In this document: piece after piece, positions 1 through 64,000 of the stretch | How the letters are laid out: the number at the start of each line of letters is the position of its first letter | Position numbering within the stretch: the stretch's first letter is position 1 | Assembly: GCF_040675855.1 (NCBI RefSeq) | Contig: NZ_JBEGIK010000001.1 | Location: 930,001-994,000 of the forward strand | Source of the DNA: Microbacterium sp. LWH3-1.2 | GTDB lineage: Bacteria > Actinomycetota > Actinomycetes > Actinomycetales > Microbacteriaceae | Reading direction: 5' to 3' | DNA: 64,000 nucleotides | Made by a program: the position numbers and the translations under genes | Notes under the pieces: model-generated | What the model was told of the DNA's origin: nothing | Database searches by the model: none | What the model saw: only the letters and a program-made list of their open reading frames with translations

Positions 1-1
1 G

Positions 2-256
2 CCGCTCCCGGTGGGGCTTGCGCGCTTCCTGCGCTTCATCGGCGGGATCGGCGGCTACCTCGTGCTCAACGCCCTGCCCGGGGCATGGACTTTCGTGGCC
101 ACGGTCTTCGCGGCCGTCTCGATCGTTCTGGTGCTCACGACCGATGGGCGTCGGGGCCTCCCGGGTCTCGCGTCGGGTCAGCGCCTCGCCGATGCGCGGG
201 AGGGGGAGGAACCGGATGCCGCGCCCCCCGGCTCCGCCGCGCCCCCCGGTCGCTGA
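2..256 (+). CDS. C-terminal end of a membrane protein (truncated by window edge)
   Basis: The frame is open from base 2 to a TGA at 254-256, so this is probably the end of a gene that begins before the window; a GTG at 11 would otherwise give an 81-residue protein. The visible part has one clear membrane segment (about residues 15-42 counted from that GTG, rich in V, A, L and F) followed by a polar tail ending in Pro/Ala/Gly-rich sequence typical of disordered actinobacterial C-termini. No family was recognised. A hairpin just after the stop probably ends the transcript. Confidence 0.5.
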   Translation, partial: PLPVGLARFLRFIGGIGGYLVLNALPGAWTFVATVFAAVSIVLVLTTDGRRGLPGLASGQRLADAREGEEPDAAPPGSAAPPGR

Positions 257-263
257 CACCCGC

Positions 264-280
264 GCCCCGACTGGCGGGGC
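264..280 (+). terminator. Short GC hairpin after the first gene
   Basis: GCCCCG at 264-269 pairs with CGGGGC at 275-280 across a five-base loop, eight bases after the preceding stop codon. There is no T-run, so it is a weak intrinsic terminator at best. Its right arm lies next to the putative -35 box of the hemerythrin gene. Confidence 0.35.
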
Positions 281-281
281 C

Positions 282-311
282 TTGGGGCGACGTGCGGTCC
301 GGGAGTAGAAT
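282..311 (+). promoter_or_regulatory. Putative promoter of the hemerythrin gene
   Basis: TTGGGG at 282-287 and TAGAAT at 306-311 are separated by 18 bases, a plausible housekeeping sigma-factor promoter. Transcription would start near 318, giving a leader of about 54 bases. This is read from the sequence only. Confidence 0.4.
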
Positions 312-371
312 CCCGCTGATCACCGCCTGGGGTCGCCGAGGTCGACGAGCTGCGGGGATCGGGGGTGCGAT

Positions 372-1106
372 ATGGCTACCAGGCTGCCCTCCTCCGGAGC
401 CATGCCGGAAGGGCAGGAACCCGGCTGTGACACGTCGGGCCTGATCCTCGTGCACAGGATCTTCCGCTGGCTGTACCGCGAGCTGCCGGAGCTCGTGCGC
501 GGCGTGCCACCCGCCGACGTCGAACGTGCCGCGATCGTCGGCCGGTACGCCCACCTCGACTTCTACGCGCTGCACATGCACCACGAGACCGAGGACGCCG
601 CGCTGTGGGACAAGCTCGTGTCGCGCGACCCCGGCTGCGCGCTGCACGTCGACCAGATGCGTGCGCAGCACGCCGAGGTCGCCGCGCAGCTCGCACGGAT
701 CGAGCCGCAGCTCGAGCCGTGGCTCCGCACGGCGGATGCCGCGCTGCGCGATGCGTTCGCGCTCGACATCGAGCATCTCCGCGACACCCTCGTGGCGCAT
801 CTGGGACAGGAAGAGGACGACATCATGCCGGTCGCCGGCGCCGTCCTCTCCCAGCAGGAGTGGGACTGGATGGAGGAGCACACGCGGGCCGAGCTGATGG
901 CGCATCGGAAGGAGCTCGGCAAGGACATCATGTCGCTCCAGCTCGGGTTGCTGGTCGCCAGCGTGCCGGAGGGCGAGCGTGACGAGTGGATGCGCGCGAA
1001 CATCCCCGCGCCGATCCGGCTCCTTTACGGGCTGCTGATGAAGCGGCAGTACGACAGGGCGATGCGGGAGCTCTACCCCGACGGCCCGGTTCCGGCGATG
1101 GTGTGA
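372..1106 (+). CDS. Hemerythrin HHE cation-binding domain protein
   Basis: A 244-residue soluble protein with the pattern of a hemerythrin-like four-helix bundle that binds a non-haem di-iron centre. Candidate metal ligands are H28 (in VHRIF), H68/H70/H71 with E72 and E74 (in LHMHHETE), H100 (in AQHAE), and H143 with the E147/E148/D149 cluster (in AHLGQEED). Their order and helical spacing match the HHE family. Members bind oxygen or act in stress, signalling or nitric-oxide handling, and nothing here says which. The next gene follows after five bases, so the two are probably co-transcribed. The C-terminal 80 residues extend beyond the bundle. Confidence 0.8.
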   Translation: MATRLPSSGAMPEGQEPGCDTSGLILVHRIFRWLYRELPELVRGVPPADVERAAIVGRYAHLDFYALHMHHETEDAALWDKLVSRDPGCALHVDQMRAQHAEVAAQLARIEPQLEPWLRTADAALRDAFALDIEHLRDTLVAHLGQEEDDIMPVAGAVLSQQEWDWMEEHTRAELMAHRKELGKDIMSLQLGLLVASVPEGERDEWMRANIPAPIRLLYGLLMKRQYDRAMRELYPDGPVPAMV

Positions 1107-1111
1107 CGGCC

Positions 1112-1582
1112 ATGTGGAGACGCGTGACGCTGGACGTGCATCTCGACCACCCGCCCGCTCGCGTCTTCCGGTACTTCGCCGACCCCGGCACCTGGCATGA
1201 GTGGGCGCCCGCGGTCGAACTCCGCCGGCGCGTCGGCGACGGGCCGCCGAGCGTGGGCAGCCGCTGGACGGCGGTCGACCGCATCACCGGCCCCTTTCGC
1301 GTCCGCTTCGAAGACGTTCTCGAGGTCGTCGAGCCCGAGGTGCGGGTCGTGTGGCACTCCACCTCGCCGTGGAACTCGCGTGTCGAGTACGCGTGCGCAC
1401 CCGAGGGCGGCGGCACCCGCGTGCTCGCCGATTACGGGGGCGACGTCGCGGGGTGGCTCAGACTCGTCGCGCTGCTGCCGACGTTCGTCCTCGCCCGCAT
1501 CCTCATGCGCGACTTCCGCGGTCTCCAGCGGCTGCTCGATGCCGAGGACGCGCGCGCGAGGGCCGTCGCCGGGTCCGACTGA
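1112..1582 (+). CDS. SRPBCC (polyketide cyclase/dehydrase-like) family protein
   Basis: A 156-residue protein. It opens with a beta-strand and HPPARVFRYFADP-type helix, and has a G-S-R-W strand near residue 50, a central beta-sheet and a long C-terminal helix: the START/SRPBCC fold with a hydrophobic ligand cavity. The ligand is unknown. I chose the ATG at 1112, five bases after the hemerythrin stop, because the fold begins there; longer forms would overlap the upstream gene in another frame. It probably forms a two-gene operon with the hemerythrin protein. The GGATGC-based hairpin downstream separates it from the convergent M20 gene. Confidence 0.75.
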   Translation: MWRRVTLDVHLDHPPARVFRYFADPGTWHEWAPAVELRRRVGDGPPSVGSRWTAVDRITGPFRVRFEDVLEVVEPEVRVVWHSTSPWNSRVEYACAPEGGGTRVLADYGGDVAGWLRLVALLPTFVLARILMRDFRGLQRLLDAEDARARAVAGSD

Positions 1583-1609
1583 CGCTGGCGGCGAGAAGGC
1601 CGGACGGAA

Positions 1610-1634
1610 CGGATGCTGCGGCCCGCGGCATCCG
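1610..1634. terminator. Bidirectional terminator hairpin built from GGATGC words
   Basis: CGGATGCTGC (1610-1619) pairs with GCGGCATCCG (1625-1634), ten pairs with one G-T, loop of five. It sits between the stops of two convergent genes, so it can serve both transcripts. Both arms are copies of the GGATGCNGC word that recurs through the window. Confidence 0.55.
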
Positions 1635-1642
1635 TCCAGCGC

Positions 1643-2869
1643 CTACGCCGTCGGGGTCCCGAGGAACTCGCGCGCGGCGACCACGAGCGCGTCGACGCCG
1701 CGGCTCAGCGTGGGCTGGAGCACCGGGGCGAAGAACGGCGAGTGGTTGGTCGGGATGTCGCGCTCGACCGTGCCCGCCGCGAACGCCTCCGCGAACTTCC
1801 GCGGATCCACGCCGCCCCAGAACCAGAAGACCAGCGGCACGCCGGCCTCGCGGGCGAACCACGACACGTCCTCGCTGCCGGTGAACATGCCGGGGTCGAT
1901 GACCGTCCCCTCGCCGAACGCCGCGTCGAACGCGAGGACCAGGCGTGCCGTCGCGTGCACATCGTTGATCGTCGGGGGGAGCGTGTGGTCGGTGACGATG
2001 ACCGGCGGCTCCTCGGCGCCCGAGGCCTGGGCCTCGGCGCGCACGATGCGCTCGACCTTCTCGAGCACGCGGGAGCGGGCCTCGTCGTCGGGGTAGCGCA
2101 GGCTCAGCTCGAGCTTCGCCTCGGCAGGGATGATGTTGTTCTTGAGGCCCGCATGGATCGAGCCGACGGTCACGACCGCGACGTCGCGCGGGTCGACCTC
2201 GCGCGACACGATGGTCTGCAGGCGCATGACGGTGGCCGCGGCCATGACGACGGGGTCGATCGTCGCCTGCGGGCGCGAGCCGTGACCGCCGCGGCCGAGC
2301 AGGGTGACCGTGATGCCGTCGGACGCCGCCATCTGCGTGCCGCTGCGCACTCCGATGGTGCCCGCGGGGAGCGGGGTGACATGCTGGCCGAGCACGATGT
2401 CGGGCTTCGGGAAGCGGTCGAGCACGCCGTCCGCGATCATCGCCTGGGAGCCCGCGCCGTACTCCTCGGCGGGCTGGAAGACGGCGACGATGGTGCCCGA
2501 CCACTCGTCCTTGGTGGCGACCAGGCGCTCGAGGGCGCCGAGGAGCGCCGTCACGTGCATGTCGTGCCCGCAGGCGTGCATCACCGGCACGTCGTTGCCG
2601 GCCGGGTCGGTGCCGCGCGCCGTGCTCGCGTACTCGAGGCCGGTCTGCTCGGGCACGGGCAGAGCGTCCATGTCGGCCCGCAACCACACCACAGGTCCCT
2701 CGCCGTTGCGGATGACCCCGGCGACGCCGGTCTTGCCGATCCCCTCCTCGAACTCGATGCCGAGCCCGGTCAGGTGCTGTGCGATCACCCCCGCCGTGCG
2801 GGTCTCCTGGAAGGACAGTTCCGGATGCCGGTGCAGATCGACGTAGATCGCTTCGAGGTCGAGGGTCAT
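1643..2869 (-). CDS. M20 family amidohydrolase
   Basis: A 408-residue metallopeptidase-fold amidohydrolase of the M20D type, which cleaves N-acyl amino acids and similar amides (hippurate, indole-acetyl conjugates, aminobenzoyl-glutamate). Visible family marks are HPELSF at 15-20, the ADMDALP strand at 65-71, HACGHD at 98-103 with the metal-ligand Cys/His, and PAEE at 133-136 with the catalytic Glu. Substrate cannot be read from sequence. The start at 2869 is chosen because TAGGCT lies exactly seven bases upstream, a leaderless arrangement repeated elsewhere here; a longer form would overlap that box. It stands alone, facing the SRPBCC gene. Confidence 0.85.
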   Translation of the reverse strand: MTLDLEAIYVDLHRHPELSFQETRTAGVIAQHLTGLGIEFEEGIGKTGVAGVIRNGEGPVVWLRADMDALPVPEQTGLEYASTARGTDPAGNDVPVMHACGHDMHVTALLGALERLVATKDEWSGTIVAVFQPAEEYGAGSQAMIADGVLDRFPKPDIVLGQHVTPLPAGTIGVRSGTQMAASDGITVTLLGRGGHGSRPQATIDPVVMAAATVMRLQTIVSREVDPRDVAVVTVGSIHAGLKNNIIPAEAKLELSLRYPDDEARSRVLEKVERIVRAEAQASGAEEPPVIVTDHTLPPTINDVHATARLVLAFDAAFGEGTVIDPGMFTGSEDVSWFAREAGVPLVFWFWGGVDPRKFAEAFAAGTVERDIPTNHSPFFAPVLQPTLSRGVDALVVAAREFLGTPTA

Positions 2870-2896
2870 GCGGTCGAGCCTACGCGGCGACGATCG

Positions 2897-2951
2897 CTGC
2901 TCCCCTGTCACGATGTGTCGCCCCGCACGGCAGTTCGCGACAGGTGAGCAG
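2897..2951. repeat. Dispersed 54-bp inverted repeat, copy 1
   Basis: The arms CTGCTCCCCTGTCACGA and TTCGCGACAGGTGAGCAG face each other around a variable centre. The same architecture recurs at 42473, 42547 and 61838. This copy lies between the M20 start and the LacI stop. Confidence 0.7.
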
Positions 2952-2976
2952 GAAGAGGTGGGTCGAGGAGAGAGGA

Positions 2977-3993
2977 CTACTGGGGGCGGGCGGTCGAGCC
3001 GCGCACGATGAGCTCGAACGGCAGCTCGCCGGGCCGGTGTGTCGGGATCTCGGCATCCGACGACTCCAGGGCTTCGAGGATCGCGGCGGCGGCGCGCTCG
3101 CCCTGGCCGAGCGGGAACTGGTCGACCGTGGTGAGGCGGAAGAACTCGCCGAGCTCGTGGCCGTCGATGCCGATGACCGAGAGGTCCTCGGGCACCCGGT
3201 AGCCGAGTTCGCGGGCGGCCAGCAACGCCCCGATCGCCATCTCGTCGGAGGCCGCGAAGATCGCCGTCGGCCGGCTGCCGGGTTTGCCCAGCAGCTGCTT
3301 CGCCGCGCGGAAGCCGCCCTCGATGGTGAAGTCGGCGGGTTCGAACAGGGACGGGCCGACCTCGATGCCGGCGTCGGTCAGCGCCTGCTCGAAGCCCTGC
3401 CGCCGCTGCGTGGGGATGTGGAAGTCGATGTCGAATTCGGGGCTCGCGCCGATGTGCGCGATCCGGCGATGGCCGAGCGCGAGCAGGTGTTCGGTGGCCA
3501 GGCGCGCGACGGCGACGTCGTCCACGGTCAGGGTCGTGAGCAGCGGGTTGGGCCCGCCGATCGCGATCACCGGCAGGTCGAGCTCCACGAGGCGCTCCGT
3601 CTCCTCCTGGCCGAGCGCGAGCGAGATCGCGATGACCCCGTCCACGCGCTGGCGCCTGAGGAACGTGTCGAACACATCATGGCGCTCGGCCCGGTCGGCG
3701 GTGAGGCTGTAGAGCGTGATGTCGTACCCGCGGCGCATCAGCGCCGACGCGATGCCGCTCAGCACGGTGGAGAAGAACCACCGGTCGAGGAAGGGCACCA
3801 GCACGCCGATGTTGCGCGTGCGCCCCGAGGCCAGGCTCGAGGCCGATGCCGACACCACGTAGCCGAGGCTCTTGGCCGCCTCCTCGACCTTCGCCTTCGC
3901 TCCGGCCGAGACATGGCCGCGCCCGCTCAGTGCGCGCGAGACGGTCGCCGTCGAGACGCCCGCCGCGCGCGCGACCTCGTCAATGCTGACCAC
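2977..3993 (-). CDS. LacI-family transcriptional regulator of the alpha-glucosidase
   Basis: A 338-residue repressor. The N-terminal helix-turn-helix (about 3-25, DEVARAAGVSTATVSRALSG) and hinge helix (about 45-58) are followed by a periplasmic-binding-protein-like effector domain from about residue 62. The GTG start at 3993 is 36 bases after the stop of the GH13 gene on the same strand, so the enzyme and its regulator form one operon. A LacI-type palindrome just upstream of the enzyme gene is the obvious operator, implying autoregulation by an alpha-glucoside. Effector identity (maltose, isomaltose, sucrose or similar) is not determinable here. Confidence 0.9.
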   Translation of the reverse strand: MVSIDEVARAAGVSTATVSRALSGRGHVSAGAKAKVEEAAKSLGYVVSASASSLASGRTRNIGVLVPFLDRWFFSTVLSGIASALMRRGYDITLYSLTADRAERHDVFDTFLRRQRVDGVIAISLALGQEETERLVELDLPVIAIGGPNPLLTTLTVDDVAVARLATEHLLALGHRRIAHIGASPEFDIDFHIPTQRRQGFEQALTDAGIEVGPSLFEPADFTIEGGFRAAKQLLGKPGSRPTAIFAASDEMAIGALLAARELGYRVPEDLSVIGIDGHELGEFFRLTTVDQFPLGQGERAAAAILEALESSDAEIPTHRPGELPFELIVRGSTARPQ

Positions 3994-4029
3994 GTCGTCA
4001 CCGTACCTTCTCGTCGCTCGGCGCGGGTG

Positions 4030-5736
4030 TCAGGCGGTCTCGAGCCAGACCGTCGTGTCGCCCGGGAGCTCCCCGTCGGCGAGCGGACCGCTCGACGCGA
4101 TCACGATACCGTCCGCAAGAGCGATCGGTGTGGATCCGGTGTTCGCGATGACCGTGACATCCCCGTTGCGGAATGCCACAGCATCCGTTCCGTATCCGTC
4201 GATCCACTCCAGCGGGCCCACACCCAGCGACCGTGCACGGCGCTCGGCGAGCAGTGCACGGTACAGCTCGAGCGTGGAGCCCTCGACACCTTTCTGCGTG
4301 TCGCGCGCGAGCGTGGCCCACTCGGCGGGCTGGGGCAGCCACGACGCACCGGTGCTGTTGAAGCCGTAGGCCGGGGCATCCGCGTTCCACGGGATCGGCA
4401 CGCGGCAGCCGTCGCGGCCGTAGCGCTCACCGTTGGTGCGGAACCACGTCGGGTCCTGGCGGGCGTCGCCGGGGATGTGGATGACCTCGGGCAGGCCGAG
4501 TTCTTCGCCCTGGTACAGGTACGCCGAGCCGGGAAGGGCCAGCATCAGCGTCGTGGCCGCGCGGGCGCGTGCCAGTCCCACCTCGGGGATCGGCTGGCCG
4601 GGGGAGTCGGGGCCGATGCCGTGACCCTGCGGGTTCTCGGCCGTCAGCGCGAGTCGCGACGCGTGGCGCACCACGTCGTGGTTCGACAGCACCCAGGTCG
4701 AAGGCGCGCCGACGCTCGGGAACGCGTGCAGCGAGACCGCGATGACCTCACGGAGGTCGGCGGCGTTCCACTCGGTCGACAGATACGGGAAGTTGAAGGC
4801 CTGGTGCATCTCGTCGGGGCGCACCCACTGCGCGGTGCGCTCCGCGGTCGGCAGCCACGCCTCGGCGGCGAGGGCGCGGTGGCCGTCGTACTCCTCGAGG
4901 ATCTTGCGCCAGTCGCGGTAGACCTCGTGCACGGCGTCCTGTCCCCAGTACGGCACGTTCGCCTCTTCGCCGCCCATCGAGCCGGCCTCGGGGTTCGGGA
5001 TGTAGTCCGGAAGCCCGTCCGCCTTGACGAGGCCGTGAGCGACATCGACGCGGAAGCCGTCGACCCCGCGGTCGAGCCAGAAGCGCAGGATGCGGCGGAA
5101 CTCCTCGCGCACCTCCTCATTCGACCAGTCGAAATCGGGCTGGGACGAGTCGAAGAGGTGCAGGTACCACTGGCCGGGCTGGCCGTCGGCCTCGACGACG
5201 CGAGTCCATGCCGGGCCGCCGAAGACGGACTCCCAGTTGTTCGGAGGGAGCTCGCCGTTCTTGCCCTTGCCGTCGCGGAACATGTACCGCGCCCGCTCGG
5301 CGCTGTGGGGAGCTGAGGCGAGCGCCTGCCGGAACCATTCATGCTGGTCGGACGAGTGGTTCGGGACGAGATCGACGATGACACGGATGCTGCGCTCATG
5401 CGCCGCGGCGAGCATGTCGTCGAAGTCGGCCAGCGTACCGAACAGCGGGTCGACGTCGCAGTAGTCGCTGACGTCGTAGCCGGCGTCCTTCTGGGGCGAG
5501 CGCTGGAACGGGCTCAGCCAGATGGCGTCTATGCCGAGGTGCGCGAGGTCGTCGAGGTGCGAGGTGATGCCGGGGAGGTCGCCGATGCCGTCGCCCGAGG
5601 CGTCCGCGAAGGAGCGCGGGTAGATCTGGTAGATGACGGCGGTGCGCCACCACTCTGCCCCGCCCTCTTCCGTGGCGCTGCCGGGGAGGGGGGCGAGGAA
5701 CGCGTCTGTGCGCTCGACGGTCTCTGCGGAAGTCAT
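4030..5736 (-). CDS. GH13 alpha-glucosidase (oligo-1,6-glucosidase type)
   Basis: A 568-residue cytoplasmic glycoside hydrolase that would release glucose from alpha-glucosides. The GH13 conserved regions are present: DLVPNH at 122-127, the nucleophile D231 in GFRVDVAHG, the acid/base E292 in AAEAW, and the transition-state D354 in SNHDV. The sequence YQIYPRSFAD near residue 36 is typical of the GH13 oligo-glucosidase group. The chosen ATG at 5736 precedes MTSAETVERT. An upstream in-frame ATG at 5853 would require translation through the operator and into the divergent apt leader. No signal peptide. No dedicated importer lies next to it. Confidence 0.92.
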   Translation of the reverse strand: MTSAETVERTDAFLAPLPGSATEEGGAEWWRTAVIYQIYPRSFADASGDGIGDLPGITSHLDDLAHLGIDAIWLSPFQRSPQKDAGYDVSDYCDVDPLFGTLADFDDMLAAAHERSIRVIVDLVPNHSSDQHEWFRQALASAPHSAERARYMFRDGKGKNGELPPNNWESVFGGPAWTRVVEADGQPGQWYLHLFDSSQPDFDWSNEEVREEFRRILRFWLDRGVDGFRVDVAHGLVKADGLPDYIPNPEAGSMGGEEANVPYWGQDAVHEVYRDWRKILEEYDGHRALAAEAWLPTAERTAQWVRPDEMHQAFNFPYLSTEWNAADLREVIAVSLHAFPSVGAPSTWVLSNHDVVRHASRLALTAENPQGHGIGPDSPGQPIPEVGLARARAATTLMLALPGSAYLYQGEELGLPEVIHIPGDARQDPTWFRTNGERYGRDGCRVPIPWNADAPAYGFNSTGASWLPQPAEWATLARDTQKGVEGSTLELYRALLAERRARSLGVGPLEWIDGYGTDAVAFRNGDVTVIANTGSTPIALADGIVIASSGPLADGELPGDTTVWLETA

Positions 5737-5749
5737 CCGGCCAGCATAA

Positions 5750-5763
5750 TGCAAGCGCTTACA
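5750..5763. promoter_or_regulatory. LacI-type operator before the alpha-glucosidase
   Basis: TGCAAGCGCTTACA is a near-perfect 14-base palindrome with the central CG common to LacI-family operators. It begins 14 bases before the alpha-glucosidase start codon and overlaps the likely -10 (CATTAT on the minus strand). It is the best candidate site for the regulator encoded at 2977-3993. It also lies 35 bases from the -10 box of the divergent apt gene. Confidence 0.65.
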
Positions 5764-5809
5764 CCGTTTCGTCATCAAGACGCGAAGAGGCCGGGCGTAG
5801 GGTGGGCGG

Positions 5810-6328
5810 GTGCTGTCCGAAGCCCTCACGCGCGCCGAGTCCCTCATCCGCACGATCCCCGACTACCCGGAACCGGGCGTCCAGTTCCGTGACATCACGC
5901 CTCTGCTGGCGGATGCCTCGGCCCTGCGCACCGTCATCCACGCGATGATCGCCCCGTTCGAGGGATCGTTCGACGTCGTCGCCGGGGTCGAGGCGCGCGG
6001 GTTCCTGCTCGCGGGCGCCGTGGCGATGGAGGCCGGCGTGGGCCTGGTGCCGATCCGCAAGGCGGGCAAGCTGCCTCTGCCCGCGGCATCCGTCACCTAC
6101 TCGCTCGAGTACGGCACAGCCACGATCGAGGCGCACGACGACATCGCGGGCGGCGCCCGGGTGCTGCTCGTCGACGACGTGCTCGCCACCGGCGGCACAC
6201 TCGTGGCGGCGCACGAACTCGTCGAGACGCTGGGCGGGGTCGTGGTGGGCACGGCGGTGCTGATGGAGCTGACGGCCCTCAGCGGCCGCGAGGTCGTCGG
6301 CGACGTGCACACGGTCTTCACCGCCTGA
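5810..6328 (+). CDS. apt: Adenine phosphoribosyltransferase
   Basis: A 172-residue enzyme that converts adenine and PRPP to AMP. The PRPP-binding loop VLLVDDVLATGGT is at 118-130, and the N-terminal IPDYPEPGVQFRDITPLL (15-33) is characteristic of Apt. Length is normal. The GTG start at 5810 is preceded by TAGGGT and six bases, so the mRNA is probably leaderless. The promoter is back-to-back with that of the alpha-glucosidase operon. It conserves adenine that the catabolic genes further along would otherwise degrade. Confidence 0.95.
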   Translation: MLSEALTRAESLIRTIPDYPEPGVQFRDITPLLADASALRTVIHAMIAPFEGSFDVVAGVEARGFLLAGAVAMEAGVGLVPIRKAGKLPLPAASVTYSLEYGTATIEAHDDIAGGARVLLVDDVLATGGTLVAAHELVETLGGVVVGTAVLMELTALSGREVVGDVHTVFTA

Positions 6329-6339
6329 GCGGCGCCGCA

Positions 6340-6927
6340 TCAGAGATCCGGTCCCTCATCGGGCACGACCGGGTTCGGGCCGGTGCGCGGCACGAAGTGC
6401 GGGATCGGCTCGGGCCGTTCCCCGCGCACCGGATGTGCCCGCTCCGGCGGCGGGGTCGTCGCCTCCGGCTCGAATGCGATCACACGGTCGGCGTGACCGG
6501 CGTCGACGGGGAACCGTCTGCCCGTGATGGTGTTGACGACCACCTTGATGACGAAGAGCTTGAGGGTCGGGCTCCACGACGCGAGCCGGCGGACGCCGCT
6601 GTCTCGGAGCTCGTCCTCGCGGGTCGCCCGCTCCGCCACCCCTCGGATGACGACGCTCCAGTACGCGTCGCCGATCTGCCCGTCGACCTCGAACGCCACC
6701 GCTGGATGGTGGGCGATGTGAAGCAGCTTCGGGTCGCGCGCGGTGCGGATGAACAGCGCCCCCTCATGGGCCAGGTGATTCACCGGGAAGATGTCGGGAG
6801 CGCCGTCGGCATTGATCACCGCGAGGCGACCGAGCCGAGCCTGCTGCACGTACTCCCAGCACGTCGATGCGGGGAGGTGTTCCACTCCGGGTGTCCGGTC
6901 TGCCGGGGGAGAATCGTTCATCCGCAT
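6340..6927 (-). CDS. Pyridoxamine 5'-phosphate oxidase-like FMN-binding protein
   Basis: About 195 residues, with the split-barrel flavin-binding fold of the Pyridox_ox_2 group: a start such as LGRLAVINADGAPDIFPVNH, then FIRTA-D-K-L, then AVAFEVDG. Such proteins bind FMN or F420 and reduce or sequester small oxidants; the substrate here is unknown. Two ATGs lie at 6927 and 6921. GAGGA is five bases before the first and eleven before the second, so I favour 6927. The C-terminal 55 residues are Pro/Glu-rich and probably disordered. It converges with apt, with only 11 bases between the stops. Confidence 0.75.
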   Translation of the reverse strand: MRMNDSPPADRTPGVEHLPASTCWEYVQQARLGRLAVINADGAPDIFPVNHLAHEGALFIRTARDPKLLHIAHHPAVAFEVDGQIGDAYWSVVIRGVAERATREDELRDSGVRRLASWSPTLKLFVIKVVVNTITGRRFPVDAGHADRVIAFEPEATTPPPERAHPVRGERPEPIPHFVPRTGPNPVVPDEGPDL

Positions 6928-7382
6928 CACCGTCCTCACCTTCGGGTGTACCTCAGTGCGACGAAGATGTGAAGAGCCCACCGGTCACGCACCCCCGGGA
7001 GAACCGATCGACCTCCCGACCGGAAGAACGACGGAGGCGTCTCGGGGCATTGCGGTCCTGTTTCCCAACGTGAATTCCCGGCGACGACTTCGTCGACTCC
7101 CTGGCGCCAGCCCGGAGGCGCTTCTATCGTCGATCCACCGCGACGGAGCGCACACGTGCGAGTCGGATCCGCAAAGCCACGGAGCAGGCGCACCCGGAAG
7201 AGCGGGTGTCGCGCATCCGCGGACCTGCCAGTGTTCGACGAGGAGGCGGAGGCAGTGCGCGAGCGCCCTCTGCCGGAGGACGGCGGCGGGCACCCCGGAG
7301 ACCGGATACCGGGGCCCCGTCGCCGTGAAGACGAGCCGCCGCGAGGGCACCGACGGCACCGCGGTTCCGAGGTCACCGGGCG
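6928..7382. other. 455-base stretch without a convincing gene; coding-like patch on the minus strand
   Basis: No recognisable product is encoded on either strand. Reading the minus strand from 7359, about 48 codons have the strong G/C third-position bias of real genes here (start MPSVPSRRLVFTATGPRYP), and then the bias decays and the frame wanders. This resembles the leading part of a decayed or frameshifted gene downstream of hpxO. The part near 7040-7110 is visibly less GC-rich than its neighbours. I do not call a gene here. Confidence 0.35.
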
Positions 7383-8576
7383 TCAGATCACACCGGCGCC
7401 GAGGTTGATCGGGCTGCCCTCGATGTTGCCGACGATCCCGCGGATGATGCCGGCGCCGTCGGCGCCGCGCAGGCTCGCGTACCAGGCGGCCGTAGCGGCG
7501 GGGTCATAGCCGTGGGTCTCGTCGCCGCGCTTGCGCGCGCGCAGCACGAGTTCCCCGGCACGCTCGGTGCGGCTGCGTTCGTAGCGTCGGAGGGTGTCCT
7601 CGACGCTCACCGTGTTGGTCGCCACCGCGATGGCGAGGGCGAAGGTGTCTTCCAGCGCCGAGCAGGCACCCTGCCCGATGTCGGGCGCGGTGTTGTGTGC
7701 GGCGTCGCCGAGGATCGCGACGCGGCCGCGCGCCCACGTGTGGAACGGGTCGATATCCCAGATCTCGACGCGGTTGAGCGAGACCGTCGGATCGATGGCC
7801 CCGAGGAGCGCCTGCACCCCGGGCGCCCAGTCCCCGAACGCCTCGACGAGGGGTGCGACGCCGTCGCCGCGCTCATACGGCAGGCCGGCCGGCTGCGGCA
7901 CGTCGAACCAGAAGTAGAAGCGGTCGCCCTCGACGGGCATGACGGCGGCGCGCTTGCCCTCGGCGACGTAGGTGGTCCACTGGTCGGCGGGGCCGATGCG
8001 CCGGTCGCTGGGGATGAGCCCGTTGAAATTCGTGTACCCCGAGTAGGTGCGCTCGATGCGGGGGGCGTCGTCACCGTCGCGGCTGACGTAATCGCGCGTG
8101 ATCGAGCGGGCGCCGTCGGCGCCGATGAGCATGTCGGCGGTGTCGGTCGAGCCGTCGGCGAAGGTCGCGGTGACGGTGTGGCCGTCGTCCGAGACGGCGA
8201 CCATCCGCATCCCGAGACGGATGCGGTCCACGCCGAACGTGCGCATCAGCAGCGTCTGCAGATCGGCGCGCGCCACCGGGTACGGACGCTGGCCGGTCTG
8301 CTGTGTCACGGGCTCGAGACTGAAGCGGCACAGCTGCTCGCCGGTGTGCCCATCGACGTACGCCATATGGTCCATACGGCCGCCGAGCGCGGCGACCTCG
8401 CGGCCGAGGCCGAGCCAGTTGAGCACCTTCACGCCGTTCGACCACAGCGACAACGCGGCGCCGACCGGCTTGTTCTCGCGCATCCTGTCGTAGATCACGA
8501 CCTCGTGGCCCAGTCGCCTGAGCGCGATCCCCGCGCTCGTGCCACCGATCCCGGCCCCGATGATCATGATCTTCAC
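7383..8576 (-). CDS. hpxO: FAD-dependent urate hydroxylase
   Basis: A 397-residue flavoprotein monooxygenase that oxidises urate to 5-hydroxyisourate with NAD(P)H and O2, replacing cofactor-free uricase. The Rossmann motif GAGIGGTSAGIALRRLG is near the N-terminus, DGARS-type sequence is at mid-protein, and GDAAHNTAPDIGQGACSALED carries the flavin-ribityl motif. Features resembling Klebsiella HpxO include NGVKVLNWLGLG, PVARADLQ, NFNGLI and the C-terminal ARKRGDETHG. The GTG start overlaps the uraD stop (GTGA), so it is translated directly after uraD. No 5-hydroxyisourate hydrolase gene accompanies it. Confidence 0.92.
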   Translation of the reverse strand: MKIMIIGAGIGGTSAGIALRRLGHEVVIYDRMRENKPVGAALSLWSNGVKVLNWLGLGREVAALGGRMDHMAYVDGHTGEQLCRFSLEPVTQQTGQRPYPVARADLQTLLMRTFGVDRIRLGMRMVAVSDDGHTVTATFADGSTDTADMLIGADGARSITRDYVSRDGDDAPRIERTYSGYTNFNGLIPSDRRIGPADQWTTYVAEGKRAAVMPVEGDRFYFWFDVPQPAGLPYERGDGVAPLVEAFGDWAPGVQALLGAIDPTVSLNRVEIWDIDPFHTWARGRVAILGDAAHNTAPDIGQGACSALEDTFALAIAVATNTVSVEDTLRRYERSRTERAGELVLRARKRGDETHGYDPAATAAWYASLRGADGAGIIRGIVGNIEGSPINLGAGVI

Positions 8577-9097
8577 GATGCAGCTCCTTCGTCCTGGTGA
8601 CCGTCGTGGATCGCTGCGCGAAGCCGGAGGAGGGCGATCTCGGCGAGCTGGCCCGTCGCCTCGGCGGCCTCGGTCTCGTCGTCACCCCGGAGGCGGCGCT
8701 CGAGTGCGGCGAGCATCTCCTCGGGAGACCGGCCCGCCGCGCGGATGAGGAAGACCCGCCCGAACCGCGCCTCATAGGCGGCGTTGCCCGCGGCGATCCG
8801 AGCGGTGACGTCGGCGCCGGCATCCGTCATCGATGCCTGTTCGCGGCGGGATGCCGCAGCCTCTTCGCCCTCGCTCGCGAGCTTCTCGCCGATGCGGGGA
8901 TGGTGCGCGAGAGCGGCGTCGAGGTCGGCGCGCGTCCACCCGGCGGCGAGCTCGGCGGCGCGGGCGGCGAGCGCGCCGACCGAGCCGTACGGCCGATCCG
9001 CGACGAGGGTATCGACCCATGCGGGAATCGCGGCCCACACAGCGACGAGCGCGTAGGCGGACTCCGTGTCCAGCTCGTCGAACTCTTCGATTCTCAC
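8573..9097 (-). CDS. uraD: 2-oxo-4-hydroxy-4-carboxy-5-ureidoimidazoline (OHCU) decarboxylase
   Basis: A 174-residue enzyme that decarboxylates OHCU to S-allantoin, the last step of urate oxidation. Family marks are HPRIGE at 66-71 with the catalytic His, SRREQA near 83-88, and YEARFGRVFLIRAAGRS (about 108-124), the signature block of the family. The GTG start at 9097 leads an operon with hpxO. A promoter with TAGCGT (minus strand, 9121-9126) and GlnR-like elements lies just upstream. Length is normal for a stand-alone UraD. Confidence 0.93.
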   Translation of the reverse strand: MRIEEFDELDTESAYALVAVWAAIPAWVDTLVADRPYGSVGALAARAAELAAGWTRADLDAALAHHPRIGEKLASEGEEAAASRREQASMTDAGADVTARIAAGNAAYEARFGRVFLIRAAGRSPEEMLAALERRLRGDDETEAAEATGQLAEIALLRLRAAIHDGHQDEGAAS

Positions 9098-9120
9098 GTC
9101 GATCGATCCCCTCGTCCCGG

Positions 9121-9174
9121 ACGCTACCGGTGTGCCGTTCGGTGGGGATTTCCGCGTTGTGACGAGCGTGTGAC
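9121..9174 (-). promoter_or_regulatory. Promoter and GlnR-like box of uraD-hpxO
   Basis: Read on the minus strand, GTCAC-N6-GTCAC-N6-GAAAT (9174 to 9148) precedes TAGCGT (9126 to 9121). This matches the published actinobacterial GlnR consensus GTNAC-N6-GAAAC with one change in the last half. The GAAAT half ends 21 bases before the -10 box. See the finding on GlnR boxes. Confidence 0.6.
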
Positions 9175-9209
9175 CGTCGCCCGGCCAGGCACCGGAGTGG
9201 GTCCCGCGG

Positions 9210-9824
9210 TCAGCGGTCGGGGTGCACGATGAGCCACTGAGCCACGGCGGGTTCCGTACCGGTGTTGTGGATGCGGTGCGGGCGCGAGCACGGGTAGCTG
9301 ATCGAGTCGCCCGGACGAAGGACCACGCGCTCGTCGTCGAAGTCGATGGTCAACTCGCCCGAGATCATGTTGCCGACCTCGTACCCGTCGTGACGGAACA
9401 GCTCGGTATCGGGATGCGCGGTGCCGCCGGGCGGATAGACGGACTCGAACAGGTCGACGCCGGGCGTCGGGCCGGGTGACAGCCGCCGGAACGCGACGCC
9501 GCTGTCGAGCGTCACGCTCGAGGAGTGGGCGGCACGCTGGAGCGCGAACCCGGCGACGGTCGTGTCGGCCTCGGCGGCACCTCCGGCACGGGCGTCGAAG
9601 ACCGCGGCCAGCGGCACGCCCAGGGCGTCGGTGATGGCGATCAGCCGCGACACGCTGGGCTGCAGCACACCTCGCTCGATCTGCGAGACCGCGCTCGGCG
9701 AGATGCTCAGCGCGTCGGCGAGCGACCGCGCCGACATCCCGCGCTGCAGGCGCAGGTCGCGCAGGCGCGCGCCCACTCCGGCCTGGGTGGCGGCGTCGAG
9801 GACGGCCTCGCGGTCGAGCGTCAT
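9210..9824 (-). CDS. XRE-family regulator with C-terminal cupin domain
   Basis: A 204-residue protein with a helix-turn-helix of the XRE/Cro type at about 18-72 (LRDLRLQRGMSARSLADALSI, then SPSAVSQIERG) and a small cupin_2 barrel at about 125-200 (GYEVGNMISGELTIDFDDE, then PGDSISYPCSRPHRIHN). This architecture senses a small metabolite through the cupin. ATG 9824 has TAGGAT six bases upstream, so it is probably leaderless. It lies between uraD-hpxO and the divergent permease-racemase-allantoinase operon, so it is the likely local regulator, perhaps through the two GTGAAG palindromes nearby. The effector is unknown. Confidence 0.88.
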   Translation of the reverse strand: MTLDREAVLDAATQAGVGARLRDLRLQRGMSARSLADALSISPSAVSQIERGVLQPSVSRLIAITDALGVPLAAVFDARAGGAAEADTTVAGFALQRAAHSSSVTLDSGVAFRRLSPGPTPGVDLFESVYPPGGTAHPDTELFRHDGYEVGNMISGELTIDFDDERVVLRPGDSISYPCSRPHRIHNTGTEPAVAQWLIVHPDR

Positions 9825-9890
9825 GCGTGAATCCTAGCCATCCGCGCCTGGCCGGCGGCCCCGGCTGTCGGACGGGGAACCTTCGCGGCC

Positions 9891-9908
9891 GTGAAGTGTC
9901 AACTTCAC
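9891..9908. promoter_or_regulatory. Palindromic operator, distal copy
   Basis: GTGAAGT-GTCA-ACTTCAC, perfect seven-base arms around four bases. A second palindrome of the same form is centred 52 bases downstream, five helical turns away, which suggests two repressor dimers on one DNA face. Confidence 0.65.
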
Positions 9909-9914
9909 AAACGC

Positions 9915-9957
9915 GTTACAGGGCGGAAACCCGAAGGGAAACGTGAAGCAATAGCTT
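9915..9957 (+). promoter_or_regulatory. GlnR-like box and -10 of the allantoin operon
   Basis: GTTAC (9915-9919), six bases, then GAAAC (9926-9930): an exact GTNAC-N6-GAAAC match. TAGCTT at 9952-9957 follows after 21 bases, the same spacing as at the uraD promoter. This would place the transcript start near 9964, about 90 bases before the permease ATG. The element lies between the two GTGAAG palindromes. Confidence 0.6.
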
Positions 9958-9960
9958 CAC
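9943..9960. promoter_or_regulatory. Palindromic operator, proximal copy
   Basis: GTGAAGC-AATA-GCTTCAC, perfect seven-base arms around four bases. It covers the inferred -10 box (9952-9957), so a bound protein would block RNA polymerase. Confidence 0.65.
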
Positions 9961-10054
9961 TAGCAGCACCACCAGGCCGCGGACTCCACGTCGTGGTCCT
10001 CGCTCACCGTGATGCGGGGCATCCGTCCCCGCTGGGAACCTGGAAGGTACGCGC

Positions 10055-11716
10055 ATGACCCCCACCCCCGAGCAGGCAGCCGCCGCTCCACCCACCGCCC
10101 CGCAGGACATCGTCGAAGCCGCCGGCCACCCGGTCGGCTCGGGCAACATGAAGCCGGAGTACGACCCGCGCCTCGCCAATGAGGACCTCGCGCCGCTGCG
10201 CACGCAGAAATGGTCGTGGTACAACATCTTCGCGTTCTGGATGTCGGACGTGCACTCGGTCGGAGGTTACGTCACTGCGGGCTCCCTCTTCGCGCTGGGC
10301 ATCGCGGCGTGGCAGGTGCTCGTGGCCCTGGTCGTCGGCATCGTCATCGTGCAGGTCTTCACGAACCTCGTCGCCAAGCCGAGCCAGAAGACGGGCGTGC
10401 CCTACCCGGTCGTGAACCGCGCGATCTTCGGCATCAAGGGCGCCAACATCCCGGCGATCATCCGCGGCATCATCGCGATCGCCTGGTACGGCGTGCAGAC
10501 GTTCCTCGCGGCCGAGTCGCTGAACATCATCTTCCTGAAGTTCGTGCCAGGCTCCGAGGCGCTCCTCGAGGTCGGGTTCCTCGGCCTCTCGGCGCTCGGG
10601 TGGATCTCGTACACCATCCTCTGGATCGCCCAAGTGGCGCTCTTCTGGAACGGCATGGAGGTCATCCGCCGGTTCATCGACTGGGCCGGTCCCGCGGTGT
10701 ACGTCGTGATGATCATCCTCGCGGTGTACCTGGTCTCGGAGGCGGGCTGGGAGAACATCAACCTCAACCTGTCGGACCCGGATGCCGCCCCCACCGACTT
10801 CTGGGGCACGATCGGCCTCATGGCCATGGCGGTGAGCATCGTCGTCGCCTACTTCTCGGGCCCGATGCTGAACTTCGGCGACTTCGCCCGCTACGGCAAG
10901 TCGTTCCGCCAGGTCAAGCGCGGCAACTTCTGGGGTCTGCCGGTGAACTTCCTCTTCTTCTCGATCCTGACGGTCATCACGGCTGCGGCGACGGTCCCCG
11001 TGTTCGGGGAGCTCATCGTCGATCCGATCCACACGGTCGAGGCGATCGGGACGCCGTTCGCGATCCTGCTCGGCGGGCTCACGTTCGTCACCGCGACCGT
11101 CGGCATCAACATCGTGGCGAACTTCATCTCGCCGGCATTCGACTTCTCCAACGTCGCACCGCAGAAGATCTCGTGGCGCATGGGCGGAATGATCGCCGCG
11201 GTCGGCTCGGTGTTCCTGATGCCGTGGAACTGGTATTCGAACGCGGATGCGATCCACTACTCGCTGGGGGTGCTGGCCGCGCTCATCGGCCCGCTGTTCG
11301 GGCTGCTCATCGCCGGCTACTACATCGCGGCGCGACAGCGGATCAAGACCGACGCGATGTTCACGATGGACGAGAGCGGTCCGTACTGGTACCGGAAGGG
11401 CTACAACCCCAACGCCCTGAAGACGCTGCTGGCCGCCGGCATCCCCACGGTGCTCATCGCGATCTTCCCGAAGCTGTTCGCGGACCTCGGCCTCTTCGAC
11501 GTCGCCTGGATCAGCAACTACACGTGGTTCATCGGGTGCGGGCTGGGGTACTTCCTGTTCGTGCTCTTCGAGCGCCTCGACCCGCGGGTGCCGACCTTCG
11601 AGGGGGAGACCGACGGGATCTCCGACGGCACGACCGACGGCGCGGCGGCGACGGCCGCGTCGGAGCCGCCCGCGGTCTCGTCCGAGATCCCCGTGGTCGC
11701 CGAGGACAAGGCGTGA
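10055..11716 (+). CDS. NCS1-family nucleobase/allantoin:cation symporter
   Basis: A 553-residue inner-membrane permease with about 12 hydrophobic segments. The N-terminal NEDLAPLRTQKWSWYNIFAFWMSDVHS, split around residues 43-69, is the typical NCS1 entry, followed by VPYPVVNRAIFGIKGANIPAIIRG in the family position. NCS1 carriers import allantoin, hydantoins, uracil or purines with Na+ or H+. As first gene of an operon with racemase and allantoinase, allantoin is the likeliest substrate. GGAAGG lies seven bases before the ATG. The C-terminal tail (about 515-553) is acidic and disordered. Confidence 0.9.
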   Translation: MTPTPEQAAAAPPTAPQDIVEAAGHPVGSGNMKPEYDPRLANEDLAPLRTQKWSWYNIFAFWMSDVHSVGGYVTAGSLFALGIAAWQVLVALVVGIVIVQVFTNLVAKPSQKTGVPYPVVNRAIFGIKGANIPAIIRGIIAIAWYGVQTFLAAESLNIIFLKFVPGSEALLEVGFLGLSALGWISYTILWIAQVALFWNGMEVIRRFIDWAGPAVYVVMIILAVYLVSEAGWENINLNLSDPDAAPTDFWGTIGLMAMAVSIVVAYFSGPMLNFGDFARYGKSFRQVKRGNFWGLPVNFLFFSILTVITAAATVPVFGELIVDPIHTVEAIGTPFAILLGGLTFVTATVGINIVANFISPAFDFSNVAPQKISWRMGGMIAAVGSVFLMPWNWYSNADAIHYSLGVLAALIGPLFGLLIAGYYIAARQRIKTDAMFTMDESGPYWYRKGYNPNALKTLLAAGIPTVLIAIFPKLFADLGLFDVAWISNYTWFIGCGLGYFLFVLFERLDPRVPTFEGETDGISDGTTDGAAATAASEPPAVSSEIPVVAEDKA

Positions 11717-12426
11717 GGATCACCCTCGTCAACCCCAACACCTCCCGGGCGATGACCGCGAAGATCGCGGCCGCCGCCCGGGAGGTCGCGGGGCCCGAGG
11801 TCGAGGTCGTCGCCGTCTGCCCCGACGAGGGGCGGGGGGCGATCGAGAGCCACGTCGACGAGGCGTTCGCCGCCGTCGCGGTGGTCGAGCTGATTGAACG
11901 CGACCTCGCGGACGGGGGCAGCGACGCGTACGTCATCGCATGCTTCGGCGACCCGGGGCTCGATGCGGCGCGCGAACTGACGGAGGCCCCGGTGGTCGGC
12001 ATCGCGGAGGCCGCGATGCACGTCGCATCGATCTCGGGGCGCCACTTCGGCGTCGTGACCACACTGGCGCGCACGCTCGGGCGTGCCCGCGACCTGGTGT
12101 CGCGGTACGGGATGACGCGGGCCTGCGTCTCTCTGGGCGCGTCGGGCATTCCCGTGCTCGACCTCGAGGACACCACTTCCGAGTCCTTCGAGGTGATCGC
12201 CGGACGGTGTCTGGAGGCCGTGGAGCGGGACGGAGCCGACGCGATCGTGCTCGGCTGTGCAGGAATGGCCGACCTGTGCCATGCTCTGGCCGGCCGGGTG
12301 GGCGTGCCGGTGGTGGACGGGGTGGCCGCCGCCGTCGGAATCGCTGCGGGCATGGCGCGGATGGCCGTCGGCACGAGCAAGCGCGACGAGTACGCCCCGC
12401 CGCCTCATCGCGGCCTGCTGGTGTGA
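11713..12426 (+). CDS. hpxA: Asp/Glu/hydantoin racemase family, probable allantoin racemase
   Basis: A 237-residue cytosolic racemase with the two catalytic cysteines of the family, C77 in IACFGDPGL and C182 in LGCAGMADL. The N-terminal ITLVNPNTS is diagnostic of the hydantoin/allantoin racemase branch. It would interconvert R- and S-allantoin so that allantoinase can use all of it. The GTG start overlaps the permease stop (GTGA), giving translational coupling. The assignment to allantoin rather than other hydantoins rests on its place between the permease and allB. Confidence 0.82.
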   Translation: MRITLVNPNTSRAMTAKIAAAAREVAGPEVEVVAVCPDEGRGAIESHVDEAFAAVAVVELIERDLADGGSDAYVIACFGDPGLDAARELTEAPVVGIAEAAMHVASISGRHFGVVTTLARTLGRARDLVSRYGMTRACVSLGASGIPVLDLEDTTSESFEVIAGRCLEAVERDGADAIVLGCAGMADLCHALAGRVGVPVVDGVAAAVGIAAGMARMAVGTSKRDEYAPPPHRGLLV

Positions 12427-12513
12427 CGGTTCATGTCGCCGTAATGACAGGGCATTCCACGGGGACCATCTTCGCGGGATGCTGTGAGGCAGAGCCCGAG
12501 GAGGTCACACGTG

Positions 12514-13905
12514 ATGCAGCTGGGGATCCGCGGCGATAAGAGCGGCCGCATCCAGGCCTCGCGGGCGTGGATCGACGGCGCCTTCCACCCGGCCGACATC
12601 GTGTTCGAGCACGGGGTGGTGACCGCGATCGAGTCGCCCGCGGCATTCGTGCGGGGCGCGGCGATCGTGCCCGACGACGCCGTGCTGCTTCCCGGGCTCG
12701 TCGACTCCCACGTTCACGTCAACGAGCCGGGGCGCACCGAGTGGGAGGGGTTCCGGTCGGCGACCCTCGCGGCGGCGGCCGGCGGCGTGACGACGATCGT
12801 CGACATGCCGCTGAACTCCGTGCCTCCCACGACGACGCCCGAGGCCCTCACGGTGAAACGGGCCGCGGCGAAGCCGGCGGCCTACGTCGACGTGGGGTTC
12901 TGGGGCGGCGCGGTGCCCGGGAACCTCGGCCGGCTGGGCCCGCTGCACGCGGCGGGCGTGTACGGCTTCAAGTGCTTCCTGTCGCCGTCCGGGGTCGACG
13001 AGTTCGGCCACCTCGACCGGTCGCAGCTCGCGGCGGCGATGGAGGAGATCGCCGCGCTCGGCTCGCGCCTCATCGTGCACGCCGAAGACCCCGCCCTGCT
13101 CCACGAGCATGCCGCACTCGGGCGGGGGTACGCGGCGTTCCTGGCGTCGCGGCCCCCCGCGAGCGAGGCGTCCGCCATCGACGCCGTCATCGCCGAGGCG
13201 CGCCGCACGGGTGCGCGGGCGCACATCCTGCACCTCAGCGACGCGCGCTCGCTCCCCGCGATCCGTGCAGCCAAGGCCGACGGGATCGCGCTCACGGTCG
13301 AGACCTGCCCGCACTACCTCACGATCGCCGCCGAGGAGATCCCCGACGGTGCGGCCGAGTTCAAGTGCTGCCCGCCGATCCGCGAGGCCTCCAATCGCGA
13401 CCTGCTCTGGTCGGGCGTCGTCGACGGGACGATCGACGCGATCGTCAGCGACCATTCGCCGTCGACGGTCGATCTCAAGCGCTCCGGGGACGGCGACTTC
13501 GGCCTGGCGTGGGGGGGCATCGCGGGCCTCCAGGTCGGATTGTCAGCTGTGTGGACCGAAGCGCGGAGCCGCGGCATCCCGTTCGAGACGATCCTGCCGC
13601 TGTACACGACGGGGCCGGCCGCGGTGGCCGGGCTCGACGATGTCGGCGTGCTCGAGGTCGGGGCGCCGGCGCACTTCACGGCCTTCGGACTGGACGACCC
13701 GTTCGAGATCCGTGCAGAAGAGCTGCTCCACAAGAACCCGATCACCGCGTACGACCGGCGGCTGCTCACCGGACGCGTGCGCCGCACCTGGCTGCACGGG
13801 CGATCGATCTACGACGTCACCGAAGGCGGCGCGGGAGCGGCGCCCCAGTTCCGCGGGCGACCGCGCGGGCGGCTGCTGAGCGCGGCAGTGCACACCGTCG
13901 CGTGA
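12514..13905 (+). CDS. allB: Allantoinase
   Basis: A 463-residue cyclic amidohydrolase that opens the allantoin ring to allantoate. The metal site is complete: H66 and H68 in DSHVHVNEPG, the carboxylated lysine K153 in YGFKCFLSPSG, H189 in IVHAED, the HILHLSDA block (237-243), and D313 in VSDHSPS. FKCCPPIRE near 283-291 is typical of AllB. GAGGAGG lies before a GTG at 12511 and an adjacent in-frame ATG at 12514. Either may start the protein. About 85 bases separate it from the racemase, so it may also have its own promoter. Confidence 0.94.
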   Translation: MQLGIRGDKSGRIQASRAWIDGAFHPADIVFEHGVVTAIESPAAFVRGAAIVPDDAVLLPGLVDSHVHVNEPGRTEWEGFRSATLAAAAGGVTTIVDMPLNSVPPTTTPEALTVKRAAAKPAAYVDVGFWGGAVPGNLGRLGPLHAAGVYGFKCFLSPSGVDEFGHLDRSQLAAAMEEIAALGSRLIVHAEDPALLHEHAALGRGYAAFLASRPPASEASAIDAVIAEARRTGARAHILHLSDARSLPAIRAAKADGIALTVETCPHYLTIAAEEIPDGAAEFKCCPPIREASNRDLLWSGVVDGTIDAIVSDHSPSTVDLKRSGDGDFGLAWGGIAGLQVGLSAVWTEARSRGIPFETILPLYTTGPAAVAGLDDVGVLEVGAPAHFTAFGLDDPFEIRAEELLHKNPITAYDRRLLTGRVRRTWLHGRSIYDVTEGGAGAAPQFRGRPRGRLLSAAVHTVA

Positions 13906-13942
13906 CGTCGCTTGCTGCACGCGGGGCGCGGACCGCCGGCAC

Positions 13943-14656
13943 TCATGCGCCGGAGTCGCGGGCCTCTTCGATGACCTCGGCGATCTCGTCCAGGTGCACA
14001 CGCATCGCGGCCTCGGCGGCGTCGCCGTCGCGCGCCTGGAGGGCGCGCAGTATCCGCGTGTGCCCGGCATAGGAGAGCTGCCGACCGTGATCCTCCAGGT
14101 GCGAGTACACCCGCGCTTCCACGGTCCATGCCACGGTCAGTTCGCTGAGGGAGGCCAGCAGCGCGTTCCGCGTGGCGCGCGCGACCGCCACATGGAACGC
14201 CACGTCGAGGCGGACCGACTCGTCCGCGTCGCGGGTCGTCGCCGACTGCTGCAGCAGGCTCGTCAGGGCGTCGAGCTCGTCGGCCTCGATCCGCCCCGCC
14301 GCCAGCCGCGCGATCTGCGGTTCGACGACGATGCGCAGCTCGGCGGAATCGTGGAACTGCGCGGCATCGTGTTCGAGGTGCGCGGTGAAGGTCGCCATCA
14401 GCGGCAGGCTCGTCGACACCCTCGTGCCACGACCCTGCTGTCGGTCGAGCAGTCCGAGCAGCTCCAGGCGCAGCAGTGCCTCCCGGAGCGCATTCCGAGA
14501 CACGCCGAGCTCCACGGCGAGGGAACGCTCGGGAGCGAGCCGCTCACCCGGCGCGAGAACGCCGGTGACGATCAGCCGCTGCAGGTGGCGCACGACGTCA
14601 TCGGCGACCGAACCGCCCTGCCGGGCGAAGGGAGCCGGTTGGCGGCGGTCGGTCAC
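13943..14656 (-). CDS. GntR/FCD-family transcriptional regulator
   Basis: A 237-residue regulator with a winged helix-turn-helix at about 17-80 (GVLAPGERLAPERSLAVELGVSRNALREAL region) and an all-helical FCD ligand domain from about 95, which usually binds a carboxylate with a metal held by Asp/His residues (D149-H153 region and later His). GTG start. It is divergent from the SLC1-carrier operon, with two GGT-AGG-ACC sites in between, so it most likely represses that operon and responds to an intermediate such as allantoate, ureidoglycine, oxalurate or glyoxylate (inference). Confidence 0.9.
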   Translation of the reverse strand: MTDRRQPAPFARQGGSVADDVVRHLQRLIVTGVLAPGERLAPERSLAVELGVSRNALREALLRLELLGLLDRQQGRGTRVSTSLPLMATFTAHLEHDAAQFHDSAELRIVVEPQIARLAAGRIEADELDALTSLLQQSATTRDADESVRLDVAFHVAVARATRNALLASLSELTVAWTVEARVYSHLEDHGRQLSYAGHTRILRALQARDGDAAEAAMRVHLDEIAEVIEEARDSGA

Positions 14657-14765
14657 GGTCGCCCTCCCAGCAGGCCACGAACGGCGGGCAGAGTGCGATG
14701 CCCCGGTCGTCTCTCAGTGTGGCATGCGCGTGCGTCTCCGATGACCCGACCCACTCCACGGTCAA

Positions 14766-14778
14766 TGGGTAGGACCAA
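14766..14778. promoter_or_regulatory. GntR-type operator 1
   Basis: TGGGT-AGG-ACCAA has the TNGGTNNNACCNA symmetry of FCD-type GntR sites. It lies in the divergent region between the GntR gene and the SLC1 carrier. Site 2 carries the same core in the opposite orientation 86 bases away. Confidence 0.55.
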
Positions 14779-14851
14779 TCCGCCGGCCGGTCGAAGACCG
14801 CTTGCGTATCGAGCAGGTTTCGAGGAGTCGGCCTCATGTAAAAACCCCGTT

Positions 14852-14864
14852 ACGGTCCTACCAA
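14852..14864. promoter_or_regulatory. GntR-type operator 2
   Basis: ACGGT-CCT-ACCAA, the inverted counterpart of operator 1. It lies about 30 bases upstream of a TAGCGT -10 candidate (14893-14898) for the SLC1-carrier operon. Confidence 0.55.
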
Positions 14865-14951
14865 TTCATGCAATCGGCGCCGCCAGAGTCTCTAGCGTGA
14901 TCATGTCCCGGCGTCCGATCGTTGGTCGGCGCCCCGCGAACGGAGGCACAC

Positions 14952-16253
14952 ATGAAGAAGACTCTGAAGCACCCGGCGTTCCAGATCGGCGTCGCCGCAA
15001 TCCTCGGCGTCGTCTTCGGCCTGATCGTGGGCGAGTGGGCAGCCAATCTCAAGTTCATCGGCGACCTGTTCATCCGGCTCATCCAGATGGCCATCGTGCC
15101 GCTGGTCATGTCGTCGGTCATCGTCGCGACGGGCTCGATGACCGGGTCGGGCATGGGGAAGCTGGCCTTCCGCACGTTCAAGTGGATGATCGGGTTCTCG
15201 ATCGTGGCCGCGATCATCGCGTGGGTGATCAGCGTCCTGATCCAGCCCGGCGCGGGAATCGACTTCTCCGGTGCGGTGGATCCGACGCTGGAGGACGCCG
15301 CCGGCGAGACCGCCGGCTGGCAGGACACCGTGCTCAACTTCGTCTCGACGAACATCTTCGCGGCCATGTCGACGGCGACCATGGTTCCGATCATCATCTT
15401 CTCGCTGCTGTTCGGCGTCGCCCTGAACGCCTACATCTCGAAGACGGGCAACCGGCTGGTTCTCGAGTTCTTCGAATCGATCCAGCAGGTCGTGCTGACG
15501 ATGATCCGCTTCGTGATGCTGATCGCACCCATCGGCGTGTTCTGCCTGCTGGCGAATCTCGCCGGCACCGTCGGGTTCGCCGTCATCACGAGCGCCCTGA
15601 AGTACCTCGGGTCGACGCTCGTCGGCGTGCTGATCCTCTTCGCCCTCTTCGTCCTGGTCGTGTGGCTGCGCACCGGCCTCAACCCGGCGCGGCTTCCCAG
15701 CAAGCTCGCCGATCAGACCCTGATCGCCATCACCACGACCAGCTCGGCCGTCACCTTCCCGACCGTGCTGCGATCCGCTGTCGAGAAGGTCGGGGTGAGT
15801 CAGGCCGTCGCGAACTTCACGCTCTCGGTCGGCCTCACCATGGGCTCGTACGGCGCCGTGCTCAACTACATGATCGTCGTGATGTTCCTCGCGCAGTCGG
15901 GCGGCATGACACTCGACTTCGGGACGATCGTTCTCGGCATGGCGCTCGCCATCCTCCTCAACATGGGCACCATCACCGTCCCCGGCGGCTTCCCCGTCGT
16001 CGCGATGTTCCTCGCGACCTCGCTCGGCCTGCCCTTCGAGGCGGTGGGGCTCCTCATCGCGGTCGACTGGTTCGCCGGAATCTTCCGCACTTTCCTCAAC
16101 GTCAACGGCGACACCTTCGTCGCCATGCTCGTGGCGAACGCCAGCAACGAGATCGACCGCGACGTCTACAACGGCACCAAGACCGTCACGACCGACGCCG
16201 TCGACCTCGAAGCGCTGAACGCGCAGTTCGAGAAGGCGGATGCTGCCGACTGA
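14952..16253 (+). CDS. SLC1 (DAACS) dicarboxylate/amino-acid:cation symporter
   Basis: A 433-residue membrane carrier with the SLC1 fold: eight hydrophobic helices, the first re-entrant loop TTTSSAVTFPT at 261-271 (family TTSSAATLP), NMGTITVPGG near 337-346, and the eighth helix with D372, R379 and N383-N385-G386-D387. Family members import C4-dicarboxylates, glutamate or related carboxylates with Na+ or H+. The companions here suggest a purine-derived carboxylate such as allantoate, ureidoglycolate or oxalurate, but this is not shown. The start at 14952 has GGAGG five bases upstream. The next start codon overlaps its stop (TGATG). Confidence 0.88.
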   Translation: MKKTLKHPAFQIGVAAILGVVFGLIVGEWAANLKFIGDLFIRLIQMAIVPLVMSSVIVATGSMTGSGMGKLAFRTFKWMIGFSIVAAIIAWVISVLIQPGAGIDFSGAVDPTLEDAAGETAGWQDTVLNFVSTNIFAAMSTATMVPIIIFSLLFGVALNAYISKTGNRLVLEFFESIQQVVLTMIRFVMLIAPIGVFCLLANLAGTVGFAVITSALKYLGSTLVGVLILFALFVLVVWLRTGLNPARLPSKLADQTLIAITTTSSAVTFPTVLRSAVEKVGVSQAVANFTLSVGLTMGSYGAVLNYMIVVMFLAQSGGMTLDFGTIVLGMALAILLNMGTITVPGGFPVVAMFLATSLGLPFEAVGLLIAVDWFAGIFRTFLNVNGDTFVAMLVANASNEIDRDVYNGTKTVTTDAVDLEALNAQFEKADAAD

Positions 16254-17440
16254 TGCGTCCGAGATCCGCAGTCCCCGGCGCGCGCGCGGTGCCGCGGGCG
16301 GCTGAAGATGCCTTTGCGGCGGCATTCGAGTTGACTGGAGCCGTGCACACCCCCTTCCTCGTTCTGCAACCGCACACCGGGTCCACCCCCGGCGACCACT
16401 ACCTTCCGGCGACGCCCGCGACGGTGATGTGGGGTCGGCTGCCCTGTCGGGCGGATGCCGCAGCCCTCACGATCGCGCCGGGTGAGACCGTCACGATCGA
16501 CACGGTGAGCCACGAGGGCATCCTCGAGGACCAGGGCAAGGATCCGCTGGCGTTCTTCGGAGCACACGGGGTGGACCCGGCATCCGTGCTGGAGGACGCC
16601 GTGGAGATCGCCGCAGCGCTCGCACGCGACCCGGCGGCCGACGGACCCCATGTCGTCACGGGCCCGATCCACGTCGCCGGCGCGGCCCCGGGAGACCTGC
16701 TGAAGATCACCGTGGAACAGCTCGACCCCCGCGTTCCCTACGGCGTCATCTCGAACCGTCACGGCAAGGGCGCGCTGCCGGCCGAGCTGCCCCGTGGCAA
16801 TGCGAACGTCAGCGTCTTCGCCCCCGTCGAGCACCGCGACACCGGGCTGGTCGGCGTGCTGCCGCTCGTCGACGGGGGCGATCGGGTCGTGGAGTTCCCG
16901 CTCGCGCCGTTCCTCGGCACCATGGGTGTAGCCGTCGACTCCGACGACCGGCCGCACTCGGTGCCGCCCGGCGAGCACGGCGGCAACATCGACATCAAGC
17001 TGCTCGTCGAGGGCGCCGTGCTCTACCTCCCGGTGCAGGTCGAGGGGGCGCTCGCGTACGTCGGCGACCCGCACTTCGCGCAGGGGGACGGCGAGGTCGC
17101 GCTCACCGCGCTCGAAGCATCGCTGCGTGCCACGCTGCGGTTCGACGTGGTGCCGCGCGCCGAGGCGCTCGCTGCGTTCGGCGAGCTCGCCGGGCCGCTC
17201 GTGCACACCGGCGAGTACCTCGTGCCGACCGGGCTCGACCCCGACCTCGGCGAGGCGATGCGCAAGGCGGTCCGCGCGGCGCTCGCCCTCCTGCAGGCCC
17301 GGTACGGCATGGACGAGCACCTCGCCTACGCCTACCTCTCCGCGGCGACCGACTTCGACATCTCCCAGGTCGTCGACATCGTCTGCGGTGTTCATGCGCG
17401 GATCCGCGAGGCCGACTTCGAGGGGGTGAGCCGTGGCTGA
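16253..17440 (+). CDS. Acetamidase/formamidase (FmdA) family amidase
   Basis: About 395 residues of the FmdA/AmdA fold, a metal-dependent hydrolase of small amides, unrelated to the signature amidases. Family marks: an early TPGDHYLPATPATVMWGRLPC region split around residues 44-63, HGKGALP near residue 175, and PPGEHGGNIDIK (about 238-249) with the metal-binding His and Asp. The ATG at 16253 overlaps the carrier's stop. The first 30 residues are not conserved-looking, and a GTG at 16342 is possible. In this operon, oxamate or formamide-like products of ureide breakdown are likelier substrates than acetamide (inference). Confidence 0.85.
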   Translation: MRPRSAVPGARAVPRAAEDAFAAAFELTGAVHTPFLVLQPHTGSTPGDHYLPATPATVMWGRLPCRADAAALTIAPGETVTIDTVSHEGILEDQGKDPLAFFGAHGVDPASVLEDAVEIAAALARDPAADGPHVVTGPIHVAGAAPGDLLKITVEQLDPRVPYGVISNRHGKGALPAELPRGNANVSVFAPVEHRDTGLVGVLPLVDGGDRVVEFPLAPFLGTMGVAVDSDDRPHSVPPGEHGGNIDIKLLVEGAVLYLPVQVEGALAYVGDPHFAQGDGEVALTALEASLRATLRFDVVPRAEALAAFGELAGPLVHTGEYLVPTGLDPDLGEAMRKAVRAALALLQARYGMDEHLAYAYLSAATDFDISQVVDIVCGVHARIREADFEGVSRG

Positions 17441-19058
17441 GGCATCGGTCCCCGCCGATCTGCTCGCGGCGTTCGAGCGTTACGAGGCGGCGATCGTCGC
17501 CGACGACATCGCGGTGCTCGACCACACCTTCGCCCCGGGGCCCGAGACCCTGCGCGGCGATGGGGCGGGTCTGCTCGTCGGCCACGACGCCATCTCGGCC
17601 TTCCGGGGCACGCGGGGCGGGGTCGCGCCGCGCACGATCGAGCGCATCGAGTACCGGCCGGTAGGGACGGATGCTGCGCTCCTGGTGTCCGTCTCGCGCT
17701 ACGCCGGCGGCGGGCGCGGCCTGCAGACGCAGCTGTGGCAGCGGATCGACGGCGCATGGCGCATCACCGCGGCCCACGTCACCCCGCGGGCGCAGCCGCT
17801 CGACCGCACCGTCTGGCGCACCGTCGGCGACCCCCTCTTCCAGGGCGCGTGGGAGGGACCCCTGGCGGGGCTCACGGTCGCCGTCAAAGACCTCTTCGCC
17901 ATCAAGGGCTACCGGATCGGCGCGGGCAACCCGGTCTACCTCGACAGCGCCCGTCGCGAGACGACCACCGCGCCCGCCGTCTCGGATCTGCTGCGCGGCG
18001 GAGCGTCGCTGCGCGGCATCGCCCGCACCGACGAGTTCGCGTACTCCATCGCGGGCGACAACGCGCACTACGGCACGCCGCCGAACGGCGCCCTCCCCGG
18101 GGCCCTCCCCGGCGGATCGTCGAGCGGGCCGGCCACTGCCGTCGCGACCGGTCAGGCCGATATCGGCCTTGCGACAGACACTGCCGGATCGGTGCGCGTT
18201 CCCGCGTCGTACCAGGGGCTGTGGGGTCTGCGGACGACCCACGGGCTGGTCCCTCGCCAGGGGATGCTGCCGCTCGCGCAGTCGTTCGACACGGTGGGGT
18301 GGCTCACCCGCGACGGCGACACGCTCCAGCGCGTGGCCGACTGGTGCCTGAGCTACGACGGGACGGACGCATCGGCGGCGACCGACGAGGACGATCCCGG
18401 CCGCGGGAGGTGGGGCGAGTCGGGCGAAGACCTGCCATGGCGGTTCGCCGTGCCCGAGGAGGCGCTCGACGCGGCGGAGCCGACGACACGCGACGCATTC
18501 GACACGCTGCTCGGCGCCCTCGCCGCAGACTCGGATGCCCCGGCGATCGAGCGCGTGTCGCTGGGCGACCTCGACGACTACCTCGTCCCGTTCCGCACCG
18601 TGCAGGCGGCCGAGGCGTGGCGCAACAACGGCGCCTGGCTGCAAGCCCACCCCGGAGCGGTCGGCCCCGCCGTCGCCGAGCGGTTCCGCGCCGCCGCCGC
18701 GGTGACCGCCGACGACGAGGCATCCGCTCGCTCGCTCCTCGCCCCGCTCCGCGACCTCGTGCGCGACCGGGTGCGCAGTGCCGTGCTGCTGCTTCCGACG
18801 GCACCCGGTGCGGCGCCCGCGCGGGGGCTCGCCGGCGAACGGATCGACGCCCTGCGCACCGCGACCCTGCGCATGACGACGCCGGCGGCGGTGGCGGGCC
18901 TTCCAGCGGTGTCGGCACCGCTGCTCACCGTGCCGTCTGCGCTGGGGCCCGCGCCGGTGGGCGCCTGCCTCGTGTCGCGCGAGGGCACCGACATCGCGCT
19001 GGTGCGCCTCGCGCGACGGCTCGCCGACCGACTTTCCGCCTCTGGAGTGAACCGATGA
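17433..19058 (+). CDS. AtzH/HpxZ-like domain fused to amidase-signature hydrolase
   Basis: 541 residues in two parts. Residues 5-120 are a small NTF2-like AtzH (DUF3225) domain (FERYEAAIVADDIAVLDHTFAPG region, then LWQRIDGAWRITAAHVTP). Residues 125-540 are an amidase-signature enzyme with the full triad: K152 in VAVKDLF, cis-Ser S229 in GGSSSG, and nucleophile S253 in DTAGSVRVPA. In Klebsiella, HpxZ and the amidase HpxY are separate, and HpxY works with the small subunit HpxX; in the atz pathway AtzE, AtzG and AtzH are the equivalents. No AtzG/HpxX gene is seen here. Likely acts on oxalurate or another ureide (inference). It overlaps both neighbours by 4-8 bases. Confidence 0.85.
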   Translation: MAEASVPADLLAAFERYEAAIVADDIAVLDHTFAPGPETLRGDGAGLLVGHDAISAFRGTRGGVAPRTIERIEYRPVGTDAALLVSVSRYAGGGRGLQTQLWQRIDGAWRITAAHVTPRAQPLDRTVWRTVGDPLFQGAWEGPLAGLTVAVKDLFAIKGYRIGAGNPVYLDSARRETTTAPAVSDLLRGGASLRGIARTDEFAYSIAGDNAHYGTPPNGALPGALPGGSSSGPATAVATGQADIGLATDTAGSVRVPASYQGLWGLRTTHGLVPRQGMLPLAQSFDTVGWLTRDGDTLQRVADWCLSYDGTDASAATDEDDPGRGRWGESGEDLPWRFAVPEEALDAAEPTTRDAFDTLLGALAADSDAPAIERVSLGDLDDYLVPFRTVQAAEAWRNNGAWLQAHPGAVGPAVAERFRAAAAVTADDEASARSLLAPLRDLVRDRVRSAVLLLPTAPGAAPARGLAGERIDALRTATLRMTTPAAVAGLPAVSAPLLTVPSALGPAPVGACLVSREGTDIALVRLARRLADRLSASGVNR

Positions 19059-20287
19059 CCCTTTTCCCCGGCCCGATCGACCCGCCCGCCCGCCTGCTGA
19101 TGGGCCCGGGGCCGATCTCGGCGTATCCCAGCGTGCTGCGGGCGATGTCCGCACCGCTCGTGGGGCAGTACGACCCGTTCATGACGGCGACGATGGCCGA
19201 GACGCAGCAGCTGTACCGGGGCGTGTGGGGCACCGCGAACGACGCGACGCTGCTGATCGACGGCACGTCGCGCGCCGGGATCGAGGCGGCGCTGATCTCG
19301 CTGATCCGGCCCGGGGACCGCGTCCTGGTGCCTGTGTTCGGCAGGTTCGGGCACCTGCTCGCCGAGATCGCCGAGCGGGCGCTGGCCGAGGTGCACACGA
19401 TCGAGACCGCGTGGGGGCAGGTCTTCCCGGTGTCGGTGATCGAAGAGGCCATCGTGCGGGTGAAGCCGACGCTGCTCGCCCTCGTGCAGGGCGACACGTC
19501 GACGACGATGAACCAGCCGTTGGACGAGTTGGGCGCCGTGTGCGCGAAGCACGGCGTGCTGTTCTACACCGACGCCACGGCGTCGCTCGGCGGCAACGCG
19601 TTCGAGGCCGACGAATGGGGAGTGGATGCCGCGACCGCCGGCCTGCAGAAGTGCCTGGGCGGTCCGTCGGGGTCGGCGCCGATCACGCTGTCGCCCAGCG
19701 CCGTCGAGGTGGTGCGGTCACGGGCGCGCATCGAGGCGGGCATCCGGGAGGACGGGGACGCGTCGGCGTCCGACTTCGTGCGCTCGAACTACTTCGACCT
19801 GGGCATGATCCTCGACTACTGGGGGCCGCGACGCCTCAACCACCACACCGAGGCGACCTCGATGCTCTACGCCGCGCGGGAGTGCGCGCGGGTGCTGCTG
19901 GAGGAGGGCCGCGACGCCGTCATCGAGCGACACCGGGTCGCCGGGGCGGCAATGCTCGCCGGCGTGCAGGGACTCGGCCTCGAGGTGTTCGGCGACCTGG
20001 GGCACAAGATGAACAACGTCGTCGCGGTCGAGATCCCTGTCGGGGTGCCGGGCGACGCCGCGCGGGCCGCGCTGCTCGAGGACTTCGGCATCGAGATCGG
20101 CACGTCGTTCGGCCCGCTGCACGGGCGGGTATGGCGCATCGGCACGATGGGCTACAACGCCCGCGAGGACGCGGTCCTCACCACCCTCGCCGCCCTCGAA
20201 GCCGTGCTCAGGCGCTTCGGCGCGACGGTTCCGGCGGGCGGCGGGACGGATGCCGCGACCGACGTCTACCGGGCGCCGCGCGCGTGA
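19055..20287 (+). CDS. pucG: (S)-ureidoglycine-glyoxylate aminotransferase
   Basis: A 410-residue class-V PLP aminotransferase. LLMGPGPISAYPSVL opens the fold, D173 (YTDATASLGG) and K199 (GLQKCLGGPSG) bind PLP, and LNHHTEATSM at 261-270 plus Q38 (VGQYDPFM) match positions linked to ureidoglycine recognition in PucG. The enzyme transfers the amino group of ureidoglycine to glyoxylate, giving oxalurate and glycine. An alanine-glyoxylate aminotransferase is the alternative, but position before allC favours PucG. Its ATG overlaps the amidase stop (ATGA). Confidence 0.88.
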   Translation: MTLFPGPIDPPARLLMGPGPISAYPSVLRAMSAPLVGQYDPFMTATMAETQQLYRGVWGTANDATLLIDGTSRAGIEAALISLIRPGDRVLVPVFGRFGHLLAEIAERALAEVHTIETAWGQVFPVSVIEEAIVRVKPTLLALVQGDTSTTMNQPLDELGAVCAKHGVLFYTDATASLGGNAFEADEWGVDAATAGLQKCLGGPSGSAPITLSPSAVEVVRSRARIEAGIREDGDASASDFVRSNYFDLGMILDYWGPRRLNHHTEATSMLYAARECARVLLEEGRDAVIERHRVAGAAMLAGVQGLGLEVFGDLGHKMNNVVAVEIPVGVPGDAARAALLEDFGIEIGTSFGPLHGRVWRIGTMGYNAREDAVLTTLAALEAVLRRFGATVPAGGGTDAATDVYRAPRA

Positions 20288-21603
20288 TGTCCCTCCTGGC
20301 CGGCATCGACCGCGACCGCATCGCGGTCGCCGCGCGCCGCGTGATGGCGCGCTGCGACGAGTTGGCGCGCATCTCGGCGACGCCGGGATCGATCGAGCGG
20401 GTCTACCTCTCGCCCGAGCACGCGCGCGTCAACCGGCTCGCCGCCGAGTGGATGCGTGAGGTCGGCATGACCACCCGGCAGGACGCGGTGGGCAACCAGC
20501 TCGGCCGCATCGATCGCGCGGCGGCGGGGGGCGCGCCGGATCCCGGCGCCCCGGCGCTGCTGCTCGGCTCGCACCTCGACACCGTGCCCGACGCCGGTCG
20601 GTTCGACGGGATCGTGGGGGTGCTGATGGCCCTCGAGGTGGTGCGGCTGCTGCGGTCGCCCGCACCCCGGGGCGAGGCATCCGCCGTTGCGCTGCCCTTC
20701 GCGCTCGAGATCGTCGCGTTCTCGGACGAGGAGGGCACCCGGTTCGGCAAGGCGCTGCTCGGCTCGTCGGCGGTGGCGGGGCAGTGGAACGACGACTGGT
20801 GGGCCCTGACGGATGCCGACGGCACGACGCTGCGCGAGGCGTTCCTGGAGTTCGGCCTCGACCCCGGACGCGTGGCCGAGGCCGCGCGTCGCCCCGACGA
20901 GCTGGTCGGCTACCTCGAGGCGCACATCGAGCAGGGGCCCGAGCTCGACGACCGGGGCGAGTCGCTCGCGGTGGTGTCGTCCATCGCGTCGGCGCGGCGG
21001 TTCCAGCTCACGGTCGAGGGCGAGGCGCGGCACGCCGGGGGTACGCCGTACGACCGGCGGCGCGACGCGCTGCTCGGCGCGTCGGAGGCGGCGCTCGCCG
21101 TCGAGCGCATCTGCCGCGGCGAGCACCACATCATCGGCACCGTCGGCCAGCTCGAGGCGTACCCCGGCGCCGTCAACGTCGTGGCCGGCGAGGCCCGCCT
21201 GTCGCTCGACCTGCGCGGCGAGTTCGACGGTGAGCGCGACCGGGTGTGGCTCGCGATCGAGCGCGAGCTCGACGAGATCATGGGGCGCCGGGGGCTGCGC
21301 TGGCGCGCCCGCGAGGTGCACAGCGCACCGGCCGTCTTCTGCGAGCCGCTGCTGCAGGACGTCGTGCGAGAGGGCATCGCGTCGACGCTGCCCGCCGGTG
21401 CGGACGACCCGGCGGTGATCTTCAGCCGCGCCGGACACGACGGGATGGCCATCGGCGCGCTGACCGGAGTCGGCATGCTGTTCCTGCGCAACCCCGACGG
21501 CATCAGCCACCACCCCGACGAGGCCGTGTCGGCGGGCGACGTCGCCCGCGGCATCCAGGCGCTCGCCGAGTCTGTGCTGCAGCTCGCCGCCGACCGCGCG
21601 TGA
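20287..21603 (+). CDS. allC: Allantoate amidohydrolase (M20 family)
   Basis: A 438-residue di-metal hydrolase converting allantoate to ureidoglycine, CO2 and ammonia. Metal and substrate motifs: GSHLDTVPDAGRFDG at 94-108, SDEEGTRF at 146-153, HIEQGPEL at 213-220, HAGGTPYDRRRDAL mid-protein (HAG.P..R.D of the allantoate/carbamoylase group), SRAGHDGM and SHHPDE near the C-terminus. The ATG overlaps the pucG stop (TGATG). Related N-carbamoyl-amino-acid hydrolases are alternatives, but the context with pucG supports AllC. Last gene of the SLC1-carrier operon. Confidence 0.9.
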   Translation: MSLLAGIDRDRIAVAARRVMARCDELARISATPGSIERVYLSPEHARVNRLAAEWMREVGMTTRQDAVGNQLGRIDRAAAGGAPDPGAPALLLGSHLDTVPDAGRFDGIVGVLMALEVVRLLRSPAPRGEASAVALPFALEIVAFSDEEGTRFGKALLGSSAVAGQWNDDWWALTDADGTTLREAFLEFGLDPGRVAEAARRPDELVGYLEAHIEQGPELDDRGESLAVVSSIASARRFQLTVEGEARHAGGTPYDRRRDALLGASEAALAVERICRGEHHIIGTVGQLEAYPGAVNVVAGEARLSLDLRGEFDGERDRVWLAIERELDEIMGRRGLRWRAREVHSAPAVFCEPLLQDVVREGIASTLPAGADDPAVIFSRAGHDGMAIGALTGVGMLFLRNPDGISHHPDEAVSAGDVARGIQALAESVLQLAADRA

Positions 21604-21658
21604 CATCGACGCGGCGGCGGCAGGATGCCGCGGCCAAAGGGAAGGGATCGAGGAGTTC

Positions 21659-22348
21659 ATGAGAGCGATGTGGGGCAGGCAGGAGCCGGAGAGGGTCGAG
21701 CTGTGGTGCATGCTCGCGCTGACATTCTCGACGGGTGTGATCGACGCAGCGGGGTACCTCGGGCTCGACCGCGTCTTCACGGGCAACATGACCGGCAACG
21801 TCGTGATCCTCGGAATGGGTCTCGCAGGCGCCGACGACCTGCCGGTGCTCGGGCCGATCGTCGCGCTCATCGCGTTCATCGCCGGTGCGGCGGTCGCGGG
21901 AAGGGCCGGCCGGGGCACGACGTCCGGATGGTCGGGTCGTACGAGCCTGCTGCTGCTCCTCGTGACGATCGCACTTCTCGTCGCCGCCGGTCTGGGCGCC
22001 GCACGCGAGAGCATCGATGTCATCGATCACAACGTGCTCACCGCGCTGCTCGGACTCGCCATGGGGGTCCAGGCGGGCGCCGCACGCGCGGTGGGCGCGA
22101 AGGACGTCACCACGGTCGTCGTCACCTCGACGTTGGTGGGCCTCGTCTACGACTCGCGGCTTGCAGGCGGCAACGGCGGCAGTCCCTGGCCCCGCCGGCT
22201 CCTGTCGGTCGTGCTGATCGGCCTGGGCGCGTGGTCGGGTGCCCACCTGGTCGACATCCACTTCTCGTGGAGCGTGCTCCTGGCCGCGGTGGTCACGGCG
22301 ATCGTCGTGATCGCCGGCGAGGTTCACCGGCGGGCGCGCGCGGCCTGA
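21659..22348 (+). CDS. DUF1275 (YoaK) family membrane protein
   Basis: A 229-residue protein with about six hydrophobic segments. It begins with FSTGVIDAAGYLGLDRVFTG then NMTGNVVILGMGL, the conserved opening of the YoaK/DUF1275 family, and has GMGVQAGAARAVG-type sequence in the middle. The function is unknown; a transport role is assumed for the family. GAGGAG lies three bases before the ATG. It is 55 bases after allC on the same strand and could be read through from that operon. Confidence 0.85.
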   Translation: MRAMWGRQEPERVELWCMLALTFSTGVIDAAGYLGLDRVFTGNMTGNVVILGMGLAGADDLPVLGPIVALIAFIAGAAVAGRAGRGTTSGWSGRTSLLLLLVTIALLVAAGLGAARESIDVIDHNVLTALLGLAMGVQAGAARAVGAKDVTTVVVTSTLVGLVYDSRLAGGNGGSPWPRRLLSVVLIGLGAWSGAHLVDIHFSWSVLLAAVVTAIVVIAGEVHRRARAA

Positions 22349-22382
22349 TCCGGCGATCGACTCGGAAGCGGATGCTCGATCG

Positions 22383-23000
22383 TCAGGGGCGGAGCGGAAT
22401 CGACAGCGCGCCGGTCATCTCAGCGCCGGGAGAGGCCTCCGAACGCACGGGCGGCACGTAGTCGCGGAGCCGCGCGAGAGCTTCATCGGGCTCGGAGGCC
22501 ACCACGAGCATGTCGGTGTAGCGCGGATGGGTGAAGCCGCGGTCGCGCATGTTCGCGACGAACGCCAGCAACGGGTCGAAGTAGCCGGCGATGTTGAGCA
22601 CGCCGACCGGCTTCTCATGGATGCCCAGCTGCGCCCACGTCCACTGCTCCGTCAGCTCCTCGAGCGTCCCTGGACCGCCCGGCAGGGCGAGGAAGGCATC
22701 CGCGCGGTCGGCCATGATCGTCTTGCGCTCGTGCATGGTGTCGACGAGCACCAGTTCGCTGATCTCATGGTGCGCGTCCTCGCGCGCCTGAAGCGCCCGC
22801 GGGATCACGCCCGTGACGTGAGCTCCGGCCTGCAGCGCCCCATCGGCGACAGTGCCCATGAGACCGACGTGCCCGCCGCCGTACACGAGGTTCATTCCTG
22901 CGCGTCCGATCGCCTCGCCGACCGCTCGGGCCGCCCGCGCATAGACCGGGTCGCTGCCGGGGGACGAACCGCAGAAGACCGTGATCGTGAAGCGTTCCAT
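22383..23000 (-). CDS. LOG family nucleoside 5'-monophosphate phosphoribohydrolase
   Basis: A 205-residue Rossmann-like protein of the LOG (TIGR00730) family, often misnamed lysine decarboxylase. VYGGGHVGLMGTVADGAL is at 39-56, MHERK at 89-93, and the hallmark PGGPGTLEE at 107-115. Members split the N-glycosidic bond of purine nucleoside monophosphates such as AMP or cytokinin nucleotides. TAGCGT lies six bases before the ATG (leaderless), preceded by an exact GlnR-like box with GAAAC 10 bases from the -10. Release of free adenine for nitrogen use is a plausible role here (inference). Confidence 0.88.
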   Translation of the reverse strand: MERFTITVFCGSSPGSDPVYARAARAVGEAIGRAGMNLVYGGGHVGLMGTVADGALQAGAHVTGVIPRALQAREDAHHEISELVLVDTMHERKTIMADRADAFLALPGGPGTLEELTEQWTWAQLGIHEKPVGVLNIAGYFDPLLAFVANMRDRGFTHPRYTDMLVVASEPDEALARLRDYVPPVRSEASPGAEMTGALSIPLRP

Positions 23001-23006
23001 GAACCG

Positions 23007-23038
23007 ACGCTAGGTGGTGGGTGTTTCCATGCCGTGAC
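23007..23038 (-). promoter_or_regulatory. GlnR-like box and leaderless promoter of the LOG gene
   Basis: Minus strand: GTCAC (23038-23034), six bases, GAAAC (23027-23023), ten bases, TAGCGT (23012-23007), six bases, ATG. The box is an exact match to GTNAC-N6-GAAAC. Confidence 0.65.
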
Positions 23039-23073
23039 AGCGCGGGAACATCCGCCGATCATCCTCCTGTGCG

Positions 23074-23934
23074 TCAGCGGGCGGAGGTGGTCATGCCCAT
23101 GCGGGCGAGCACGATGTTCTCGGCGACCTGGACGACGTTGTAGAGCAGCAGCGTCACGATCGTGATCAGGGCGACCGATGCCCACAGCTCGTCGAAGCGG
23201 GCCGAAGCGCTGAACTTCTGGATCATGCCGCCGATGCCCTGACCCGTCGACAGCCACTCGGCCAGAAGCGCACCGGTCACAGCGCCCGGCACCGACACCC
23301 GGGCGGCGGCGAACAGCGACGGGAGCGCACCCGGCACGTTGACCTTGCGCAGCTGTGTGGCCCGGCCGCCGCCGTAGACGTGGACGAGGTCCAGGCTCTC
23401 ATTCGACGCGCGGCTCAGGCCGAACATGATCGAGGCCAGGGCGGGGAAGAGCACCACGATCGAGCCGATGACGGCGACGGATGCGGGAGTCCCGCGACCG
23501 GTGATCAGGATGATGACCGGGGCGATCGCGACCAGCGGCACCGAGCGCAGGAGCAGCGCGAGCGGCATGACGCCCATCTCGACCGACCGCGACAGCGAGA
23601 ACGCGAGGGCGAGCACGATCGCCACGAGCATGCCCACGACGAAGCCGATCGCGGCATCGGCGAGGGTCTGCCCCAGGAGCGGCATCATCTCGGCCCGGTT
23701 CTCGGCGGCTTCGGGCGACGTGAAGAAGAACTCCCACACGTCTGCCGGGCCCTTGGCCACGTACGGCGATATGCCGGTGAGGTTCACCACCGCCCACCAC
23801 AGGGCGAGCACGATGACGAACGTGAGGAGCGCGTTGAGGAGCGACCGGCCGACCGCGCGCGAGATCGCGGTGGCGCGCTTGGCCGTGTGCGGGGCCGCCT
23901 CGAGGGGCATGGCGGCGGGAGCGGTGGCGGTCAT
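23074..23934 (-). CDS. ABC importer permease (second, NMT1-type system)
   Basis: A 286-residue integral membrane protein with about six helices and the BPD_transp_1 coupling-helix region (SNESLDLVHVYGGGRATQLRK, split around VYGGGRATQ) that docks to the ATPase. It is the fourth gene of the SBP-ATPase-permease-permease operon. Its ATG overlaps the stop of the other permease (ATGA). The two permeases are paralogous and presumably form a heterodimer. About 45 residues of polar sequence precede the first helix. Confidence 0.9.
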   Translation of the reverse strand: MTATAPAAMPLEAAPHTAKRATAISRAVGRSLLNALLTFVIVLALWWAVVNLTGISPYVAKGPADVWEFFFTSPEAAENRAEMMPLLGQTLADAAIGFVVGMLVAIVLALAFSLSRSVEMGVMPLALLLRSVPLVAIAPVIILITGRGTPASVAVIGSIVVLFPALASIMFGLSRASNESLDLVHVYGGGRATQLRKVNVPGALPSLFAAARVSVPGAVTGALLAEWLSTGQGIGGMIQKFSASARFDELWASVALITIVTLLLYNVVQVAENIVLARMGMTTSAR

Positions 23935-24739
23935 GCGGCCACCGCCTTGCCTGACACCCAAGGGGTCACCGCGCGCGCGATGAGGCCGACGAGCGCGTAC
24001 CCGATGAGGGCGACGACCGCCGAGAGCAGGAACACCGCCCACACCCGCGCCGAGTCCAGGTCGCCCTGCAGTCGGATCAGCGTGATGCCGACGCCGCGGT
24101 CGGTGCCGCCCATGTACTCGCCGAGGATCGCGCCGAGGAACGCGGACGGCACAGCGATCTGCAGCGCGTTGAGGATCGCGGGAAGAGCGGCGATCAGGCG
24201 CACCTTGCGCAGCTGTGTGAAGCGTGAGCCACCATAGACGCGTACGACGTCGAGGCTCGCCCTGTCGGAGGAGCGGAAGCCCAGCAGCGCGCCGACCACG
24301 GTCGTGAAGAAGACCGCGAGTGCTGCCAGGAAGATCGCGGTGGCGCTCGGGTCGCCGGCGCGCTTGGCCCCGCCGAGCACGACGATCGCGATGCCGCCGA
24401 CCGCGACCACCGGCAGGCAGTAGCTCACCACGGCGATCTGCACGACGATCGTCTCGATACGGGGCAGCAGCAGCACGGTCGCCGCGATGAGCAGGGCCAG
24501 CCCGTTGCCCCACGCGTAGCCGATCGCGGCCTCGGTGATCGTCACCTGGAACACCGACCAGTACGCGGCGAGCCCGTCCTGCCAGATGGTCTGGAACACG
24601 ACGAACGGGGAGGGTACGGGCGTGAACGTCGTTCCCGGCGGCGGCTGGAACACCGTGACCGAGAACAGCCACCACGCGGCGACGAGCGCCGCCGCGCCGA
24701 TGAGCCCCGCGAGCCAGCCCGGGAGGGTGCGCCCGCGCA

Positions 24740-24740
<1 letters not shown>
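23931..24740 (-). CDS. ABC importer permease (first, NMT1-type system)
   Basis: A 269-residue permease of the SsuC/TauC/ThiX group, with about six helices. The coupling motif SDRASLDVVRVYGGSRFTQLRK, split around VYGGSRFTQ, mirrors that of its partner. Its ATG overlaps the ATPase stop. It acts with the adjacent permease in the cytoplasmic membrane to pass the substrate delivered by the lipoprotein at 25632-26753. Confidence 0.9.
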
Positions 24741-25609
<869 letters not shown>

Positions 25610-25631
25610 GATGAAGGCAGCCGTTACCGGA

Positions 25632-26753
25632 CTACGGCAGATAGTCCTTGAGCTCGGGGTTCTCCTCGTAGATCTCGTCGATGATGGTGGTGTCGAAGAG
25701 GTCGTCGATGGAGACATCCCAGCCGGCGGCGGCGAGTGAGGCGATGGTCTGCTCCTTGAGCTCGTCCGAGATCGTGAAGAGGCCGTTGGCCTCCGTCTCC
25801 TCCGTCGAGATCAGCAGCTTCTCGGCCTCGAGGCCGAGGGCGGTCTTCTCGGGATCCAGGGCGCCGAAGACCGCCTCGAGTCCGTCCTCCGACTCCGCGG
25901 CCGCCTGGTTGTAGTACTGCTCGATGAGGCTCACGGTGTCGTCGGTCGACTCCGTGAAGACGTCCGTCCAGCCCTTGATCTCAGCGATGAGGAACGCCTT
26001 GAGCAGTTCCTTGTTCTCGGCAAGGTACTGGTCGGTCACGCTGAACGTCTCTGCGACGTAGGGGACGCCGTTCTCGGCGTACGAGAGGTTGGTGATCTCG
26101 TAGCCGGCGAGCTCGACCGTGAGCGCCTCGTTCGTCAGGTAGGCCATGAAGCCGTCGACCTCGCCGTTCATGAGCGGCGTCGGGTCGAAGTCGACGGGCA
26201 CGACCGTGACGTCGGCGGGGTCGATGCCGTTGGCGTTGAGCAGTGCGGCGAACACCGAGGCGTTCGAGTCCTGCACGCCGATCGTCTTGCCGACGAGGTC
26301 GTCGGGAGTCATGATGTCGGCGCCGTCGGCCAGCGAGAGGATCGTGAACGGGTTCTTCTGGAAGGTCGCGCCGATGATCTTGAGCGGTGCGTCCTCTTCC
26401 GCGATCGCGGCGCCGAGTGACGCGGCGTCGCTCAGGGCGACCTGGACGGTACCGGACAGGAGCTTGGCGACGCCCGTGTCGGGGCCCGAGATGCCGATGA
26501 CCTCGTCGAAGCCGGCCTCGTCGTAGTAGCCGTTCTCGTAGGCGTAGAACTCGCCGGCGAACTCCTCGTTCTTGATCCACGAGTACTGGACGCTGATCTC
26601 GCCGAACGAGGCCCCCTCGTCGCCGCCCTCGGTCGAGCCGGGTGCGGCGGTGCCGCCCGAGGCGCAGCCGGCGAAGACGAGGGCGGAGGCGATGAGCGCC
26701 GCTGCGCCGGCGGCGAGACGGCCGCGCCGCCCCATGTTGCTGTGTCGTGCCAT
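25632..26753 (-). CDS. NMT1/SsuA-like substrate-binding lipoprotein
   Basis: A 373-residue exported lipoprotein with a positively charged N-terminus and a lipobox ending at C30 (ALVFAGC). The mature part, from about residue 50, has the NMT1/THI5-like periplasmic-binding fold seen in importers of taurine, sulfonates, nitrate and pyrimidine precursors ([20 protein letters not shown] region, [11 protein letters not shown]). AAGGGAAG lies nine bases before the ATG at 26753. A double GlnR-like box precedes it, so the substrate is probably nitrogenous, perhaps a purine or pyrimidine, but it is unproven. Confidence 0.88.
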
Positions 26754-26804
26754 CGGGTGTGGCTTCCCTTCATGCGGTGTGGGCACAGTGATGTGATCAC
26801 GCCG

Positions 26805-26858
26805 ACGCTAGGCCTGGCGCGTTTCAGCCGGTGCGTCAGGGTGTTTCGGCGGTGTGAC
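26805..26858 (-). promoter_or_regulatory. Double GlnR-like box and -10 of the ABC importer operon
   Basis: Minus strand, 26858 downwards: GTCAC-N6-GAAAC-N6-ACGCA-N6-GAAAC, then ten bases and TAGCGT (26810-26805). This is the full a1-b1-a2-b2 arrangement published for GlnR, with only the a2 half degenerate. It is the most complete box in the window. Confidence 0.7.
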
Positions 26859-26915
26859 AGGTGGTTCCGGATGCCGCGGACAGCGGCATCCGGTCTCGCC
26901 GGAGTCGGCCGGGAG

Positions 26916-29669
26916 TCAGTGCTCGTCGATCCCGTGGATCAGCCGCCAGACCCGCTCGCGGGTGAAGGGCTGGCGGAACGGGCGACGGCCGACCGCGCGC
27001 GCGATCGCATTGCCGACGGCGGCGGCCACGGGGTTGTACGGCGATTCGCTCATCGACTTCGCCCCGAACGGCCCGACCGTGTCGGAGGTGTCGGCGAAGA
27101 GCACCTCCGTGACGGGGATGTCACCGAACTGCGGCACCCGGTACTGCCGGAACGCCGGGTTGGCGACGGCGCCGTCGGGGCCGATCAACACCTCCTCGTA
27201 GAGCGCGCTGCCGAGCCCCTGCGCTGCGCCGCCTTCGACCTGGCCCCGCACCTGCGCGGGGTTCATGAGGTACCCGGCGTCGGCGGCCTGCACCGACTGC
27301 AGCACCCGCACGACGCCGGTCTCAGGGTCGACGGCCACGCGGACCGCGTGGACGTTGAACGACAGGCTGCGTTCGTCGCCGTGCTCGCTGCCACGACCCA
27401 CGAGTCCCGCGAGGGTCCGCTGCTCGGCGGGGGCAGCATCCACGATCTCGTCGAACGTGACGAGGCGCTCGCCGATCTGCACGCCGCGGGCGGCGAGCTC
27501 GGGCTCGACGCCCTCGGGCGAGCCCGCGACGGCATATGCCGTCGCAAGCATGCGACCTCGCAGCTCGGTGCACGCCGCTGTCAGGGCCTTTCCTGCACCG
27601 GTGACCCCAGCCGACGCGAACGCCCCGGTGTCGTGGGCGACCAGGTCGGTGTCGGCGGTACGCAGCACGATGCGCTCGGGCTCGGCGTCGAGCACGGTCG
27701 CCGCGATCTGCCGCAGCACGGTGCTCGTGCCGTTGCCGAACTCGGCGGTGCCGGCCGCAGCGACGATGACGCCGTCGGGCCGCAGCGTCGCGACGGTGTG
27801 GGCGTGGTGCCCGCCGGGGGCCATGGCGGCGATGAACGACAGTGCCATCCCCTCAGCGACGAGCCATCCCTCCGGCGCCTCGACGCCGTTGCCGCGTTGC
27901 AGCGCGGCCTGGGCGTCGTCGAGGCACTGGTCGAGGCCGTAACTGCCCCAGACGAGGTCTTCGTCGTGCTCGTCGCGCACCGTGAGGAGCGGATCTCCCT
28001 CGCGCACGGCGTTGAGGCGCCGAAGGTCGAACGGGTCGATCTGGAGCTTCTCGGCGAGCATGTCCATCGCGGACTCGACACCGAGGATCACCTGCCCCAG
28101 CCCGTACCCGCGGAATGCGCCCGACGGCACCGTGTTCGTGTAGACGACCTCCGCGTCGACGCGCTTCACGGGGCTCCGGTAGACGTTGATCGACTCGGCG
28201 CACCCGTGGAACATGACGCCGATGCCGTGGTTGCCGTACGCGCCGGTGTCGCTCAGCACGTCGAGCTTCACGGCGGTGAGGACGCCGCCCGCCGTTGCCC
28301 CGAGTGTCACCGTCACGCGGAACGGATGCCGCACCGACGCGCGGCGGAACTGGTCGGCGCGCGAGAACTCGTACGCGACCCGGCGGCCGGTGCGCAGCAC
28401 GGCGAGGGCGACGAGGTCTTCGGTGAACATCTCCTGCTTGCCCCCGAACCCGCCCCCGACCCGGGCGGCGAACACACGGATGCGCTCGCGGGGGAGGTGG
28501 AACAGCCGCGACAGCTCGTTGCGCACCAGGAAGGGCACCTGCGTGCTCGACCGCACGACCAGCCGGCCCTCGTCGTCGAGCCAGCCGATCGCGCCGTGCG
28601 TCTCGAGCTGGGCGTGCGCCACGCGGCTCGTGCGCCACGTGCCCGAGACCGTCACGGCGCTCGCCGCGAGCGCGGCGTCCGCGTCGCCGCCGATGCCGTC
28701 ATGCAGGGTTGCGATGACATTGCGGTGCGCCTCGGCGACGCGGTCCTGCGGTCGCCGGTCAGGATGGATCAGCGGTGCACCCGGCCTGCGCGCCTCTTCG
28801 GGATCGAACACCGCCGGCAGAACCTCGTAGGTCACATCGATCAGGCGGCAGGCGGCATCCGCGATCTCGGCCGTCTCGGCGACGACGGCGGCCACCCGCT
28901 GCCCCACGAACCGAACGACGTCGTCGAGCAGACGCGTGTCGTCGGGGTCGTCCTCGCGGAGCTCGTGCCGCGCCGTCGAGTACCGCCGTGCAGTGACGTT
29001 CTCGTGGGTGAAGACCGCGACGACCCCGGGCAGGGCGCGGGCCGCGGCGGCGTCGATGCTCGTGACGCGCGCGTGCGCGTGCGGCGAGCCGACCACCCGC
29101 AGCACGAGCGCGCCGGCGAGGTCGGTGTCGAACGTATACGGCTCGAGGCCCTGCACGAGCCGCCGCCCCGGTTCGGGCCGCGCGGATTCTCCCACGCGGA
29201 GCTCTCCGACGTCCGGGGCAGCCCCGGTCTCGCGCACGGGGCCGAGCACCGACTCGAGGGCCTCGCGGATCGGGCGGTACCCGGTGCAGCGGCACAGGTT
29301 GCCCTTCATGCGGCGATCGAGGTCGGGGAGGTCGCCGGCGCACAGCGTCGACGCCGTCACGGCCATGCCCGGCGTGCAGAAGCCGCACTGGAACCCGAAG
29401 TGCTCGATCAGCGCTTCCTGCACCGGGTGGAGGCGGTCGCCGGACGCGAGACCGGCCGCGGTCGTCACCGAGACTCCTTCGGCGCGAACGGCGGGCACGA
29501 TGCAGGAGTGCATCGGAACGCCGTCCACGAGCACCGAGCAGGCGCCGCAGTCTCCCGCGTCGCACCCCTTCTTCACCTCGTGGTGCCCGCTCTCGCGCAG
29601 CAGCGTGCGCAGGCACTGGCCGGCCCGGGGCTCGACGTCGACGGGCGAGCCGTTGACCTCGAGTCTCAC
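26916..29669 (-). CDS. Xanthine dehydrogenase, fused 2Fe-2S and molybdopterin subunit
   Basis: 917 residues. Residues 1-165 form the 2x[2Fe-2S] unit: C36, C41, C44 and C56 (GCDAGDCGACS block) and C95, C98, C126 and C128 (CGFC and CRC). From about 170 follows the molybdopterin domain: GGGFGGKQE at 405-413, GAFRGYGLGQ, and the catalytic glutamate E875 in GAKSMSESP. The usual GVGE at that place is replaced by SMSE. With the separate FAD subunit this makes a complete hydroxylase, probably hypoxanthine/xanthine to urate given its neighbours. The GTG start overlaps the FAD-subunit stop. Iron-sulfur and molybdenum parts are more often separate genes or joined with the FAD part. Confidence 0.9.
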   Translation of the reverse strand: MRLEVNGSPVDVEPRAGQCLRTLLRESGHHEVKKGCDAGDCGACSVLVDGVPMHSCIVPAVRAEGVSVTTAAGLASGDRLHPVQEALIEHFGFQCGFCTPGMAVTASTLCAGDLPDLDRRMKGNLCRCTGYRPIREALESVLGPVRETGAAPDVGELRVGESARPEPGRRLVQGLEPYTFDTDLAGALVLRVVGSPHAHARVTSIDAAAARALPGVVAVFTHENVTARRYSTARHELREDDPDDTRLLDDVVRFVGQRVAAVVAETAEIADAACRLIDVTYEVLPAVFDPEEARRPGAPLIHPDRRPQDRVAEAHRNVIATLHDGIGGDADAALAASAVTVSGTWRTSRVAHAQLETHGAIGWLDDEGRLVVRSSTQVPFLVRNELSRLFHLPRERIRVFAARVGGGFGGKQEMFTEDLVALAVLRTGRRVAYEFSRADQFRRASVRHPFRVTVTLGATAGGVLTAVKLDVLSDTGAYGNHGIGVMFHGCAESINVYRSPVKRVDAEVVYTNTVPSGAFRGYGLGQVILGVESAMDMLAEKLQIDPFDLRRLNAVREGDPLLTVRDEHDEDLVWGSYGLDQCLDDAQAALQRGNGVEAPEGWLVAEGMALSFIAAMAPGGHHAHTVATLRPDGVIVAAAGTAEFGNGTSTVLRQIAATVLDAEPERIVLRTADTDLVAHDTGAFASAGVTGAGKALTAACTELRGRMLATAYAVAGSPEGVEPELAARGVQIGERLVTFDEIVDAAPAEQRTLAGLVGRGSEHGDERSLSFNVHAVRVAVDPETGVVRVLQSVQAADAGYLMNPAQVRGQVEGGAAQGLGSALYEEVLIGPDGAVANPAFRQYRVPQFGDIPVTEVLFADTSDTVGPFGAKSMSESPYNPVAAAVGNAIARAVGRRPFRQPFTRERVWRLIHGIDEH

Positions 29670-30508
29670 GCCGCGCGCTCCAGGTCCGTCAGCAGCTCCG
29701 AGCGGATCCGCTCGCCGAGCACCACGCTGACGCCGCGCCGCCAGTCGGCCGCACCCAACGGGTCCGAGTAGTAGCCCGCGGCGCCTGAGATCGCCGCGGC
29801 GAGGGTCGCGGCATCCGGGATCCCCGCGAAGCGGAGCACCGTCGGACGCTCCGTCGCAGCCGTCACCACGATCACGCAGGAGCCGTCCTCGTCGAGCCGC
29901 CCCGACACCACGGCGCCCGACCGGCCGTGCTCGGCGAGGGCGATCTTGCGCAGTGCCGTGCGCGCCCGCAGCGCGGTGGCCGGCACGTCGATCGCACGCA
30001 GCACCTCGCTGGGCGCGAGCGCGTTCTCGCCGTTGCCTGTCACCAGGTCGGCGACCGCGACCCGGTACGCCGAGCCGTCGGCGCGCCACACCTCGGCGAT
30101 TCCGTCGAGCGTCACGACGAGTGCCGTCATCGATCCGGCGGCGAACGCGCGGCACACGTTCCCTCCGACCGTGGCGGTGTTCCACACCTTGAACGAGGCG
30201 AGCAGCGCGTGGGCGGCAGGGGGAATGACGGATGCTGCCGCCCATCGCTCCGGCACACGTAGGGATGCGCGACCCTGAGCCCACGCGACGAGTTCGGCGA
30301 TCGTGCAGGTCGCGCCGATCCGCAGGCCTGCGCCCGTGATCTCGAGCGCCGGCCATGCCATCGACGTGAGGTCGACGAACCCCGTCGTGTCGGGCTGGGG
30401 CTCGCTCATGAGCCACGTGCCGCCCGCGATGAACGTCTCGCCGGGAGCGAGTACGAGGTCGTCGCGCGTGCGCGCCCGCCGGAACGAGGTGACCGAGGTG
30501 ATGTCCAC
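29666..30508 (-). CDS. Xanthine dehydrogenase FAD-binding subunit
   Basis: A 280-residue CoxM/XdhB-type flavoprotein. FIAGGTWLMSEPQP near 26-39 is the first FAD loop, ATVGGNVCRAF (about 128-138) the second, and the C-terminal half has the CO-dehydrogenase flavoprotein C-terminal fold. It passes electrons from the 2Fe-2S centres to NAD+ or another acceptor. The GTG start at 30508 has GAGG five bases upstream and lies ten bases after the deaminase stop. Its stop overlaps the start of the fused subunit. Confidence 0.9.
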   Translation of the reverse strand: MDITSVTSFRRARTRDDLVLAPGETFIAGGTWLMSEPQPDTTGFVDLTSMAWPALEITGAGLRIGATCTIAELVAWAQGRASLRVPERWAAASVIPPAAHALLASFKVWNTATVGGNVCRAFAAGSMTALVVTLDGIAEVWRADGSAYRVAVADLVTGNGENALAPSEVLRAIDVPATALRARTALRKIALAEHGRSGAVVSGRLDEDGSCVIVVTAATERPTVLRFAGIPDAATLAAAISGAAGYYSDPLGAADWRRGVSVVLGERIRSELLTDLERAA

Positions 30509-30518
30509 GCGTGCCTCG

Positions 30519-31877
30519 TCAGAGCCGCTCGGCGAGGGTGACGGATGCCGAGGCCACCGCGCGAGCGAGACGGTCCTCGTCGGCGGTGACGAGCGTCGCG
30601 TCCTCGACGACGACGCGTCCGCCGACATACAGGCGCTTCAGCGGCGGCAGCGCGCCGAGCCCGAGGGCGGCGACCGGATCGAGGATGCCGGCATGCTCGA
30701 TCCGGTCGACCTGCCACACCGCGATGTCGGCGAGCTTGCCGGCCTCGAGCGATCCGATCTCCCGCTCCCGGCCGAGTACGCGTGCTCCGCCCATCGTGGC
30801 CATGCGCAGACCGTCGCGCACGCTCATCGAGTCCGATCCGGTGCGCAGGCGCCCCATGAGCACAGCCTCCCGGATCTCGACGCCCAGCTGCCCCGACTCG
30901 TTGGACGCGGCGCCGTCCACCCCGAGTCCCACGGGGGCTCCGGCATCCAGCAGCGCCCGCACCGGTGCGATCCCCGCTCCCAGCCGCCCGTTCGACGAGG
31001 GACAGTGGGCGACGCCCGTGCCCGTCGCCGCGTAACGCGCGATCGCCGGTTCATCGAGGTGCACCGCGTGCGCCATCCACACGTCGTCGCGGAGCCACCC
31101 GAGATCCTCGAGATACTGCGTCGGAGTGCGGCCGAAGTGCTCGGCGCAGTACGCGTCCTCCTCGACGGTCTCCGACGCGTGCGTGTGCAACCGCACCCCC
31201 AGCGACCGCGCCAGCGTCGCCGACTCCCGCAGCAGGTCCGCGGTCACCGAGAACGGCGAACAGGGTGCGATCGCGACGCGGACCATCGCGTCGAACGCCG
31301 GGTCGTGGTACCGCTCGACCGCCTCGTGCGACGCCGTGAGCGCAGCATCCGTCGTCTCCACCGCCGAGTCCGGCGGCAGCCCGCCCTGCGAGACGCCCAG
31401 GTCCATCGACCCGCGCGTCGCGTGCAGCCGGACACCCACCGTCGAGGCGGCGTCGACGATCGCGCCGACGATGTCGCCGGATCCTCGTGGGAAGACGTAG
31501 TGGTGGTCGCCGACGGTCGTGCAGCCCGACCGGGCGAGCACGGCCATCGCCCCGGCGGCGGCCACGCCGGTGAGGTCGGCGTCGATACGCGACCAGAGCG
31601 GATACAGCGCCGTCAGCCAGTCGAAGAGGATCGCGTCCTGCGCGTAGCCGCGCGTGAGCCACTGGTACAGGTGGTGGTGGGTGTTGATGAGGCCCGGGGT
31701 GACGAGGCAGCCGCGCGCGTCGACGAGCTCGGCGCCGTCTCGCAGCGTGGGATCCGCCGGCCCCGCCCCCACCGCGGCGATGCGTCCGTCCTCGATCACG
31801 ACATGCCCGTCGCGATGCTCGGTGCCTGCGGCGTCGACCGTGGCGACGTGCGCGTGCTCGATGATCGTGCGGGTCAT
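30519..31877 (-). CDS. 8-oxoguanine deaminase-like amidohydrolase
   Basis: A 452-residue TIM-barrel deaminase of the AtzB/TrzN/guanine-deaminase superfamily. Metal ligands and catalytic residues: H67 and H69 in NTHHHLYQW, H233 with E236 in HTHASE, H270/H273 in AHAVHLD and D321 in GVDGAASNE. The NTHHHLYQWLTRGYAQ entry resembles characterised 8-oxoguanine deaminases, which yield urate and ammonia. Guanine or another aminopurine remains possible. Its ATG overlaps the xdhC stop (ATGA). Urate made here would bypass xanthine dehydrogenase. Confidence 0.82.
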   Translation of the reverse strand: MTRTIIEHAHVATVDAAGTEHRDGHVVIEDGRIAAVGAGPADPTLRDGAELVDARGCLVTPGLINTHHHLYQWLTRGYAQDAILFDWLTALYPLWSRIDADLTGVAAAGAMAVLARSGCTTVGDHHYVFPRGSGDIVGAIVDAASTVGVRLHATRGSMDLGVSQGGLPPDSAVETTDAALTASHEAVERYHDPAFDAMVRVAIAPCSPFSVTADLLRESATLARSLGVRLHTHASETVEEDAYCAEHFGRTPTQYLEDLGWLRDDVWMAHAVHLDEPAIARYAATGTGVAHCPSSNGRLGAGIAPVRALLDAGAPVGLGVDGAASNESGQLGVEIREAVLMGRLRTGSDSMSVRDGLRMATMGGARVLGREREIGSLEAGKLADIAVWQVDRIEHAGILDPVAALGLGALPPLKRLYVGGRVVVEDATLVTADEDRLARAVASASVTLAERL

Positions 31878-33049
31878 GAGGCTCCTGCCGATGAGACCGG
31901 TGAAGGGACGACGGATGCTGCGCACGACCCCGCGGCGACATCGACGCGCGCGGCGGGGGAGACGTCGACATCGACGGCGGCCGGGTCTGCGGCGGTCGAC
32001 GGACGCCGGTGGAGCGGGCCCGACCGATCCCGCAACGCGACCGCCGAACCGCCGTGACGAGCCGCGATGATCTCGGCGAGCACCGACACCGCGGTCTCCT
32101 CCGGCGTCGAGCCGCCGAGGTCGAGTCCGAGCGGCGCGTGCACGCGGGCGAGGGCGCCCTCCCCGAGGCCGCGCTCCCGCAGCAGCGTTGCGCGGCGCCC
32201 GACGGTCGCCCGCGCGCCCATCGCCCCGACGAAGCCGACGGGCAACGCGAGCGCAGCCTGGAGCGAGGGCACGTCCACGCGCTCGTCGTGCGTCAGGACG
32301 CAGATCGCGGTACGGGCGTCGAGCTTCTCCGGGTCGAGCCCGGCGAGGTAGTCCTGCGGCAGCCCGGCCACGAGCCGCACCGCGTCGGGGAACCGCTCGC
32401 GTGTCACGAGCGTCGACCACACGTCGCACACCTCCACGGCGAAACCGGCCGCGGTCGCCACGCGGCAGAGCACCGCCGCGTGCTCGCCCGCCCCGAGAAG
32501 GATGAGCCGCGGGCGCGGTGCCGACGAGATCGCCAGGACGTCGTGCCCCGCGTACGCACCGGGCAGGACGAGCGAGTCGCGTCTCCCGATCGCCGGAGCC
32601 AGGGTGTCGGCGGCGACAGCGAGGCGCAGCATCCGTTCGTCCATCGTCTCGCCCGCGTGAGGGCCCGACAGCGCCACCCCGACCGTCACCCCGCGTCCGG
32701 CGATGGCCGCCTCGAGAGACTCGATGACGGGGCCTTCCGCACGGACCGGATAGGAGACGACGTCGACGCTGCCGCCGCACGCGAGTCCGGCGGCGTGGGC
32801 GGCGTCGTCCGAGAACCCCAGGCGCGTGGTCTGCGGGCGGCCGGTGAGGCGGGACTGGTGGGCGAGCAGCACGGCGTCTCCCTCGACGCATCCGCCCGAG
32901 ATCGAGCCGATGACGCGACCGTCCGCCGTCACCGCCATCGTCGCGCCGGGGCCTCGCGGCGCGCTGCGCGCGACCCGCGTGACCGTGACCGCGCCGAGCG
33001 GGACCTGCGACCGCAGCAGCGGCAGCAGATCCCGGGCGAGTTCGAGCAT
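31874..33049 (-). CDS. xdhC: XdhC/CoxF-family molybdenum-cofactor maturation protein
   Basis: A 391-residue chaperone that loads sulfurated molybdenum cofactor into xanthine dehydrogenase. The N-terminal XdhC/CoxI domain has SAPRGPGATMAVTADG and SGGCVEGD. The central Rossmann part carries LILLGAGEHAAVLCRVA, and the C-terminal block has GFVGAMGARATVGRR and HAPLGLDLGGSTPEETAVS. It leads the operon xdhC-deaminase-FAD-FeS/Mo. TAGCGT lies six bases before the ATG (leaderless), with GlnR-like halves upstream. The last 60 residues are Ala/Val/Ser-rich and disordered. Confidence 0.92.
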   Translation of the reverse strand: MLELARDLLPLLRSQVPLGAVTVTRVARSAPRGPGATMAVTADGRVIGSISGGCVEGDAVLLAHQSRLTGRPQTTRLGFSDDAAHAAGLACGGSVDVVSYPVRAEGPVIESLEAAIAGRGVTVGVALSGPHAGETMDERMLRLAVAADTLAPAIGRRDSLVLPGAYAGHDVLAISSAPRPRLILLGAGEHAAVLCRVATAAGFAVEVCDVWSTLVTRERFPDAVRLVAGLPQDYLAGLDPEKLDARTAICVLTHDERVDVPSLQAALALPVGFVGAMGARATVGRRATLLRERGLGEGALARVHAPLGLDLGGSTPEETAVSVLAEIIAARHGGSAVALRDRSGPLHRRPSTAADPAAVDVDVSPAARVDVAAGSCAASVVPSPVSSAGAS

Positions 33050-33055
33050 GCGGTC

Positions 33056-33098
33056 ACGCTAGGCGCGCGATGTTTCGCGCGGGCTACGCTCAGGAAAC
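33056..33098. promoter_or_regulatory. Divergent xdhC/MobA-like promoter with mirrored GlnR-like halves
   Basis: Plus strand: GTTTC (33072-33076), six bases, GCTAC (33083-33087), six bases, GAAAC (33094-33098). On the minus strand this reads GTAGC-N6-GAAAC, ten bases from TAGCGT (33061-33056) of xdhC. On the plus strand it reads GCTAC-N6-GAAAC, so one central half is shared. The arms CGCGCGA/TCGCGCG (33064-33081) also form a palindrome. TACGCT at 33085-33090 may be the -10 of the MobA-like gene. Confidence 0.5.
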
Positions 33099-33137
33099 GC
33101 CCCGCGCTCCGCGGGCCCGGGTGACAGGGGGAGCCGG

Positions 33138-33692
33138 ATGCGAGTGTGCGGTATCGTGCTCGCGGCGGGAGCCGGCAGCCGGTACGGCCGTCCGAAGGGT
33201 CTCGTACGATCGCCCGACGGAAGCCCGTGGGTCGCGCGGGCGACCGCCATGCTGCGCGCGGGAGGGTGCGACGAGGTCGTCGTCGTGGTCGGTGCGCGGG
33301 GCCGCGAGGTGGCGCTGCTCGCCCCCGACGACGCACGGGTGGTCGTCGCGCCCGACTGGGCCGTCGGGCTGTCGGCGGCGCTCCGCGCGGGGCTCGAGGC
33401 GGTGGCCGACGGCGACGTCGCGGTCGTCACGCCGGTGGATACTCCGGATGCTGCGCCGCAGGCGGTCGCGCGGGTGCTCAGCTTCCTCGGGCCGGTGCCG
33501 CGGGACGGCCTGGCCCAGGCGGTGTACGGCGGGCGTCCGGGTCACCCGGTCGCGATCGGGGCGAACCACCTGCCGTCGATGATCCGCAGCCTCACCGGCG
33601 ACCGCGGTGCGCGCGCGTACCTGGCCGGGCACGGCGCCGTGGAGGTCGAGTGCGCCGACCTGTGGTCGGGCGCCGACATCGACGTTCGGTGA
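33138..33692 (+). CDS. MobA/MocA-like nucleotidyltransferase
   Basis: A 184-residue NTP-transferase with the loop LAAGAGSRYGRPKGLV (about 8-23) that holds the nucleotide, and a VVTPVDTP strand with the metal-binding Asp. Relatives attach CMP or GMP to molybdopterin (MocA, MobA). Divergent placement next to xdhC suggests it makes the cytosine or guanine dinucleotide cofactor for the dehydrogenase. It is a little shorter than typical MobA. The start at 33138 follows a GGGGGAG-type ribosome-binding site. Confidence 0.8.
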   Translation: MRVCGIVLAAGAGSRYGRPKGLVRSPDGSPWVARATAMLRAGGCDEVVVVVGARGREVALLAPDDARVVVAPDWAVGLSAALRAGLEAVADGDVAVVTPVDTPDAAPQAVARVLSFLGPVPRDGLAQAVYGGRPGHPVAIGANHLPSMIRSLTGDRGARAYLAGHGAVEVECADLWSGADIDVR

Positions 33693-33712
33693 CAGCGGGC
33701 ACCGAGCGCGGT

Positions 33713-34645
33713 TCAGCCGCCGAGCACGACGTTGATCGGCGGCTCGCCGGCGGCGAGACGCTCGATCTGTGTGCGCACCAGCTTCGCGACCCGGGGGCGC
33801 ATCGCGCTCGACGCGCCGCCGACGTGCGGGGCGATGAGTACGCCGGGAAGACCCCACAGCGCGTGCCCCTGGGGGAGCGGCTCGGGGTCGGTGACGTCGA
33901 GGGCGGCGCGGATGCGTCCGCGGCGCACGTGGTCGACGAGCGCATCGGTGTCGACCAGGGTGCCGCGGCCGACGTTCACGATGAGCGCGCCGTCGGGCAG
34001 CGCCGACAGGAACGCGTCGTCGACGAGGCCCTGCGTGGCCTCGCCTCCGGGCAGCGTGAGGATCACGATCTCGGCGTGGGGGAGGAGCTCGGGCAGCTCG
34101 TCGATGCCGTGCACCGCAACGCCGTCCTCGTCCCGGGCGCGCGATGCGACGGGGGTGAGCTCGACCTCGAAGGGCTGCAGTCGCGCCGCGACGGCCTTGC
34201 CGACGCCGCCGTAGCCGAGCAGCAGCACGCGCCGATCGGCGAGACTCTCGGCGAACACGGGGGCCCAGCGGCCGGCGGCGGTGTCCACCGCGAACGCGTC
34301 GATGTGCCGCTGCGCCGTGAGGGCGAGTCCCACGGCGAGCTCGGCCGTCGAGGTCTCGTGCACCGACGCCGCGTTGGCGAACACCAGCCCCGTGGGCAGG
34401 GCGTCGGCGACGCCGTCGTAGCCGATCGACTGACCCTGCACGAGCGCGACCTCGACGCCCTCGAGATGCTCGAGCACGCGGGCCGTGGACATGTACGGCG
34501 GCACCACGATGTCGAACCGGTCGCGCGGGGCCGCAGCATCCATCGGCCACACCACCAGTTCGACGTTGTCGGGCAGGGCTCCGAGATCCGCGGCGAGCTG
34601 CTCGGTGGGGACGCTGACGACGAGAATCCGGGTGTCTGTGCTCAC
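33713..34645 (-). CDS. D-2-hydroxyacid dehydrogenase family protein
   Basis: A 310-residue NAD(P)-dependent oxidoreductase. The nucleotide-binding loop VLLLGYGGVGKAVAARL lies near 145-161, then NVGRGTLVDTDALVDH in the family position and HVGGAS with the catalytic His near the C-terminus. The substrate could be glyoxylate/hydroxypyruvate or another 2-oxoacid. Glyoxylate would fit the ureide pathway next door, but this is only context. TAGCGT is seven bases before the GTG at 34645, so the mRNA is probably leaderless. It converges with the MobA-like gene. Confidence 0.82.
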   Translation of the reverse strand: MSTDTRILVVSVPTEQLAADLGALPDNVELVVWPMDAAAPRDRFDIVVPPYMSTARVLEHLEGVEVALVQGQSIGYDGVADALPTGLVFANAASVHETSTAELAVGLALTAQRHIDAFAVDTAAGRWAPVFAESLADRRVLLLGYGGVGKAVAARLQPFEVELTPVASRARDEDGVAVHGIDELPELLPHAEIVILTLPGGEATQGLVDDAFLSALPDGALIVNVGRGTLVDTDALVDHVRRGRIRAALDVTDPEPLPQGHALWGLPGVLIAPHVGGASSAMRPRVAKLVRTQIERLAAGEPPINVVLGG

Positions 34646-34749
34646 CCGCTCCACGCTACCGGCGCGGTGCACCGCCGGTGTCATCGGGCGGCGCTACGCT
34701 CGCGTCGAGCGGCGACCGCGACCCCTGCGGCGCGCGGGAGGAGGCGGAC

Positions 34750-35181
34750 GTGGTTCCCGAGATCAACTACTGGGCGGTGCTGATCGCGACGGCGTCGAGC
34801 ATGGTCGTCGGCTCGATCTGGTACACGCCGAAGGTGTTCGGCACGCGCTGGGCGAAGCTCGCGAACGTCGACATGGACCGGCCCGGTGCCACCGCCGTGG
34901 TGCCGATCGTGGTGACCGTGATCGTCAGCTTCGTGACCGCGTGGGTGCTGGCGGGCGCCGCGTCGATCGCATGGCACTTCTACGGCGGCAGCTACCTGTG
35001 GGCGGCGCTCTTGACCGGCGTGATCCTCTGGGCAGGCTTCACCGCGGCCCGTTTCATCACGCACGACGCCTTCGAGGGACGGCCGTCGTCGCTCACCGTG
35101 CTCAACATCTCGCACGAGCTCGTGACGATCGTCGTGATGGCGCTCATCATCGGCGTGTGGCCGCCGTCCGGAACCGTGTAG
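34750..35181 (+). CDS. DUF1761 family membrane protein
   Basis: A 143-residue protein with four hydrophobic helices. VPEINYWAVLIATASSMVVG, shortened to INYWAVLIA, and GSIWYTPKVFGTRWAKL (about 22-38) are the DUF1761 hallmarks. The function is unknown. The GTG start at 34750 is preceded by GGAGGAGG with suitable spacing. It converges with purQ. Confidence 0.82.
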   Translation: MVPEINYWAVLIATASSMVVGSIWYTPKVFGTRWAKLANVDMDRPGATAVVPIVVTVIVSFVTAWVLAGAASIAWHFYGGSYLWAALLTGVILWAGFTAARFITHDAFEGRPSSLTVLNISHELVTIVVMALIIGVWPPSGTV

Positions 35182-35199
35182 CGGAACGGATGCTGCCTC

Positions 35200-35907
35200 T
35201 CAGGCGGCGGCGCCCACCACGGCGGCGACGGCCGACGTGAAGAACGACAGGCCGTCCACGCCCGACCGCATCGCGGCCGCGGTGTCGGGGCCGAAGCCGG
35301 GCTCGACGGCGTGCTCGGGGTGCGGCATGAGGCCCACCACGTTGCCGCGCTCGTTGACGATGCCGGCGATGTCGCGGAGCGACCCGTTCGGGTTGACGCC
35401 GAGGTAGCGGAAGGCGACGAGGCCCTCGCCCTCGAGGCGGTCGAGCTCGGACTCCGACGCGATGTAGCCGCCGTCGGCGTTCTTCAGTGGGATCACGATC
35501 TCCTGGCCGGAGGCGAAATCGCTGGTCCACGCGGTGTCGTTGTTCTCGACGCGCAGCTTCTGGTCGCGGCGGATGAACTGCTGGTGCGCGTTGCGGATGA
35601 GACCGCCCGGCAGCAGGTGCGCCTCGACGAGCATCTGGAAGCCGTTGCAGATGCCGAGGATCGGCATGCCCTTGGCCGCGGCATCCTTCACCTCCGCCAT
35701 GATCGGCGCGAGCGCGGCGATGGCTCCGGCGCGCAGATAGTCGCCGTAGCTGAAGCCGCCCGGGAGGACCAGCGCATCCACGCCGTCGAGGTCGTGCGAT
35801 CCGTGCCAGAGGGCGACCGCCTCGCCGCCGGCGATCTCGATCGCGCGCTGCGCGTCGCGGTCGTCGAGGGAGCCGGGGAAGGTGATGACTCCGATGCGGG
35901 CGGTCAT
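35200..35907 (-). CDS. purQ: Phosphoribosylformylglycinamidine synthase, glutaminase subunit
   Basis: A 235-residue class-I glutamine amidotransferase that supplies ammonia for FGAM synthesis in de novo purine synthesis. The nucleophile C87 is in GICNGFQ, and [10 protein letters not shown] near 193-202 holds the catalytic His/Glu. The start [14 protein letters not shown] and [18 protein letters not shown] are typical. The ATG overlaps the purS stop (ATGA). purL does not follow in the window. Confidence 0.96.
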
Positions 35908-36152
35908 TCGACGACCTCGATGCCGACGACGTCCTCGATCACCGAGTTCGAGAGGATCTCGTCGGCGATGCGCTGGGCCTCGGCGAGCACCTCGTCGGTG
36001 ACCTCGCCGTCGACGGTGAGCTCGAACCGCTTGCCGATGCGGACGCCACTGAAGTCGGAGACGCCGAGACGGGCGAATGCACCGGAGACGGCCTTCCCCT
36101 GCGGGTCCAGAAGCTCGGCCTTGGGCATGACGTCGACGACGATGGTGGGCAT
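35904..36152 (-). CDS. purS: Phosphoribosylformylglycinamidine synthase subunit
   Basis: An 82-residue protein with [17 protein letters not shown] and a C-terminal [16 protein letters not shown], the PurS pattern. It bridges PurQ and small PurL in the three-part FGAM synthase. GGAGGATC lies upstream of the ATG at 36152. It leads a purS-purQ pair. Confidence 0.95.
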
Positions 36153-36187
36153 GTGGATCCTCCTGGCGGCCGCAGGCCGCAGCTATC

Positions 36188-36226
36188 GGTCGTTGAGCGA
36201 CGAGCGCAGCGAGGAGTCGAAACGCC
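36188..36226 (+). repeat. Dispersed CGTTGAGCGA...GAGTCGAAACGC element, copy A
   Basis: GGTCGTTGAGCGACGAGCGC, then AGCGAGGAGTCGAAACGCC. Related copies are at 53747 (inverted), 59067 (inverted) and 59124. It lies upstream of purS, between its start and the cebE promoter region. The rest of this 316-base gap holds the operators described below. Confidence 0.6.
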
Positions 36227-36323
36227 GGATGTCGCGGGCAGGGGTCCCCTCCAGTCTACGGGCCCTCGCGCCCGGCGTTTCTCGGGGCCCGCGAAACCCC
36301 GTGACACAACCGTGATCGATCCG

Positions 36324-36393
36324 TGGGAGCGCTCCCTTGACTTCGTGGGAGCGATCCCATAGCGTTTCGTCTCGATCGATGGGAACGCTCCCA
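36324..36393 (+). promoter_or_regulatory. cebE promoter with three CebR/CelR-type operators
   Basis: TGGGAGCGCTCCCT (36324-36337), TGGGAGCGATCCCA (36346-36359) and TGGGAACGCTCCCA (36380-36393) match the TGGGAGCGCTCCCA box known for CebR/CelR of Streptomyces and Thermobifida. -35 TTGACT (36337-36342) and -10 TAGCGT (36360-36365) are 17 bases apart. The first operator touches the -35, the second fills the spacer, and the third lies just past the start of transcription. Confidence 0.88.
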
Positions 36394-36468
36394 CGACCAT
36401 CATCCGGCACGGTTCCCTCCGCGCCGATCCTGCAACACACACGACCCTGACAACACAAAGGAGTGACA

Positions 36469-37740
36469 GTGAACGCACGCGCCTTCCGCAGAAGCGCCAT
36501 GGTGATCGCCGCATTCTCGGCTTCGGCCATCGTCCTCGCCGGCTGCGCCGGCGGCAGCGGAGACGACGCCGGCGGCGAAGACGGCGAGATCACGCTGACC
36601 CTGGCCACGTTCAACGACTTCGGGTACGACGACGAACTCCTCCAGGAGTACATGGACGAGAACCCGAACATCAAGATCGTCCACAACAAGGCCGCCATCA
36701 CCGACGACGCCCGCACGAACTTCTTCGCGAAGCTCGGCAAGGAGGGCCTCGCCGACATCGAAGCGGTCGAGGTCGACTGGTTCGCCGAGGCCATGCAGTA
36801 CTCCGACCTGCTCGCAGAGGTGCCCGACAGCGCCAAGGGCCGCTGGGTCGAGTGGAAGGAAGCGGCCGCGACCGACGCCGACGGCCGCCTGGTCGGGTTC
36901 GGCACCGACATCGGTCCGCAGGCCGTCTGCTACCGCGCCGACCTGTTCGCCGCCGCGGGGCTGCCCTCGACACCCGACGAGGTCGCCTCGCAGATCGACG
37001 GCGACTGGAACACCTTCTTCGACCTGGCCGACCAGTACAAGGCCGCGACCGGCAAGCCGATGCTCGACTCTGCGAACTCCGCGTTCCAGGGCATCGTCAA
37101 CCAGATCGAGTTCCCGTACGACGAGCCCGACGGCACCGTCGTCGCGACCGACAACCCCGACCTCGAGGCGGCCTACGACCTCGTCGTCGAGCGGGGCATC
37201 CCGAACTCGGCCTACTCGGGCCAGTGGTCGGACGACTGGAACGCGTCGATGGCCAACGGCGAGTTCGCCGCGATGCTGTGCCCGCCGTGGATGCTCGGCA
37301 TCATCTCGGGCAACGCCCCCGAGGTCACCGGCTGGGAGATCGCGAACGCGTTCCCGAACGGCGGCGGCAACTGGGGTGGCTCGTACCTGACCGTCCCGGC
37401 CAACGGCAAGAATGTCGACGAGGCCCTCAAGCTCGCGGACTGGCTGACGGCTCCGGAGCAGCAGGAGAAGACGTTCGTGAACGTCGGCGCCTACCCGAGC
37501 GCACTGGACGCGCAGAGCGCGCCGTCGATCACCGACTCGACCAACGAGTACTTCGCCGACGCGCCCACGGGCACGATCTTCGCGGACCGCTCCGAGGCGA
37601 TCACCGTCACCCCCTACAAGAGCGCGGACTACTTCAAGTACAACACCGCGCTGCAGGACGCCATCACCCGTGTCTTCGACGGCGTCGAGGACGCGCAGAC
37701 GTCGTGGGACACGTACGTCGCCGAGGTCGAGGCCTTCTGA
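36469..37740 (+). CDS. cebE: Cellobiose-type ABC substrate-binding lipoprotein
   Basis: A 423-residue exported lipoprotein. A basic N-terminus, hydrophobic core and lipobox ending in C26 (IVLAGC) are followed by a Gly/Asp linker and the SBP_bac_1 fold (ITLTLATFNDFGYDDELLQ start, C-terminal aromatic residues). It captures cello-oligosaccharides or similar beta-glucosides, judged from the CebR boxes upstream and the GH1 gene downstream. AAAGGAG lies five bases before the chosen GTG at 36469; the GTG at 36463 overlaps that site. First gene of cebEFG-GH1-cebR. Confidence 0.9.
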   Translation: MNARAFRRSAMVIAAFSASAIVLAGCAGGSGDDAGGEDGEITLTLATFNDFGYDDELLQEYMDENPNIKIVHNKAAITDDARTNFFAKLGKEGLADIEAVEVDWFAEAMQYSDLLAEVPDSAKGRWVEWKEAAATDADGRLVGFGTDIGPQAVCYRADLFAAAGLPSTPDEVASQIDGDWNTFFDLADQYKAATGKPMLDSANSAFQGIVNQIEFPYDEPDGTVVATDNPDLEAAYDLVVERGIPNSAYSGQWSDDWNASMANGEFAAMLCPPWMLGIISGNAPEVTGWEIANAFPNGGGNWGGSYLTVPANGKNVDEALKLADWLTAPEQQEKTFVNVGAYPSALDAQSAPSITDSTNEYFADAPTGTIFADRSEAITVTPYKSADYFKYNTALQDAITRVFDGVEDAQTSWDTYVAEVEAF

Positions 37741-37795
37741 TCAGGCCGACACCGACGATCCGATCCGCTTCCACGGACCAGGTCTGACAGCAGAA

Positions 37796-37836
37796 GCGGA
37801 GTGCGTGCGGGTCCCCCCGGCCCGCACGCGCTCCGC
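37796..37836 (+). terminator. Intercistronic hairpin between cebE and cebF
   Basis: A 16-base arm (37796-37811, beginning GCGGAG) pairs with 37821-37836 (ending CTCCGC), with one G-T pair and a nine-base loop. It lies in the 134-base gap after cebE, without a T-run. It may attenuate or stabilise so that binding protein is made in excess over permeases. Confidence 0.6.
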
Positions 37837-37874
37837 CTCCACGCCCACCCTCGACATCCGAATCGGAGCCACCG

Positions 37875-38903
37875 GTGACCACCACCGCCACCCGCACCAC
37901 GGCATCCGGGCCGGCCGATCGGCCCGATCCGCAACGCCAGCCGCGCGTCCTCTCCTTCTCCCACAAGCTGAGCCGCTGGGACCTGAAGGTCTCGCCCTAT
38001 CTCTACATCTCGCCGTTCTTCATCCTGTTCGCGATCGTCGGACTCTTCCCGATCGTCTACACGGCGGTGATCTCGTTCCAGGAATGGGACCTGGTCCGAG
38101 GCTCCGGCACCTTCGTCGGCCTCGACCAGTACATCTGGATCCTGTCCCAGGCGGACTTCTGGACCGCCCTGCGCAACACCTTCAGCATTTTCCTGCTGTC
38201 GTCGGTGCCGCAGCTCATCCTCGCGTTGTTCATCGCGGCGATGCTGGACAAGAACATCCGGTCCAAGACCTTCTGGCGGATGAGCGTCCTGCTCCCGTAC
38301 GTCATGGCGCCGGTCGCCGTCGCGCTGATCTTCAGCAACATGTTCGGCGACAACCACGGTCTCGTGAACAACATCCTCGCCGGCATCGGCCTCGAGCCCA
38401 TCATGTGGCACAAGGACCCGTTCTGGAGCCACGTCGCGATCGCGACGATGGTCAACTTCCGCTGGACCGGCTACAACGCGCTCATCCTGCTCGCCGCGAT
38501 GCAGGCCGTGCCCCGGGAGTATTACGAGGCGGCGACCGTCGACGGTGCCGGCGCGTTCCGCCAGTTCTGGAACATCACGCTCCCGTCGCTCAAGCCGACC
38601 CTCATCTTCGTCATCATCACGTCGACGATCGGCGGCCTGCAGATCTTCGATGAGCCGCGCATGTTCGACACCTTCGGCCGCGGCGGCGCCGCGAACCAGT
38701 GGCTGACGATCACGCTGTACCTCTACAACATCGGCTGGGGCGAGTTCAACTTCGGCCGCGCCGCCGCACTGGCGTGGATCCTCTTCATCATCATCCTGGC
38801 GATCGGCCTCATCAACCTCGCCATCACCCGTGCCCTCGTGCGCGACGAGGGCGGCCGTGGAGTCATCCGACGACGCCGCCGCCGGAAGGGAGCCCAGCAG
38901 TGA
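37875..38903 (+). CDS. cebF: Sugar ABC transporter permease (MalF type)
   Basis: A 342-residue membrane protein with six helices and the EAA coupling motif YYEAATVDGAGAFRQFWNITLP, split around EAATVDGAGA near 216-225. The N-terminus is about 45 polar residues long. GTG start at 37875. Its stop overlaps the cebG start (GTGA). It pairs with CebG. No ATPase gene lies in the cluster; as in Streptomyces, a shared MsiK-like ATPase elsewhere probably drives it (inference). Confidence 0.92.
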   Translation: MTTTATRTTASGPADRPDPQRQPRVLSFSHKLSRWDLKVSPYLYISPFFILFAIVGLFPIVYTAVISFQEWDLVRGSGTFVGLDQYIWILSQADFWTALRNTFSIFLLSSVPQLILALFIAAMLDKNIRSKTFWRMSVLLPYVMAPVAVALIFSNMFGDNHGLVNNILAGIGLEPIMWHKDPFWSHVAIATMVNFRWTGYNALILLAAMQAVPREYYEAATVDGAGAFRQFWNITLPSLKPTLIFVIITSTIGGLQIFDEPRMFDTFGRGGAANQWLTITLYLYNIGWGEFNFGRAAALAWILFIIILAIGLINLAITRALVRDEGGRGVIRRRRRRKGAQQ

Positions 38904-39808
38904 GCGCCATCAGCACCCCGCCTCTCGCGGTCGTCGAGGAGAACCTCCCCAACGCGCGCCGGAGCCGCCGGACCACGAGGATCCGCGGCGTGCGCGCCGG
39001 GTTCTGGGTGTACATCGGTCTCGGGGTCGTCGTGGTCTCGGCGATCTTCCCCTACTACTGGTCGTTCCTGATCGGCTCGGGCGACGCCTCGACCATCAAC
39101 GACCCGGACATGTCGTGGCTGCCCGGCGGCAACTTCATCGACAACGCGCTGAAGGTCATCAACGACCCGGCCGTCAACTTCTGGCTGGCGCTGTGGAACT
39201 CGATCTTCAGCTCCACCGTGATCGCAGCATCCGTCGTCCTGTTCTCGACGCTCGCAGGCTGGGCGTTCGCGAAGCTCCGCTTCCCGGGCGGCAAGTGGCT
39301 GCTGGCCTTCGTCGTCGCGACGATGGCGGTGCCGATGCAGCTCGGCGTCGTCCCCCTCTACCTCCTGTTCTCCGACCTCGGCTGGACGGGGCAGATCGGC
39401 GCGATCATCATCCCCGCCCTCACGAGCGCCTTCGGCGTGTTCTGGATGACGCAGTACCTGTCGCAAACCGTCCCGGACGAGCTGATCGAGGCGGCGCGCG
39501 TGGACGGGGCGAACATGATCCGCACGTTCTGGACCGTCGGCGTGCCCGCCGCGCGTCCCGCGGCGGCGATGCTGTTCCTCTTCACCTTCGTCGGCGCGTG
39601 GAACCAGTTCTTCTGGCCCTTCATCGTGCTCGACCGGCAGAGCCCGACCCTCCCGGTGGCGCTCTCGCTCCTGCAGTCGAACTATTTCGTCGATTACTCG
39701 GTCGTGCTCGCCGGCGTGCTCCTCGCCACCATTCCGCTGCTCATCGTCTTCGCCTTCACAGGCAGGCAGCTGGTCAGCGGGATCATGGCCGGCGCCGTCA
39801 AGGGCTAG
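38900..39808 (+). CDS. cebG: Sugar ABC transporter permease (MalG type)
   Basis: A 302-residue membrane protein with six helices and EAA motif ELIEAARVDGANMIRTFW, core EAARVDGA, in the loop before the last helices. FAFTGRQLVSGIMAGAVKG closes the protein, a typical MalG-type C-terminus that contacts the ATPase. The GTG overlaps the cebF stop. Works with CebF in uptake of the same sugar. Confidence 0.92.
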   Translation: MSAISTPPLAVVEENLPNARRSRRTTRIRGVRAGFWVYIGLGVVVVSAIFPYYWSFLIGSGDASTINDPDMSWLPGGNFIDNALKVINDPAVNFWLALWNSIFSSTVIAASVVLFSTLAGWAFAKLRFPGGKWLLAFVVATMAVPMQLGVVPLYLLFSDLGWTGQIGAIIIPALTSAFGVFWMTQYLSQTVPDELIEAARVDGANMIRTFWTVGVPAARPAAAMLFLFTFVGAWNQFFWPFIVLDRQSPTLPVALSLLQSNYFVDYSVVLAGVLLATIPLLIVFAFTGRQLVSGIMAGAVKG

Positions 39809-39875
39809 GCCATCTTTCCCACCCTCCGCCTTCGGCATCCTGACACCGACGTTCCCCGAGAGGATCATTGACCTC

Positions 39876-41354
39876 ATGACGACCGCGATCCCTCGCGCCT
39901 TCCCCCAGGACTTCCTGTTCGGCGCTGCGACCGCCGCCTTCCAGATCGAGGGCGCCGCCCACGAGGACGGCCGCCGCGACTCGATCTGGGACGCCTTCTG
40001 CCGCGTGCCGGGCGCCGTGATCAACGCCGACAACGGTGATGTGGCGTGCGACCACTACCACCGCTATCCCGGCGACGTCGCGCTGATGAAGGAGCTGGGC
40101 CTGCAGACGTACCGCTTCTCGACGTCGTGGTCGCGTGTGCGACCCGACGGCGGGGCGGTCAACCTGAAGGGCCTCGACTTCTACAAGGGACTGGTCGACG
40201 AGCTGCTCGGGGCCGACATCCTGCCCTGGCTGACGCTCTACCACTGGGATCTCCCGCAGGCGCTCCAGGAGAAGGGCGGCTGGGCGAACCGCGACACGGC
40301 GGACCTCTTCACCGAGTACGCCCTGACGATGCACGACGCGCTGGGCGACCGCGTGGACGTCTGGACGACGCTCAACGAGCCGTGGTGCTCCTCGTTCCTC
40401 AGCTACACGGCGGGGATCCACGCGCCGGGCCGCTACAGCGTGGAGGAGGGTGTGCTCGCCGCCCACCACCTCCTGCTCGGCCATGGCCAGGCCGTCCGCG
40501 AGCTGCGCGCACGCGACAAGTCGCTCAAGCTCGGCATCACGCTCAACCTCACGGTCGCCGAGCCGGTCGACGAGAGCGACCCGGCCGATGTCGACGCCGC
40601 ACGCCGCATCGACGGGCAGTTCAACCGCTGGTTCCTCGACCCGATCTTCCGCGCGCAGTACCCGGCCGACATCGTCGAAGACATCCGCAAGGTGGATGCC
40701 GCGGCCATCGCCGCATGGGAGGCCGCGGTGCGCCCGGGCGACCTCGAGACCATCGCGACGCCGATCGACACGCTCGGCGTGAACTACTACCACGGCGAGT
40801 ACGTGGGCGGACACGAGCCGGTGAACCCGCCGATCGGTGGCGACGCCCCGACCGACCGCCCCGGCCGTTCGCCGTTCCCCTCGCACGAGGGCATCTACTG
40901 GCATGAGCGCGGACTGCTCCGCACCCCGATGCAGTGGGAGGTGCAGCCCGAGGGGCTCACCACGCTCCTCGAAAGGGTGTGGAACGAATACGCCCAGCCG
41001 GCCGGCACGGTGCTGTACGTCACCGAGAACGGCGCCGCCTACGACGACGAGCTCGTCGTCGAGAGCGACGTGAAGCACGTGCACGACGCCGACCGCGTCG
41101 AGTTCCTGCGCGGGCACCTCGGTGCGATCCTCGACGCTGCCGAGGCCGGCGTCGACGTGCGCGGGTACTTCTACTGGTCGCTGCTCGACAACTTCGAGTG
41201 GGCGTGGGGGTACGAGAAGCGGTTCGGTATCGTACGCGTGGACTACGACACCCAGGAGCGCACGCCGAAGGACAGCGCGCTCGAGTACAGCCGCATCATC
41301 GGCGCCCGGGCGATCGACCTGGAGTCCGCGCGCGCGGCGACCCTCGCGTCGTAG
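39876..41354 (+). CDS. GH1 beta-glucosidase
   Basis: A 492-residue cytoplasmic family-1 glycoside hydrolase. Acid/base E168 is in TTLNEPW and nucleophile E384 in YVTENG. FLFGAATAAFQIEGAAHEDG (13-32), shortened to GAATAAFQIEGA, is the N-terminal signature. WSLLDNFEWAWGY near the end binds the glucosyl residue. It would split imported cellobiose to glucose. It follows cebG after 67 bases and is probably under the same promoter. No signal peptide. Confidence 0.94.
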   Translation: MTTAIPRAFPQDFLFGAATAAFQIEGAAHEDGRRDSIWDAFCRVPGAVINADNGDVACDHYHRYPGDVALMKELGLQTYRFSTSWSRVRPDGGAVNLKGLDFYKGLVDELLGADILPWLTLYHWDLPQALQEKGGWANRDTADLFTEYALTMHDALGDRVDVWTTLNEPWCSSFLSYTAGIHAPGRYSVEEGVLAAHHLLLGHGQAVRELRARDKSLKLGITLNLTVAEPVDESDPADVDAARRIDGQFNRWFLDPIFRAQYPADIVEDIRKVDAAAIAAWEAAVRPGDLETIATPIDTLGVNYYHGEYVGGHEPVNPPIGGDAPTDRPGRSPFPSHEGIYWHERGLLRTPMQWEVQPEGLTTLLERVWNEYAQPAGTVLYVTENGAAYDDELVVESDVKHVHDADRVEFLRGHLGAILDAAEAGVDVRGYFYWSLLDNFEWAWGYEKRFGIVRVDYDTQERTPKDSALEYSRIIGARAIDLESARAATLAS

Positions 41355-41409
41355 CACTGCGCCACGGGATGTCTGCCGCGCAGTAGCATCCGGGGAGGAG
41401 GGGACAGGG

Positions 41410-42450
41410 ATGAGCACCGATGCCATGCGGCATGCCCAGCGCGGACCCGGCAGCGCGCACGCCGTGACGATCGAAGAGGTCGCGGCGGCCGCAGGGGTGT
41501 CGCGGTCGACGGTCTCCCGCGTCGTGAACGGCTCGACCGCCGTGAGTCCGGAAGCTCTCGAATCGGTGACCCGGGCGATCAGCGAGCTGAACTACGTCCC
41601 CAACCGCGCCGCCCGGTCGCTCGCGAGCCAGAAGACGCACGCGATCGCGCTCATCGTGCCCGAGGACACCACCCGGTTCTTCGGCGACCCGTTCTTCGCG
41701 GCGATCGTGTCGGGCATCAACTCACGCCTCAGCCGCTCGGACTACGTGCTCAACCTCTTCATCGCGAGCGACGACCCGGGCGACAAGACGACCTCGTATG
41801 TGCGCTCAGGCGCCGTCGACGGCGCGATCGTGGTCTCGCACCACACCAGCGACACGTTCATCGACCGCATCGCGAGCGTCGTGCCCGTCGTCTACGGCGG
41901 GCGGCCGGTGCGCGAGCGCGAGCGCGACTACTACGTCGACGTCGACAACGTCCGTGGGGCGTACGACGCCACGGTGTACCTGATCGAGAGCGGCCGCCGC
42001 CGCATCGCGACGATCACCGGGCCGCGCGACATGCCCGCCGGCGTCGACCGTCTGCAGGGGTACCGCGACGCCCTCGCGGCGTGGGACCTCGACGAGGTCG
42101 CGGTCGAGGACGGCAACTTCACCGCTGACGGCGGCGCCGACGCGATGCGCCGGGTGCTCGCCACGGGAGCCCGGCCCGACGCGGTCTTCGTCGCCAGCGA
42201 TCTCATGGCGCGCGGCGTGCTGACGGTGCTCGCGGCGGAGGGGCTGCGCGTCCCCGAGGACGTCGCCCTCATCGGCTTCGACGACTCGCCGGTGGCGACG
42301 TCCGTCATCCCCCAGCTGACGACGATGCGCCAGCCGTCCTTCGCACAAGGGGAGCGCATGGCCACAGTGCTGCTCGACCTCCTCGCGGGGCGGCATCCGC
42401 GGCACGTCACCATCCTCGAGACGGAGCTCGTCGTCCGCGACTCGGTCTGA
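41410..42450 (+). CDS. cebR: CebR/CelR-like LacI-family repressor
   Basis: A 346-residue regulator with N-terminal HTH (about 20-42, TIEEVAAAAGVSRSTVSRVVNG) and hinge, then a sugar-binding domain ending in LIGFDDSPVATSVIPQLTTMRQP. Position after the GH1 gene and the three TGGGAGCG-type boxes before cebE identify it as the cellobiose-responsive repressor. The ATG at 41410 is preceded by GGAGGAGGGG; longer readings overlap the GH1 gene. The gap before it is 55 bases, so it is probably part of the operon. Confidence 0.9.
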   Translation: MSTDAMRHAQRGPGSAHAVTIEEVAAAAGVSRSTVSRVVNGSTAVSPEALESVTRAISELNYVPNRAARSLASQKTHAIALIVPEDTTRFFGDPFFAAIVSGINSRLSRSDYVLNLFIASDDPGDKTTSYVRSGAVDGAIVVSHHTSDTFIDRIASVVPVVYGGRPVRERERDYYVDVDNVRGAYDATVYLIESGRRRIATITGPRDMPAGVDRLQGYRDALAAWDLDEVAVEDGNFTADGGADAMRRVLATGARPDAVFVASDLMARGVLTVLAAEGLRVPEDVALIGFDDSPVATSVIPQLTTMRQPSFAQGERMATVLLDLLAGRHPRHVTILETELVVRDSV

Positions 42451-42472
42451 CGCGTCCCCTGCCCCGCGTCCC

Positions 42473-42526
42473 CTGCTCACCTGTCACAAGATGTCGCTGC
42501 AGCCGGCACTTTGCGACAGCTGAGCG
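42473..42526. repeat. Dispersed 54-bp inverted repeat, copy 2
   Basis: CTGCTCACCTGTCACAAG opens and TTTGCGACAGCTGAGCG closes the element. It stands 20 bases before copy 3, between the convergent cebR and VOC genes. Confidence 0.7.
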
Positions 42527-42546
42527 TCCGTGGCTCCGAGCCTTGA

Positions 42547-42601
42547 CTGCTCGCCTGTCACGACTTGCCGTCCACACCGACACTTCGCGACAGGTGAGCG
42601 G
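42547..42601. repeat. Dispersed 54-bp inverted repeat, copy 3
   Basis: CTGCTCGCCTGTCACGAC opens and CACTTCGCGACAGGTGAGCG closes the element, which is tandem with copy 2. Together they could form terminator-like stems for the two converging genes. Confidence 0.7.
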
Positions 42602-42625
42602 AGGTGGGGGCCTCGGCGGCGACGG

Positions 42626-43510
42626 TCAGCCGCGGCCGGGCGCCGTGGCGTGCAGGAGGTTCAGCCACGGGTCGTCGAACGAGACCGTGCGGCCGTCGTC
42701 GCGCACCTCGAGGCCGTGGTGGCGCAGACGCTCGGCGAGCTCGCCGAGCGAATCGGCGTCGGGGAGGGCCAGGTCGACGCGGCCGAGGCCGAGTGCCGGC
42801 ATGCGCGGCCCTGCGCCGCGCGAGTTCCACACGTTCATCGCCATGTGGTGGTGGTAGCCGCCGGCGCTCACGAACAGCGCCTGGTCGCCCATCGCCGCTG
42901 TCTGGTCGAAGCCGAGCGCGTCGACGTAGAAGGCGCGGGCGCTCGCGACGTCGCCGACCGACAGGTGCACATGACCGACGGATGCCGCGTCCTGCCCGGT
43001 GCCGCCGCTCGCGGCCCGTTCGCTCAGGTGCTCGCGCAGGAACCCGTTGGGGTCGAGGTACAGCGTCGCCATCTCGACGCTGCCGTGGGTCCACGACCAC
43101 TCGGTCCGGGCGCGATCCCAGTACAGCTCGACGCCGTTCCCCTCGGGATCGGTGAGGTAGAAGGCCTGGCTCACCAGGTGGTCCGCCGACCCGGTGAAGG
43201 TGTGCGGTGCGCGTTGCGCGACGTTGTACAGCGCCGCCGCGAGAGCCTCCCGCGTACCGAACAGGATCGCGGTGTGGAAGAGCCCGGCCGCGCCGGGGCT
43301 CGCGTGCCGCAGGGCCGGCTCGTGCGTCAGGATGACGACCGGGCGGCCCGCGCGTCCGAGCACGACCTCGTCGCCCTCGGCCGACAGCACCTGGAGGGTG
43401 ATGACGTCGCGGTAGAACGCGGTCATGCCGTCGAGGTCTCCGACGAGGAGCGTCACAGCGCCCATGGAGGTGTCGGCGGCGAGGCGGTCGGGGTGCGCGG
43501 TCTCATTCAC
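42626..43510 (-). CDS. VOC family ring-cleavage-type dioxygenase (CatE-like)
   Basis: A 294-residue protein with two vicinal-oxygen-chelate modules, about 16-140 and 178-290. LFHTAILF (H79) and GVELYWDR (E128) in the first, and GHVHLSVGDV (H180/H182) with YHHHMAMNVW in the second, are the metal-binding positions of the family. Relatives cleave catechol or act as glyoxalase-like enzymes; the substrate is not evident. Transcribed alone, downstream of the uracil permease but separated by a hairpin. Confidence 0.82.
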   Translation of the reverse strand: MNETAHPDRLAADTSMGAVTLLVGDLDGMTAFYRDVITLQVLSAEGDEVVLGRAGRPVVILTHEPALRHASPGAAGLFHTAILFGTREALAAALYNVAQRAPHTFTGSADHLVSQAFYLTDPEGNGVELYWDRARTEWSWTHGSVEMATLYLDPNGFLREHLSERAASGGTGQDAASVGHVHLSVGDVASARAFYVDALGFDQTAAMGDQALFVSAGGYHHHMAMNVWNSRGAGPRMPALGLGRVDLALPDADSLGELAERLRHHGLEVRDDGRTVSFDDPWLNLLHATAPGRG

Positions 43511-43532
43511 GTGTAGCTACAACCATTTGCCC

Positions 43533-43577
43533 GCGGCATCCATTCCCTTCCTGTCCAGAGAAGGGGACGGATGCCGC
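43533..43577 (-). terminator. Terminator hairpin after the nucleobase permease
   Basis: GCGGCATCC (43533-43541) pairs with GGATGCCGC (43569-43577), and the inner TTCCCTTC/GAAGGGGA extends the stem. It begins 11 bases after the permease stop. The outer arms are again the GGATGCCGC word. Confidence 0.55.
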
Positions 43578-43587
43578 GACCCGCCGC

Positions 43588-44934
43588 CTACGTGACCCGC
43601 GAGTCCCGCGGGTCGCCGCCGAGCTGGCCGACCGTGGGGAGCGGGCCGCCGTCGTCGGCGCCGGTCTTGCGCCAGCGCGCGATGGCATTGCCGAGGTGGT
43701 AGATCAGCAGGGCCGCGGCCGCGCCGATGACGATCGCGCCGAGCTGGAAATCGCCCCACACCATGGTGAATCCGGCGATCGCGATCACGAGCGAGACGGC
43801 GGCGGTGTACTGGTTGACCGGGCGCGAGAAGTCGACGCGGTTGTCGACCCAGATCTTGATGCCGATGATGCCGATGAGGCCGTACAGTGCGGTCGTGACG
43901 CCGCCGAGCACGCCGGCGGGGATCGAGTTGAACACCGCGCCGACCACGGGCGACAGAGACAGCAGGATCGCGAAGACGCCCGCGACCCAGTACGCGGCCG
44001 TCGAGTACACGCGGGTCGCGGCCATCACCCCGATGTTCTCGCCGTACGTCGTCGTGCCCGAGCCGCCGAACGTGCCCGCGAGCACGGTGGCAGCTCCGTC
44101 GGCGATGAGCGCGCGGCCGGTGTACTGGTTGACGGATGCCTCGGTCATCGTCGCGACACCGCGCACGTGTCCGACGTTCTCGGCGATGAGCACGAGCACG
44201 ACCGGCAGGAACATCGCGATGACGCTCCAGGTTCCGGGGTTGCCGAACGTCGGGAACTGGAAGGTCGGCAGGCCCACCCACTGCCCGTTCGCGACGAGCT
44301 CGTTCACGGCGTCGAAGTTCACCTCGCCGCGCACGAGCGCCACGATGTAGCCGACGATCACGCCGAGGAAGATCGAGATGCGTCCGAGGAACCCGCGGAA
44401 CAGCACGCTGCCGAGGATCACGGCCACGAGTGTGACGGTCGCGGTGATCGGCGCCTGCTGGAAGTTCTGCCACGCGACCGGCGCGAGGTTGAAGCCGATG
44501 AGGGCGACGATGGCGCCGGCGACGACCGGTGGCATCAGCTTCTCGATCCACCCGAGGCCGGCGAACTGCACGATGAAGCCGACGGCCGCGAGGAGCACGC
44601 CGACGGCGACGATGCCGGCGAGGGCCGACCCCATCCCCTGCGACGCGGTCGCGGCGGTGACCGGCGCGATGAAGGCGAACGACGAACCGAGGTAGCTGGG
44701 AAGCCGGTTCTTCGTGATGAGGAGGAACAGCAGCGTTCCGATGCCCGAGAAGAGCAGCGTGGTCGAGACCGGGAAGCCGGTCAGCACCGGCACCAGGAAC
44801 GTGGCGCCGAACATTGCGATGACGTGCTGCGCGCCGATCGCGACGGTCGCGGCCCAGTTCAGCCGCTCGTCCGGCTTCACCACCTTCCCGGGTTCGACGG
44901 TCCGGCCGTTGCCGTGAATGGTCCACGAAGGCAT
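43588..44934 (-). CDS. uraA: NCS2 uracil/xanthine permease
   Basis: A 448-residue membrane protein with about 14 helices. E252 in LIAENVGH and E299 in TTYGENIGVMAATRVYST correspond to the two glutamates that bind uracil and protons in E. coli UraA, and the block around E299 is nearly identical. QHVIAMFGATFLVP at 36-49 is the family entry. Uracil is the likelier substrate, with xanthine possible. It does not adjoin pyrimidine genes, and no GlnR-like box was seen before it. Confidence 0.9.
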   Translation of the reverse strand: MPSWTIHGNGRTVEPGKVVKPDERLNWAATVAIGAQHVIAMFGATFLVPVLTGFPVSTTLLFSGIGTLLFLLITKNRLPSYLGSSFAFIAPVTAATASQGMGSALAGIVAVGVLLAAVGFIVQFAGLGWIEKLMPPVVAGAIVALIGFNLAPVAWQNFQQAPITATVTLVAVILGSVLFRGFLGRISIFLGVIVGYIVALVRGEVNFDAVNELVANGQWVGLPTFQFPTFGNPGTWSVIAMFLPVVLVLIAENVGHVRGVATMTEASVNQYTGRALIADGAATVLAGTFGGSGTTTYGENIGVMAATRVYSTAAYWVAGVFAILLSLSPVVGAVFNSIPAGVLGGVTTALYGLIGIIGIKIWVDNRVDFSRPVNQYTAAVSLVIAIAGFTMVWGDFQLGAIVIGAAAALLIYHLGNAIARWRKTGADDGGPLPTVGQLGGDPRDSRVT

Positions 44935-45076
44935 GCGCGCTCCTTGCGCTCGGGTGATGGTGCGAGGATCACCCTAGCGAGCGGGTGCGCGCGAGTTGCC
45001 CGGCCACGCGGCATCCGAGAGGCTGAACGACACCGGCTCATCCCCGGACCCTCGATGCCCGAACCGACGGAGAGAT

Positions 45077-45880
45077 GTGACCGACCCAGCGACACCGACG
45101 ACACCGTCCACCCATGCGGCGCGCGACGTCGCGGCGCTCGAGCTCCGCGGACTCCACAAGCGGTTCGGGGAGAAGCTCGCAGTGGCCGACGTCAGCCTGC
45201 GCGTGCCCGCCGGATCGTTCTACGGGCTGGTCGGTCCGAATGGCGCCGGCAAGACGACCACGCTGTCGATGGCGACGGGGCTGCTCATGCCGGACGCCGG
45301 GCAGGCGCTCGTGCACGGTGTCGACGTGTGGAGCGAACCCGTGAAGGCGAAGGCGATGGTCGGCAACCTCGCCGACGGCGTCAAGCTGTTCGACAGGCTC
45401 ACGGGCGAGCAGCTCGTCACTTACAACGGGCTGCTGTTCGGCCTCCCGCACGACGAGATCGCCCAGCGCACGGCCGACCTGCTCTCGCTCATGGACATGA
45501 CGGATGCTGCGGGCACGATGGTCGTCGACTACTCAGCGGGAATGACCAAGAAGATCGCGCTGGCGTGCGCCCTGGTCCACGCACCGCGGCTGCTCGTGCT
45601 CGACGAGCCGTTCGAATCGGTCGACCCGGTGTCGGCGGCGAACATCGAGGACATCCTCGCCGGCTACGTCGCCGGCGGCGGCACGGTCATCGTCTCGAGC
45701 CACTCGATGGATCTCGTCCAGCGCATGTGCGACCACGTCGCGATCGTCGCCGCGGGTCGCCTGCTCGTCGCCGGCACCGTCGACGACGTGCGGGCGGGGG
45801 AGTCGCTTCAGGACCGTTTCGTCGAGCTCGTCGGCGGCCGCCGCTACACAGAGGGACCGGAATGGTTGCGACGCTCCTGA
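45077..45880 (+). CDS. ABC exporter ATPase
   Basis: A 267-residue nucleotide-binding protein. Walker A GPNGAGKT is at 53-60, signature YSAGMTKK (an unusual LSGGQ variant), Walker B LLVLDEPFESVD, then H in SSHSMD. This is the DrrA/CcmA-like exporter class. GTG start at 45077 after GGAGAG. Its 3' end overlaps the membrane partner by 19 bases. Substrate unknown. Confidence 0.88.
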   Translation: MTDPATPTTPSTHAARDVAALELRGLHKRFGEKLAVADVSLRVPAGSFYGLVGPNGAGKTTTLSMATGLLMPDAGQALVHGVDVWSEPVKAKAMVGNLADGVKLFDRLTGEQLVTYNGLLFGLPHDEIAQRTADLLSLMDMTDAAGTMVVDYSAGMTKKIALACALVHAPRLLVLDEPFESVDPVSAANIEDILAGYVAGGGTVIVSSHSMDLVQRMCDHVAIVAAGRLLVAGTVDDVRAGESLQDRFVELVGGRRYTEGPEWLRRS

Positions 45881-47439
45881 GACTGCGGTTCCGCGTCCTC
45901 GGCAATCAGCTCGCACGCAGCCCGTGGCAGCTGGTCGGGTTCATCCTCGGCGCGCTGTACGGCGCGGTGGTCCTGACGGGGATCATCGCCGGACTCGTGG
46001 CCCTGGGATTCGCAGACGTCCGGCTCGCCGGAATCGTCGTCGTCGGCGCCGGGTCGCTGGTGACCCTCGGGTGGGCCCTCATCCCGCTCGTGGCATTCGG
46101 CGTCGACACGACGCTCGACCCCGACCGTCTCGTCGTGTTCCCCATGACGACCACGCGCATGATGGTCGCGCTCACGCTCGCCGCCGTGTGCGGCATCCCC
46201 GGCATCATCACCTCCGTCGCCGCCGTCGCCACGATCGCGACGTGGGCGCACTGGCCGGCCGCGGTCCTGGCATGGCTGGTGAGCACGCCGCTGGCGATCC
46301 TCACGGCGGTGGTCGCCTCGCGTGCCGTCGCCACGGTCGCGTCCGGGTTCGGCGGCGGCCGGCGCTTCCGCGAGGTCGCGGGCATCCTCGTCTTCATCCC
46401 GCTCATCCTGGCGGGACCCATCATCGCGGGCATCGCCACCGGCGTCACGGTGAACGCCGACACGCTCGCCGAGCTGCTGCCGCTGCTGGGCTGGACGCCG
46501 CTCGGCGCCGCGTGGGCGGTGCCGGCAGACGCCGCCGCGGGCGACCTGCCCGCGGCCGCGGCGAAGCTTCTGATCGCGCTCGCCACCCTTGCGGCCTTGT
46601 GGCTGCTGTGGCGGGCATCGCTCGCTCGCTCCCTCGTCCGCCCCCGGCTCGCGTCGGCCGCGGCCGTACGCGCCGGGTCGATCGGGTGGTTCGGGCGGGT
46701 TCCGACCGGCGCTGCAGGCGCCGTCTTCGCGCGGGCGGTCACGTATTGGACGCGCGACCCGCGGTATCTGCGCCAGCTCATCGCGGTGCCGCTCGTGCCT
46801 GTGCTCCTGTGGTTCTACGCGCGGGGCGGCGATCCGCTCGTGGCGCTGGCGTTCTCGGCGCCGATCATCGCGTTCATCATCGGGATCGTGGTCTACGCCG
46901 ACATCTCGTACGACGGAACGGCGTTCGGGACCGAGATCGCGACGGGAGCACCGGGCCGCGCCGACCGGCTCGGCCGCACCCTGGCCGCCGCCACGGTCGC
47001 GGTGCCGCTGGTGCTCCTGGCGGCCATCCTGCCGCTGGCTTTGGCAGGCGACTGGACACAGCTCCCGGGCATCCTGGGGATGGCTCTCGGGATCCTGTTC
47101 ACCTGTTACGGCGTCTGCGCCGTCACGTCGGCGCAGCTCGTGGTGCCGGTGCCGGGCTCCGGCGACAACCCGTTCAAGCGCGTCCCCGGCACGACGTTCC
47201 TGCAGGGCATGGCCTTCTTCGGCATCTGGCTGGTGGCGCTGGCGCTCTCGGCGCCCGCGCTGATCATCGGCGTGGCCGGGTACTTCATGCAGAGCCCGGC
47301 CCTGAGCTGGATCGCCTTCGCCATCGGCATCGCGTTCGGCGCCGCGGTGCTCGTCGCCGGCATCCTGATCGGCGGGCGGATGCTCGACCGCAGCGGCCCG
47401 GTGCTGCTCGCACGTCTGAAGGCGATGAAGAACGCGTGA
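45862..47439 (+). CDS. ABC exporter membrane subunit
   Basis: A 525-residue protein with about 12 hydrophobic helices and no soluble domain, starting at ATG 45862 inside the end of the ATPase gene (GAGGGACCGG upstream). MVATLLRLRFRVLGNQLARS is an amphipathic entry followed by the first helix. The overlap shows that it is the partner of the ATPase. Large ABC-2-like membrane subunits of this form are common in Microbacteriaceae, and their substrates are unknown. Confidence 0.82.
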   Translation: MVATLLRLRFRVLGNQLARSPWQLVGFILGALYGAVVLTGIIAGLVALGFADVRLAGIVVVGAGSLVTLGWALIPLVAFGVDTTLDPDRLVVFPMTTTRMMVALTLAAVCGIPGIITSVAAVATIATWAHWPAAVLAWLVSTPLAILTAVVASRAVATVASGFGGGRRFREVAGILVFIPLILAGPIIAGIATGVTVNADTLAELLPLLGWTPLGAAWAVPADAAAGDLPAAAAKLLIALATLAALWLLWRASLARSLVRPRLASAAAVRAGSIGWFGRVPTGAAGAVFARAVTYWTRDPRYLRQLIAVPLVPVLLWFYARGGDPLVALAFSAPIIAFIIGIVVYADISYDGTAFGTEIATGAPGRADRLGRTLAAATVAVPLVLLAAILPLALAGDWTQLPGILGMALGILFTCYGVCAVTSAQLVVPVPGSGDNPFKRVPGTTFLQGMAFFGIWLVALALSAPALIIGVAGYFMQSPALSWIAFAIGIAFGAAVLVAGILIGGRMLDRSGPVLLARLKAMKNA

Positions 47440-47464
47440 CGGCCGCGCATGCCGCGGCGCGGTG

Positions 47465-48436
47465 TCAGGCGGCGGTGAGGCGCTCGAGCAACTCGCGGTA
47501 GCGGACGGTGGTGCGCTCGACGATGTCGGCGGGCAGCGCGGGGGGCTCGCCCTCGCGGGGAGCCGGCCAGTTCGCGGCGAGCCAGTCGCGGACGATCTGC
47601 TTGTCGAAGCTCGCCATGCGCTCCTCGGGTGTCGTTCCGGAGGCCCAGGCCGCAGCGTCCCAGTATCGTGACGAGTCGCTCGTGAGCACCTCGTCGGCGA
47701 GGGTCAGCACGCCGTTGCCGTCGAGGCCGAACTCGAACTTCGTGTCGGCGAGGATGACGCCGTGCGCCTCGGCGGTCGCGGCTGCGCGCGCGTAGATCTC
47801 GAGCGAGAGTTCGCGCAGCTCGGCCGCGCGCTCGGCGCCGACGAGCTCGACGGTGCGCTCGTACGAGATGTTCTCGTCGTGCTCGCCCAGCGGAGCCTTG
47901 TAGGCGGGGGTGTAGATGGGCTCGGGCAGCCGGTCGCCGTTCGAGAGGCCGTCGGGCAGCGCGATACCGCACACCGTGCCGTTCTCGCGGTACTCCGCCC
48001 AGCCCGACCCGGTGAGGTACCCGCGCACGACGCACTCGATCGGCAGCATGTCGAGGCTCTTCACGACCATGGCGCGCCCGGTGACGGCATCCGGGATGAG
48101 GCTCTTGACGTCGTCGGCGGTGTTCGCCTTGCCGTCAGCGCCCCGGGTGAGCTGGTGCGAGGCGGCGAGATGGTTCGGGATGCTGCGGCCGCCGTCGGCG
48201 CCCGCGAGCCGGTCGAACCACCACAGGCTGAGGGTGGTGAGCAGCTCGCCCTTGCCCGGGATGCCCGGCGACAGCACGTGGTCGAACGCGCTGACGCGGT
48301 CGCTCGCGACGACGAGCATGCGCTCCGGCGTCGCACCCTCGGCGGTCTCCGCCGGGACGTAGAGGTCGCGCACCTTGCCGGAGTAGGCGTGGCGCCAGCC
48401 GGAGAGCTCGGTCGTGGGGGTGGGGATAGCCGTCAC
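47465..48436 (-). CDS. purC: Phosphoribosylaminoimidazole-succinocarboxamide synthase
   Basis: A 323-residue ATP-grasp-like enzyme joining aspartate to CAIR in purine synthesis. YSGKVRDLY (about 16-24), DRVSAFD, GYLTGSGWAEY and DTKFEFGLD are SAICAR-synthetase marks. Length is of the long type. GATAAT is six bases before the GTG at 48436, so it is probably leaderless. It converges with the ABC exporter gene. Confidence 0.95.
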   Translation of the reverse strand: MTAIPTPTTELSGWRHAYSGKVRDLYVPAETAEGATPERMLVVASDRVSAFDHVLSPGIPGKGELLTTLSLWWFDRLAGADGGRSIPNHLAASHQLTRGADGKANTADDVKSLIPDAVTGRAMVVKSLDMLPIECVVRGYLTGSGWAEYRENGTVCGIALPDGLSNGDRLPEPIYTPAYKAPLGEHDENISYERTVELVGAERAAELRELSLEIYARAAATAEAHGVILADTKFEFGLDGNGVLTLADEVLTSDSSRYWDAAAWASGTTPEERMASFDKQIVRDWLAANWPAPREGEPPALPADIVERTTVRYRELLERLTAA

Positions 48437-48515
48437 CCGTCCATTATCCCGGGTGGGTACGGCAGGTTTCGGGGCTGCGGGGTCTCCGGCGCCGGTTGCG
48501 CGGCGGCGGACGGGG

Positions 48516-48869
48516 TCACGGCGTGATCGCGTCGACGTGCGCGAACGCCTCGGCAACGAGCGCGGGCCAGCGGTCCGCAGCATCCGCCTTCGCGGTCGCC
48601 CACTCGCGCATCGGCCTGCCGCGCATGACGGCCGGTTCGGCCTCGCCGGCGTCGGCCAGTTCGCCGACGCGGCTCTCGGGCAGCTTCACCATGAGGGCAC
48701 CCTCGAAGGTCACGAACGCGAACACCTTGCCGCGCACGTTCAGCCCCTCGGAGCCGAACATCGCCCCGAGGGCGACGTCGGGGCGGGTGGTCCATTTCGC
48801 CACGATCGGATCGAAGATCTCGTACGACTCCGGGAACTTCTCCCTGCGCGCGGCGCCCTTGTCTGCCAT
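48516..48869 (-). CDS. TfoX N-terminal domain-like protein
   Basis: A 117-residue protein matching the TfoX_N fold: GAMFGSEGLNVRGKVFAFVT, core MFGSEGLNVRGKVFA near 36-50, then GALMVKLPE. TfoX regulates competence in gammaproteobacteria, but stand-alone domains in actinobacteria are uncharacterised. TAGCGT is seven bases before the ATG at 48869 (leaderless). It follows purC's promoter region in the opposite sense of function and stands alone. Confidence 0.72.
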   Translation of the reverse strand: MADKGAARREKFPESYEIFDPIVAKWTTRPDVALGAMFGSEGLNVRGKVFAFVTFEGALMVKLPESRVGELADAGEAEPAVMRGRPMREWATAKADAADRWPALVAEAFAHVDAITP

Positions 48870-48932
48870 GCCCCACACGCTACGACTCCCCGCCGACGCT
48901 GCGCGAGGGGTGCGTGGCGCGCAGAAGACGCG

Positions 48933-48950
48933 TATAGTCCACATGGACTA
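48933..48950 (+). promoter_or_regulatory. Operator-promoter of the PadR-MFS operon
   Basis: TAGTCCA-CA-TGGACTA (48935-48950) is a perfect palindrome. It overlaps TATAGT (48933-48938), a good -10 box. The PadR protein encoded 22 bases downstream most likely binds it and represses its own operon. Confidence 0.68.
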
Positions 48951-48971
48951 ATCGAACTGGAGTGATCGACC

Positions 48972-49592
48972 GTGAATGACGCCGTCGCCCGCCTGACCCC
49001 GCTCGGGGTGGCTGTGCTCGCCCTGCTGAGCGAGGGCGACATGCACCCCTACGAGATGATCCGGCTGATGCATTTCCGCCGCGACGACCGGCTCGTCACG
49101 ATCACGAACGGCACGGTCTACCACACGGTCAGCCGGCTCGAACGGGCAGGACTGATCGCCGAGGTGGGCGTCGACCGCGACGGCAATCGCCCCGAGCGCA
49201 CCACCTATGCGCAGACCGATGCCGGCGCCGCCGCCGTCCTCGAATGGGTGCGCCGCGAGCTTCCGCGCGTGGACCGCCCGGTCGAGTTCCGCGTCGCGCT
49301 CGCGGAAGTGCACGGGCTGGATCGCGACGAGGCGATCGGGCTGCTCCGCAGCCGTCGCGCGGCGCTCGCCGCGGCGCTCGCATCCCTCGAGGGCGGCCAC
49401 CGCCACGCCCTCGACAAGGGCGTGCCCGAGCAGTACCTCATCGAGATCGACCGCGAACTGTCACTCCTGCGTGCAGAACTCGCGTGGATGGACTCGATCC
49501 TCCCGCGCCTCGCCGACCCCGAGTTCGCCTGGGGTCCGCCGCCCACTCCCACGGAACCCTATCTCGCCCAGAGAAAGGCAGCACGACAGTGA
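48972..49592 (+). CDS. PadR-family transcriptional regulator
   Basis: A 206-residue regulator. The winged HTH occupies about 8-80 (LGVAVLALLSEGDMHPYEMIRLM, core GDMHPYEMI; NGTVYHTVSRLERAGLI in the wing-helix), followed by a C-terminal helical dimerisation domain (Vir_act_alpha_C type). GTG start. Its stop overlaps the MFS start (GTGA), so it probably controls that exporter in response to a drug or phenolic compound. Confidence 0.9.
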   Translation: MNDAVARLTPLGVAVLALLSEGDMHPYEMIRLMHFRRDDRLVTITNGTVYHTVSRLERAGLIAEVGVDRDGNRPERTTYAQTDAGAAAVLEWVRRELPRVDRPVEFRVALAEVHGLDRDEAIGLLRSRRAALAAALASLEGGHRHALDKGVPEQYLIEIDRELSLLRAELAWMDSILPRLADPEFAWGPPPTPTEPYLAQRKAARQ

Positions 49593-51166
49593 CCACCCCC
49601 GAAACCCCGGACTCCGCCCGCACAGCGGGTGCGGCATCCGCCACCGCCCCGGTCGCCGGCGCGATCACCGGGGCATACGCCGTCGGGCACAAGCCCCGCA
49701 GCCCCTGGCCCGCGCTCTGGGCGCTGGTCATCGGCTTCTTCATGATCCTCGTCGACACGACGATCGTCTCGGTCGCGAACCCCGCGATCAAGGCAGCGCT
49801 CGACCCTGACACGAACAACCTCGACAACGTGGTGTGGGTCACGTCGGCCTATCTGCTCGCCTACGCGGTGCCGCTCTTGATCACCGGCCGCCTCGGCGAC
49901 CGATTCGGGCCGAGGAACATCTATCTGATCGGCCTCTCGGTGTTCACGCTCGCGTCCCTGTGGTGCGGCCTGTCGGGCACGCTCGAGATGCTCATCCTGG
50001 CGCGCGCCGTGCAGGGCCTCGGCGCGGCTCTCATGACGCCCCAGACCATGGCCGTGATCACCCGCACCTTCCCGCCGAACCACCGCGGCGCGGCGATGGG
50101 CCTGTGGGGCGCCACCGCGGGCGTCGCCACGCTCGTCGGACCTCTGGCCGGTGGCCTGCTCGTCGACGGGCTCGGCTGGGAGTGGATCTTCTTCATCAAC
50201 ATCCCGGTCGGTGTGATCGCGTTCGTGCTCGCCTGGATCCTGGTGCCGAAGCTCGAGACGCACCCGCATCGCTTCGACGTCGTCGGCGTCGTGCTGAGCG
50301 CGATCGGCCTCTTCCTCATCGTGTTCGGTCTGCAGGAGGGCGAGAAGTACGACTGGGCGCCGTGGGTGTGGGCCATGATCGTGGGCGGCGTCGCGGTGAT
50401 GGCGCTCTTCATCTGGACCCAGGCGCGCACGAGGAACGAGCCCCTCGTGCCGCTGCCGCTGTTCCGCGATCGCAACTTCTCGGTATCGAACCTGGGAATC
50501 GCGATCGTCGGGTTCACCGTGACGAGCATGTCGCTGCCGCTGATGTTCTTCATCCAGCTCGCGCGAGGGCTCACCCCGACCGAATCGGCGCTGCTGCTCA
50601 TCCCGATGGCGGTGCTGTCCGGAGTCGGTGCGCCGTTCGCCGGCCGCCTGCTCGACCGCACAGACCCGAGGTTCCTGCTGGTGCCAGGCCTCCTCATGGT
50701 CGCGGGATCGCTGTTCTGGTACTCGTCGCTCATGAACGTCGACACACCGATCTGGATGTTCCTCCTTCCGTCGGCGCTCATGGGCATCGGCAATGCCGGA
50801 ATGTGGGGTCCGCTCGCGACGACCGCAACCCGCAACCTCCCGCCGCGGCAGGCCGGCGCGGGCGCGGGCATCTACAACACCACCCGCACCATCGGATCGG
50901 TGATCGGCTCGGCATCGATCGCGGCCTTCATGCAGGCCCGCCTCGAGGCGAACCTGCCGGGTGCGTCCGATGCGTCGGGCGGCTTCGGCGAAGGAGCGCT
51001 GCCCCCGTTCGTCATCGACGGCTTCTCTCAGGCGATGGCACAGGCCATCCTGCTCCCCGCCGCGGTCATGCTCGTCGGCGTCGTGGTGGTGCTCTTCCTG
51101 CGGCGGCCGAAGAGCACGTCGACGGAGGAATGGCAGGCGGCCAACGCCGCTGCCTCGTCGGAGTAA
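49589..51166 (+). CDS. DHA2-family MFS drug exporter (14-helix)
   Basis: A 525-residue proton antiporter. Helix 1 carries ILVDTTIVSVANPAI (family motif D1), then GRLGDRFGPRNIYLIG (motif A), and ARAVQGLGAALMTPQTMAVI and GPLAGGLLVDGLGWEWIFFIN (motif C region, shown in part) follow. The layout is EmrB/QacA-like. GTG start overlapping the PadR stop. Expected to export hydrophobic cations or other toxic compounds under PadR control. Confidence 0.92.
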   Translation: MTTPETPDSARTAGAASATAPVAGAITGAYAVGHKPRSPWPALWALVIGFFMILVDTTIVSVANPAIKAALDPDTNNLDNVVWVTSAYLLAYAVPLLITGRLGDRFGPRNIYLIGLSVFTLASLWCGLSGTLEMLILARAVQGLGAALMTPQTMAVITRTFPPNHRGAAMGLWGATAGVATLVGPLAGGLLVDGLGWEWIFFINIPVGVIAFVLAWILVPKLETHPHRFDVVGVVLSAIGLFLIVFGLQEGEKYDWAPWVWAMIVGGVAVMALFIWTQARTRNEPLVPLPLFRDRNFSVSNLGIAIVGFTVTSMSLPLMFFIQLARGLTPTESALLLIPMAVLSGVGAPFAGRLLDRTDPRFLLVPGLLMVAGSLFWYSSLMNVDTPIWMFLLPSALMGIGNAGMWGPLATTATRNLPPRQAGAGAGIYNTTRTIGSVIGSASIAAFMQARLEANLPGASDASGGFGEGALPPFVIDGFSQAMAQAILLPAAVMLVGVVVVLFLRRPKSTSTEEWQAANAAASSE

Positions 51167-51229
51167 CCCCGTTCCGGGGGGCTTGTCAAGAGGTTGGTGG
51201 GCGGCATCCCCACCGCCCACCATGGTCAC

Positions 51230-51388
51230 ATGACCGGACTCGCAGTGATCCTGCTCATCGTCGGAATCGTCCTGCTGCTGCTCGGAGTGTTCATCGAGGC
51301 AGCGAAGTTCCTGCTGTGGATCGGCCTCGTCATCATCGTGATCGCGGTGATCGCCTGGCTGATGCGCTTCATCCGCCGTCAGACCTGA
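51230..51388 (+). CDS. Small two-helix membrane protein
   Basis: 52 residues starting MTGLAVILLIVGIVLLLLG, two hydrophobic helices joined at FIEAAKF and a basic tail RFIRRQT. The start at 51230 is chosen at the first hydrophobic residue stretch. It resembles the 54-residue protein at 61999-62163 in length, topology and spacing. Small proteins of this sort are frequent in actinobacteria and of unknown function. Confidence 0.6.
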   Translation: MTGLAVILLIVGIVLLLLGVFIEAAKFLLWIGLVIIVIAVIAWLMRFIRRQT

Positions 51389-51482
51389 GCCCCGCGAGCA
51401 GCGGGGATCACGACGACGGATGCCGCGCCGCTTCGGCCGCCCGGCTCGAATCGCCTCGTCCGATCGGCCGACCCGCGGTCTG

Positions 51483-51875
51483 TCACTCCTCGCGGAGGCA
51501 CCCTCCGTCGGCGTTCACGCCGCCGAGGTCAATCGAGACAGTGCCCGTGGCGCCGACCGAGCCGTACACGCACCCGCCGGAGACCTCTGCGCCGAACAGC
51601 AGGCTGTCGCCGACGACACGCGTCTCGACCTCGGCGGCCCCGGCCTTCTCGAGCGCGTCACGCACGGCCTCCTCGGTGACCGCGCCGGTCGCCTGCAGCG
51701 CCTGCAGCCCGGTGGTCGCGGCGGCAACCAGGGCCTCATTCGCGACCTGGTGCGCCTGGTCCATCAGCTCCTTGCCCGGTGCCTCGATGTCGACGCTCGC
51801 CGAGCACGCCGACACGGCCCCACCGACGAGCAGCAGAAGCGCGATGCAGGTGACGGATGCCGCGCGCCGACGCAT
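51483..51875 (-). CDS. Putative lipoprotein
   Basis: 130 residues. The signal has an RRR start, hydrophobic core and lipobox VSAC ending at C24. The mature part is Ala-rich and helical to about residue 85 and then beta-like, with two further cysteines (GGCVYG and GGCLREE) that may form a disulfide outside the membrane. No family recognised. Its start is four bases from the purD stop on the same strand, so it is probably co-transcribed with purD. Confidence 0.72.
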   Translation of the reverse strand: MRRRAASVTCIALLLLVGGAVSACSASVDIEAPGKELMDQAHQVANEALVAAATTGLQALQATGAVTEEAVRDALEKAGAAEVETRVVGDSLLFGAEVSGGCVYGSVGATGTVSIDLGGVNADGGCLREE

Positions 51876-51878
51876 GCC

Positions 51879-53153
51879 TCAGAGCCCTTCGGCGACGCGC
51901 GCGGCGATGTCGGTGCGGTGCTGGCCGCCCTCGAGGCCGATCGCGCCGAGCGCGCGGTAGGCGCGGTGGCGGGCCTCGACGAACGTGGTGCCGACACCGA
52001 CGACGTTGAGCACGCGGCCGCCGGTCGCGACGAGGCCGCCGTCGGTCTCGGCGGTGGCGGCGTGCGCCAGGTGCACTCCATCGACCGCCTCGGCCTCGCG
52101 CAGGTTGGTGAGCGCGCGACCGGTCACGGGCGACGCCGGGTAGCCCTCGCTCGCGAGCACGACCGTCACGGCGACGTCGTTCGCGAAGGCTGGGAGAGGG
52201 AGATCTTCCAGGCGACCGGATGCTGCGGCCAGCAGCAGCTCCGACAGCGGGTCCACGAGCCGGGGCAGAACGACCTGCGTCTCGGGGTCGCCGAAGCGGG
52301 CGTTGAACTCGATGACCTTGACCCCGTCGTCGGTCAGGATGAGACCGGCGTAGAGGAGCCCGATGAACGGCGTGCCCTCAGCATCCAATTGACGGATGAC
52401 GGGCTCGGCGATGTCCCGCGTGACGAGCTCGACGAACTCGCGCTCGCTGCCGAATCTGCCGTCGAGCCAGGGGAGCGGGGAGTACGCGCCCATGCCACCG
52501 GTGTTGGGACCCCCGTCGCCGTCGAGCAGGCGCTTGTAGTCCTGGGCGGGGCTGAGCGGAAGCACGTGGTCGCCGTCGCTGAGGAAGAAGAGCGAGACCT
52601 CGGGGCCTGAGAGGAACTCCTCGATCAGCACCGCGCCGGACGGCAGGTAGTCGTCGGCGTGCGCCAGCGCCGCCTCGCGGTCGGAGGTGACGATGACCCC
52701 CTTGCCGGCGGCGAGCCCATCGGCCTTGACGACGTGCGGAGCGCCGAGCTCGTCGAGCGCGGCCTCGGCCTCGGCGCGCGTGTGCGCGCGCACGGCACGG
52801 CCGGTCGGAACGCCGGCGGCCTCCATGATCCGCTTGGCGAACGTCTTGGAGCCCTCGAGCTGCGCGGCCTCCTTGCCGGGCCCGAACGCCGGGATGCCGC
52901 GCTTGCGTACCGCATCGGCGACGCCGGCGACCAACGGGGCCTCGGGGCCGATCACGACGAGGGCGATGTCGTGGTCGATCGCGAACTGGCTGACCGCCGC
53001 GGGGTCGTTCTGGTCGAGGGCGACGAGCTGCGCGTCCTGCCCGATGCCCGCGTTTCCGGGAGCCGCGAAGATCTCGTGCTCGGCCTCCTCCGACCGCAGC
53101 GCCAGGATGATGGCGTGCTCCCGCGCGCCCGAGCCGAGAACCAGGATCTTCAC
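51879..53153 (-). CDS. purD: Phosphoribosylamine-glycine ligase
   Basis: A 424-residue ATP-grasp ligase making GAR in purine synthesis. MKILVLGSGAREHAI at the start, GPEAPLVAG near 74-82, and FNARFGDPETQVVLPRL with the metal-binding Glu/Asn are diagnostic. TAGGCT is seven bases before the GTG at 53153 (leaderless). Length is normal. Confidence 0.96.
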   Translation of the reverse strand: MKILVLGSGAREHAIILALRSEEAEHEIFAAPGNAGIGQDAQLVALDQNDPAAVSQFAIDHDIALVVIGPEAPLVAGVADAVRKRGIPAFGPGKEAAQLEGSKTFAKRIMEAAGVPTGRAVRAHTRAEAEAALDELGAPHVVKADGLAAGKGVIVTSDREAALAHADDYLPSGAVLIEEFLSGPEVSLFFLSDGDHVLPLSPAQDYKRLLDGDGGPNTGGMGAYSPLPWLDGRFGSEREFVELVTRDIAEPVIRQLDAEGTPFIGLLYAGLILTDDGVKVIEFNARFGDPETQVVLPRLVDPLSELLLAAASGRLEDLPLPAFANDVAVTVVLASEGYPASPVTGRALTNLREAEAVDGVHLAHAATAETDGGLVATGGRVLNVVGVGTTFVEARHRAYRALGAIGLEGGQHRTDIAARVAEGL

Positions 53154-53326
53154 GCGTTCCAGCCTACCGGCGGCCCCTCGCGCTGTTTCGAGCGGGTCGG
53201 GTTGCCTACCGTCGGCAGGATCGGCGTGGGGCGGTCACGCAGCGGCCCCGGGATTCCGGGCGGGCTCCGGCCGCCGCCACCGTTGGCTCCTGCAAAAGGC
53301 GGGGCGGGCGGCGTAGCGTGGGAGAC

Positions 53327-53695
53327 GTGGCGCGCAAGATCTCGACCGACGACGGCCGCGCGGCCCTGAGCGCGGTCGCGGCGGCGGACGCGGCATCCCT
53401 CCCGCCCGCGCGCACCGACAAGGCGACGGCCGTGCGATATCTGCTGCAGCTGCTCGCCGAGAGGGCGCCGGGCAACTCGGTCGAGGTCCGGGTGCCGCCG
53501 TTCGGCGCGGTGCAGGTGGTCGAGGGGCCGCGGCACACGCGCGGCACGCCGCCCAACGTCGTCGAGACCGACCCCGCGACGTGGATCGCGCTCGCGACCG
53601 GGACGGTGCAGTGGACGGATGCTGCCGCCGCAGGTCGCATCAGCGCCTCGGGCACGCGCGCCGACATCTCCGACCTCCTGCCCCTGCGCCCCTGA
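53327..53695 (+). CDS. SCP2-like (sterol carrier) family protein
   Basis: A 122-residue protein with a compact alpha/beta fold: LLQLLAERAPGNSVEVRVPP, core APGNSVEVRVPPFGAVQV at about 45-62, then HTRGTPPNVVETDPATW. This resembles the small actinobacterial sterol-carrier-like proteins commonly found beside purD. The ligand is unknown. TAGCGT is seven bases before the GTG at 53327. The GTG at 53318 overlaps that box and is less likely. Confidence 0.75.
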   Translation: MARKISTDDGRAALSAVAAADAASLPPARTDKATAVRYLLQLLAERAPGNSVEVRVPPFGAVQVVEGPRHTRGTPPNVVETDPATWIALATGTVQWTDAAAAGRISASGTRADISDLLPLRP

Positions 53696-53746
53696 CAGCC
53701 GGCCCGTCCCGTTTCGTCGGCCGAACGGCCAGGGCGTTCCGGCACT

Positions 53747-53776
53747 GCGTTTCGACTCCGCGCTCACCCGACGACC
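53747..53776 (-). repeat. CGTTGAGCGA/GAGTCGAAACGC-type element, partial copy B
   Basis: GCGTTTCGACTCCGCGCTCA then CCCGACGACC, the inverted form of the element at 36188, lacking some of the CGTTGAGCGA end. Confidence 0.45.
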
Positions 53777-53851
53777 GCCTTCCTCGTGGTGGTCCGGATC
53801 GTCCGCCATTCGCGTGGGCGCGATCCGCTCGCCGGGTGGGACAATGGGTAC

Positions 53852-54205
53852 ATGCCCGAGCACAGCCAGGACCGCATCGAGACCGTGCGCGTGCGACGAG
53901 CACCGAAGATCTCGGTATTCCTGATCGTCGGGGCGCTGATCGGCGTCTTCGTGGCGATGATCCTCACGTTCGCCTTCAACGGCACGGCCGAAGTGAGCCC
54001 CAACACCGGCGTCCTGTACTCGCAGGCACAGGTGTTCGGCTTCCTGGCGCTCATCTGCGCGCCCATCGGCCTCGCCCTCGGCGGCATCCTCGCGCTGATC
54101 CTCGACCGCCGGTCACGGCTTCGCACGCACCAGGTCGCTGTCGACCACGAGCAGGTGCACGTCGACCCCGAGCCCGGCACGAACGGGCATGGCCCGGCCC
54201 ACTGA
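53852..54205 (+). CDS. Two-helix conserved membrane protein
   Basis: 117 residues. Helices are at about 24-46 (ISVFLIVGALIGVFVAMILTF, core LIVGALIGVFVAMIL) and 62-85 (AQVFGFLALICAPIGLALGG). The N- and C-termini are polar and presumably cytoplasmic. GACAAT lies six bases before the ATG at 53852, so it is probably leaderless. No function is known to me. It lies among purine genes but is transcribed alone. Confidence 0.7.
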   Translation: MPEHSQDRIETVRVRRAPKISVFLIVGALIGVFVAMILTFAFNGTAEVSPNTGVLYSQAQVFGFLALICAPIGLALGGILALILDRRSRLRTHQVAVDHEQVHVDPEPGTNGHGPAH

Positions 54206-54213
54206 CCCGCGGT

Positions 54214-54825
54214 CTACGCCAGCTCGGCGATGATCGGGTGGATCGCGGCGTCGAAGGCCGCGACATCCCCGCGCAGTCCGTCGGTGACGGCGACCGTGAG
54301 CGAGCCGATCCACCACACGCCACGCTGATTCAACGGCAGCACCTGCACGTTCAGCTCGAACGAGTGCGCACGGCGGCCGACCTGCCGCTCGTGCTCGGCG
54401 ATCGCCCCCGCGTAGGCGCGGTACGCGGTGCCCGTGCTGTGCGACGCCTCTTTGCGGTACCGCGCGTTCGCGGACTGCGCGAAAGCCAGCGCCTCGACCG
54501 CGTGCGGCTCGAAGGCCGCCCGCAGATCCTCGCAGCCCTCGATGGGCAGGGCCAGCGCGGTGTCGAAGCCGTCGACCAGGTCGAGCGGGACCGGCGACGG
54601 GTGCGCCTGCGGCTCCACGGTCATCGCCCAGAACTCGCGCCACTGCCGTTCGAGCAGCGCCTGGGCCTCTTCGGACCGATCGTTCGCGCGGGGAGGGATG
54701 CCGCGCAGGTGCGGCAGCTCCTCGGGAGAGCGGATGCCGAGCACCTGTCTCAGGTAGAGGGCGAGAAGAACCGGCTGACCGGCGTCTTCGCGGATCAGCC
54801 ATTCCGGAGCACCGGCGCCGCCCAT
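54214..54825 (-). CDS. Conserved hypothetical protein
   Basis: A 203-residue soluble protein of unrecognised family. It begins with WLIREDAGQPVLLALYLRQVLG and ends with NVQVLPLNQRGVWWIGSLTVAVT (core LNQRGVWWIGSL) and a helical tail. TACAAT is six bases before the ATG at 54825, supporting a real, leaderless gene. It converges with the small membrane protein at 53852, eight bases between stops, and is divergent from purM. Confidence 0.68.
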   Translation of the reverse strand: MGGAGAPEWLIREDAGQPVLLALYLRQVLGIRSPEELPHLRGIPPRANDRSEEAQALLERQWREFWAMTVEPQAHPSPVPLDLVDGFDTALALPIEGCEDLRAAFEPHAVEALAFAQSANARYRKEASHSTGTAYRAYAGAIAEHERQVGRRAHSFELNVQVLPLNQRGVWWIGSLTVAVTDGLRGDVAAFDAAIHPIIAELA

Positions 54826-54919
54826 GCGACCATTGTAGATCCGGGCGGAGACGTCGCGCCGCCGTAACAGCGATGGCGCCCGGCGTCCGTCCAGGTGTGT
54901 CGCCGGTAGGCTGGTAGCC

Positions 54920-56071
54920 GTGGCCTCATCCGAACGCGATGCCCCCTCCCGTCCCGAACAGCCTGTGAACCCGTACCAGGCTGCGGGCGTCGACACCGCC
55001 GCCGGCGACCTCGCCGTCGAGCTGATGAAGTCGGCGGTGCGACGCACCCACGGCCCGGAGGTGCTCGGCGGCGTCGGCGGCTTCGCCGGACTCTTCGACG
55101 CGACGGCCTTCAAGGCCTACGACAAGCCGCTGCTGGCGACCAGCACCGACGGCGTCGGCACGAAGGTCGCCATCGCGCAGGCCATCGACAAGCACGACAC
55201 GATTGGTCAGGACCTCGTCGGCATGGTCGTCGACGACATCGTCGTGGTCGGCGCGAAGCCGCTGTTCATGACCGACTACATCGCGTGCGGCAAGGTCTTC
55301 CCCGAGCGCATCGCCGACATCGTCCGCGGCATCGCCGACGGCTGCTCGGCCACCGGCACGGCCCTCGTCGGCGGCGAGACCGCCGAGCACCCGGGCCTCC
55401 TGGGCATCAGCGACTACGACGTCGCGGGCGCCGCGACCGGCGTCGTCGAGGCGTCGCGCGTGCTGGGCGCCGAGCGGGTGCGCGAGGGCGACGTCGTCCT
55501 GGCGCTCGCGAGCTCGGGCCTTCACTCCAACGGCTATTCGCTGGTGCGCCACATCGTCGCCGGCTCCGGCATCCAGTACGGCGACAACGCCGCCGACTTC
55601 GGCACCACGTGGGGCGAGGCGCTGCTCGAGCCGACCCGCCTCTACACGCTGCCGCTGCTGCGCCTCATCACCGAGACCGGCGACGCTGTCCACTCCCTCA
55701 GCCACGTCACCGGTGGCGGCATCGCCGCGAACCTCGCGCGCGTGCTGCCGCAGGGTACGTGGGTCGAGGTCGACCGGTCGACGTGGTCGCCGTCCCCCGT
55801 GTTCCGCGTCCTCGCCGACCTCGGCGATCTCGAGCTCGAGGCGACCGAGGGCACCTGGAATCTCGGCATCGGCTTCCTCGCCGTCGTGTCGGCCGACAAA
55901 GCCGGGGCCGCAGCATCCGCTCTCTCCCGTGAAGGCATCGCGACGTGGCAGGTGGGTGTCGTGCACACCGGCGACCGCCCCGCCGACGGCCACTGGGAGC
56001 AGGGCGCCAAGGGCGTCGACGGCGGCGCGGTGCGCCTCGTCGGCGCGTATGCAGACCACGCGGCTCGCTGA
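54920..56071 (+). CDS. purM: Phosphoribosylformylglycinamidine cyclo-ligase
   Basis: A 383-residue AIR synthetase. STDGVGTKVAIAQAID (about 75-90), DDIVVVGAKPLFMTDYIACG in part, GGETAEHPGL and SHVTGGGIAANLAR are family marks. TAGGCT is seven bases before the GTG at 54920 (leaderless). purF follows 35 bases later on the same strand, the reverse of the more common purF-purM order. Confidence 0.96.
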   Translation: MASSERDAPSRPEQPVNPYQAAGVDTAAGDLAVELMKSAVRRTHGPEVLGGVGGFAGLFDATAFKAYDKPLLATSTDGVGTKVAIAQAIDKHDTIGQDLVGMVVDDIVVVGAKPLFMTDYIACGKVFPERIADIVRGIADGCSATGTALVGGETAEHPGLLGISDYDVAGAATGVVEASRVLGAERVREGDVVLALASSGLHSNGYSLVRHIVAGSGIQYGDNAADFGTTWGEALLEPTRLYTLPLLRLITETGDAVHSLSHVTGGGIAANLARVLPQGTWVEVDRSTWSPSPVFRVLADLGDLELEATEGTWNLGIGFLAVVSADKAGAAASALSREGIATWQVGVVHTGDRPADGHWEQGAKGVDGGAVRLVGAYADHAAR

Positions 56072-56106
56072 GCCGGATCAGAACACAGCAGGAGCGGGCA
56101 ACACCC

Positions 56107-57567
56107 ATGTGCGGAATCGTCGGAATGGTGGGCCGCAGGTCCGTCAACCAGGAGATCTACGACTCCCTCCTCCTTCTTCAGCACCGCGGTCAGGACTCCA
56201 CGGGCATCGCCACCGCCGAGCGCAACGGCGTCGTGCACCAGCACAAGACGCGCGGGCAGGTGCGGGAGTCGTTCCGCACGCGCGACATGCGGGTGTTGCT
56301 CGGCGAGATCGGCCTCGGTCACGTGCGCTACGCGACCAAGGGCACCGCGTCGAACGAAGAAGAGGCGCAGCCGTTCTATGTGAACGCGCCCTACGGCATC
56401 GTCCTGGTGCACAACGGCAACCTCACGAACACCCGCGAGCTCACGCAGGAGCTCTTCCACAAGGACCGCCGCCACCTCAACACGTCGTCCGACACCGAGC
56501 TGCTCGTCAACGTGCTCGCGAACGAGCTGCAGTCGTCGATCTCGGGGCTCGAGCTCGACCCGGCGCAGGTGTTCCACGCCGTGACGCGCGTGCACGAGCG
56601 CGTCGAGGGCTCGTACGCGGCGATCGCGCTGATCGCGGGTTACGGCCTTCTGGCCTTCCGTGATCCCTTCGGCATCCGTCCCCTCATCCTCGGTACGCGC
56701 AAGCACGAGGACGGCCACTACGAATGGGTCGTCACGAGCGAGTCGCTCGTGCTCGAGAACGGCGAGTTCGAGGTCGTGCGCGACGTCGACCCGGGCGAGG
56801 CCGTCTTCATCGACCTCGAGGGCAACCTGCACACGAAGCAGTGCGCCACCGACGCGCAGCTCGTCCCGTGCTCGTTCGAGTACGTGTACCTCGCCCGCCC
56901 CGACTCGGTGATGAACGGCATCTCGGTCTACGAGGCGCGCCTGCGCATGGGTGACCGGCTCGCCGACACGATCGCGAAGTACACGCCGAAGGAGGCGATC
57001 GACGTCGTGATGCCGATCCCCGACTCGTCGCGCCCCGCCGCCATGCAGGTCGCGCGCAAGCTCGGCGTCGAGTACCGCGAGGGCTTCTACAAGAACCGCT
57101 ACGTCGGCCGCACGTTCATCATGCCGGGTCAGGCGGCCCGCAAGCGCAGCGTGCGCCAGAAGCTCAACGCCATGTCGAGCGAGTTCAAGGGCAAGAACGT
57201 GCTCCTCATCGACGACTCCATCGTGCGCGGCACGACGTCGAAGGAGATCATCCAGATGGCACGGGATGCCGGGGCCAAGAGCGTCACGTTCGCCTCGGCC
57301 GCGCCCCCCGTGCGTTACCCGCACGTCTACGGCATCAACATGCCGTCTCGTCACGAGCTGGTGGCCCACGGCCGTACGATCCCCGAGATCGCCGACGAGC
57401 TCGGCGCCGACTTCGTCGTCTACCAGGAGGTCGAAGACCTCAAGGCGGCGATCCTCGAGGGCTCCGACGTGGAGGACCTCGACATGAGCTGCTTCGACGG
57501 CCGCTACATCACCGGCACCGTCACCGACGAGTACCTCGCCTGGGTCGAGGGCTCCCAGGAGTCCTGA
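56107..57567 (+). CDS. purF: Amidophosphoribosyltransferase
   Basis: A 486-residue enzyme, the first committed step of purine synthesis. It begins MCGIVGMVG, so C2 is exposed by removal of Met and no propeptide is present. The PRPP loop is VLLIDDSIVRGTTSKE (about 364-379). PCSFEYVYLARPDS and MSCFDG retain single cysteines, but the full set needed for a 4Fe-4S cluster of the Bacillus type is not obvious. GGAGCGGG precedes the ATG. Confidence 0.96.
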   Translation: MCGIVGMVGRRSVNQEIYDSLLLLQHRGQDSTGIATAERNGVVHQHKTRGQVRESFRTRDMRVLLGEIGLGHVRYATKGTASNEEEAQPFYVNAPYGIVLVHNGNLTNTRELTQELFHKDRRHLNTSSDTELLVNVLANELQSSISGLELDPAQVFHAVTRVHERVEGSYAAIALIAGYGLLAFRDPFGIRPLILGTRKHEDGHYEWVVTSESLVLENGEFEVVRDVDPGEAVFIDLEGNLHTKQCATDAQLVPCSFEYVYLARPDSVMNGISVYEARLRMGDRLADTIAKYTPKEAIDVVMPIPDSSRPAAMQVARKLGVEYREGFYKNRYVGRTFIMPGQAARKRSVRQKLNAMSSEFKGKNVLLIDDSIVRGTTSKEIIQMARDAGAKSVTFASAAPPVRYPHVYGINMPSRHELVAHGRTIPEIADELGADFVVYQEVEDLKAAILEGSDVEDLDMSCFDGRYITGTVTDEYLAWVEGSQES

Positions 57568-57669
57568 CCCTCCGCACGCTCCGCGGGCCGAGGCACACCC
57601 GCTCGCGCGCAGAGCCTGGACGAGTTGAACTGTCTGCCGCCCGCCCGCTCCGGCAGGGGAGGACCCTCG

Positions 57670-58125
57670 CGCTCGGCGGCATCGTGCCGGTCACGTTGCC
57701 GCTGCGGTCGGCCGCATGTGGCGGGTCCCGGTCGCCTGGGCGCTGCTCGTCGCGTTCGCGGTGCCGAGCATCATCGCCTCCACGATGCTCGCATGGGTGC
57801 CGAGGCGTCTGGTCGACATCTCCGGCGTGGCCCCGGCCACGGCGGGAGCGCTGCTGTCGCTCTTCGGGTTCATGGGCCTGCCGGCATCCTTTATGGTGCC
57901 GCTACCGGTCACGCGCTGGACCGCCACGCAACCGCTGTTCGGCATCGCGGTCGCGCGCGGGCTCGCGGGCTTCCTCTCGGCGTCGACGTCGGCGCCGTGG
58001 CTGTGGGTGGTACTGCGCGGGATAGCGCCCAGCTGTTCCCGAGGGTCCTCGTGCTCCTCGGCCTGCGCACGCGCGCGCACGGGTCGACGAACACCGGTCA
58101 TGCCGCCGAGACGGCGGCCGGCGAG
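57670..58125 (+). pseudogene. Remnant of a CynX/NimT-like MFS transporter
   Basis: The C-terminal half of a transporter survives in two frames. MWRVPVAWALLVAFAVPSII starts at 57716, and ATAGALLSLFGFMGLPASFM and SAPWLWVVLRGIA continue in that frame to about 58025. LFPRVLVLLGLRTRAHG then continues in another frame. Together they align with the order of helices in CynX-like carriers, but the N-terminal half and the last helices are missing, and at least one frameshift is needed near 58030. No start signal is evident. Low but real coding signature; probably a decayed gene. Confidence 0.55.
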
Positions 58126-58132
58126 CGAAGTG

Positions 58133-58330
58133 CTACGCCTGCGACGACGAGAGCGGCGAGGTCTCGTCCTCGTCTTCGTCGCTGTACTGGTCGGCCCACT
58201 TGTCGACGTACTCGTCTTCACTGTGGTGACCGAGCTCGCGCTCGAGCGCGGAGTAGTTCACGCTGTACGTGTCGTACTTCAGCTCTCGGGCGATCTTGGT
58301 GTGCTTCGCCTTCTGACGGCCACGCCCCAT
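58133..58330 (-). CDS. DUF3073 family protein
   Basis: A 65-residue protein beginning MGRGRQKAKHTKIARELKY with NYSALERELG, the diagnostic DUF3073 sequence of actinobacteria, and an acidic C-terminus. The ATG at 58330 has GAGGGGG six bases upstream. A basic N-terminus suggests nucleic-acid contact, but no function is known. Divergent from the universal stress protein gene. Confidence 0.88.
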   Translation of the reverse strand: MGRGRQKAKHTKIARELKYDTYSVNYSALERELGHHSEDEYVDKWADQYSDEDEDETSPLSSSQA

Positions 58331-58497
58331 GCGAGACCCCCTCATTTAGGATCGCGGGCTATTTTGCGGGCTCTCAGCCGCGCAAACCCGGGCATTCACG
58401 AATCCGGCTTCGAACCGGTAAGAGTAGCATTCAGGATAACACGGAGCCCCCGCACCCCGGCGGTTCCGACGCCACCGCGGAGGAGGAGTGCGGACAT

Positions 58498-59037
58498 ATG
58501 ACCGACGAGGCATCCGAGCCGGAAGGCGATCCGACGACAGATGAGGGCCTCCACGGGGCGGTGATCGCCGGGGTCATCCCCGACCAGTCGCCGCGCGTCC
58601 TGAAGGAGGCGGCGCGCTACGCGAAGCTCTTCGGAGTGCCGCTCGTGGTCGTGCACGTCGACGTCACGCGCTTCGTCACCTACGAGGACCCCGACGGGTA
58701 CGTCCACTCCGCACCCATCGACATCAACATCGCTGCCAGTGAAGGGGAGCTCGCGAAGGTGCAGGATGCCGCGGCATCCGTTGTCGGCGATGCCGGGCCG
58801 GAATGGACCGTGCGCCAGCTCGTCGGCGACCCCGCGATGGCCATCAAGCACTTCGCCGACCAGATCGACGCCCGCCTCATCGTCGTCGGCACCCGCAAGC
58901 GCGGCTTCGGCGAGTCGGTCCGCGAGTTCTTCACCGGCTCGGTCGGCGCGCGCCTTGCGCACCGGCAGCACCGACCGATCCTGATCGTGCCGCTCGGCGA
59001 GCCGGTTCCCGACGACGAGGAGATCTGGCCCGCCTGA
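58498..59037 (+). CDS. Universal stress protein family
   Basis: A 179-residue UspA-type protein. An acidic 20-residue leader precedes the fold: AVIAGVIPDQSPRVLKEAARYAK (first strand and helix, in part) and VVGTRKRGFGESVREFF with TGSVGARLAHRQHRPILIVP (in part), the G-2x-G-9x-G(S) nucleotide-binding loop. It is expected to bind ATP and respond to stress. GAGGAGG precedes the ATG at 58498 with a spacing of about nine. Confidence 0.87.
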   Translation: MTDEASEPEGDPTTDEGLHGAVIAGVIPDQSPRVLKEAARYAKLFGVPLVVVHVDVTRFVTYEDPDGYVHSAPIDINIAASEGELAKVQDAAASVVGDAGPEWTVRQLVGDPAMAIKHFADQIDARLIVVGTRKRGFGESVREFFTGSVGARLAHRQHRPILIVPLGEPVPDDEEIWPA

Positions 59038-59066
59038 CCGGGCCCGCGCTTTCTCGGATGCCCGCG

Positions 59067-59110
59067 GCGTTTCGACTGCGGGCGCCAGAGCGCTCACCGC
59101 TCAACGAGCG
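59067..59110 (-). repeat. CGTTGAGCGA/GAGTCGAAACGC-type element, inverted copy C
   Basis: GCGTTTCGACTGCGGGCGCC opens and CGCTCAACGAGCG closes the copy. It faces copy D 14 bases away, so the pair could fold into a long hairpin downstream of the stress-protein gene. Confidence 0.55.
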
Positions 59111-59123
59111 AGGCTGCGGTCCC

Positions 59124-59161
59124 GGTCGTTGAGCGAGCGAGGAACGACCGAGTCGGAACGC
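59124..59161 (+). repeat. CGTTGAGCGA/GAGTCGAAACGC-type element, copy D
   Basis: GGTCGTTGAGCGAGCGAGG then AACGACCGAGTCGGAACGC. Same orientation as the copy at 36188 and inverted to copy C. Confidence 0.55.
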
Positions 59162-59170
59162 AGACTCGGA

Positions 59171-59202
59171 ACGCCCTGGGTCTACGGCGAGGCCCAGGGC
59201 GT
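59171..59202. terminator. Bidirectional terminator hairpin
   Basis: ACGCCCTGGG (59171-59180) pairs exactly with CCCAGGGCGT (59193-59202), loop of 12. It lies between the convergent stress-protein and PadR genes. Confidence 0.6.
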
Positions 59203-59224
59203 TTCGAACATCGGATGCTGCGGC

Positions 59225-59833
59225 TCAGCCGCGCAGCGCGCGCGTCACGTCGCGCGCCACGCGGTCGAGCTCGCTGGCGAGCTGATCGACCACCGCGGCG
59301 GCGAGCTCGCCCCCGCGGGCGACGTGGACGCGGACATCGCCGCGCACGTTCGCGCGGAACTCGTTCACGAGGGCGTCGACGCGCTGCACCTGCTCACGGC
59401 TGCGCACACGGGGGTCGTCCTCGCGCGAGGGCTGCGGCGTGGACTCGCGCTCGTCGCGCGATGCGGCGGCGAGGTCGGCGCGGAGGCTCTTCATCGCCTC
59501 TCGAACGCTCCCGCGCACCTCGTCGGCGATGAGCCGCACGGAGTCGGCGAGGCCGGCCTCGATGCCCTCGAGCTCGCCCGCGCGCGACTGCACCTCGGCG
59601 TGGCCGGCCTCCGTGATCGCGTACACGGTCTTGCGACCGTCGACGGTCTTGGTCACGAGGCCCTCCTCTTCGAGCTTCGCCAGACGCGGATAGATGGTGC
59701 CGGCGCTGGGGGTGTAGGTTCCCCCGGTGCGGTCCGACAGGGCCTGCATGATGTCGTAGCCGTGGCGCGGGCCTTCATCGAGCAGGTTCAGCAGGTACAG
59801 GCGCAGGTCGCCGTGCGAGAAGACGGGGGTCAT
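59225..59833 (-). CDS. PadR-family regulator paired with DUF4097
   Basis: A 202-residue regulator with N-terminal winged HTH (about 5-85: LRLYLLNLLDEGPRHGYDIMQAL in part, SAGTIYPRLAKLEEEGLV) and a long helical C-terminal part. The ATG at 59833 is five bases after the DUF4097 stop; the two GTGs before it overlap the likely ribosome-binding GAGGAG. It probably represses the DUF4097-padR operon through the CGATATATCG sites upstream. Confidence 0.88.
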   Translation of the reverse strand: MTPVFSHGDLRLYLLNLLDEGPRHGYDIMQALSDRTGGTYTPSAGTIYPRLAKLEEEGLVTKTVDGRKTVYAITEAGHAEVQSRAGELEGIEAGLADSVRLIADEVRGSVREAMKSLRADLAAASRDERESTPQPSREDDPRVRSREQVQRVDALVNEFRANVRGDVRVHVARGGELAAAVVDQLASELDRVARDVTRALRG

Positions 59834-59838
59834 GGCGT

Positions 59839-60765
59839 TCACCACTCCTCTTCGTCGACGCCGGCGGCCTCGGCCGACGGGCCGGCATCAGCCGGCGCAG
59901 ACGCCGGAGCGTCGACGGAGGCCGGGGGCGCAGCATCCGTCACCGCAGGCGCCGCGCGGCGCAGCACGGTGATGTCGCCTGACACGCTGTGGGCGCGCAC
60001 GTCGGCGAAGCTGCCGCTGAGCTCGCCGACGGAGCCTGCGTAGTTGGTGGTCGGGCCGGTGCCGTTGCCGGAGCGCACGACACCGTCGACCTGGACGCGG
60101 CCGCTGACGCTGCGGATGACGTAGTTGGCCGGGTGGCCCTCGTCGAGGCGCACGGTCGAGGTGCCGCTGACGGTGTTGAGGCCGACCGACAGGATGTCGC
60201 CGGTCGAGTCGACGAGCACCGAGCCCGAGACGGTGTCGATGGTGGCCTTGCGGAGGACGCCGGTGGCGGCCACGTCGCCCGAGACGCTGTTGGCGTTGAG
60301 GGCTCCGACGAGTTCGCGCACCTGCACGTCGCCCGACACGGCGTTGACCGAGAGGTCGCCGGTGAGGCCGTCGACGATGATGTCGCCCGACACGGTGTTG
60401 AGCGAGGCGTCGGCCTGCAAGCCCGAGACGAGGGCGCTCGCGCTGACGACGCCGAGGGTGAGAGCGACGTCGCGCGGGACCGCGACGCTGACCTCGGCCT
60501 TGGGGCCGGAGGTGCCGAAGTTGCGGAACACCTCGAGGAAGTTGTCCCATCGCAGCTGCGGGTGGTCGATCTCGACGTGGTCGTCGGCGACCTCGATGCG
60601 GAGGTCCTTGACGGTGACGTCGTGGACCTCGATGCGGATGCCGGGCTCGTCGTGGGCGATCACGTCGACCTGTCCGCCGACGAGGCCGATCTTGAGCGTG
60701 CGCACGGTCTCGATGTCGATGACGCGCGTCTCGCCCGGGTGGATGATCCACTTCTCCAGGGTCAT
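59839..60765 (-). CDS. DUF4097 beta-helix adhesin-like protein
   Basis: A 308-residue protein. From about residue 105 it carries at least six short repeats with the core VSGD or VSG (NTVSGDIIV, NAVSGDVQV, NSVSGDVAA, DTVSGSVLV, NTVSGTSTV, RSVSGRVQV, HSVSGDITV), each one turn of a right-handed beta-helix. There is no signal peptide or membrane helix, and the last 45 residues are Ala/Pro-rich and acidic. Function unknown; DUF4097 is often paired with PadR regulators. GGAG is eight bases before the ATG. Confidence 0.85.
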   Translation of the reverse strand: MTLEKWIIHPGETRVIDIETVRTLKIGLVGGQVDVIAHDEPGIRIEVHDVTVKDLRIEVADDHVEIDHPQLRWDNFLEVFRNFGTSGPKAEVSVAVPRDVALTLGVVSASALVSGLQADASLNTVSGDIIVDGLTGDLSVNAVSGDVQVRELVGALNANSVSGDVAATGVLRKATIDTVSGSVLVDSTGDILSVGLNTVSGTSTVRLDEGHPANYVIRSVSGRVQVDGVVRSGNGTGPTTNYAGSVGELSGSFADVRAHSVSGDITVLRRAAPAVTDAAPPASVDAPASAPADAGPSAEAAGVDEEEW

Positions 60766-60804
60766 GACTGCTTCTCCTGCGGTATCTCTAGGGGTGATTC
60801 AAGT

Positions 60805-60856
60805 CGCGATATATCGCGTGATTCGAGGGTAACACGATATATCGCGTCTTTGTCAA
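60805..60856 (-). promoter_or_regulatory. Promoter and two PadR-type operators of DUF4097-padR
   Basis: CGCGATATATCGCG (60805-60818) is a perfect palindrome, and CGATATATCG recurs at 60835-60844, centres 28 bases apart. On the minus strand TTGACA (60856-60851) is a consensus -35, and GTTACC (60833-60828) a weak -10 after 17 bases. The second site fills the promoter spacer; the first lies downstream of the transcript start. Confidence 0.7.
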
Positions 60857-60982
60857 GTCTCCGGTGCGCGATCCCCAGGGTCTTCCTGGTGTGGGGCGCG
60901 CGGCGAACGCTCGGGGCGCGCGGCGCGCGCCCCGACTACGCCTGGCGCGCCCCAAACGAGGGACGGGACGGATGCCGAGGCC

Positions 60983-61013
60983 TTGACCTTGACGCAACGT
61001 CAACCGTTAACGT
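60983..61013 (+). promoter_or_regulatory. MerR-type promoter with 19-base spacer
   Basis: -35 TTGACC (60983-60988) and -10 TAACGT (61008-61013) are 19 bases apart. The spacer opens with the palindrome TTGACG-CAA-CGTCAA (60989-61003). Overlong spacers with a central palindrome are typical of MerR-activated promoters, where bound protein realigns the -10 and -35. Confidence 0.72.
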
Positions 61014-61047
61014 GGTCAGCGACGACGAAAAGTGGAAGGAGGTCGTC

Positions 61048-61830
61048 ATGGAAGAGGAGCAGGAGTGGTCGATCCAGCAGATCGGGAAGCTCGCCGGCAC
61101 CACGAGTCGGACGCTGCGCCACTACGACGACATCGGCCTGCTCGCGCCGTCGCGCATCGGCCGCAACGGATACCGGTACTACGGCCAGGCCGCGCTCGTG
61201 CGGCTGCAGCGCATCCTGCTGCTGCGCCAGCTCGGGCTCGGGCTGCCGCAGATCGCGGCGGTGATCGAGCGTGAGACCGGCGAGGTGCCCGCCCTCGAGG
61301 CGCACCTGGCATGGCTCCGACAGGAGCAGGACCGGGTGGCGCGGCAGATCGCGTCGGTCGAGAACACGATCAGTGCAGTGAGAGGAGGTGAACGACTGAT
61401 GGCAGAGGACATGTTCGACGGCTTCGACCACACGCAGTACAAGGACGAGGTCGAACAGCGCTGGGGCAAGAAGGCGTACGCCGACAGCGACCGCTGGTGG
61501 CGCTCGATGAGCGCCGATGAGAAGTCCGCGTGGCAGCAGCGCGCTTCGGACCTCGGCCGTGACTGGATCGCGGCCGCGGAATCCGGGATCGCACCCGACA
61601 GTGAGGAGGCTCAGGCGGTCGCGAAGCGGCACGTCGAGTGGCTGACCGGCATTCCCGGGACTCCCGCGGCGGCGCCCGGCGGCGACGTGAAGGGCTACGT
61701 GATCGGCCTCGGCGAGATGTATGTCGCCGACCCGCGCTTCGGCGCGAACTACGCGACGAGCCAGGGCGGCACGCACGGCGCCGAGTTCGTGCGCGATGCG
61801 CTCCGCGTATATGCCGAGGCGAACCTATAG
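61048..61830 (+). CDS. TipA-like MerR-family activator
   Basis: A 260-residue regulator. The MerR HTH (about 7-75: SIQQIGKLAGTTSRTLRHYDD in part, IGLLAPSRIGRNGYRYY) and a dimerisation helix precede a C-terminal TipAS-like domain (about 120-260: WWRSMSADEKSAWQ, VAKRHVEWLTG, MYVADPRFGANY), which in Streptomyces binds thiopeptide antibiotics. GGAAGGAGG is five bases before the ATG. Probably controls its own promoter and efflux or resistance genes elsewhere. Confidence 0.9.
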   Translation: MEEEQEWSIQQIGKLAGTTSRTLRHYDDIGLLAPSRIGRNGYRYYGQAALVRLQRILLLRQLGLGLPQIAAVIERETGEVPALEAHLAWLRQEQDRVARQIASVENTISAVRGGERLMAEDMFDGFDHTQYKDEVEQRWGKKAYADSDRWWRSMSADEKSAWQQRASDLGRDWIAAAESGIAPDSEEAQAVAKRHVEWLTGIPGTPAAAPGGDVKGYVIGLGEMYVADPRFGANYATSQGGTHGAEFVRDALRVYAEANL

Positions 61831-61837
61831 TTCTTCT

Positions 61838-61890
61838 CGCTCACCTGTCCTAATGTGCCGGGGCGACCGACACTTCGTGACAGGTGAACG
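61838..61890. repeat. Dispersed 54-bp inverted repeat, copy 4
   Basis: CGCTCACCTGTCCTAATG opens and CACTTCGTGACAGGTGAACG closes the element, right after the MerR stop codon and before the strong hairpin at 61931. Confidence 0.68.
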
Positions 61891-61930
61891 GGGATGGGGA
61901 GGTGGGTCGCGCCGCACCTCGCGCGGAAAG

Positions 61931-61976
61931 GACGGACGGATGCCGCGGCCACCAGTGGCCGCGGCATCCGTCCGTC
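61931..61976. terminator. Perfect 22-base inverted repeat, bidirectional terminator
   Basis: The arm 61931-61952 (GACGGACGGATGCCGCGGCC, then AC) is exactly complementary to 61955-61976, with only two bases between. It lies between convergent genes (MerR and a small membrane protein) and contains the GGATGCCGC word in both arms. Confidence 0.72.
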
Positions 61977-61998
61977 AACTGATCCTGTGGTGCAGAGG

Positions 61999-62163
61999 TC
62001 AGGTGCCTCGTCCGCCGCTGATGACTCGGAACAGGAAGGCGATCAGCGCGATGACTCCGACGATGATGGCCACCCACAGCAGCCAACTCAGCGCCGAATT
62101 GAGGCCGCCGACGATCGCAAGGATGATCGCGACGACGATGATGATGATCAGGGCGAGGTTCAT
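61999..62163 (-). CDS. Small two-helix membrane protein
   Basis: 54 residues starting MNLALIIIIVVAIILAIVGG with a second helix LLWVAIIVGVIALIAFLF and the basic tail RVISGGRGT. AGAAGGAG lies eight bases before the ATG at 62163. Similar in plan to the protein at 51230-51388 (two helices, LLW at the start of the second). Function unknown. Confidence 0.7.
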   Translation of the reverse strand: MNLALIIIIVVAIILAIVGGLNSALSWLLWVAIIVGVIALIAFLFRVISGGRGT

Positions 62164-62375
62164 AGGAGCTTCTCCTTCTTCGTCGTCGATGCATGTGATG
62201 CATCGCGTGCCTCGTGGGCACATATCGACAGTGGCACCCGCCGGGCGGTGTCCGTAGGGGGTTGACGACGCCGGTTTTCCGGTGATACGCCGGGGGACGG
62301 CGCTGCGTGTAGGGCGGTCGGGCGGGCGCTGTCAACCCCCGTGAGGGTTCATGGCCACGTCCGTAGTTTCGCGGT

Positions 62376-63260
62376 ATGAGCACATCCGCGACCGATCCGA
62401 CGACCGCTCACCACGAGGACGGCTTCCCCGCGCAGCACCAGGATCAGCCGGGGCTCACCGGCGAGACACGTCCCGAACCCGATCACGGCGAAGAGTCGTA
62501 TCGCGCAGCGCAGCGCCTGGACGGCCGCCGCGCCCTCATCACGGGCGGTGATTCCGGCATCGGCCGGGCCGTCGCCATCGCGTTCGCGCGCGAAGGAGCG
62601 GACGTCGCGCTGACCTACATGCCCGAGGAGTACGAGGACGCGGAAGACACCGCCCGCCGGATCACGGAGAGCGGTGCGCGCGCGCTGCCGCTCGAGGGAG
62701 ACCTGCGTGACGAGGACTTCTGCGCCGAGATCGTCGAGCGCGCCGTCGAAGAGTTCGGCGGCCTCGACGTACTCGTGCTCAACGCGGCCTACCAGCAGGA
62801 CCGCGAAGGTCTCGACAAGCTCGAGACCGAAGAGTTGGAGCGGGTGTTCCGCACCAACCTCTTCGCGCAGGTCTTCACCGCCCGCGCCGCGATCCCGCGC
62901 CTGAAGCCCGGGGCGTCGATCATCGTCACGACGTCGATCCAGGCGTTCAACCCCTCTCCCGGACTGATCGACTACGCGATGACGAAGGCGGCGCAGGTCG
63001 CGTTCGTCAAAGCGCTCGCCGAAGAGCTCGGCGAGAAGGGAATCCGCGTGAACGGCGTCGCGCCGGGACCGATCTGGACGCCCCTCATTCCCGCGACGGG
63101 TTGGGATGCTGAGCGCCTCGCCACATTCGGACAGGACACGCCGCTGGGCCGTGCAGGTCAGCCCGCCGAACTCGCCGGTGCGTACGTGTACCTCGCGAGC
63201 GACGCGGCGTCGTACACCTCCGGGGCGATCCTTCCGGTCACCGGGGGCAAGGGTCTGTGA
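62376..63260 (+). CDS. Short-chain dehydrogenase/reductase (YghA-like)
   Basis: A 294-residue NAD(P)-dependent oxidoreductase. A 45-residue polar extension precedes the Rossmann start TGGDSGIG at 56-63; NAAYQQ replaces NNAG at about 136-141; catalytic S187, Y200 and K204 (DYAMTK) are in place. The extension and LTGETRPEPDHGEESY are typical of YghA/YhxC-type SDRs, often stress-linked. TAGTTT lies six bases before the ATG (leaderless). Substrate unknown. Confidence 0.9.
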   Translation: MSTSATDPTTAHHEDGFPAQHQDQPGLTGETRPEPDHGEESYRAAQRLDGRRALITGGDSGIGRAVAIAFAREGADVALTYMPEEYEDAEDTARRITESGARALPLEGDLRDEDFCAEIVERAVEEFGGLDVLVLNAAYQQDREGLDKLETEELERVFRTNLFAQVFTARAAIPRLKPGASIIVTTSIQAFNPSPGLIDYAMTKAAQVAFVKALAEELGEKGIRVNGVAPGPIWTPLIPATGWDAERLATFGQDTPLGRAGQPAELAGAYVYLASDAASYTSGAILPVTGGKGL

Positions 63261-63305
63261 AACCCGCACCCGCTGCGGCGGGAGCGACCAGGGAAGGAGG
63301 AAGCG

Positions 63306-63572
63306 ATGCCCGCAGGACGTGGATCGAACCTGAAGGATCGCGACATGTACGAGGAGCTCCGCAAGGACGGTGCCTCGAAGGAGAAGGCCGCGCGCATCTC
63401 GAACGCCGCGGCGAGCCAGGGCCGCAAGAAGATCGGCAAACGCGGCGGCAACGCCGAGGACTACGACGATCGCACCGTTCCGGAGCTGCGCAAGCGCGCG
63501 AAGGAGCTGGGTCTCAAGGGGTACTCGGGCAAGAAGAAGTCCGAGCTCATCTCGATGATCCGCAACCACTGA
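63306..63572 (+). CDS. Small Rho N-terminal-like (SAP-type) protein, DUF7218-like
   Basis: An 88-residue basic protein. The N-terminal half has DRDMYEELRKDGASKEKAAR and NAAASQGRKKIGKRGG. The C-terminal half TVPELRKRAKELGLKGYSGK and KKSELISMIRNH is a Rho_N/SAP-like helix pair that may bind nucleic acid. GGAAGGAGG precedes the ATG at 63306. Small proteins of this type are common in actinobacteria and are annotated as plasmid-stabilisation-like, without proof. Follows the SDR after 45 bases, same strand. Confidence 0.75.
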   Translation: MPAGRGSNLKDRDMYEELRKDGASKEKAARISNAAASQGRKKIGKRGGNAEDYDDRTVPELRKRAKELGLKGYSGKKKSELISMIRNH

Positions 63573-63644
63573 CGTCGGGGGAGACTCGGCCGGCGGGTAA
63601 CCCGAGCCCGTCGGCCGACCTGGCGATTTCGGTAGCGTGAACGG

Positions 63645-64000
63645 ATGCCGAAGCTCGTCCGAGTCCGTCCCTACGAGGATCCCGGCTTCCGTCGGCTGCG
63701 CTCCGGGTCGGGCTTCCGGTACGTCGGCGCCAAGGGGCGCCCTCCTGGACCGCGCCACCTCGCCCGCATCCAGGCGCTGGTGATCCCGCCCGCCTGGCAG
63801 GACGTGTGGATCAGCACGCGCCCCGACGGGCATATCCAGGCGGTGGGCGTCGATGACGCCGGCCGCAGGCAGTACGTCTATCACCCCACCTGGACCGCCG
63901 GCCGCGACCGCGGCAAGTTCGCGAGGGCGCTGGCGCTCGCCGAGGCACTGCCGCGCGCCCGAGCCCGGGTGACGACGTCGCTGCGCCGCGAAGCCCTCGA
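63645..64000 (+). CDS. Type IB DNA topoisomerase, N-terminal part (cut by window edge)
   Basis: 118 codons are visible. SGFRYVGAKGRPPGPRHLARIQ, seen in part as FRYVGAKG, then IPPAWQDVWISTRPDGHIQA, core IPPAWQDVWI, and YVYHPTWTAGRDRGKF match the N-terminal DNA-binding domain of bacterial topoisomerase IB. The catalytic Tyr would lie beyond the window. TAGCGT is six bases before the ATG at 63645 (leaderless). Confidence 0.88.
   Translation, partial: MPKLVRVRPYEDPGFRRLRSGSGFRYVGAKGRPPGPRHLARIQALVIPPAWQDVWISTRPDGHIQAVGVDDAGRRQYVYHPTWTAGRDRGKFARALALAEALPRARARVTTSLRREAL

Follow-up and report, generated by a model that had tools for sequence, protein, structure and literature searches.

Does the purine and urate island of Microbacterium sp. 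LWH3-1.2 answer to nitrogen supply, and if so, how are the regulator sites arranged before its genes? The window, the whole 64-kb stretch of DNA analysed here, had been described in a preliminary description as carrying five GTNAC-N6-GAAAC elements, before uraD-hpxO, an NCS1 permease operon, a LOG gene, an NMT1-type importer and xdhC, through which a GlnR homologue was proposed to activate purine nitrogen use. All five elements were found again in the sequence, coordinates included (Table 1). The functions of the genes in the island fit this nitrogen reading, and we estimate a probability of about 0.83 that the island belongs to the GlnR regulon.

Table 1. Features of the purine island, in order of position in the window.
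Feature	Position	Strand	Details
hpxO, FAD-dependent urate hydroxylase	7383..8576	-	NF033623 559.9 bits, cut-off 500
uraD, OHCU decarboxylase	8573..9097	-	PF09349 1.3e-40; TIGR03180 168.9 bits, cut-off 139.4
-10 TAGCGT of uraD-hpxO	9121..9126	-	10 bp past last half-site
GlnR array (predicted) of uraD-hpxO	9137..9174	-	GTCAC 9170-9174, GTCAC 9159-9163, GAAAT 9148-9152, CGAAC 9137-9141
XRE-cupin regulator, divergent to NCS1 operon	9210..9824	-	HTH_3 + Cupin_2
Operator 1 GTGAAGTGTCAACTTCAC	9891..9908	.	GTGAAG-N6-CTTCAC type
GlnR array (predicted) of NCS1 permease	9904..9941	+	TTCAC 9904-9908, GTTAC 9915-9919, GAAAC 9926-9930, GGAAA 9937-9941
Operator 2 GTGAAGCAATAGCTTCAC	9943..9960	.	overlaps NCS1 -10
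-10 TAGCTT of NCS1 operon	9952..9957	+	register scan
NCS1 permease, cytosine/purine/allantoin class	10055..11716	+	PF02133 3.9e-79; matches to NCBIfam ncs1 and allantoin permease models under cut-offs
Asp/Glu/hydantoin racemase-like gene, start uncertain	11719..12426	+	PF01177 7.1e-55, frame 10210-12426, residues 504-710
Allantoinase AllB	12484..13905	+	TIGR03178 502 bits, cut-off 358
LOG-family protein, nucleotide phosphoribohydrolase type	22383..23000	-	PF03641 1.1e-43; TIGR00730 199 bits, cut-off 96; match to cytokinin-LOG model NF058542 under cut-off
-10 TAGCGT of LOG	23007..23012	-	6 bp ahead of ATG
GlnR array (predicted) of LOG	23023..23060	-	good: GTCAC 23034-23038, GAAAC 23023-23027; weak upstream: GTTCC, GATCG
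Second ABC permease	23074..23934	-	PF00528 1.4e-16
ABC permease	23931..24740	-	PF00528 3.8e-14
ABC ATPase	24740..25717	-	PF00005 4.7e-32
NMT1-type substrate-binding protein	25632..26753	-	PF09084 2.2e-37 for ORF 25632-26786
-10 TAGCGT of importer operon	26805..26810	-	register scan
GlnR array (predicted) of importer	26821..26858	-	GTCAC 26854-26858, GAAAC 26843-26847, ACGCA 26832-26836 (weak), GAAAC 26821-26825
FeS + Mo-binding parts, xanthine-dehydrogenase-type molybdenum hydroxylase	26916..30416	-	PF02738, PF20256, PF01799; ORF start uncertain; best NCBIfam model XdhA 472 bits, under cut-off 780
FAD subunit, molybdenum hydroxylase (xanthine dehydrogenase type)	29666..30628	-	PF00941 3.9e-15
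8-oxoguanine deaminase type amidohydrolase	30519..31877	-	NF006055 640.6 bits, cut-off 532
XdhC/CoxI-family maturation protein	31874..33049	-	PF13478 3.3e-32, PF02625 9.4e-19; matches to NCBIfam XdhC models under cut-offs
-10 TAGCGT of xdhC	33056..33061	-	6 bp ahead of ATG
GlnR array (candidate) of xdhC	33072..33109	-	good: GAAAC 33072-33076; GTAGC 33083-33087; weak: GTTTC, GAGCG

GlnR and its motif in the genome

By its sequence, one protein encoded outside the purine island (L001) is clearly a GlnR of the OmpR type. It matches PF21695 (GlnR_1st) at 5.5e-43 and PF00486 at 7.9e-29 in a profile search of the genome, combining the N-terminal domain and a C-terminal winged helix in a single protein. 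Its strongest matches among solved structures in a sequence search are 8hih (1.5e-77) and 8hig (1.1e-75), which bear general file titles (transcriptional regulatory protein, OmpR family regulator) and which we take to be GlnR entries; 4o1h, a structure titled GlnR, is matched at 3.1e-26.

The exact motif GTNAC-N6-GAAAC occurs 18 times in 3.94 Mb, against a single copy of the backwards-read control, and is found ahead of glnA, amtB and nas. A glnR gene, a motif above background and sites before these three genes were what the preliminary description had expected, and their presence supports its reading of the purine genes. Three of the 18 copies fall inside the window (binomial 0.003), and 11 of the 18 have no TANNNT within 84 bases behind them. 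Several copies appear intragenic by eye. With one mismatch allowed, the motif shows no enrichment in the window: there are 8 copies vs 5.6 expected, and 17 of 100 shuffles have as many or more. Nor is the excess general in a survey of the class, where the control outnumbers the motif in some GlnR-bearing genomes (33 vs 4 in G070; 42 vs 4 in G223). The one-mismatch count would suit chance matches in GC-rich DNA, an explanation that is scarcely credible against 18 exact copies versus 1, the single register and the conservation across species described below.

A different member of the OmpR family whose site overlaps that of GlnR could instead be the main binder. The foremost candidate is MtrA, which is also clearly encoded (L002; NF040689, 387 bits, cut-off 300); alternatively, MtrA and GlnR could share the sites as in Streptomyces. 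Passages of PMC10704036 describe MtrA as an occasional competitor of GlnR at nitrogen genes, and PhoP and GlnR sites as overlapping at glnA, glnII and amtB. However, the same passages call the role of GlnR decisive and quote a GlnR consensus that the half-sites match, and the genes downstream are nitrogen genes, glnA, amtB and nas included. Another main binder is therefore rather improbable, with shared use as a possible form of it.

A single register upstream of the -10 element

The spacings reported in the preliminary description hold: the GAAAC of LOG and xdhC and the proximal GAAAC of the importer end 10 bp before TAGCGT, the uraD GAAAT and the NCS1 GAAAC end 21 bp ahead of TAGCGT and TAGCTT, respectively, and the distal GAAAC of the importer ends 32 bp ahead. 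These had been read as three positions in helical phase. The 11-bp step stands, and the separate positions give way to a single register of one array: up to four half-sites of the form G(T/A)NAC are repeated every 11 bp, and 10 bp separate the end of the last one from TANNNT. The a-b box within it (gTnAc-n6-GaAAc) is exact in NCS1, LOG and the importer, and differs in its last base in uraD. Half-sites with A at position 4 number four in uraD, four in NCS1 (the first confounded), three in the importer, two in LOG and one in xdhC.

The window was scanned for four 11-bp half-sites placed N10 before a TANNNT -10, with a score out of 16. Five places reached at least 10, all of them at 12 or 13 and identical to the five already described, on a simple half-site score that was picked after the sites had been seen. 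The other 30 offsets (0 to 30) gave three places of at least 12: two, at offset 21, come from the uraD and NCS1 arrays shifted by one half-site, and the third, at offset 23, is unrelated and lies inside hpxO (8366, + strand). In twenty first-order Markov sequences, the mean number of places was 0.05 for scores of at least 12 (maximum 1) and 1.45 for scores of at least 10 (maximum 7); the window has five at each threshold.

The spacing recurs elsewhere. In GAAAC-N-TAGNNT pairs of the same genome outside the window, N is 10 in 6 of 39 (1.3 expected, P 0.0015). Among the matches listed for 27 genomes of the genus, after removal of 23 recurrent rows, it is 10 in 23 of 127 (4.1 expected), with a P of 2e-11 that is too small because related genomes are not independent; the runners-up are N=21 with 10 and N=7 and N=29 with 8 each. 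The glnA promoter has the same register (GTAAC, GAAAC, GATAC, GCAAT; score 14), as does nas with a non-canonical -10, GACCAT (score 13). The amtB site lies outside it (best score 9, even with a loose -10), nirB scores 9, and the trmD motif stands at N12.

A fixed spacing to the -10 could also mean that GAAAC-N10-TAGCGT is the promoter of an alternative sigma factor, such as an ECF -35/-10 pair, with no activator site. However, GAAAC is present at 21 and 32 bp too, with GTNAC halves upstream, and the -10 varies (TAGCGT, TAACTT, TACSGT) like that of the housekeeping sigma factor. Moreover, a -35/-10 pair needs more than 10 bp between its elements, and we consider such a promoter very improbable. 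Direct contact of GlnR with polymerase, which the preliminary description had read from the phasing, does not follow from phasing alone. The N10 register is compatible with such contact and with the published GlnR-polymerase complex, in which four DNA-binding domains bind four sites head to tail (Shi et al. 2023, as summarised in PMC10704036).

Conservation and proposed local control at the individual promoters

Orthologous promoters in the genus were scored at N10 and at 16 other offsets (4 to 20). Before uraD, where the array of this strain scores 13/16 with A at position 4 in all four half-sites, the register recurs weakly: 4 of 29 rows reach at least 11 at N10 against a total of 3 at the other offsets, and conservation in eight chosen rows is hardly higher in half-sites (0.56) than in spacers (0.50). 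The importer reaches this score in 11 of 18 rows (total of 2 elsewhere), with 0.87 in half-sites vs 0.68 in spacers (8 rows). The corresponding figures for xdhC are 15 of 24 in the genus and 26 of 47 among loci of named records, with none at other offsets in either set. Both the LOG and the xdhC transcripts are predicted to be leaderless.

At xdhC, the GAAAC and its N10 distance stand, and the GTNAC half proposed earlier is in doubt. An a-site with A at position 4 is absent before xdhC, being GTAGC here and mostly GTAGC, GTAGT or GTATT in the relatives that were scored, and the array in this genome has a single half-site with A4-C5. The GTAGC coincides, on the opposite strand, with a divergent TACGCT present in all 10 loci inspected, and in 7 of them (L204, L206, L210, L214, L217, L219, L220) a MobA-like open frame starts 3-9 bases behind it. 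A conserved, probable -10 of the divergent gene explains GTAGC at least as well, leaving one good half-site in this genome. The whole xdhC element, and part of that of NCS1, whose first half-site falls within operator 1, might then be a divergent promoter or start region or a local operator. We find this somewhat unlikely; in many species the xdhC -10 has a GAAAC at precisely the 10-bp distance found for the other targets.

The NCS1 array (score 13) reaches at least 11 at N10 in 8 of 12 orthologues, and in none of these at the other offsets; once two rows omitted at first are added, the figure is 9 of 14, and row L152 is out of register. Half-sites are more conserved than spacers (0.86 vs 0.74, 10 rows), with half-site 1 confounded because its TTCAC is part of operator 1. 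The array sits between operators 1 and 2, which are the sole perfect GTGAAG-N6-CTTCAC copies in the genome, and 10 of 13 promoter rows keep the pair at a distance of 52 bp. An XRE-type frame occupies the same place in all 11 loci examined, this one included, and the XRE-cupin protein likely binds both operators. The racemase-like gene would be, by context, an allantoin racemase.

Under nitrogen shortage, GlnR would occupy a head-to-tail series of at most four tandem half-sites, and an array with its last copy 10 bp before the -10 would stand in for the -35 element. GlnR would thereby help polymerase to start uraD-hpxO, LOG, the putative NCS1 permease-racemase-allantoinase operon and the NMT1-type importer; for xdhC-deaminase-xanthine dehydrogenase this is less certain. 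With GlnR arrays at a fixed promoter distance, the purine genes are therefore probably on when nitrogen is short. At NCS1, the flanking operators, probably of the adjacent XRE-cupin regulator, would add a second layer, and the promoter would therefore read a local purine signal alongside the global state of nitrogen supply. We give even odds to a stricter version, in which GlnR in this genus follows one rigid promoter grammar, an 11-bp ladder that stops 10 bp short of the -10 and in many cases drives leaderless genes. At NCS1 this ladder would be locked between two operators of the XRE-cupin regulator, which are separated by roughly five helical turns and of which one lies over the -10. This would make an AND gate with nitrogen hunger and purine supply as its inputs, the GlnR site being covered or looped out by the local regulator.

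GlnR control would thus extend to a xanthine-dehydrogenase operon, an uncharacterised importer and a LOG-family protein, for all of which nitrogen-scavenging roles are suggested. With the single register, GlnR activation may become predictable at the level of promoters, where the 16-bp consensus by itself is loose, and the operator pair offers a testable two-input promoter.

Comparison with known systems

The pho box of PhoB is likewise built of 11-bp repeats. In E. coli it usually lies near the -10, replacing the -35 (PMC4971064, in part), as the arrays here would; regulator, signal and half-site differ. Closer to GlnR, the a2 site of the A. mediterranei nas promoter is described as dispensable in passages of PMC10704036, which the weak ACGCA of the importer array would parallel.

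Four head-to-tail GlnR domains on a single promoter are published, as is GlnR control of purine and urate use in M. smegmatis. GlnR ChIP peaks there include cytosine/purine and xanthine/uracil permeases and a putative allantoicase (PMC3662644, in part). Excerpts of PMC4222082 list uricase, transthyretin and a xanthine-uracil permease in a table of wild type and glnR mutant, and report that growth on uric acid and on guanine depends on GlnR. Nitrogen limitation raises expression of the guanine deaminase, uricase, transthyretin and OHCU decarboxylase genes (PMC4617892, in part). A literature search for GlnR and Microbacterium, judged by titles, returned nothing on control of a purine island. The likeness to M. 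smegmatis lies in purine and urate genes under GlnR, a control that is predicted here. An addition to the preliminary description is the GTGAAG-N6-CTTCAC operator pair that flanks the NCS1 array beside the divergent XRE-cupin gene. In contrast to the M. smegmatis regulon, the island adds the xdhC/xanthine-dehydrogenase operon, an HpxO-type urate hydroxylase, LOG and the NMT1 importer, together with a hard register between array and -10 and a local XRE-cupin layer.

One promoter register in the window

The preliminary description had placed five GTNAC-N6-GAAAC-like elements, ahead of uraD-hpxO, the NCS1 permease operon, LOG, the NMT1-type importer and xdhC, at 10, 21 or 32 bases from a TAGCGT or TAGCTT box. 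These elements are present in the window sequence, and the distances were measured correctly, but the three collapse into one register, since all five sites lie on one grid. To describe this grid, we used an array score of 0 to 16 for G(T/A)NAC half-sites at 11-bp steps, the last ending 10 bp before TANNNT (N10). A score of at least 12 at N10 is reached at five places in the window, which are the same five; no other place reaches 10, and two further places score 9. Three places reach 12 at the remaining 30 offsets: two at offset 21, where the uraD and NCS1 arrays are being read with a shift of one step, and one at offset 23 that lies inside hpxO and is unrelated to the arrays. Twenty first-order Markov sequences gave a mean of 0.05 places with at least 12 and 1.45 with at least 10. 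Taken by itself and with one mismatch allowed, the motif is no more frequent in the window than expected by chance (8 copies; 100 shuffles average 5.6, and 17 of them have 8 or more). The score was devised after the sites had been seen, and therefore the tests outside the window are the better ones. Several gene names were assigned solely from Pfam and context; matches to the NCBIfam models for xanthine dehydrogenase, XdhC, NCS1/allantoin permease and cytokinin LOG are below cut-offs.

The xdhC element stands in part. GAAAC is found at N10, but GTAGC, which had been read as its GTNAC half, overlaps a divergent TACGCT. The opposite strand of GTAGC is part of this TACGCT, which is present in all ten xdhC loci inspected and lies 3-9 bp upstream of an open MobA-like frame in seven (in the other three, the frame start is 1, 33 or 40 bp behind). 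Judged by sequence, TACGCT is probably the -10 box of the divergent MobA/MocA-like gene. GTAGC is therefore not countable as a GlnR half-site, and GAAAC at N10 is what remains of the GlnR evidence at xdhC.

At the NCS1 promoter, TTCAC, counted as half-site 1, is part of operator 1. Operators 1 and 2 are the only perfect copies of GTGAAG-N6-CTTCAC in the genome; with one mismatch, the pattern overall is not above control genome-wide. Nine of 11 NCS1 promoter rows, own included, have a pair of copies, each with no more than one mismatch, at a spacing of exactly 52 bp; of the other two rows, one has a single copy and one has none. With two rows added later (52 and 53 bp), this spacing is found in 10 of 13. 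An XRE-type frame lies divergently upstream in 11/11 rows. We infer that the regulator encoded by the adjacent, divergent XRE-cupin gene represses the NCS1 promoter via the two operators.

Features located in the window
Feature	Position	Strand	Remark
Operator 1 (GTGAAG-N6-CTTCAC, perfect copy)	9891-9908		on either side of the GlnR array with operator 2
Operator 2 (GTGAAG-N6-CTTCAC, perfect copy)	9943-9960		covers the NCS1 -10
TACGCT	33083-33098	+	overlaps the xdhC array
MobA/MocA-like gene	33138-33692	+	divergent from xdhC
NCS2-type nucleobase permease	43588-44934	-	PF00860

The register elsewhere in the genome

The genome was examined by pattern searches and in 14 stretches. The motif is not at background frequency: the 3.94-Mb genome holds 18 exact copies of GTNAC-N6-GAAAC, three of them in the window, vs one of the reversed pattern. 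Outside the window, TANNNT stands at one of the three distances from three of 15 exact copies (chance about 0.0004). Among 39 rows of GAAAC-N-TAGNNT outside the window, N is 10 in six (1.3 expected) and 10, 21 or 32 in 11 (3.8 expected, P 0.0009). An alternative sigma promoter was considered for GAAAC-N10-TAGCGT and rejected on spacing.

The preliminary description had named glnA, amtB and nas as further places to look. The exact motif precedes all three, the last being a molybdopterin nitrate-reductase-type gene here, and the register fits glnA and nas but not amtB. The glnA promoter has the complete, in-register ladder GTAAC, GAAAC, GATAC, GCAAT, N10, TACCTT (score 14). That of nas reads GTGAC, GAAAC, GGAAA, GGAAC, N10 and then GACCAT, which is not TANNNT, 7 bp before ATG. 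Possible targets are ppc (10), nirB (9) and a UrtB-like permease (12; match below the UrtB cut-off), with weaker or partial arrays, and an M20 peptidase (9). The window scan gives no in-register array before the NCS2-type permease gene. Three candidates with GAAAC-N10-TAGNNT were rejected on low array scores: a short-chain dehydrogenase (6), an endonuclease/phosphatase family protein (9) and a polyprenyl synthetase (8). Locus L023 (8, GAAAC at N32) was rejected too. A trmD-like gene, named by eye, was also rejected, as its array is out of register at N12; its promoter (L028, C1:2900622) has an exact GTCAC-N6-GAAAC 12 bp from the -10.

Two further strings were observed. GTCAC-N6-GAAAC-N10-TAGCCT lies 6 bp ahead of the ATG of phosphoenolpyruvate carboxylase (L158:522, C1:3261694), a possible carbon-nitrogen link under GlnR. 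GAAAC-N6-GACAC-N10-TAGCGT lies ahead of the UrtB-like permease gene (L161, C1:1588540) and recurs, identical or near-identical, in genomes G028, G027, G009 and G035 among the matches listed.

Conservation in relatives

Orthologues were taken from 59 genus genomes, own genome included. A score of at least 11 at N10 is found in 15/24 xdhC, 11/18 importer, 8/12 NCS1 and 4/29 uraD rows; the other 16 offsets (4 to 20) together give 0, 2, 0 and 3 such rows. Excluded from 30 loci each were six for xdhC (C-terminal fragments of genes already represented by an N-terminal fragment), 12 for the importer (at most 40% identity), 18 for NCS1 (fragments or distant) and one for uraD (partial). The start position in seven xdhC rows is an extrapolation from a C-terminal match. 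Two excluded NCS1 loci, in which the start is present, were scored afterwards: L135 reaches 11 at N10, and its operators are spaced by 52 bp; L152 reaches 4, with an operator spacing of 53 bp. The NCS1 count thereby becomes nine of 14 rows. In the importer (8/18 rows used) and NCS1 (10/12) promoters, conservation is higher in the half-sites than in the spacers; in uraD (8/29) this is hardly so.

Among the matches listed, 47 named xdhC loci were collected, 30 labelled Microbacterium, the closest being M. ureisolvens (84%), which makes Microbacterium the most likely genus. Twenty-six reach 11 at N10 and none does at another offset. Eight Streptomyces/Kitasatospora loci, one Paenarthrobacter and one proteobacterial locus of the 47 have no array, and two Isoptericola loci have GAAAC with no TANNNT in place. 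Record L235 is titled Planococcus sp., a name from the Bacillota; its xdhC is actinobacterial and, like its promoter, resembles those of Microbacterium, possibly a naming or contamination matter. For LOG, two close orthologues (83% identity) retain the site, start spacing and N10, which are not kept in the eleven distant homologues examined. In genome G018 (L169), GAAAC-N10-TAGCGT is present a second time in the LOG promoter region, on the other strand, and L168 is almost identical; two divergent GlnR promoters may thus share this region.

GAAAC-N-TAGNNT was also tabulated among the matches listed, which cover 27 of 38 other genomes. In 127 rows, some of them orthologous promoters also scored elsewhere and from related genomes that are not independent, N is 10 in 23, 21 in 10 and 32 in five (4.1 expected each; N=32 not significant), with eight rows each at N=7 and N=29. 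From 150 matches listed, 23 had been dropped as recurrent and identical or near-identical. Such GAAAC...TAGCGT strings are 27 and 33 bases long, often come in pairs, occur in many genus genomes and resemble a repeated element or an rRNA operon.

GlnR and the proposed route

The glnR gene expected from the preliminary description is present. Among 14 PF00486 matches in the genome, L001 bears the GlnR N-terminal domain; its strongest matches among solved proteins are 8hih and 8hig, which we take to be GlnR entries, and the related 4o1h is titled GlnR. A polyphosphate-kinase-like frame, seen by eye, directly follows. MtrA (L002) is also encoded, as is a uroporphyrinogen-III synthase fused to a winged helix (L014), presumably NnaR-like. 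GlnR_1st matches at E 0.001 occur in 193/197 class genomes, 190 over the cut-off, and the other four (G107, G114, G145, G189) are assemblies of several hundred contigs each. The class offers thus no contrast, and a correlation of motif excess with GlnR presence was abandoned. Motif excess is uneven in the class at large, with control matches outnumbering those of the motif in some GlnR-bearing genomes.

At both LOG and xdhC, 6 bp separate the -10 from ATG; given the usual spacing from -10 to transcription start, leaderless mRNAs are predicted. In the proposed route, LOG would deliver the base from a nucleotide, and the deaminase and xanthine dehydrogenase would deaminate and oxidise it to urate. 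HpxO and UraD would take care of urate oxidation, and NCS1, the racemase and allantoinase would import and open allantoin or a purine. Nitrogen shortage would switch on these promoters by activating GlnR, as is known for the family according to passages of PMC10704036. GlnR would fill the ladder, taking the place of the -35, and touch polymerase; this contact is proposed by likeness to the published GlnR-polymerase complex, which those passages describe with four head-to-tail domains.

Literature searches gave no title on GlnR with xanthine dehydrogenase, or on GlnR control of purine genes in Microbacterium, and a word search of an S. venezuelae GlnR paper (PMC3087709) did not find xanthine, purine, allantoin or uric. 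In M. smegmatis, GlnR ChIP peaks include purine/xanthine permeases and a putative allantoicase (in part of PMC3662644). Sections of PMC4222082 list uricase and transthyretin genes in a table of wild type and glnR mutant, and report that growth on uric acid and guanine requires GlnR; urate genes are up under nitrogen limitation (in part of PMC4617892). GlnR control of purine and urate use is thus already known in M. smegmatis, and the case here belongs to that kind; its original parts are the sharper promoter rule and the two-operator layout.
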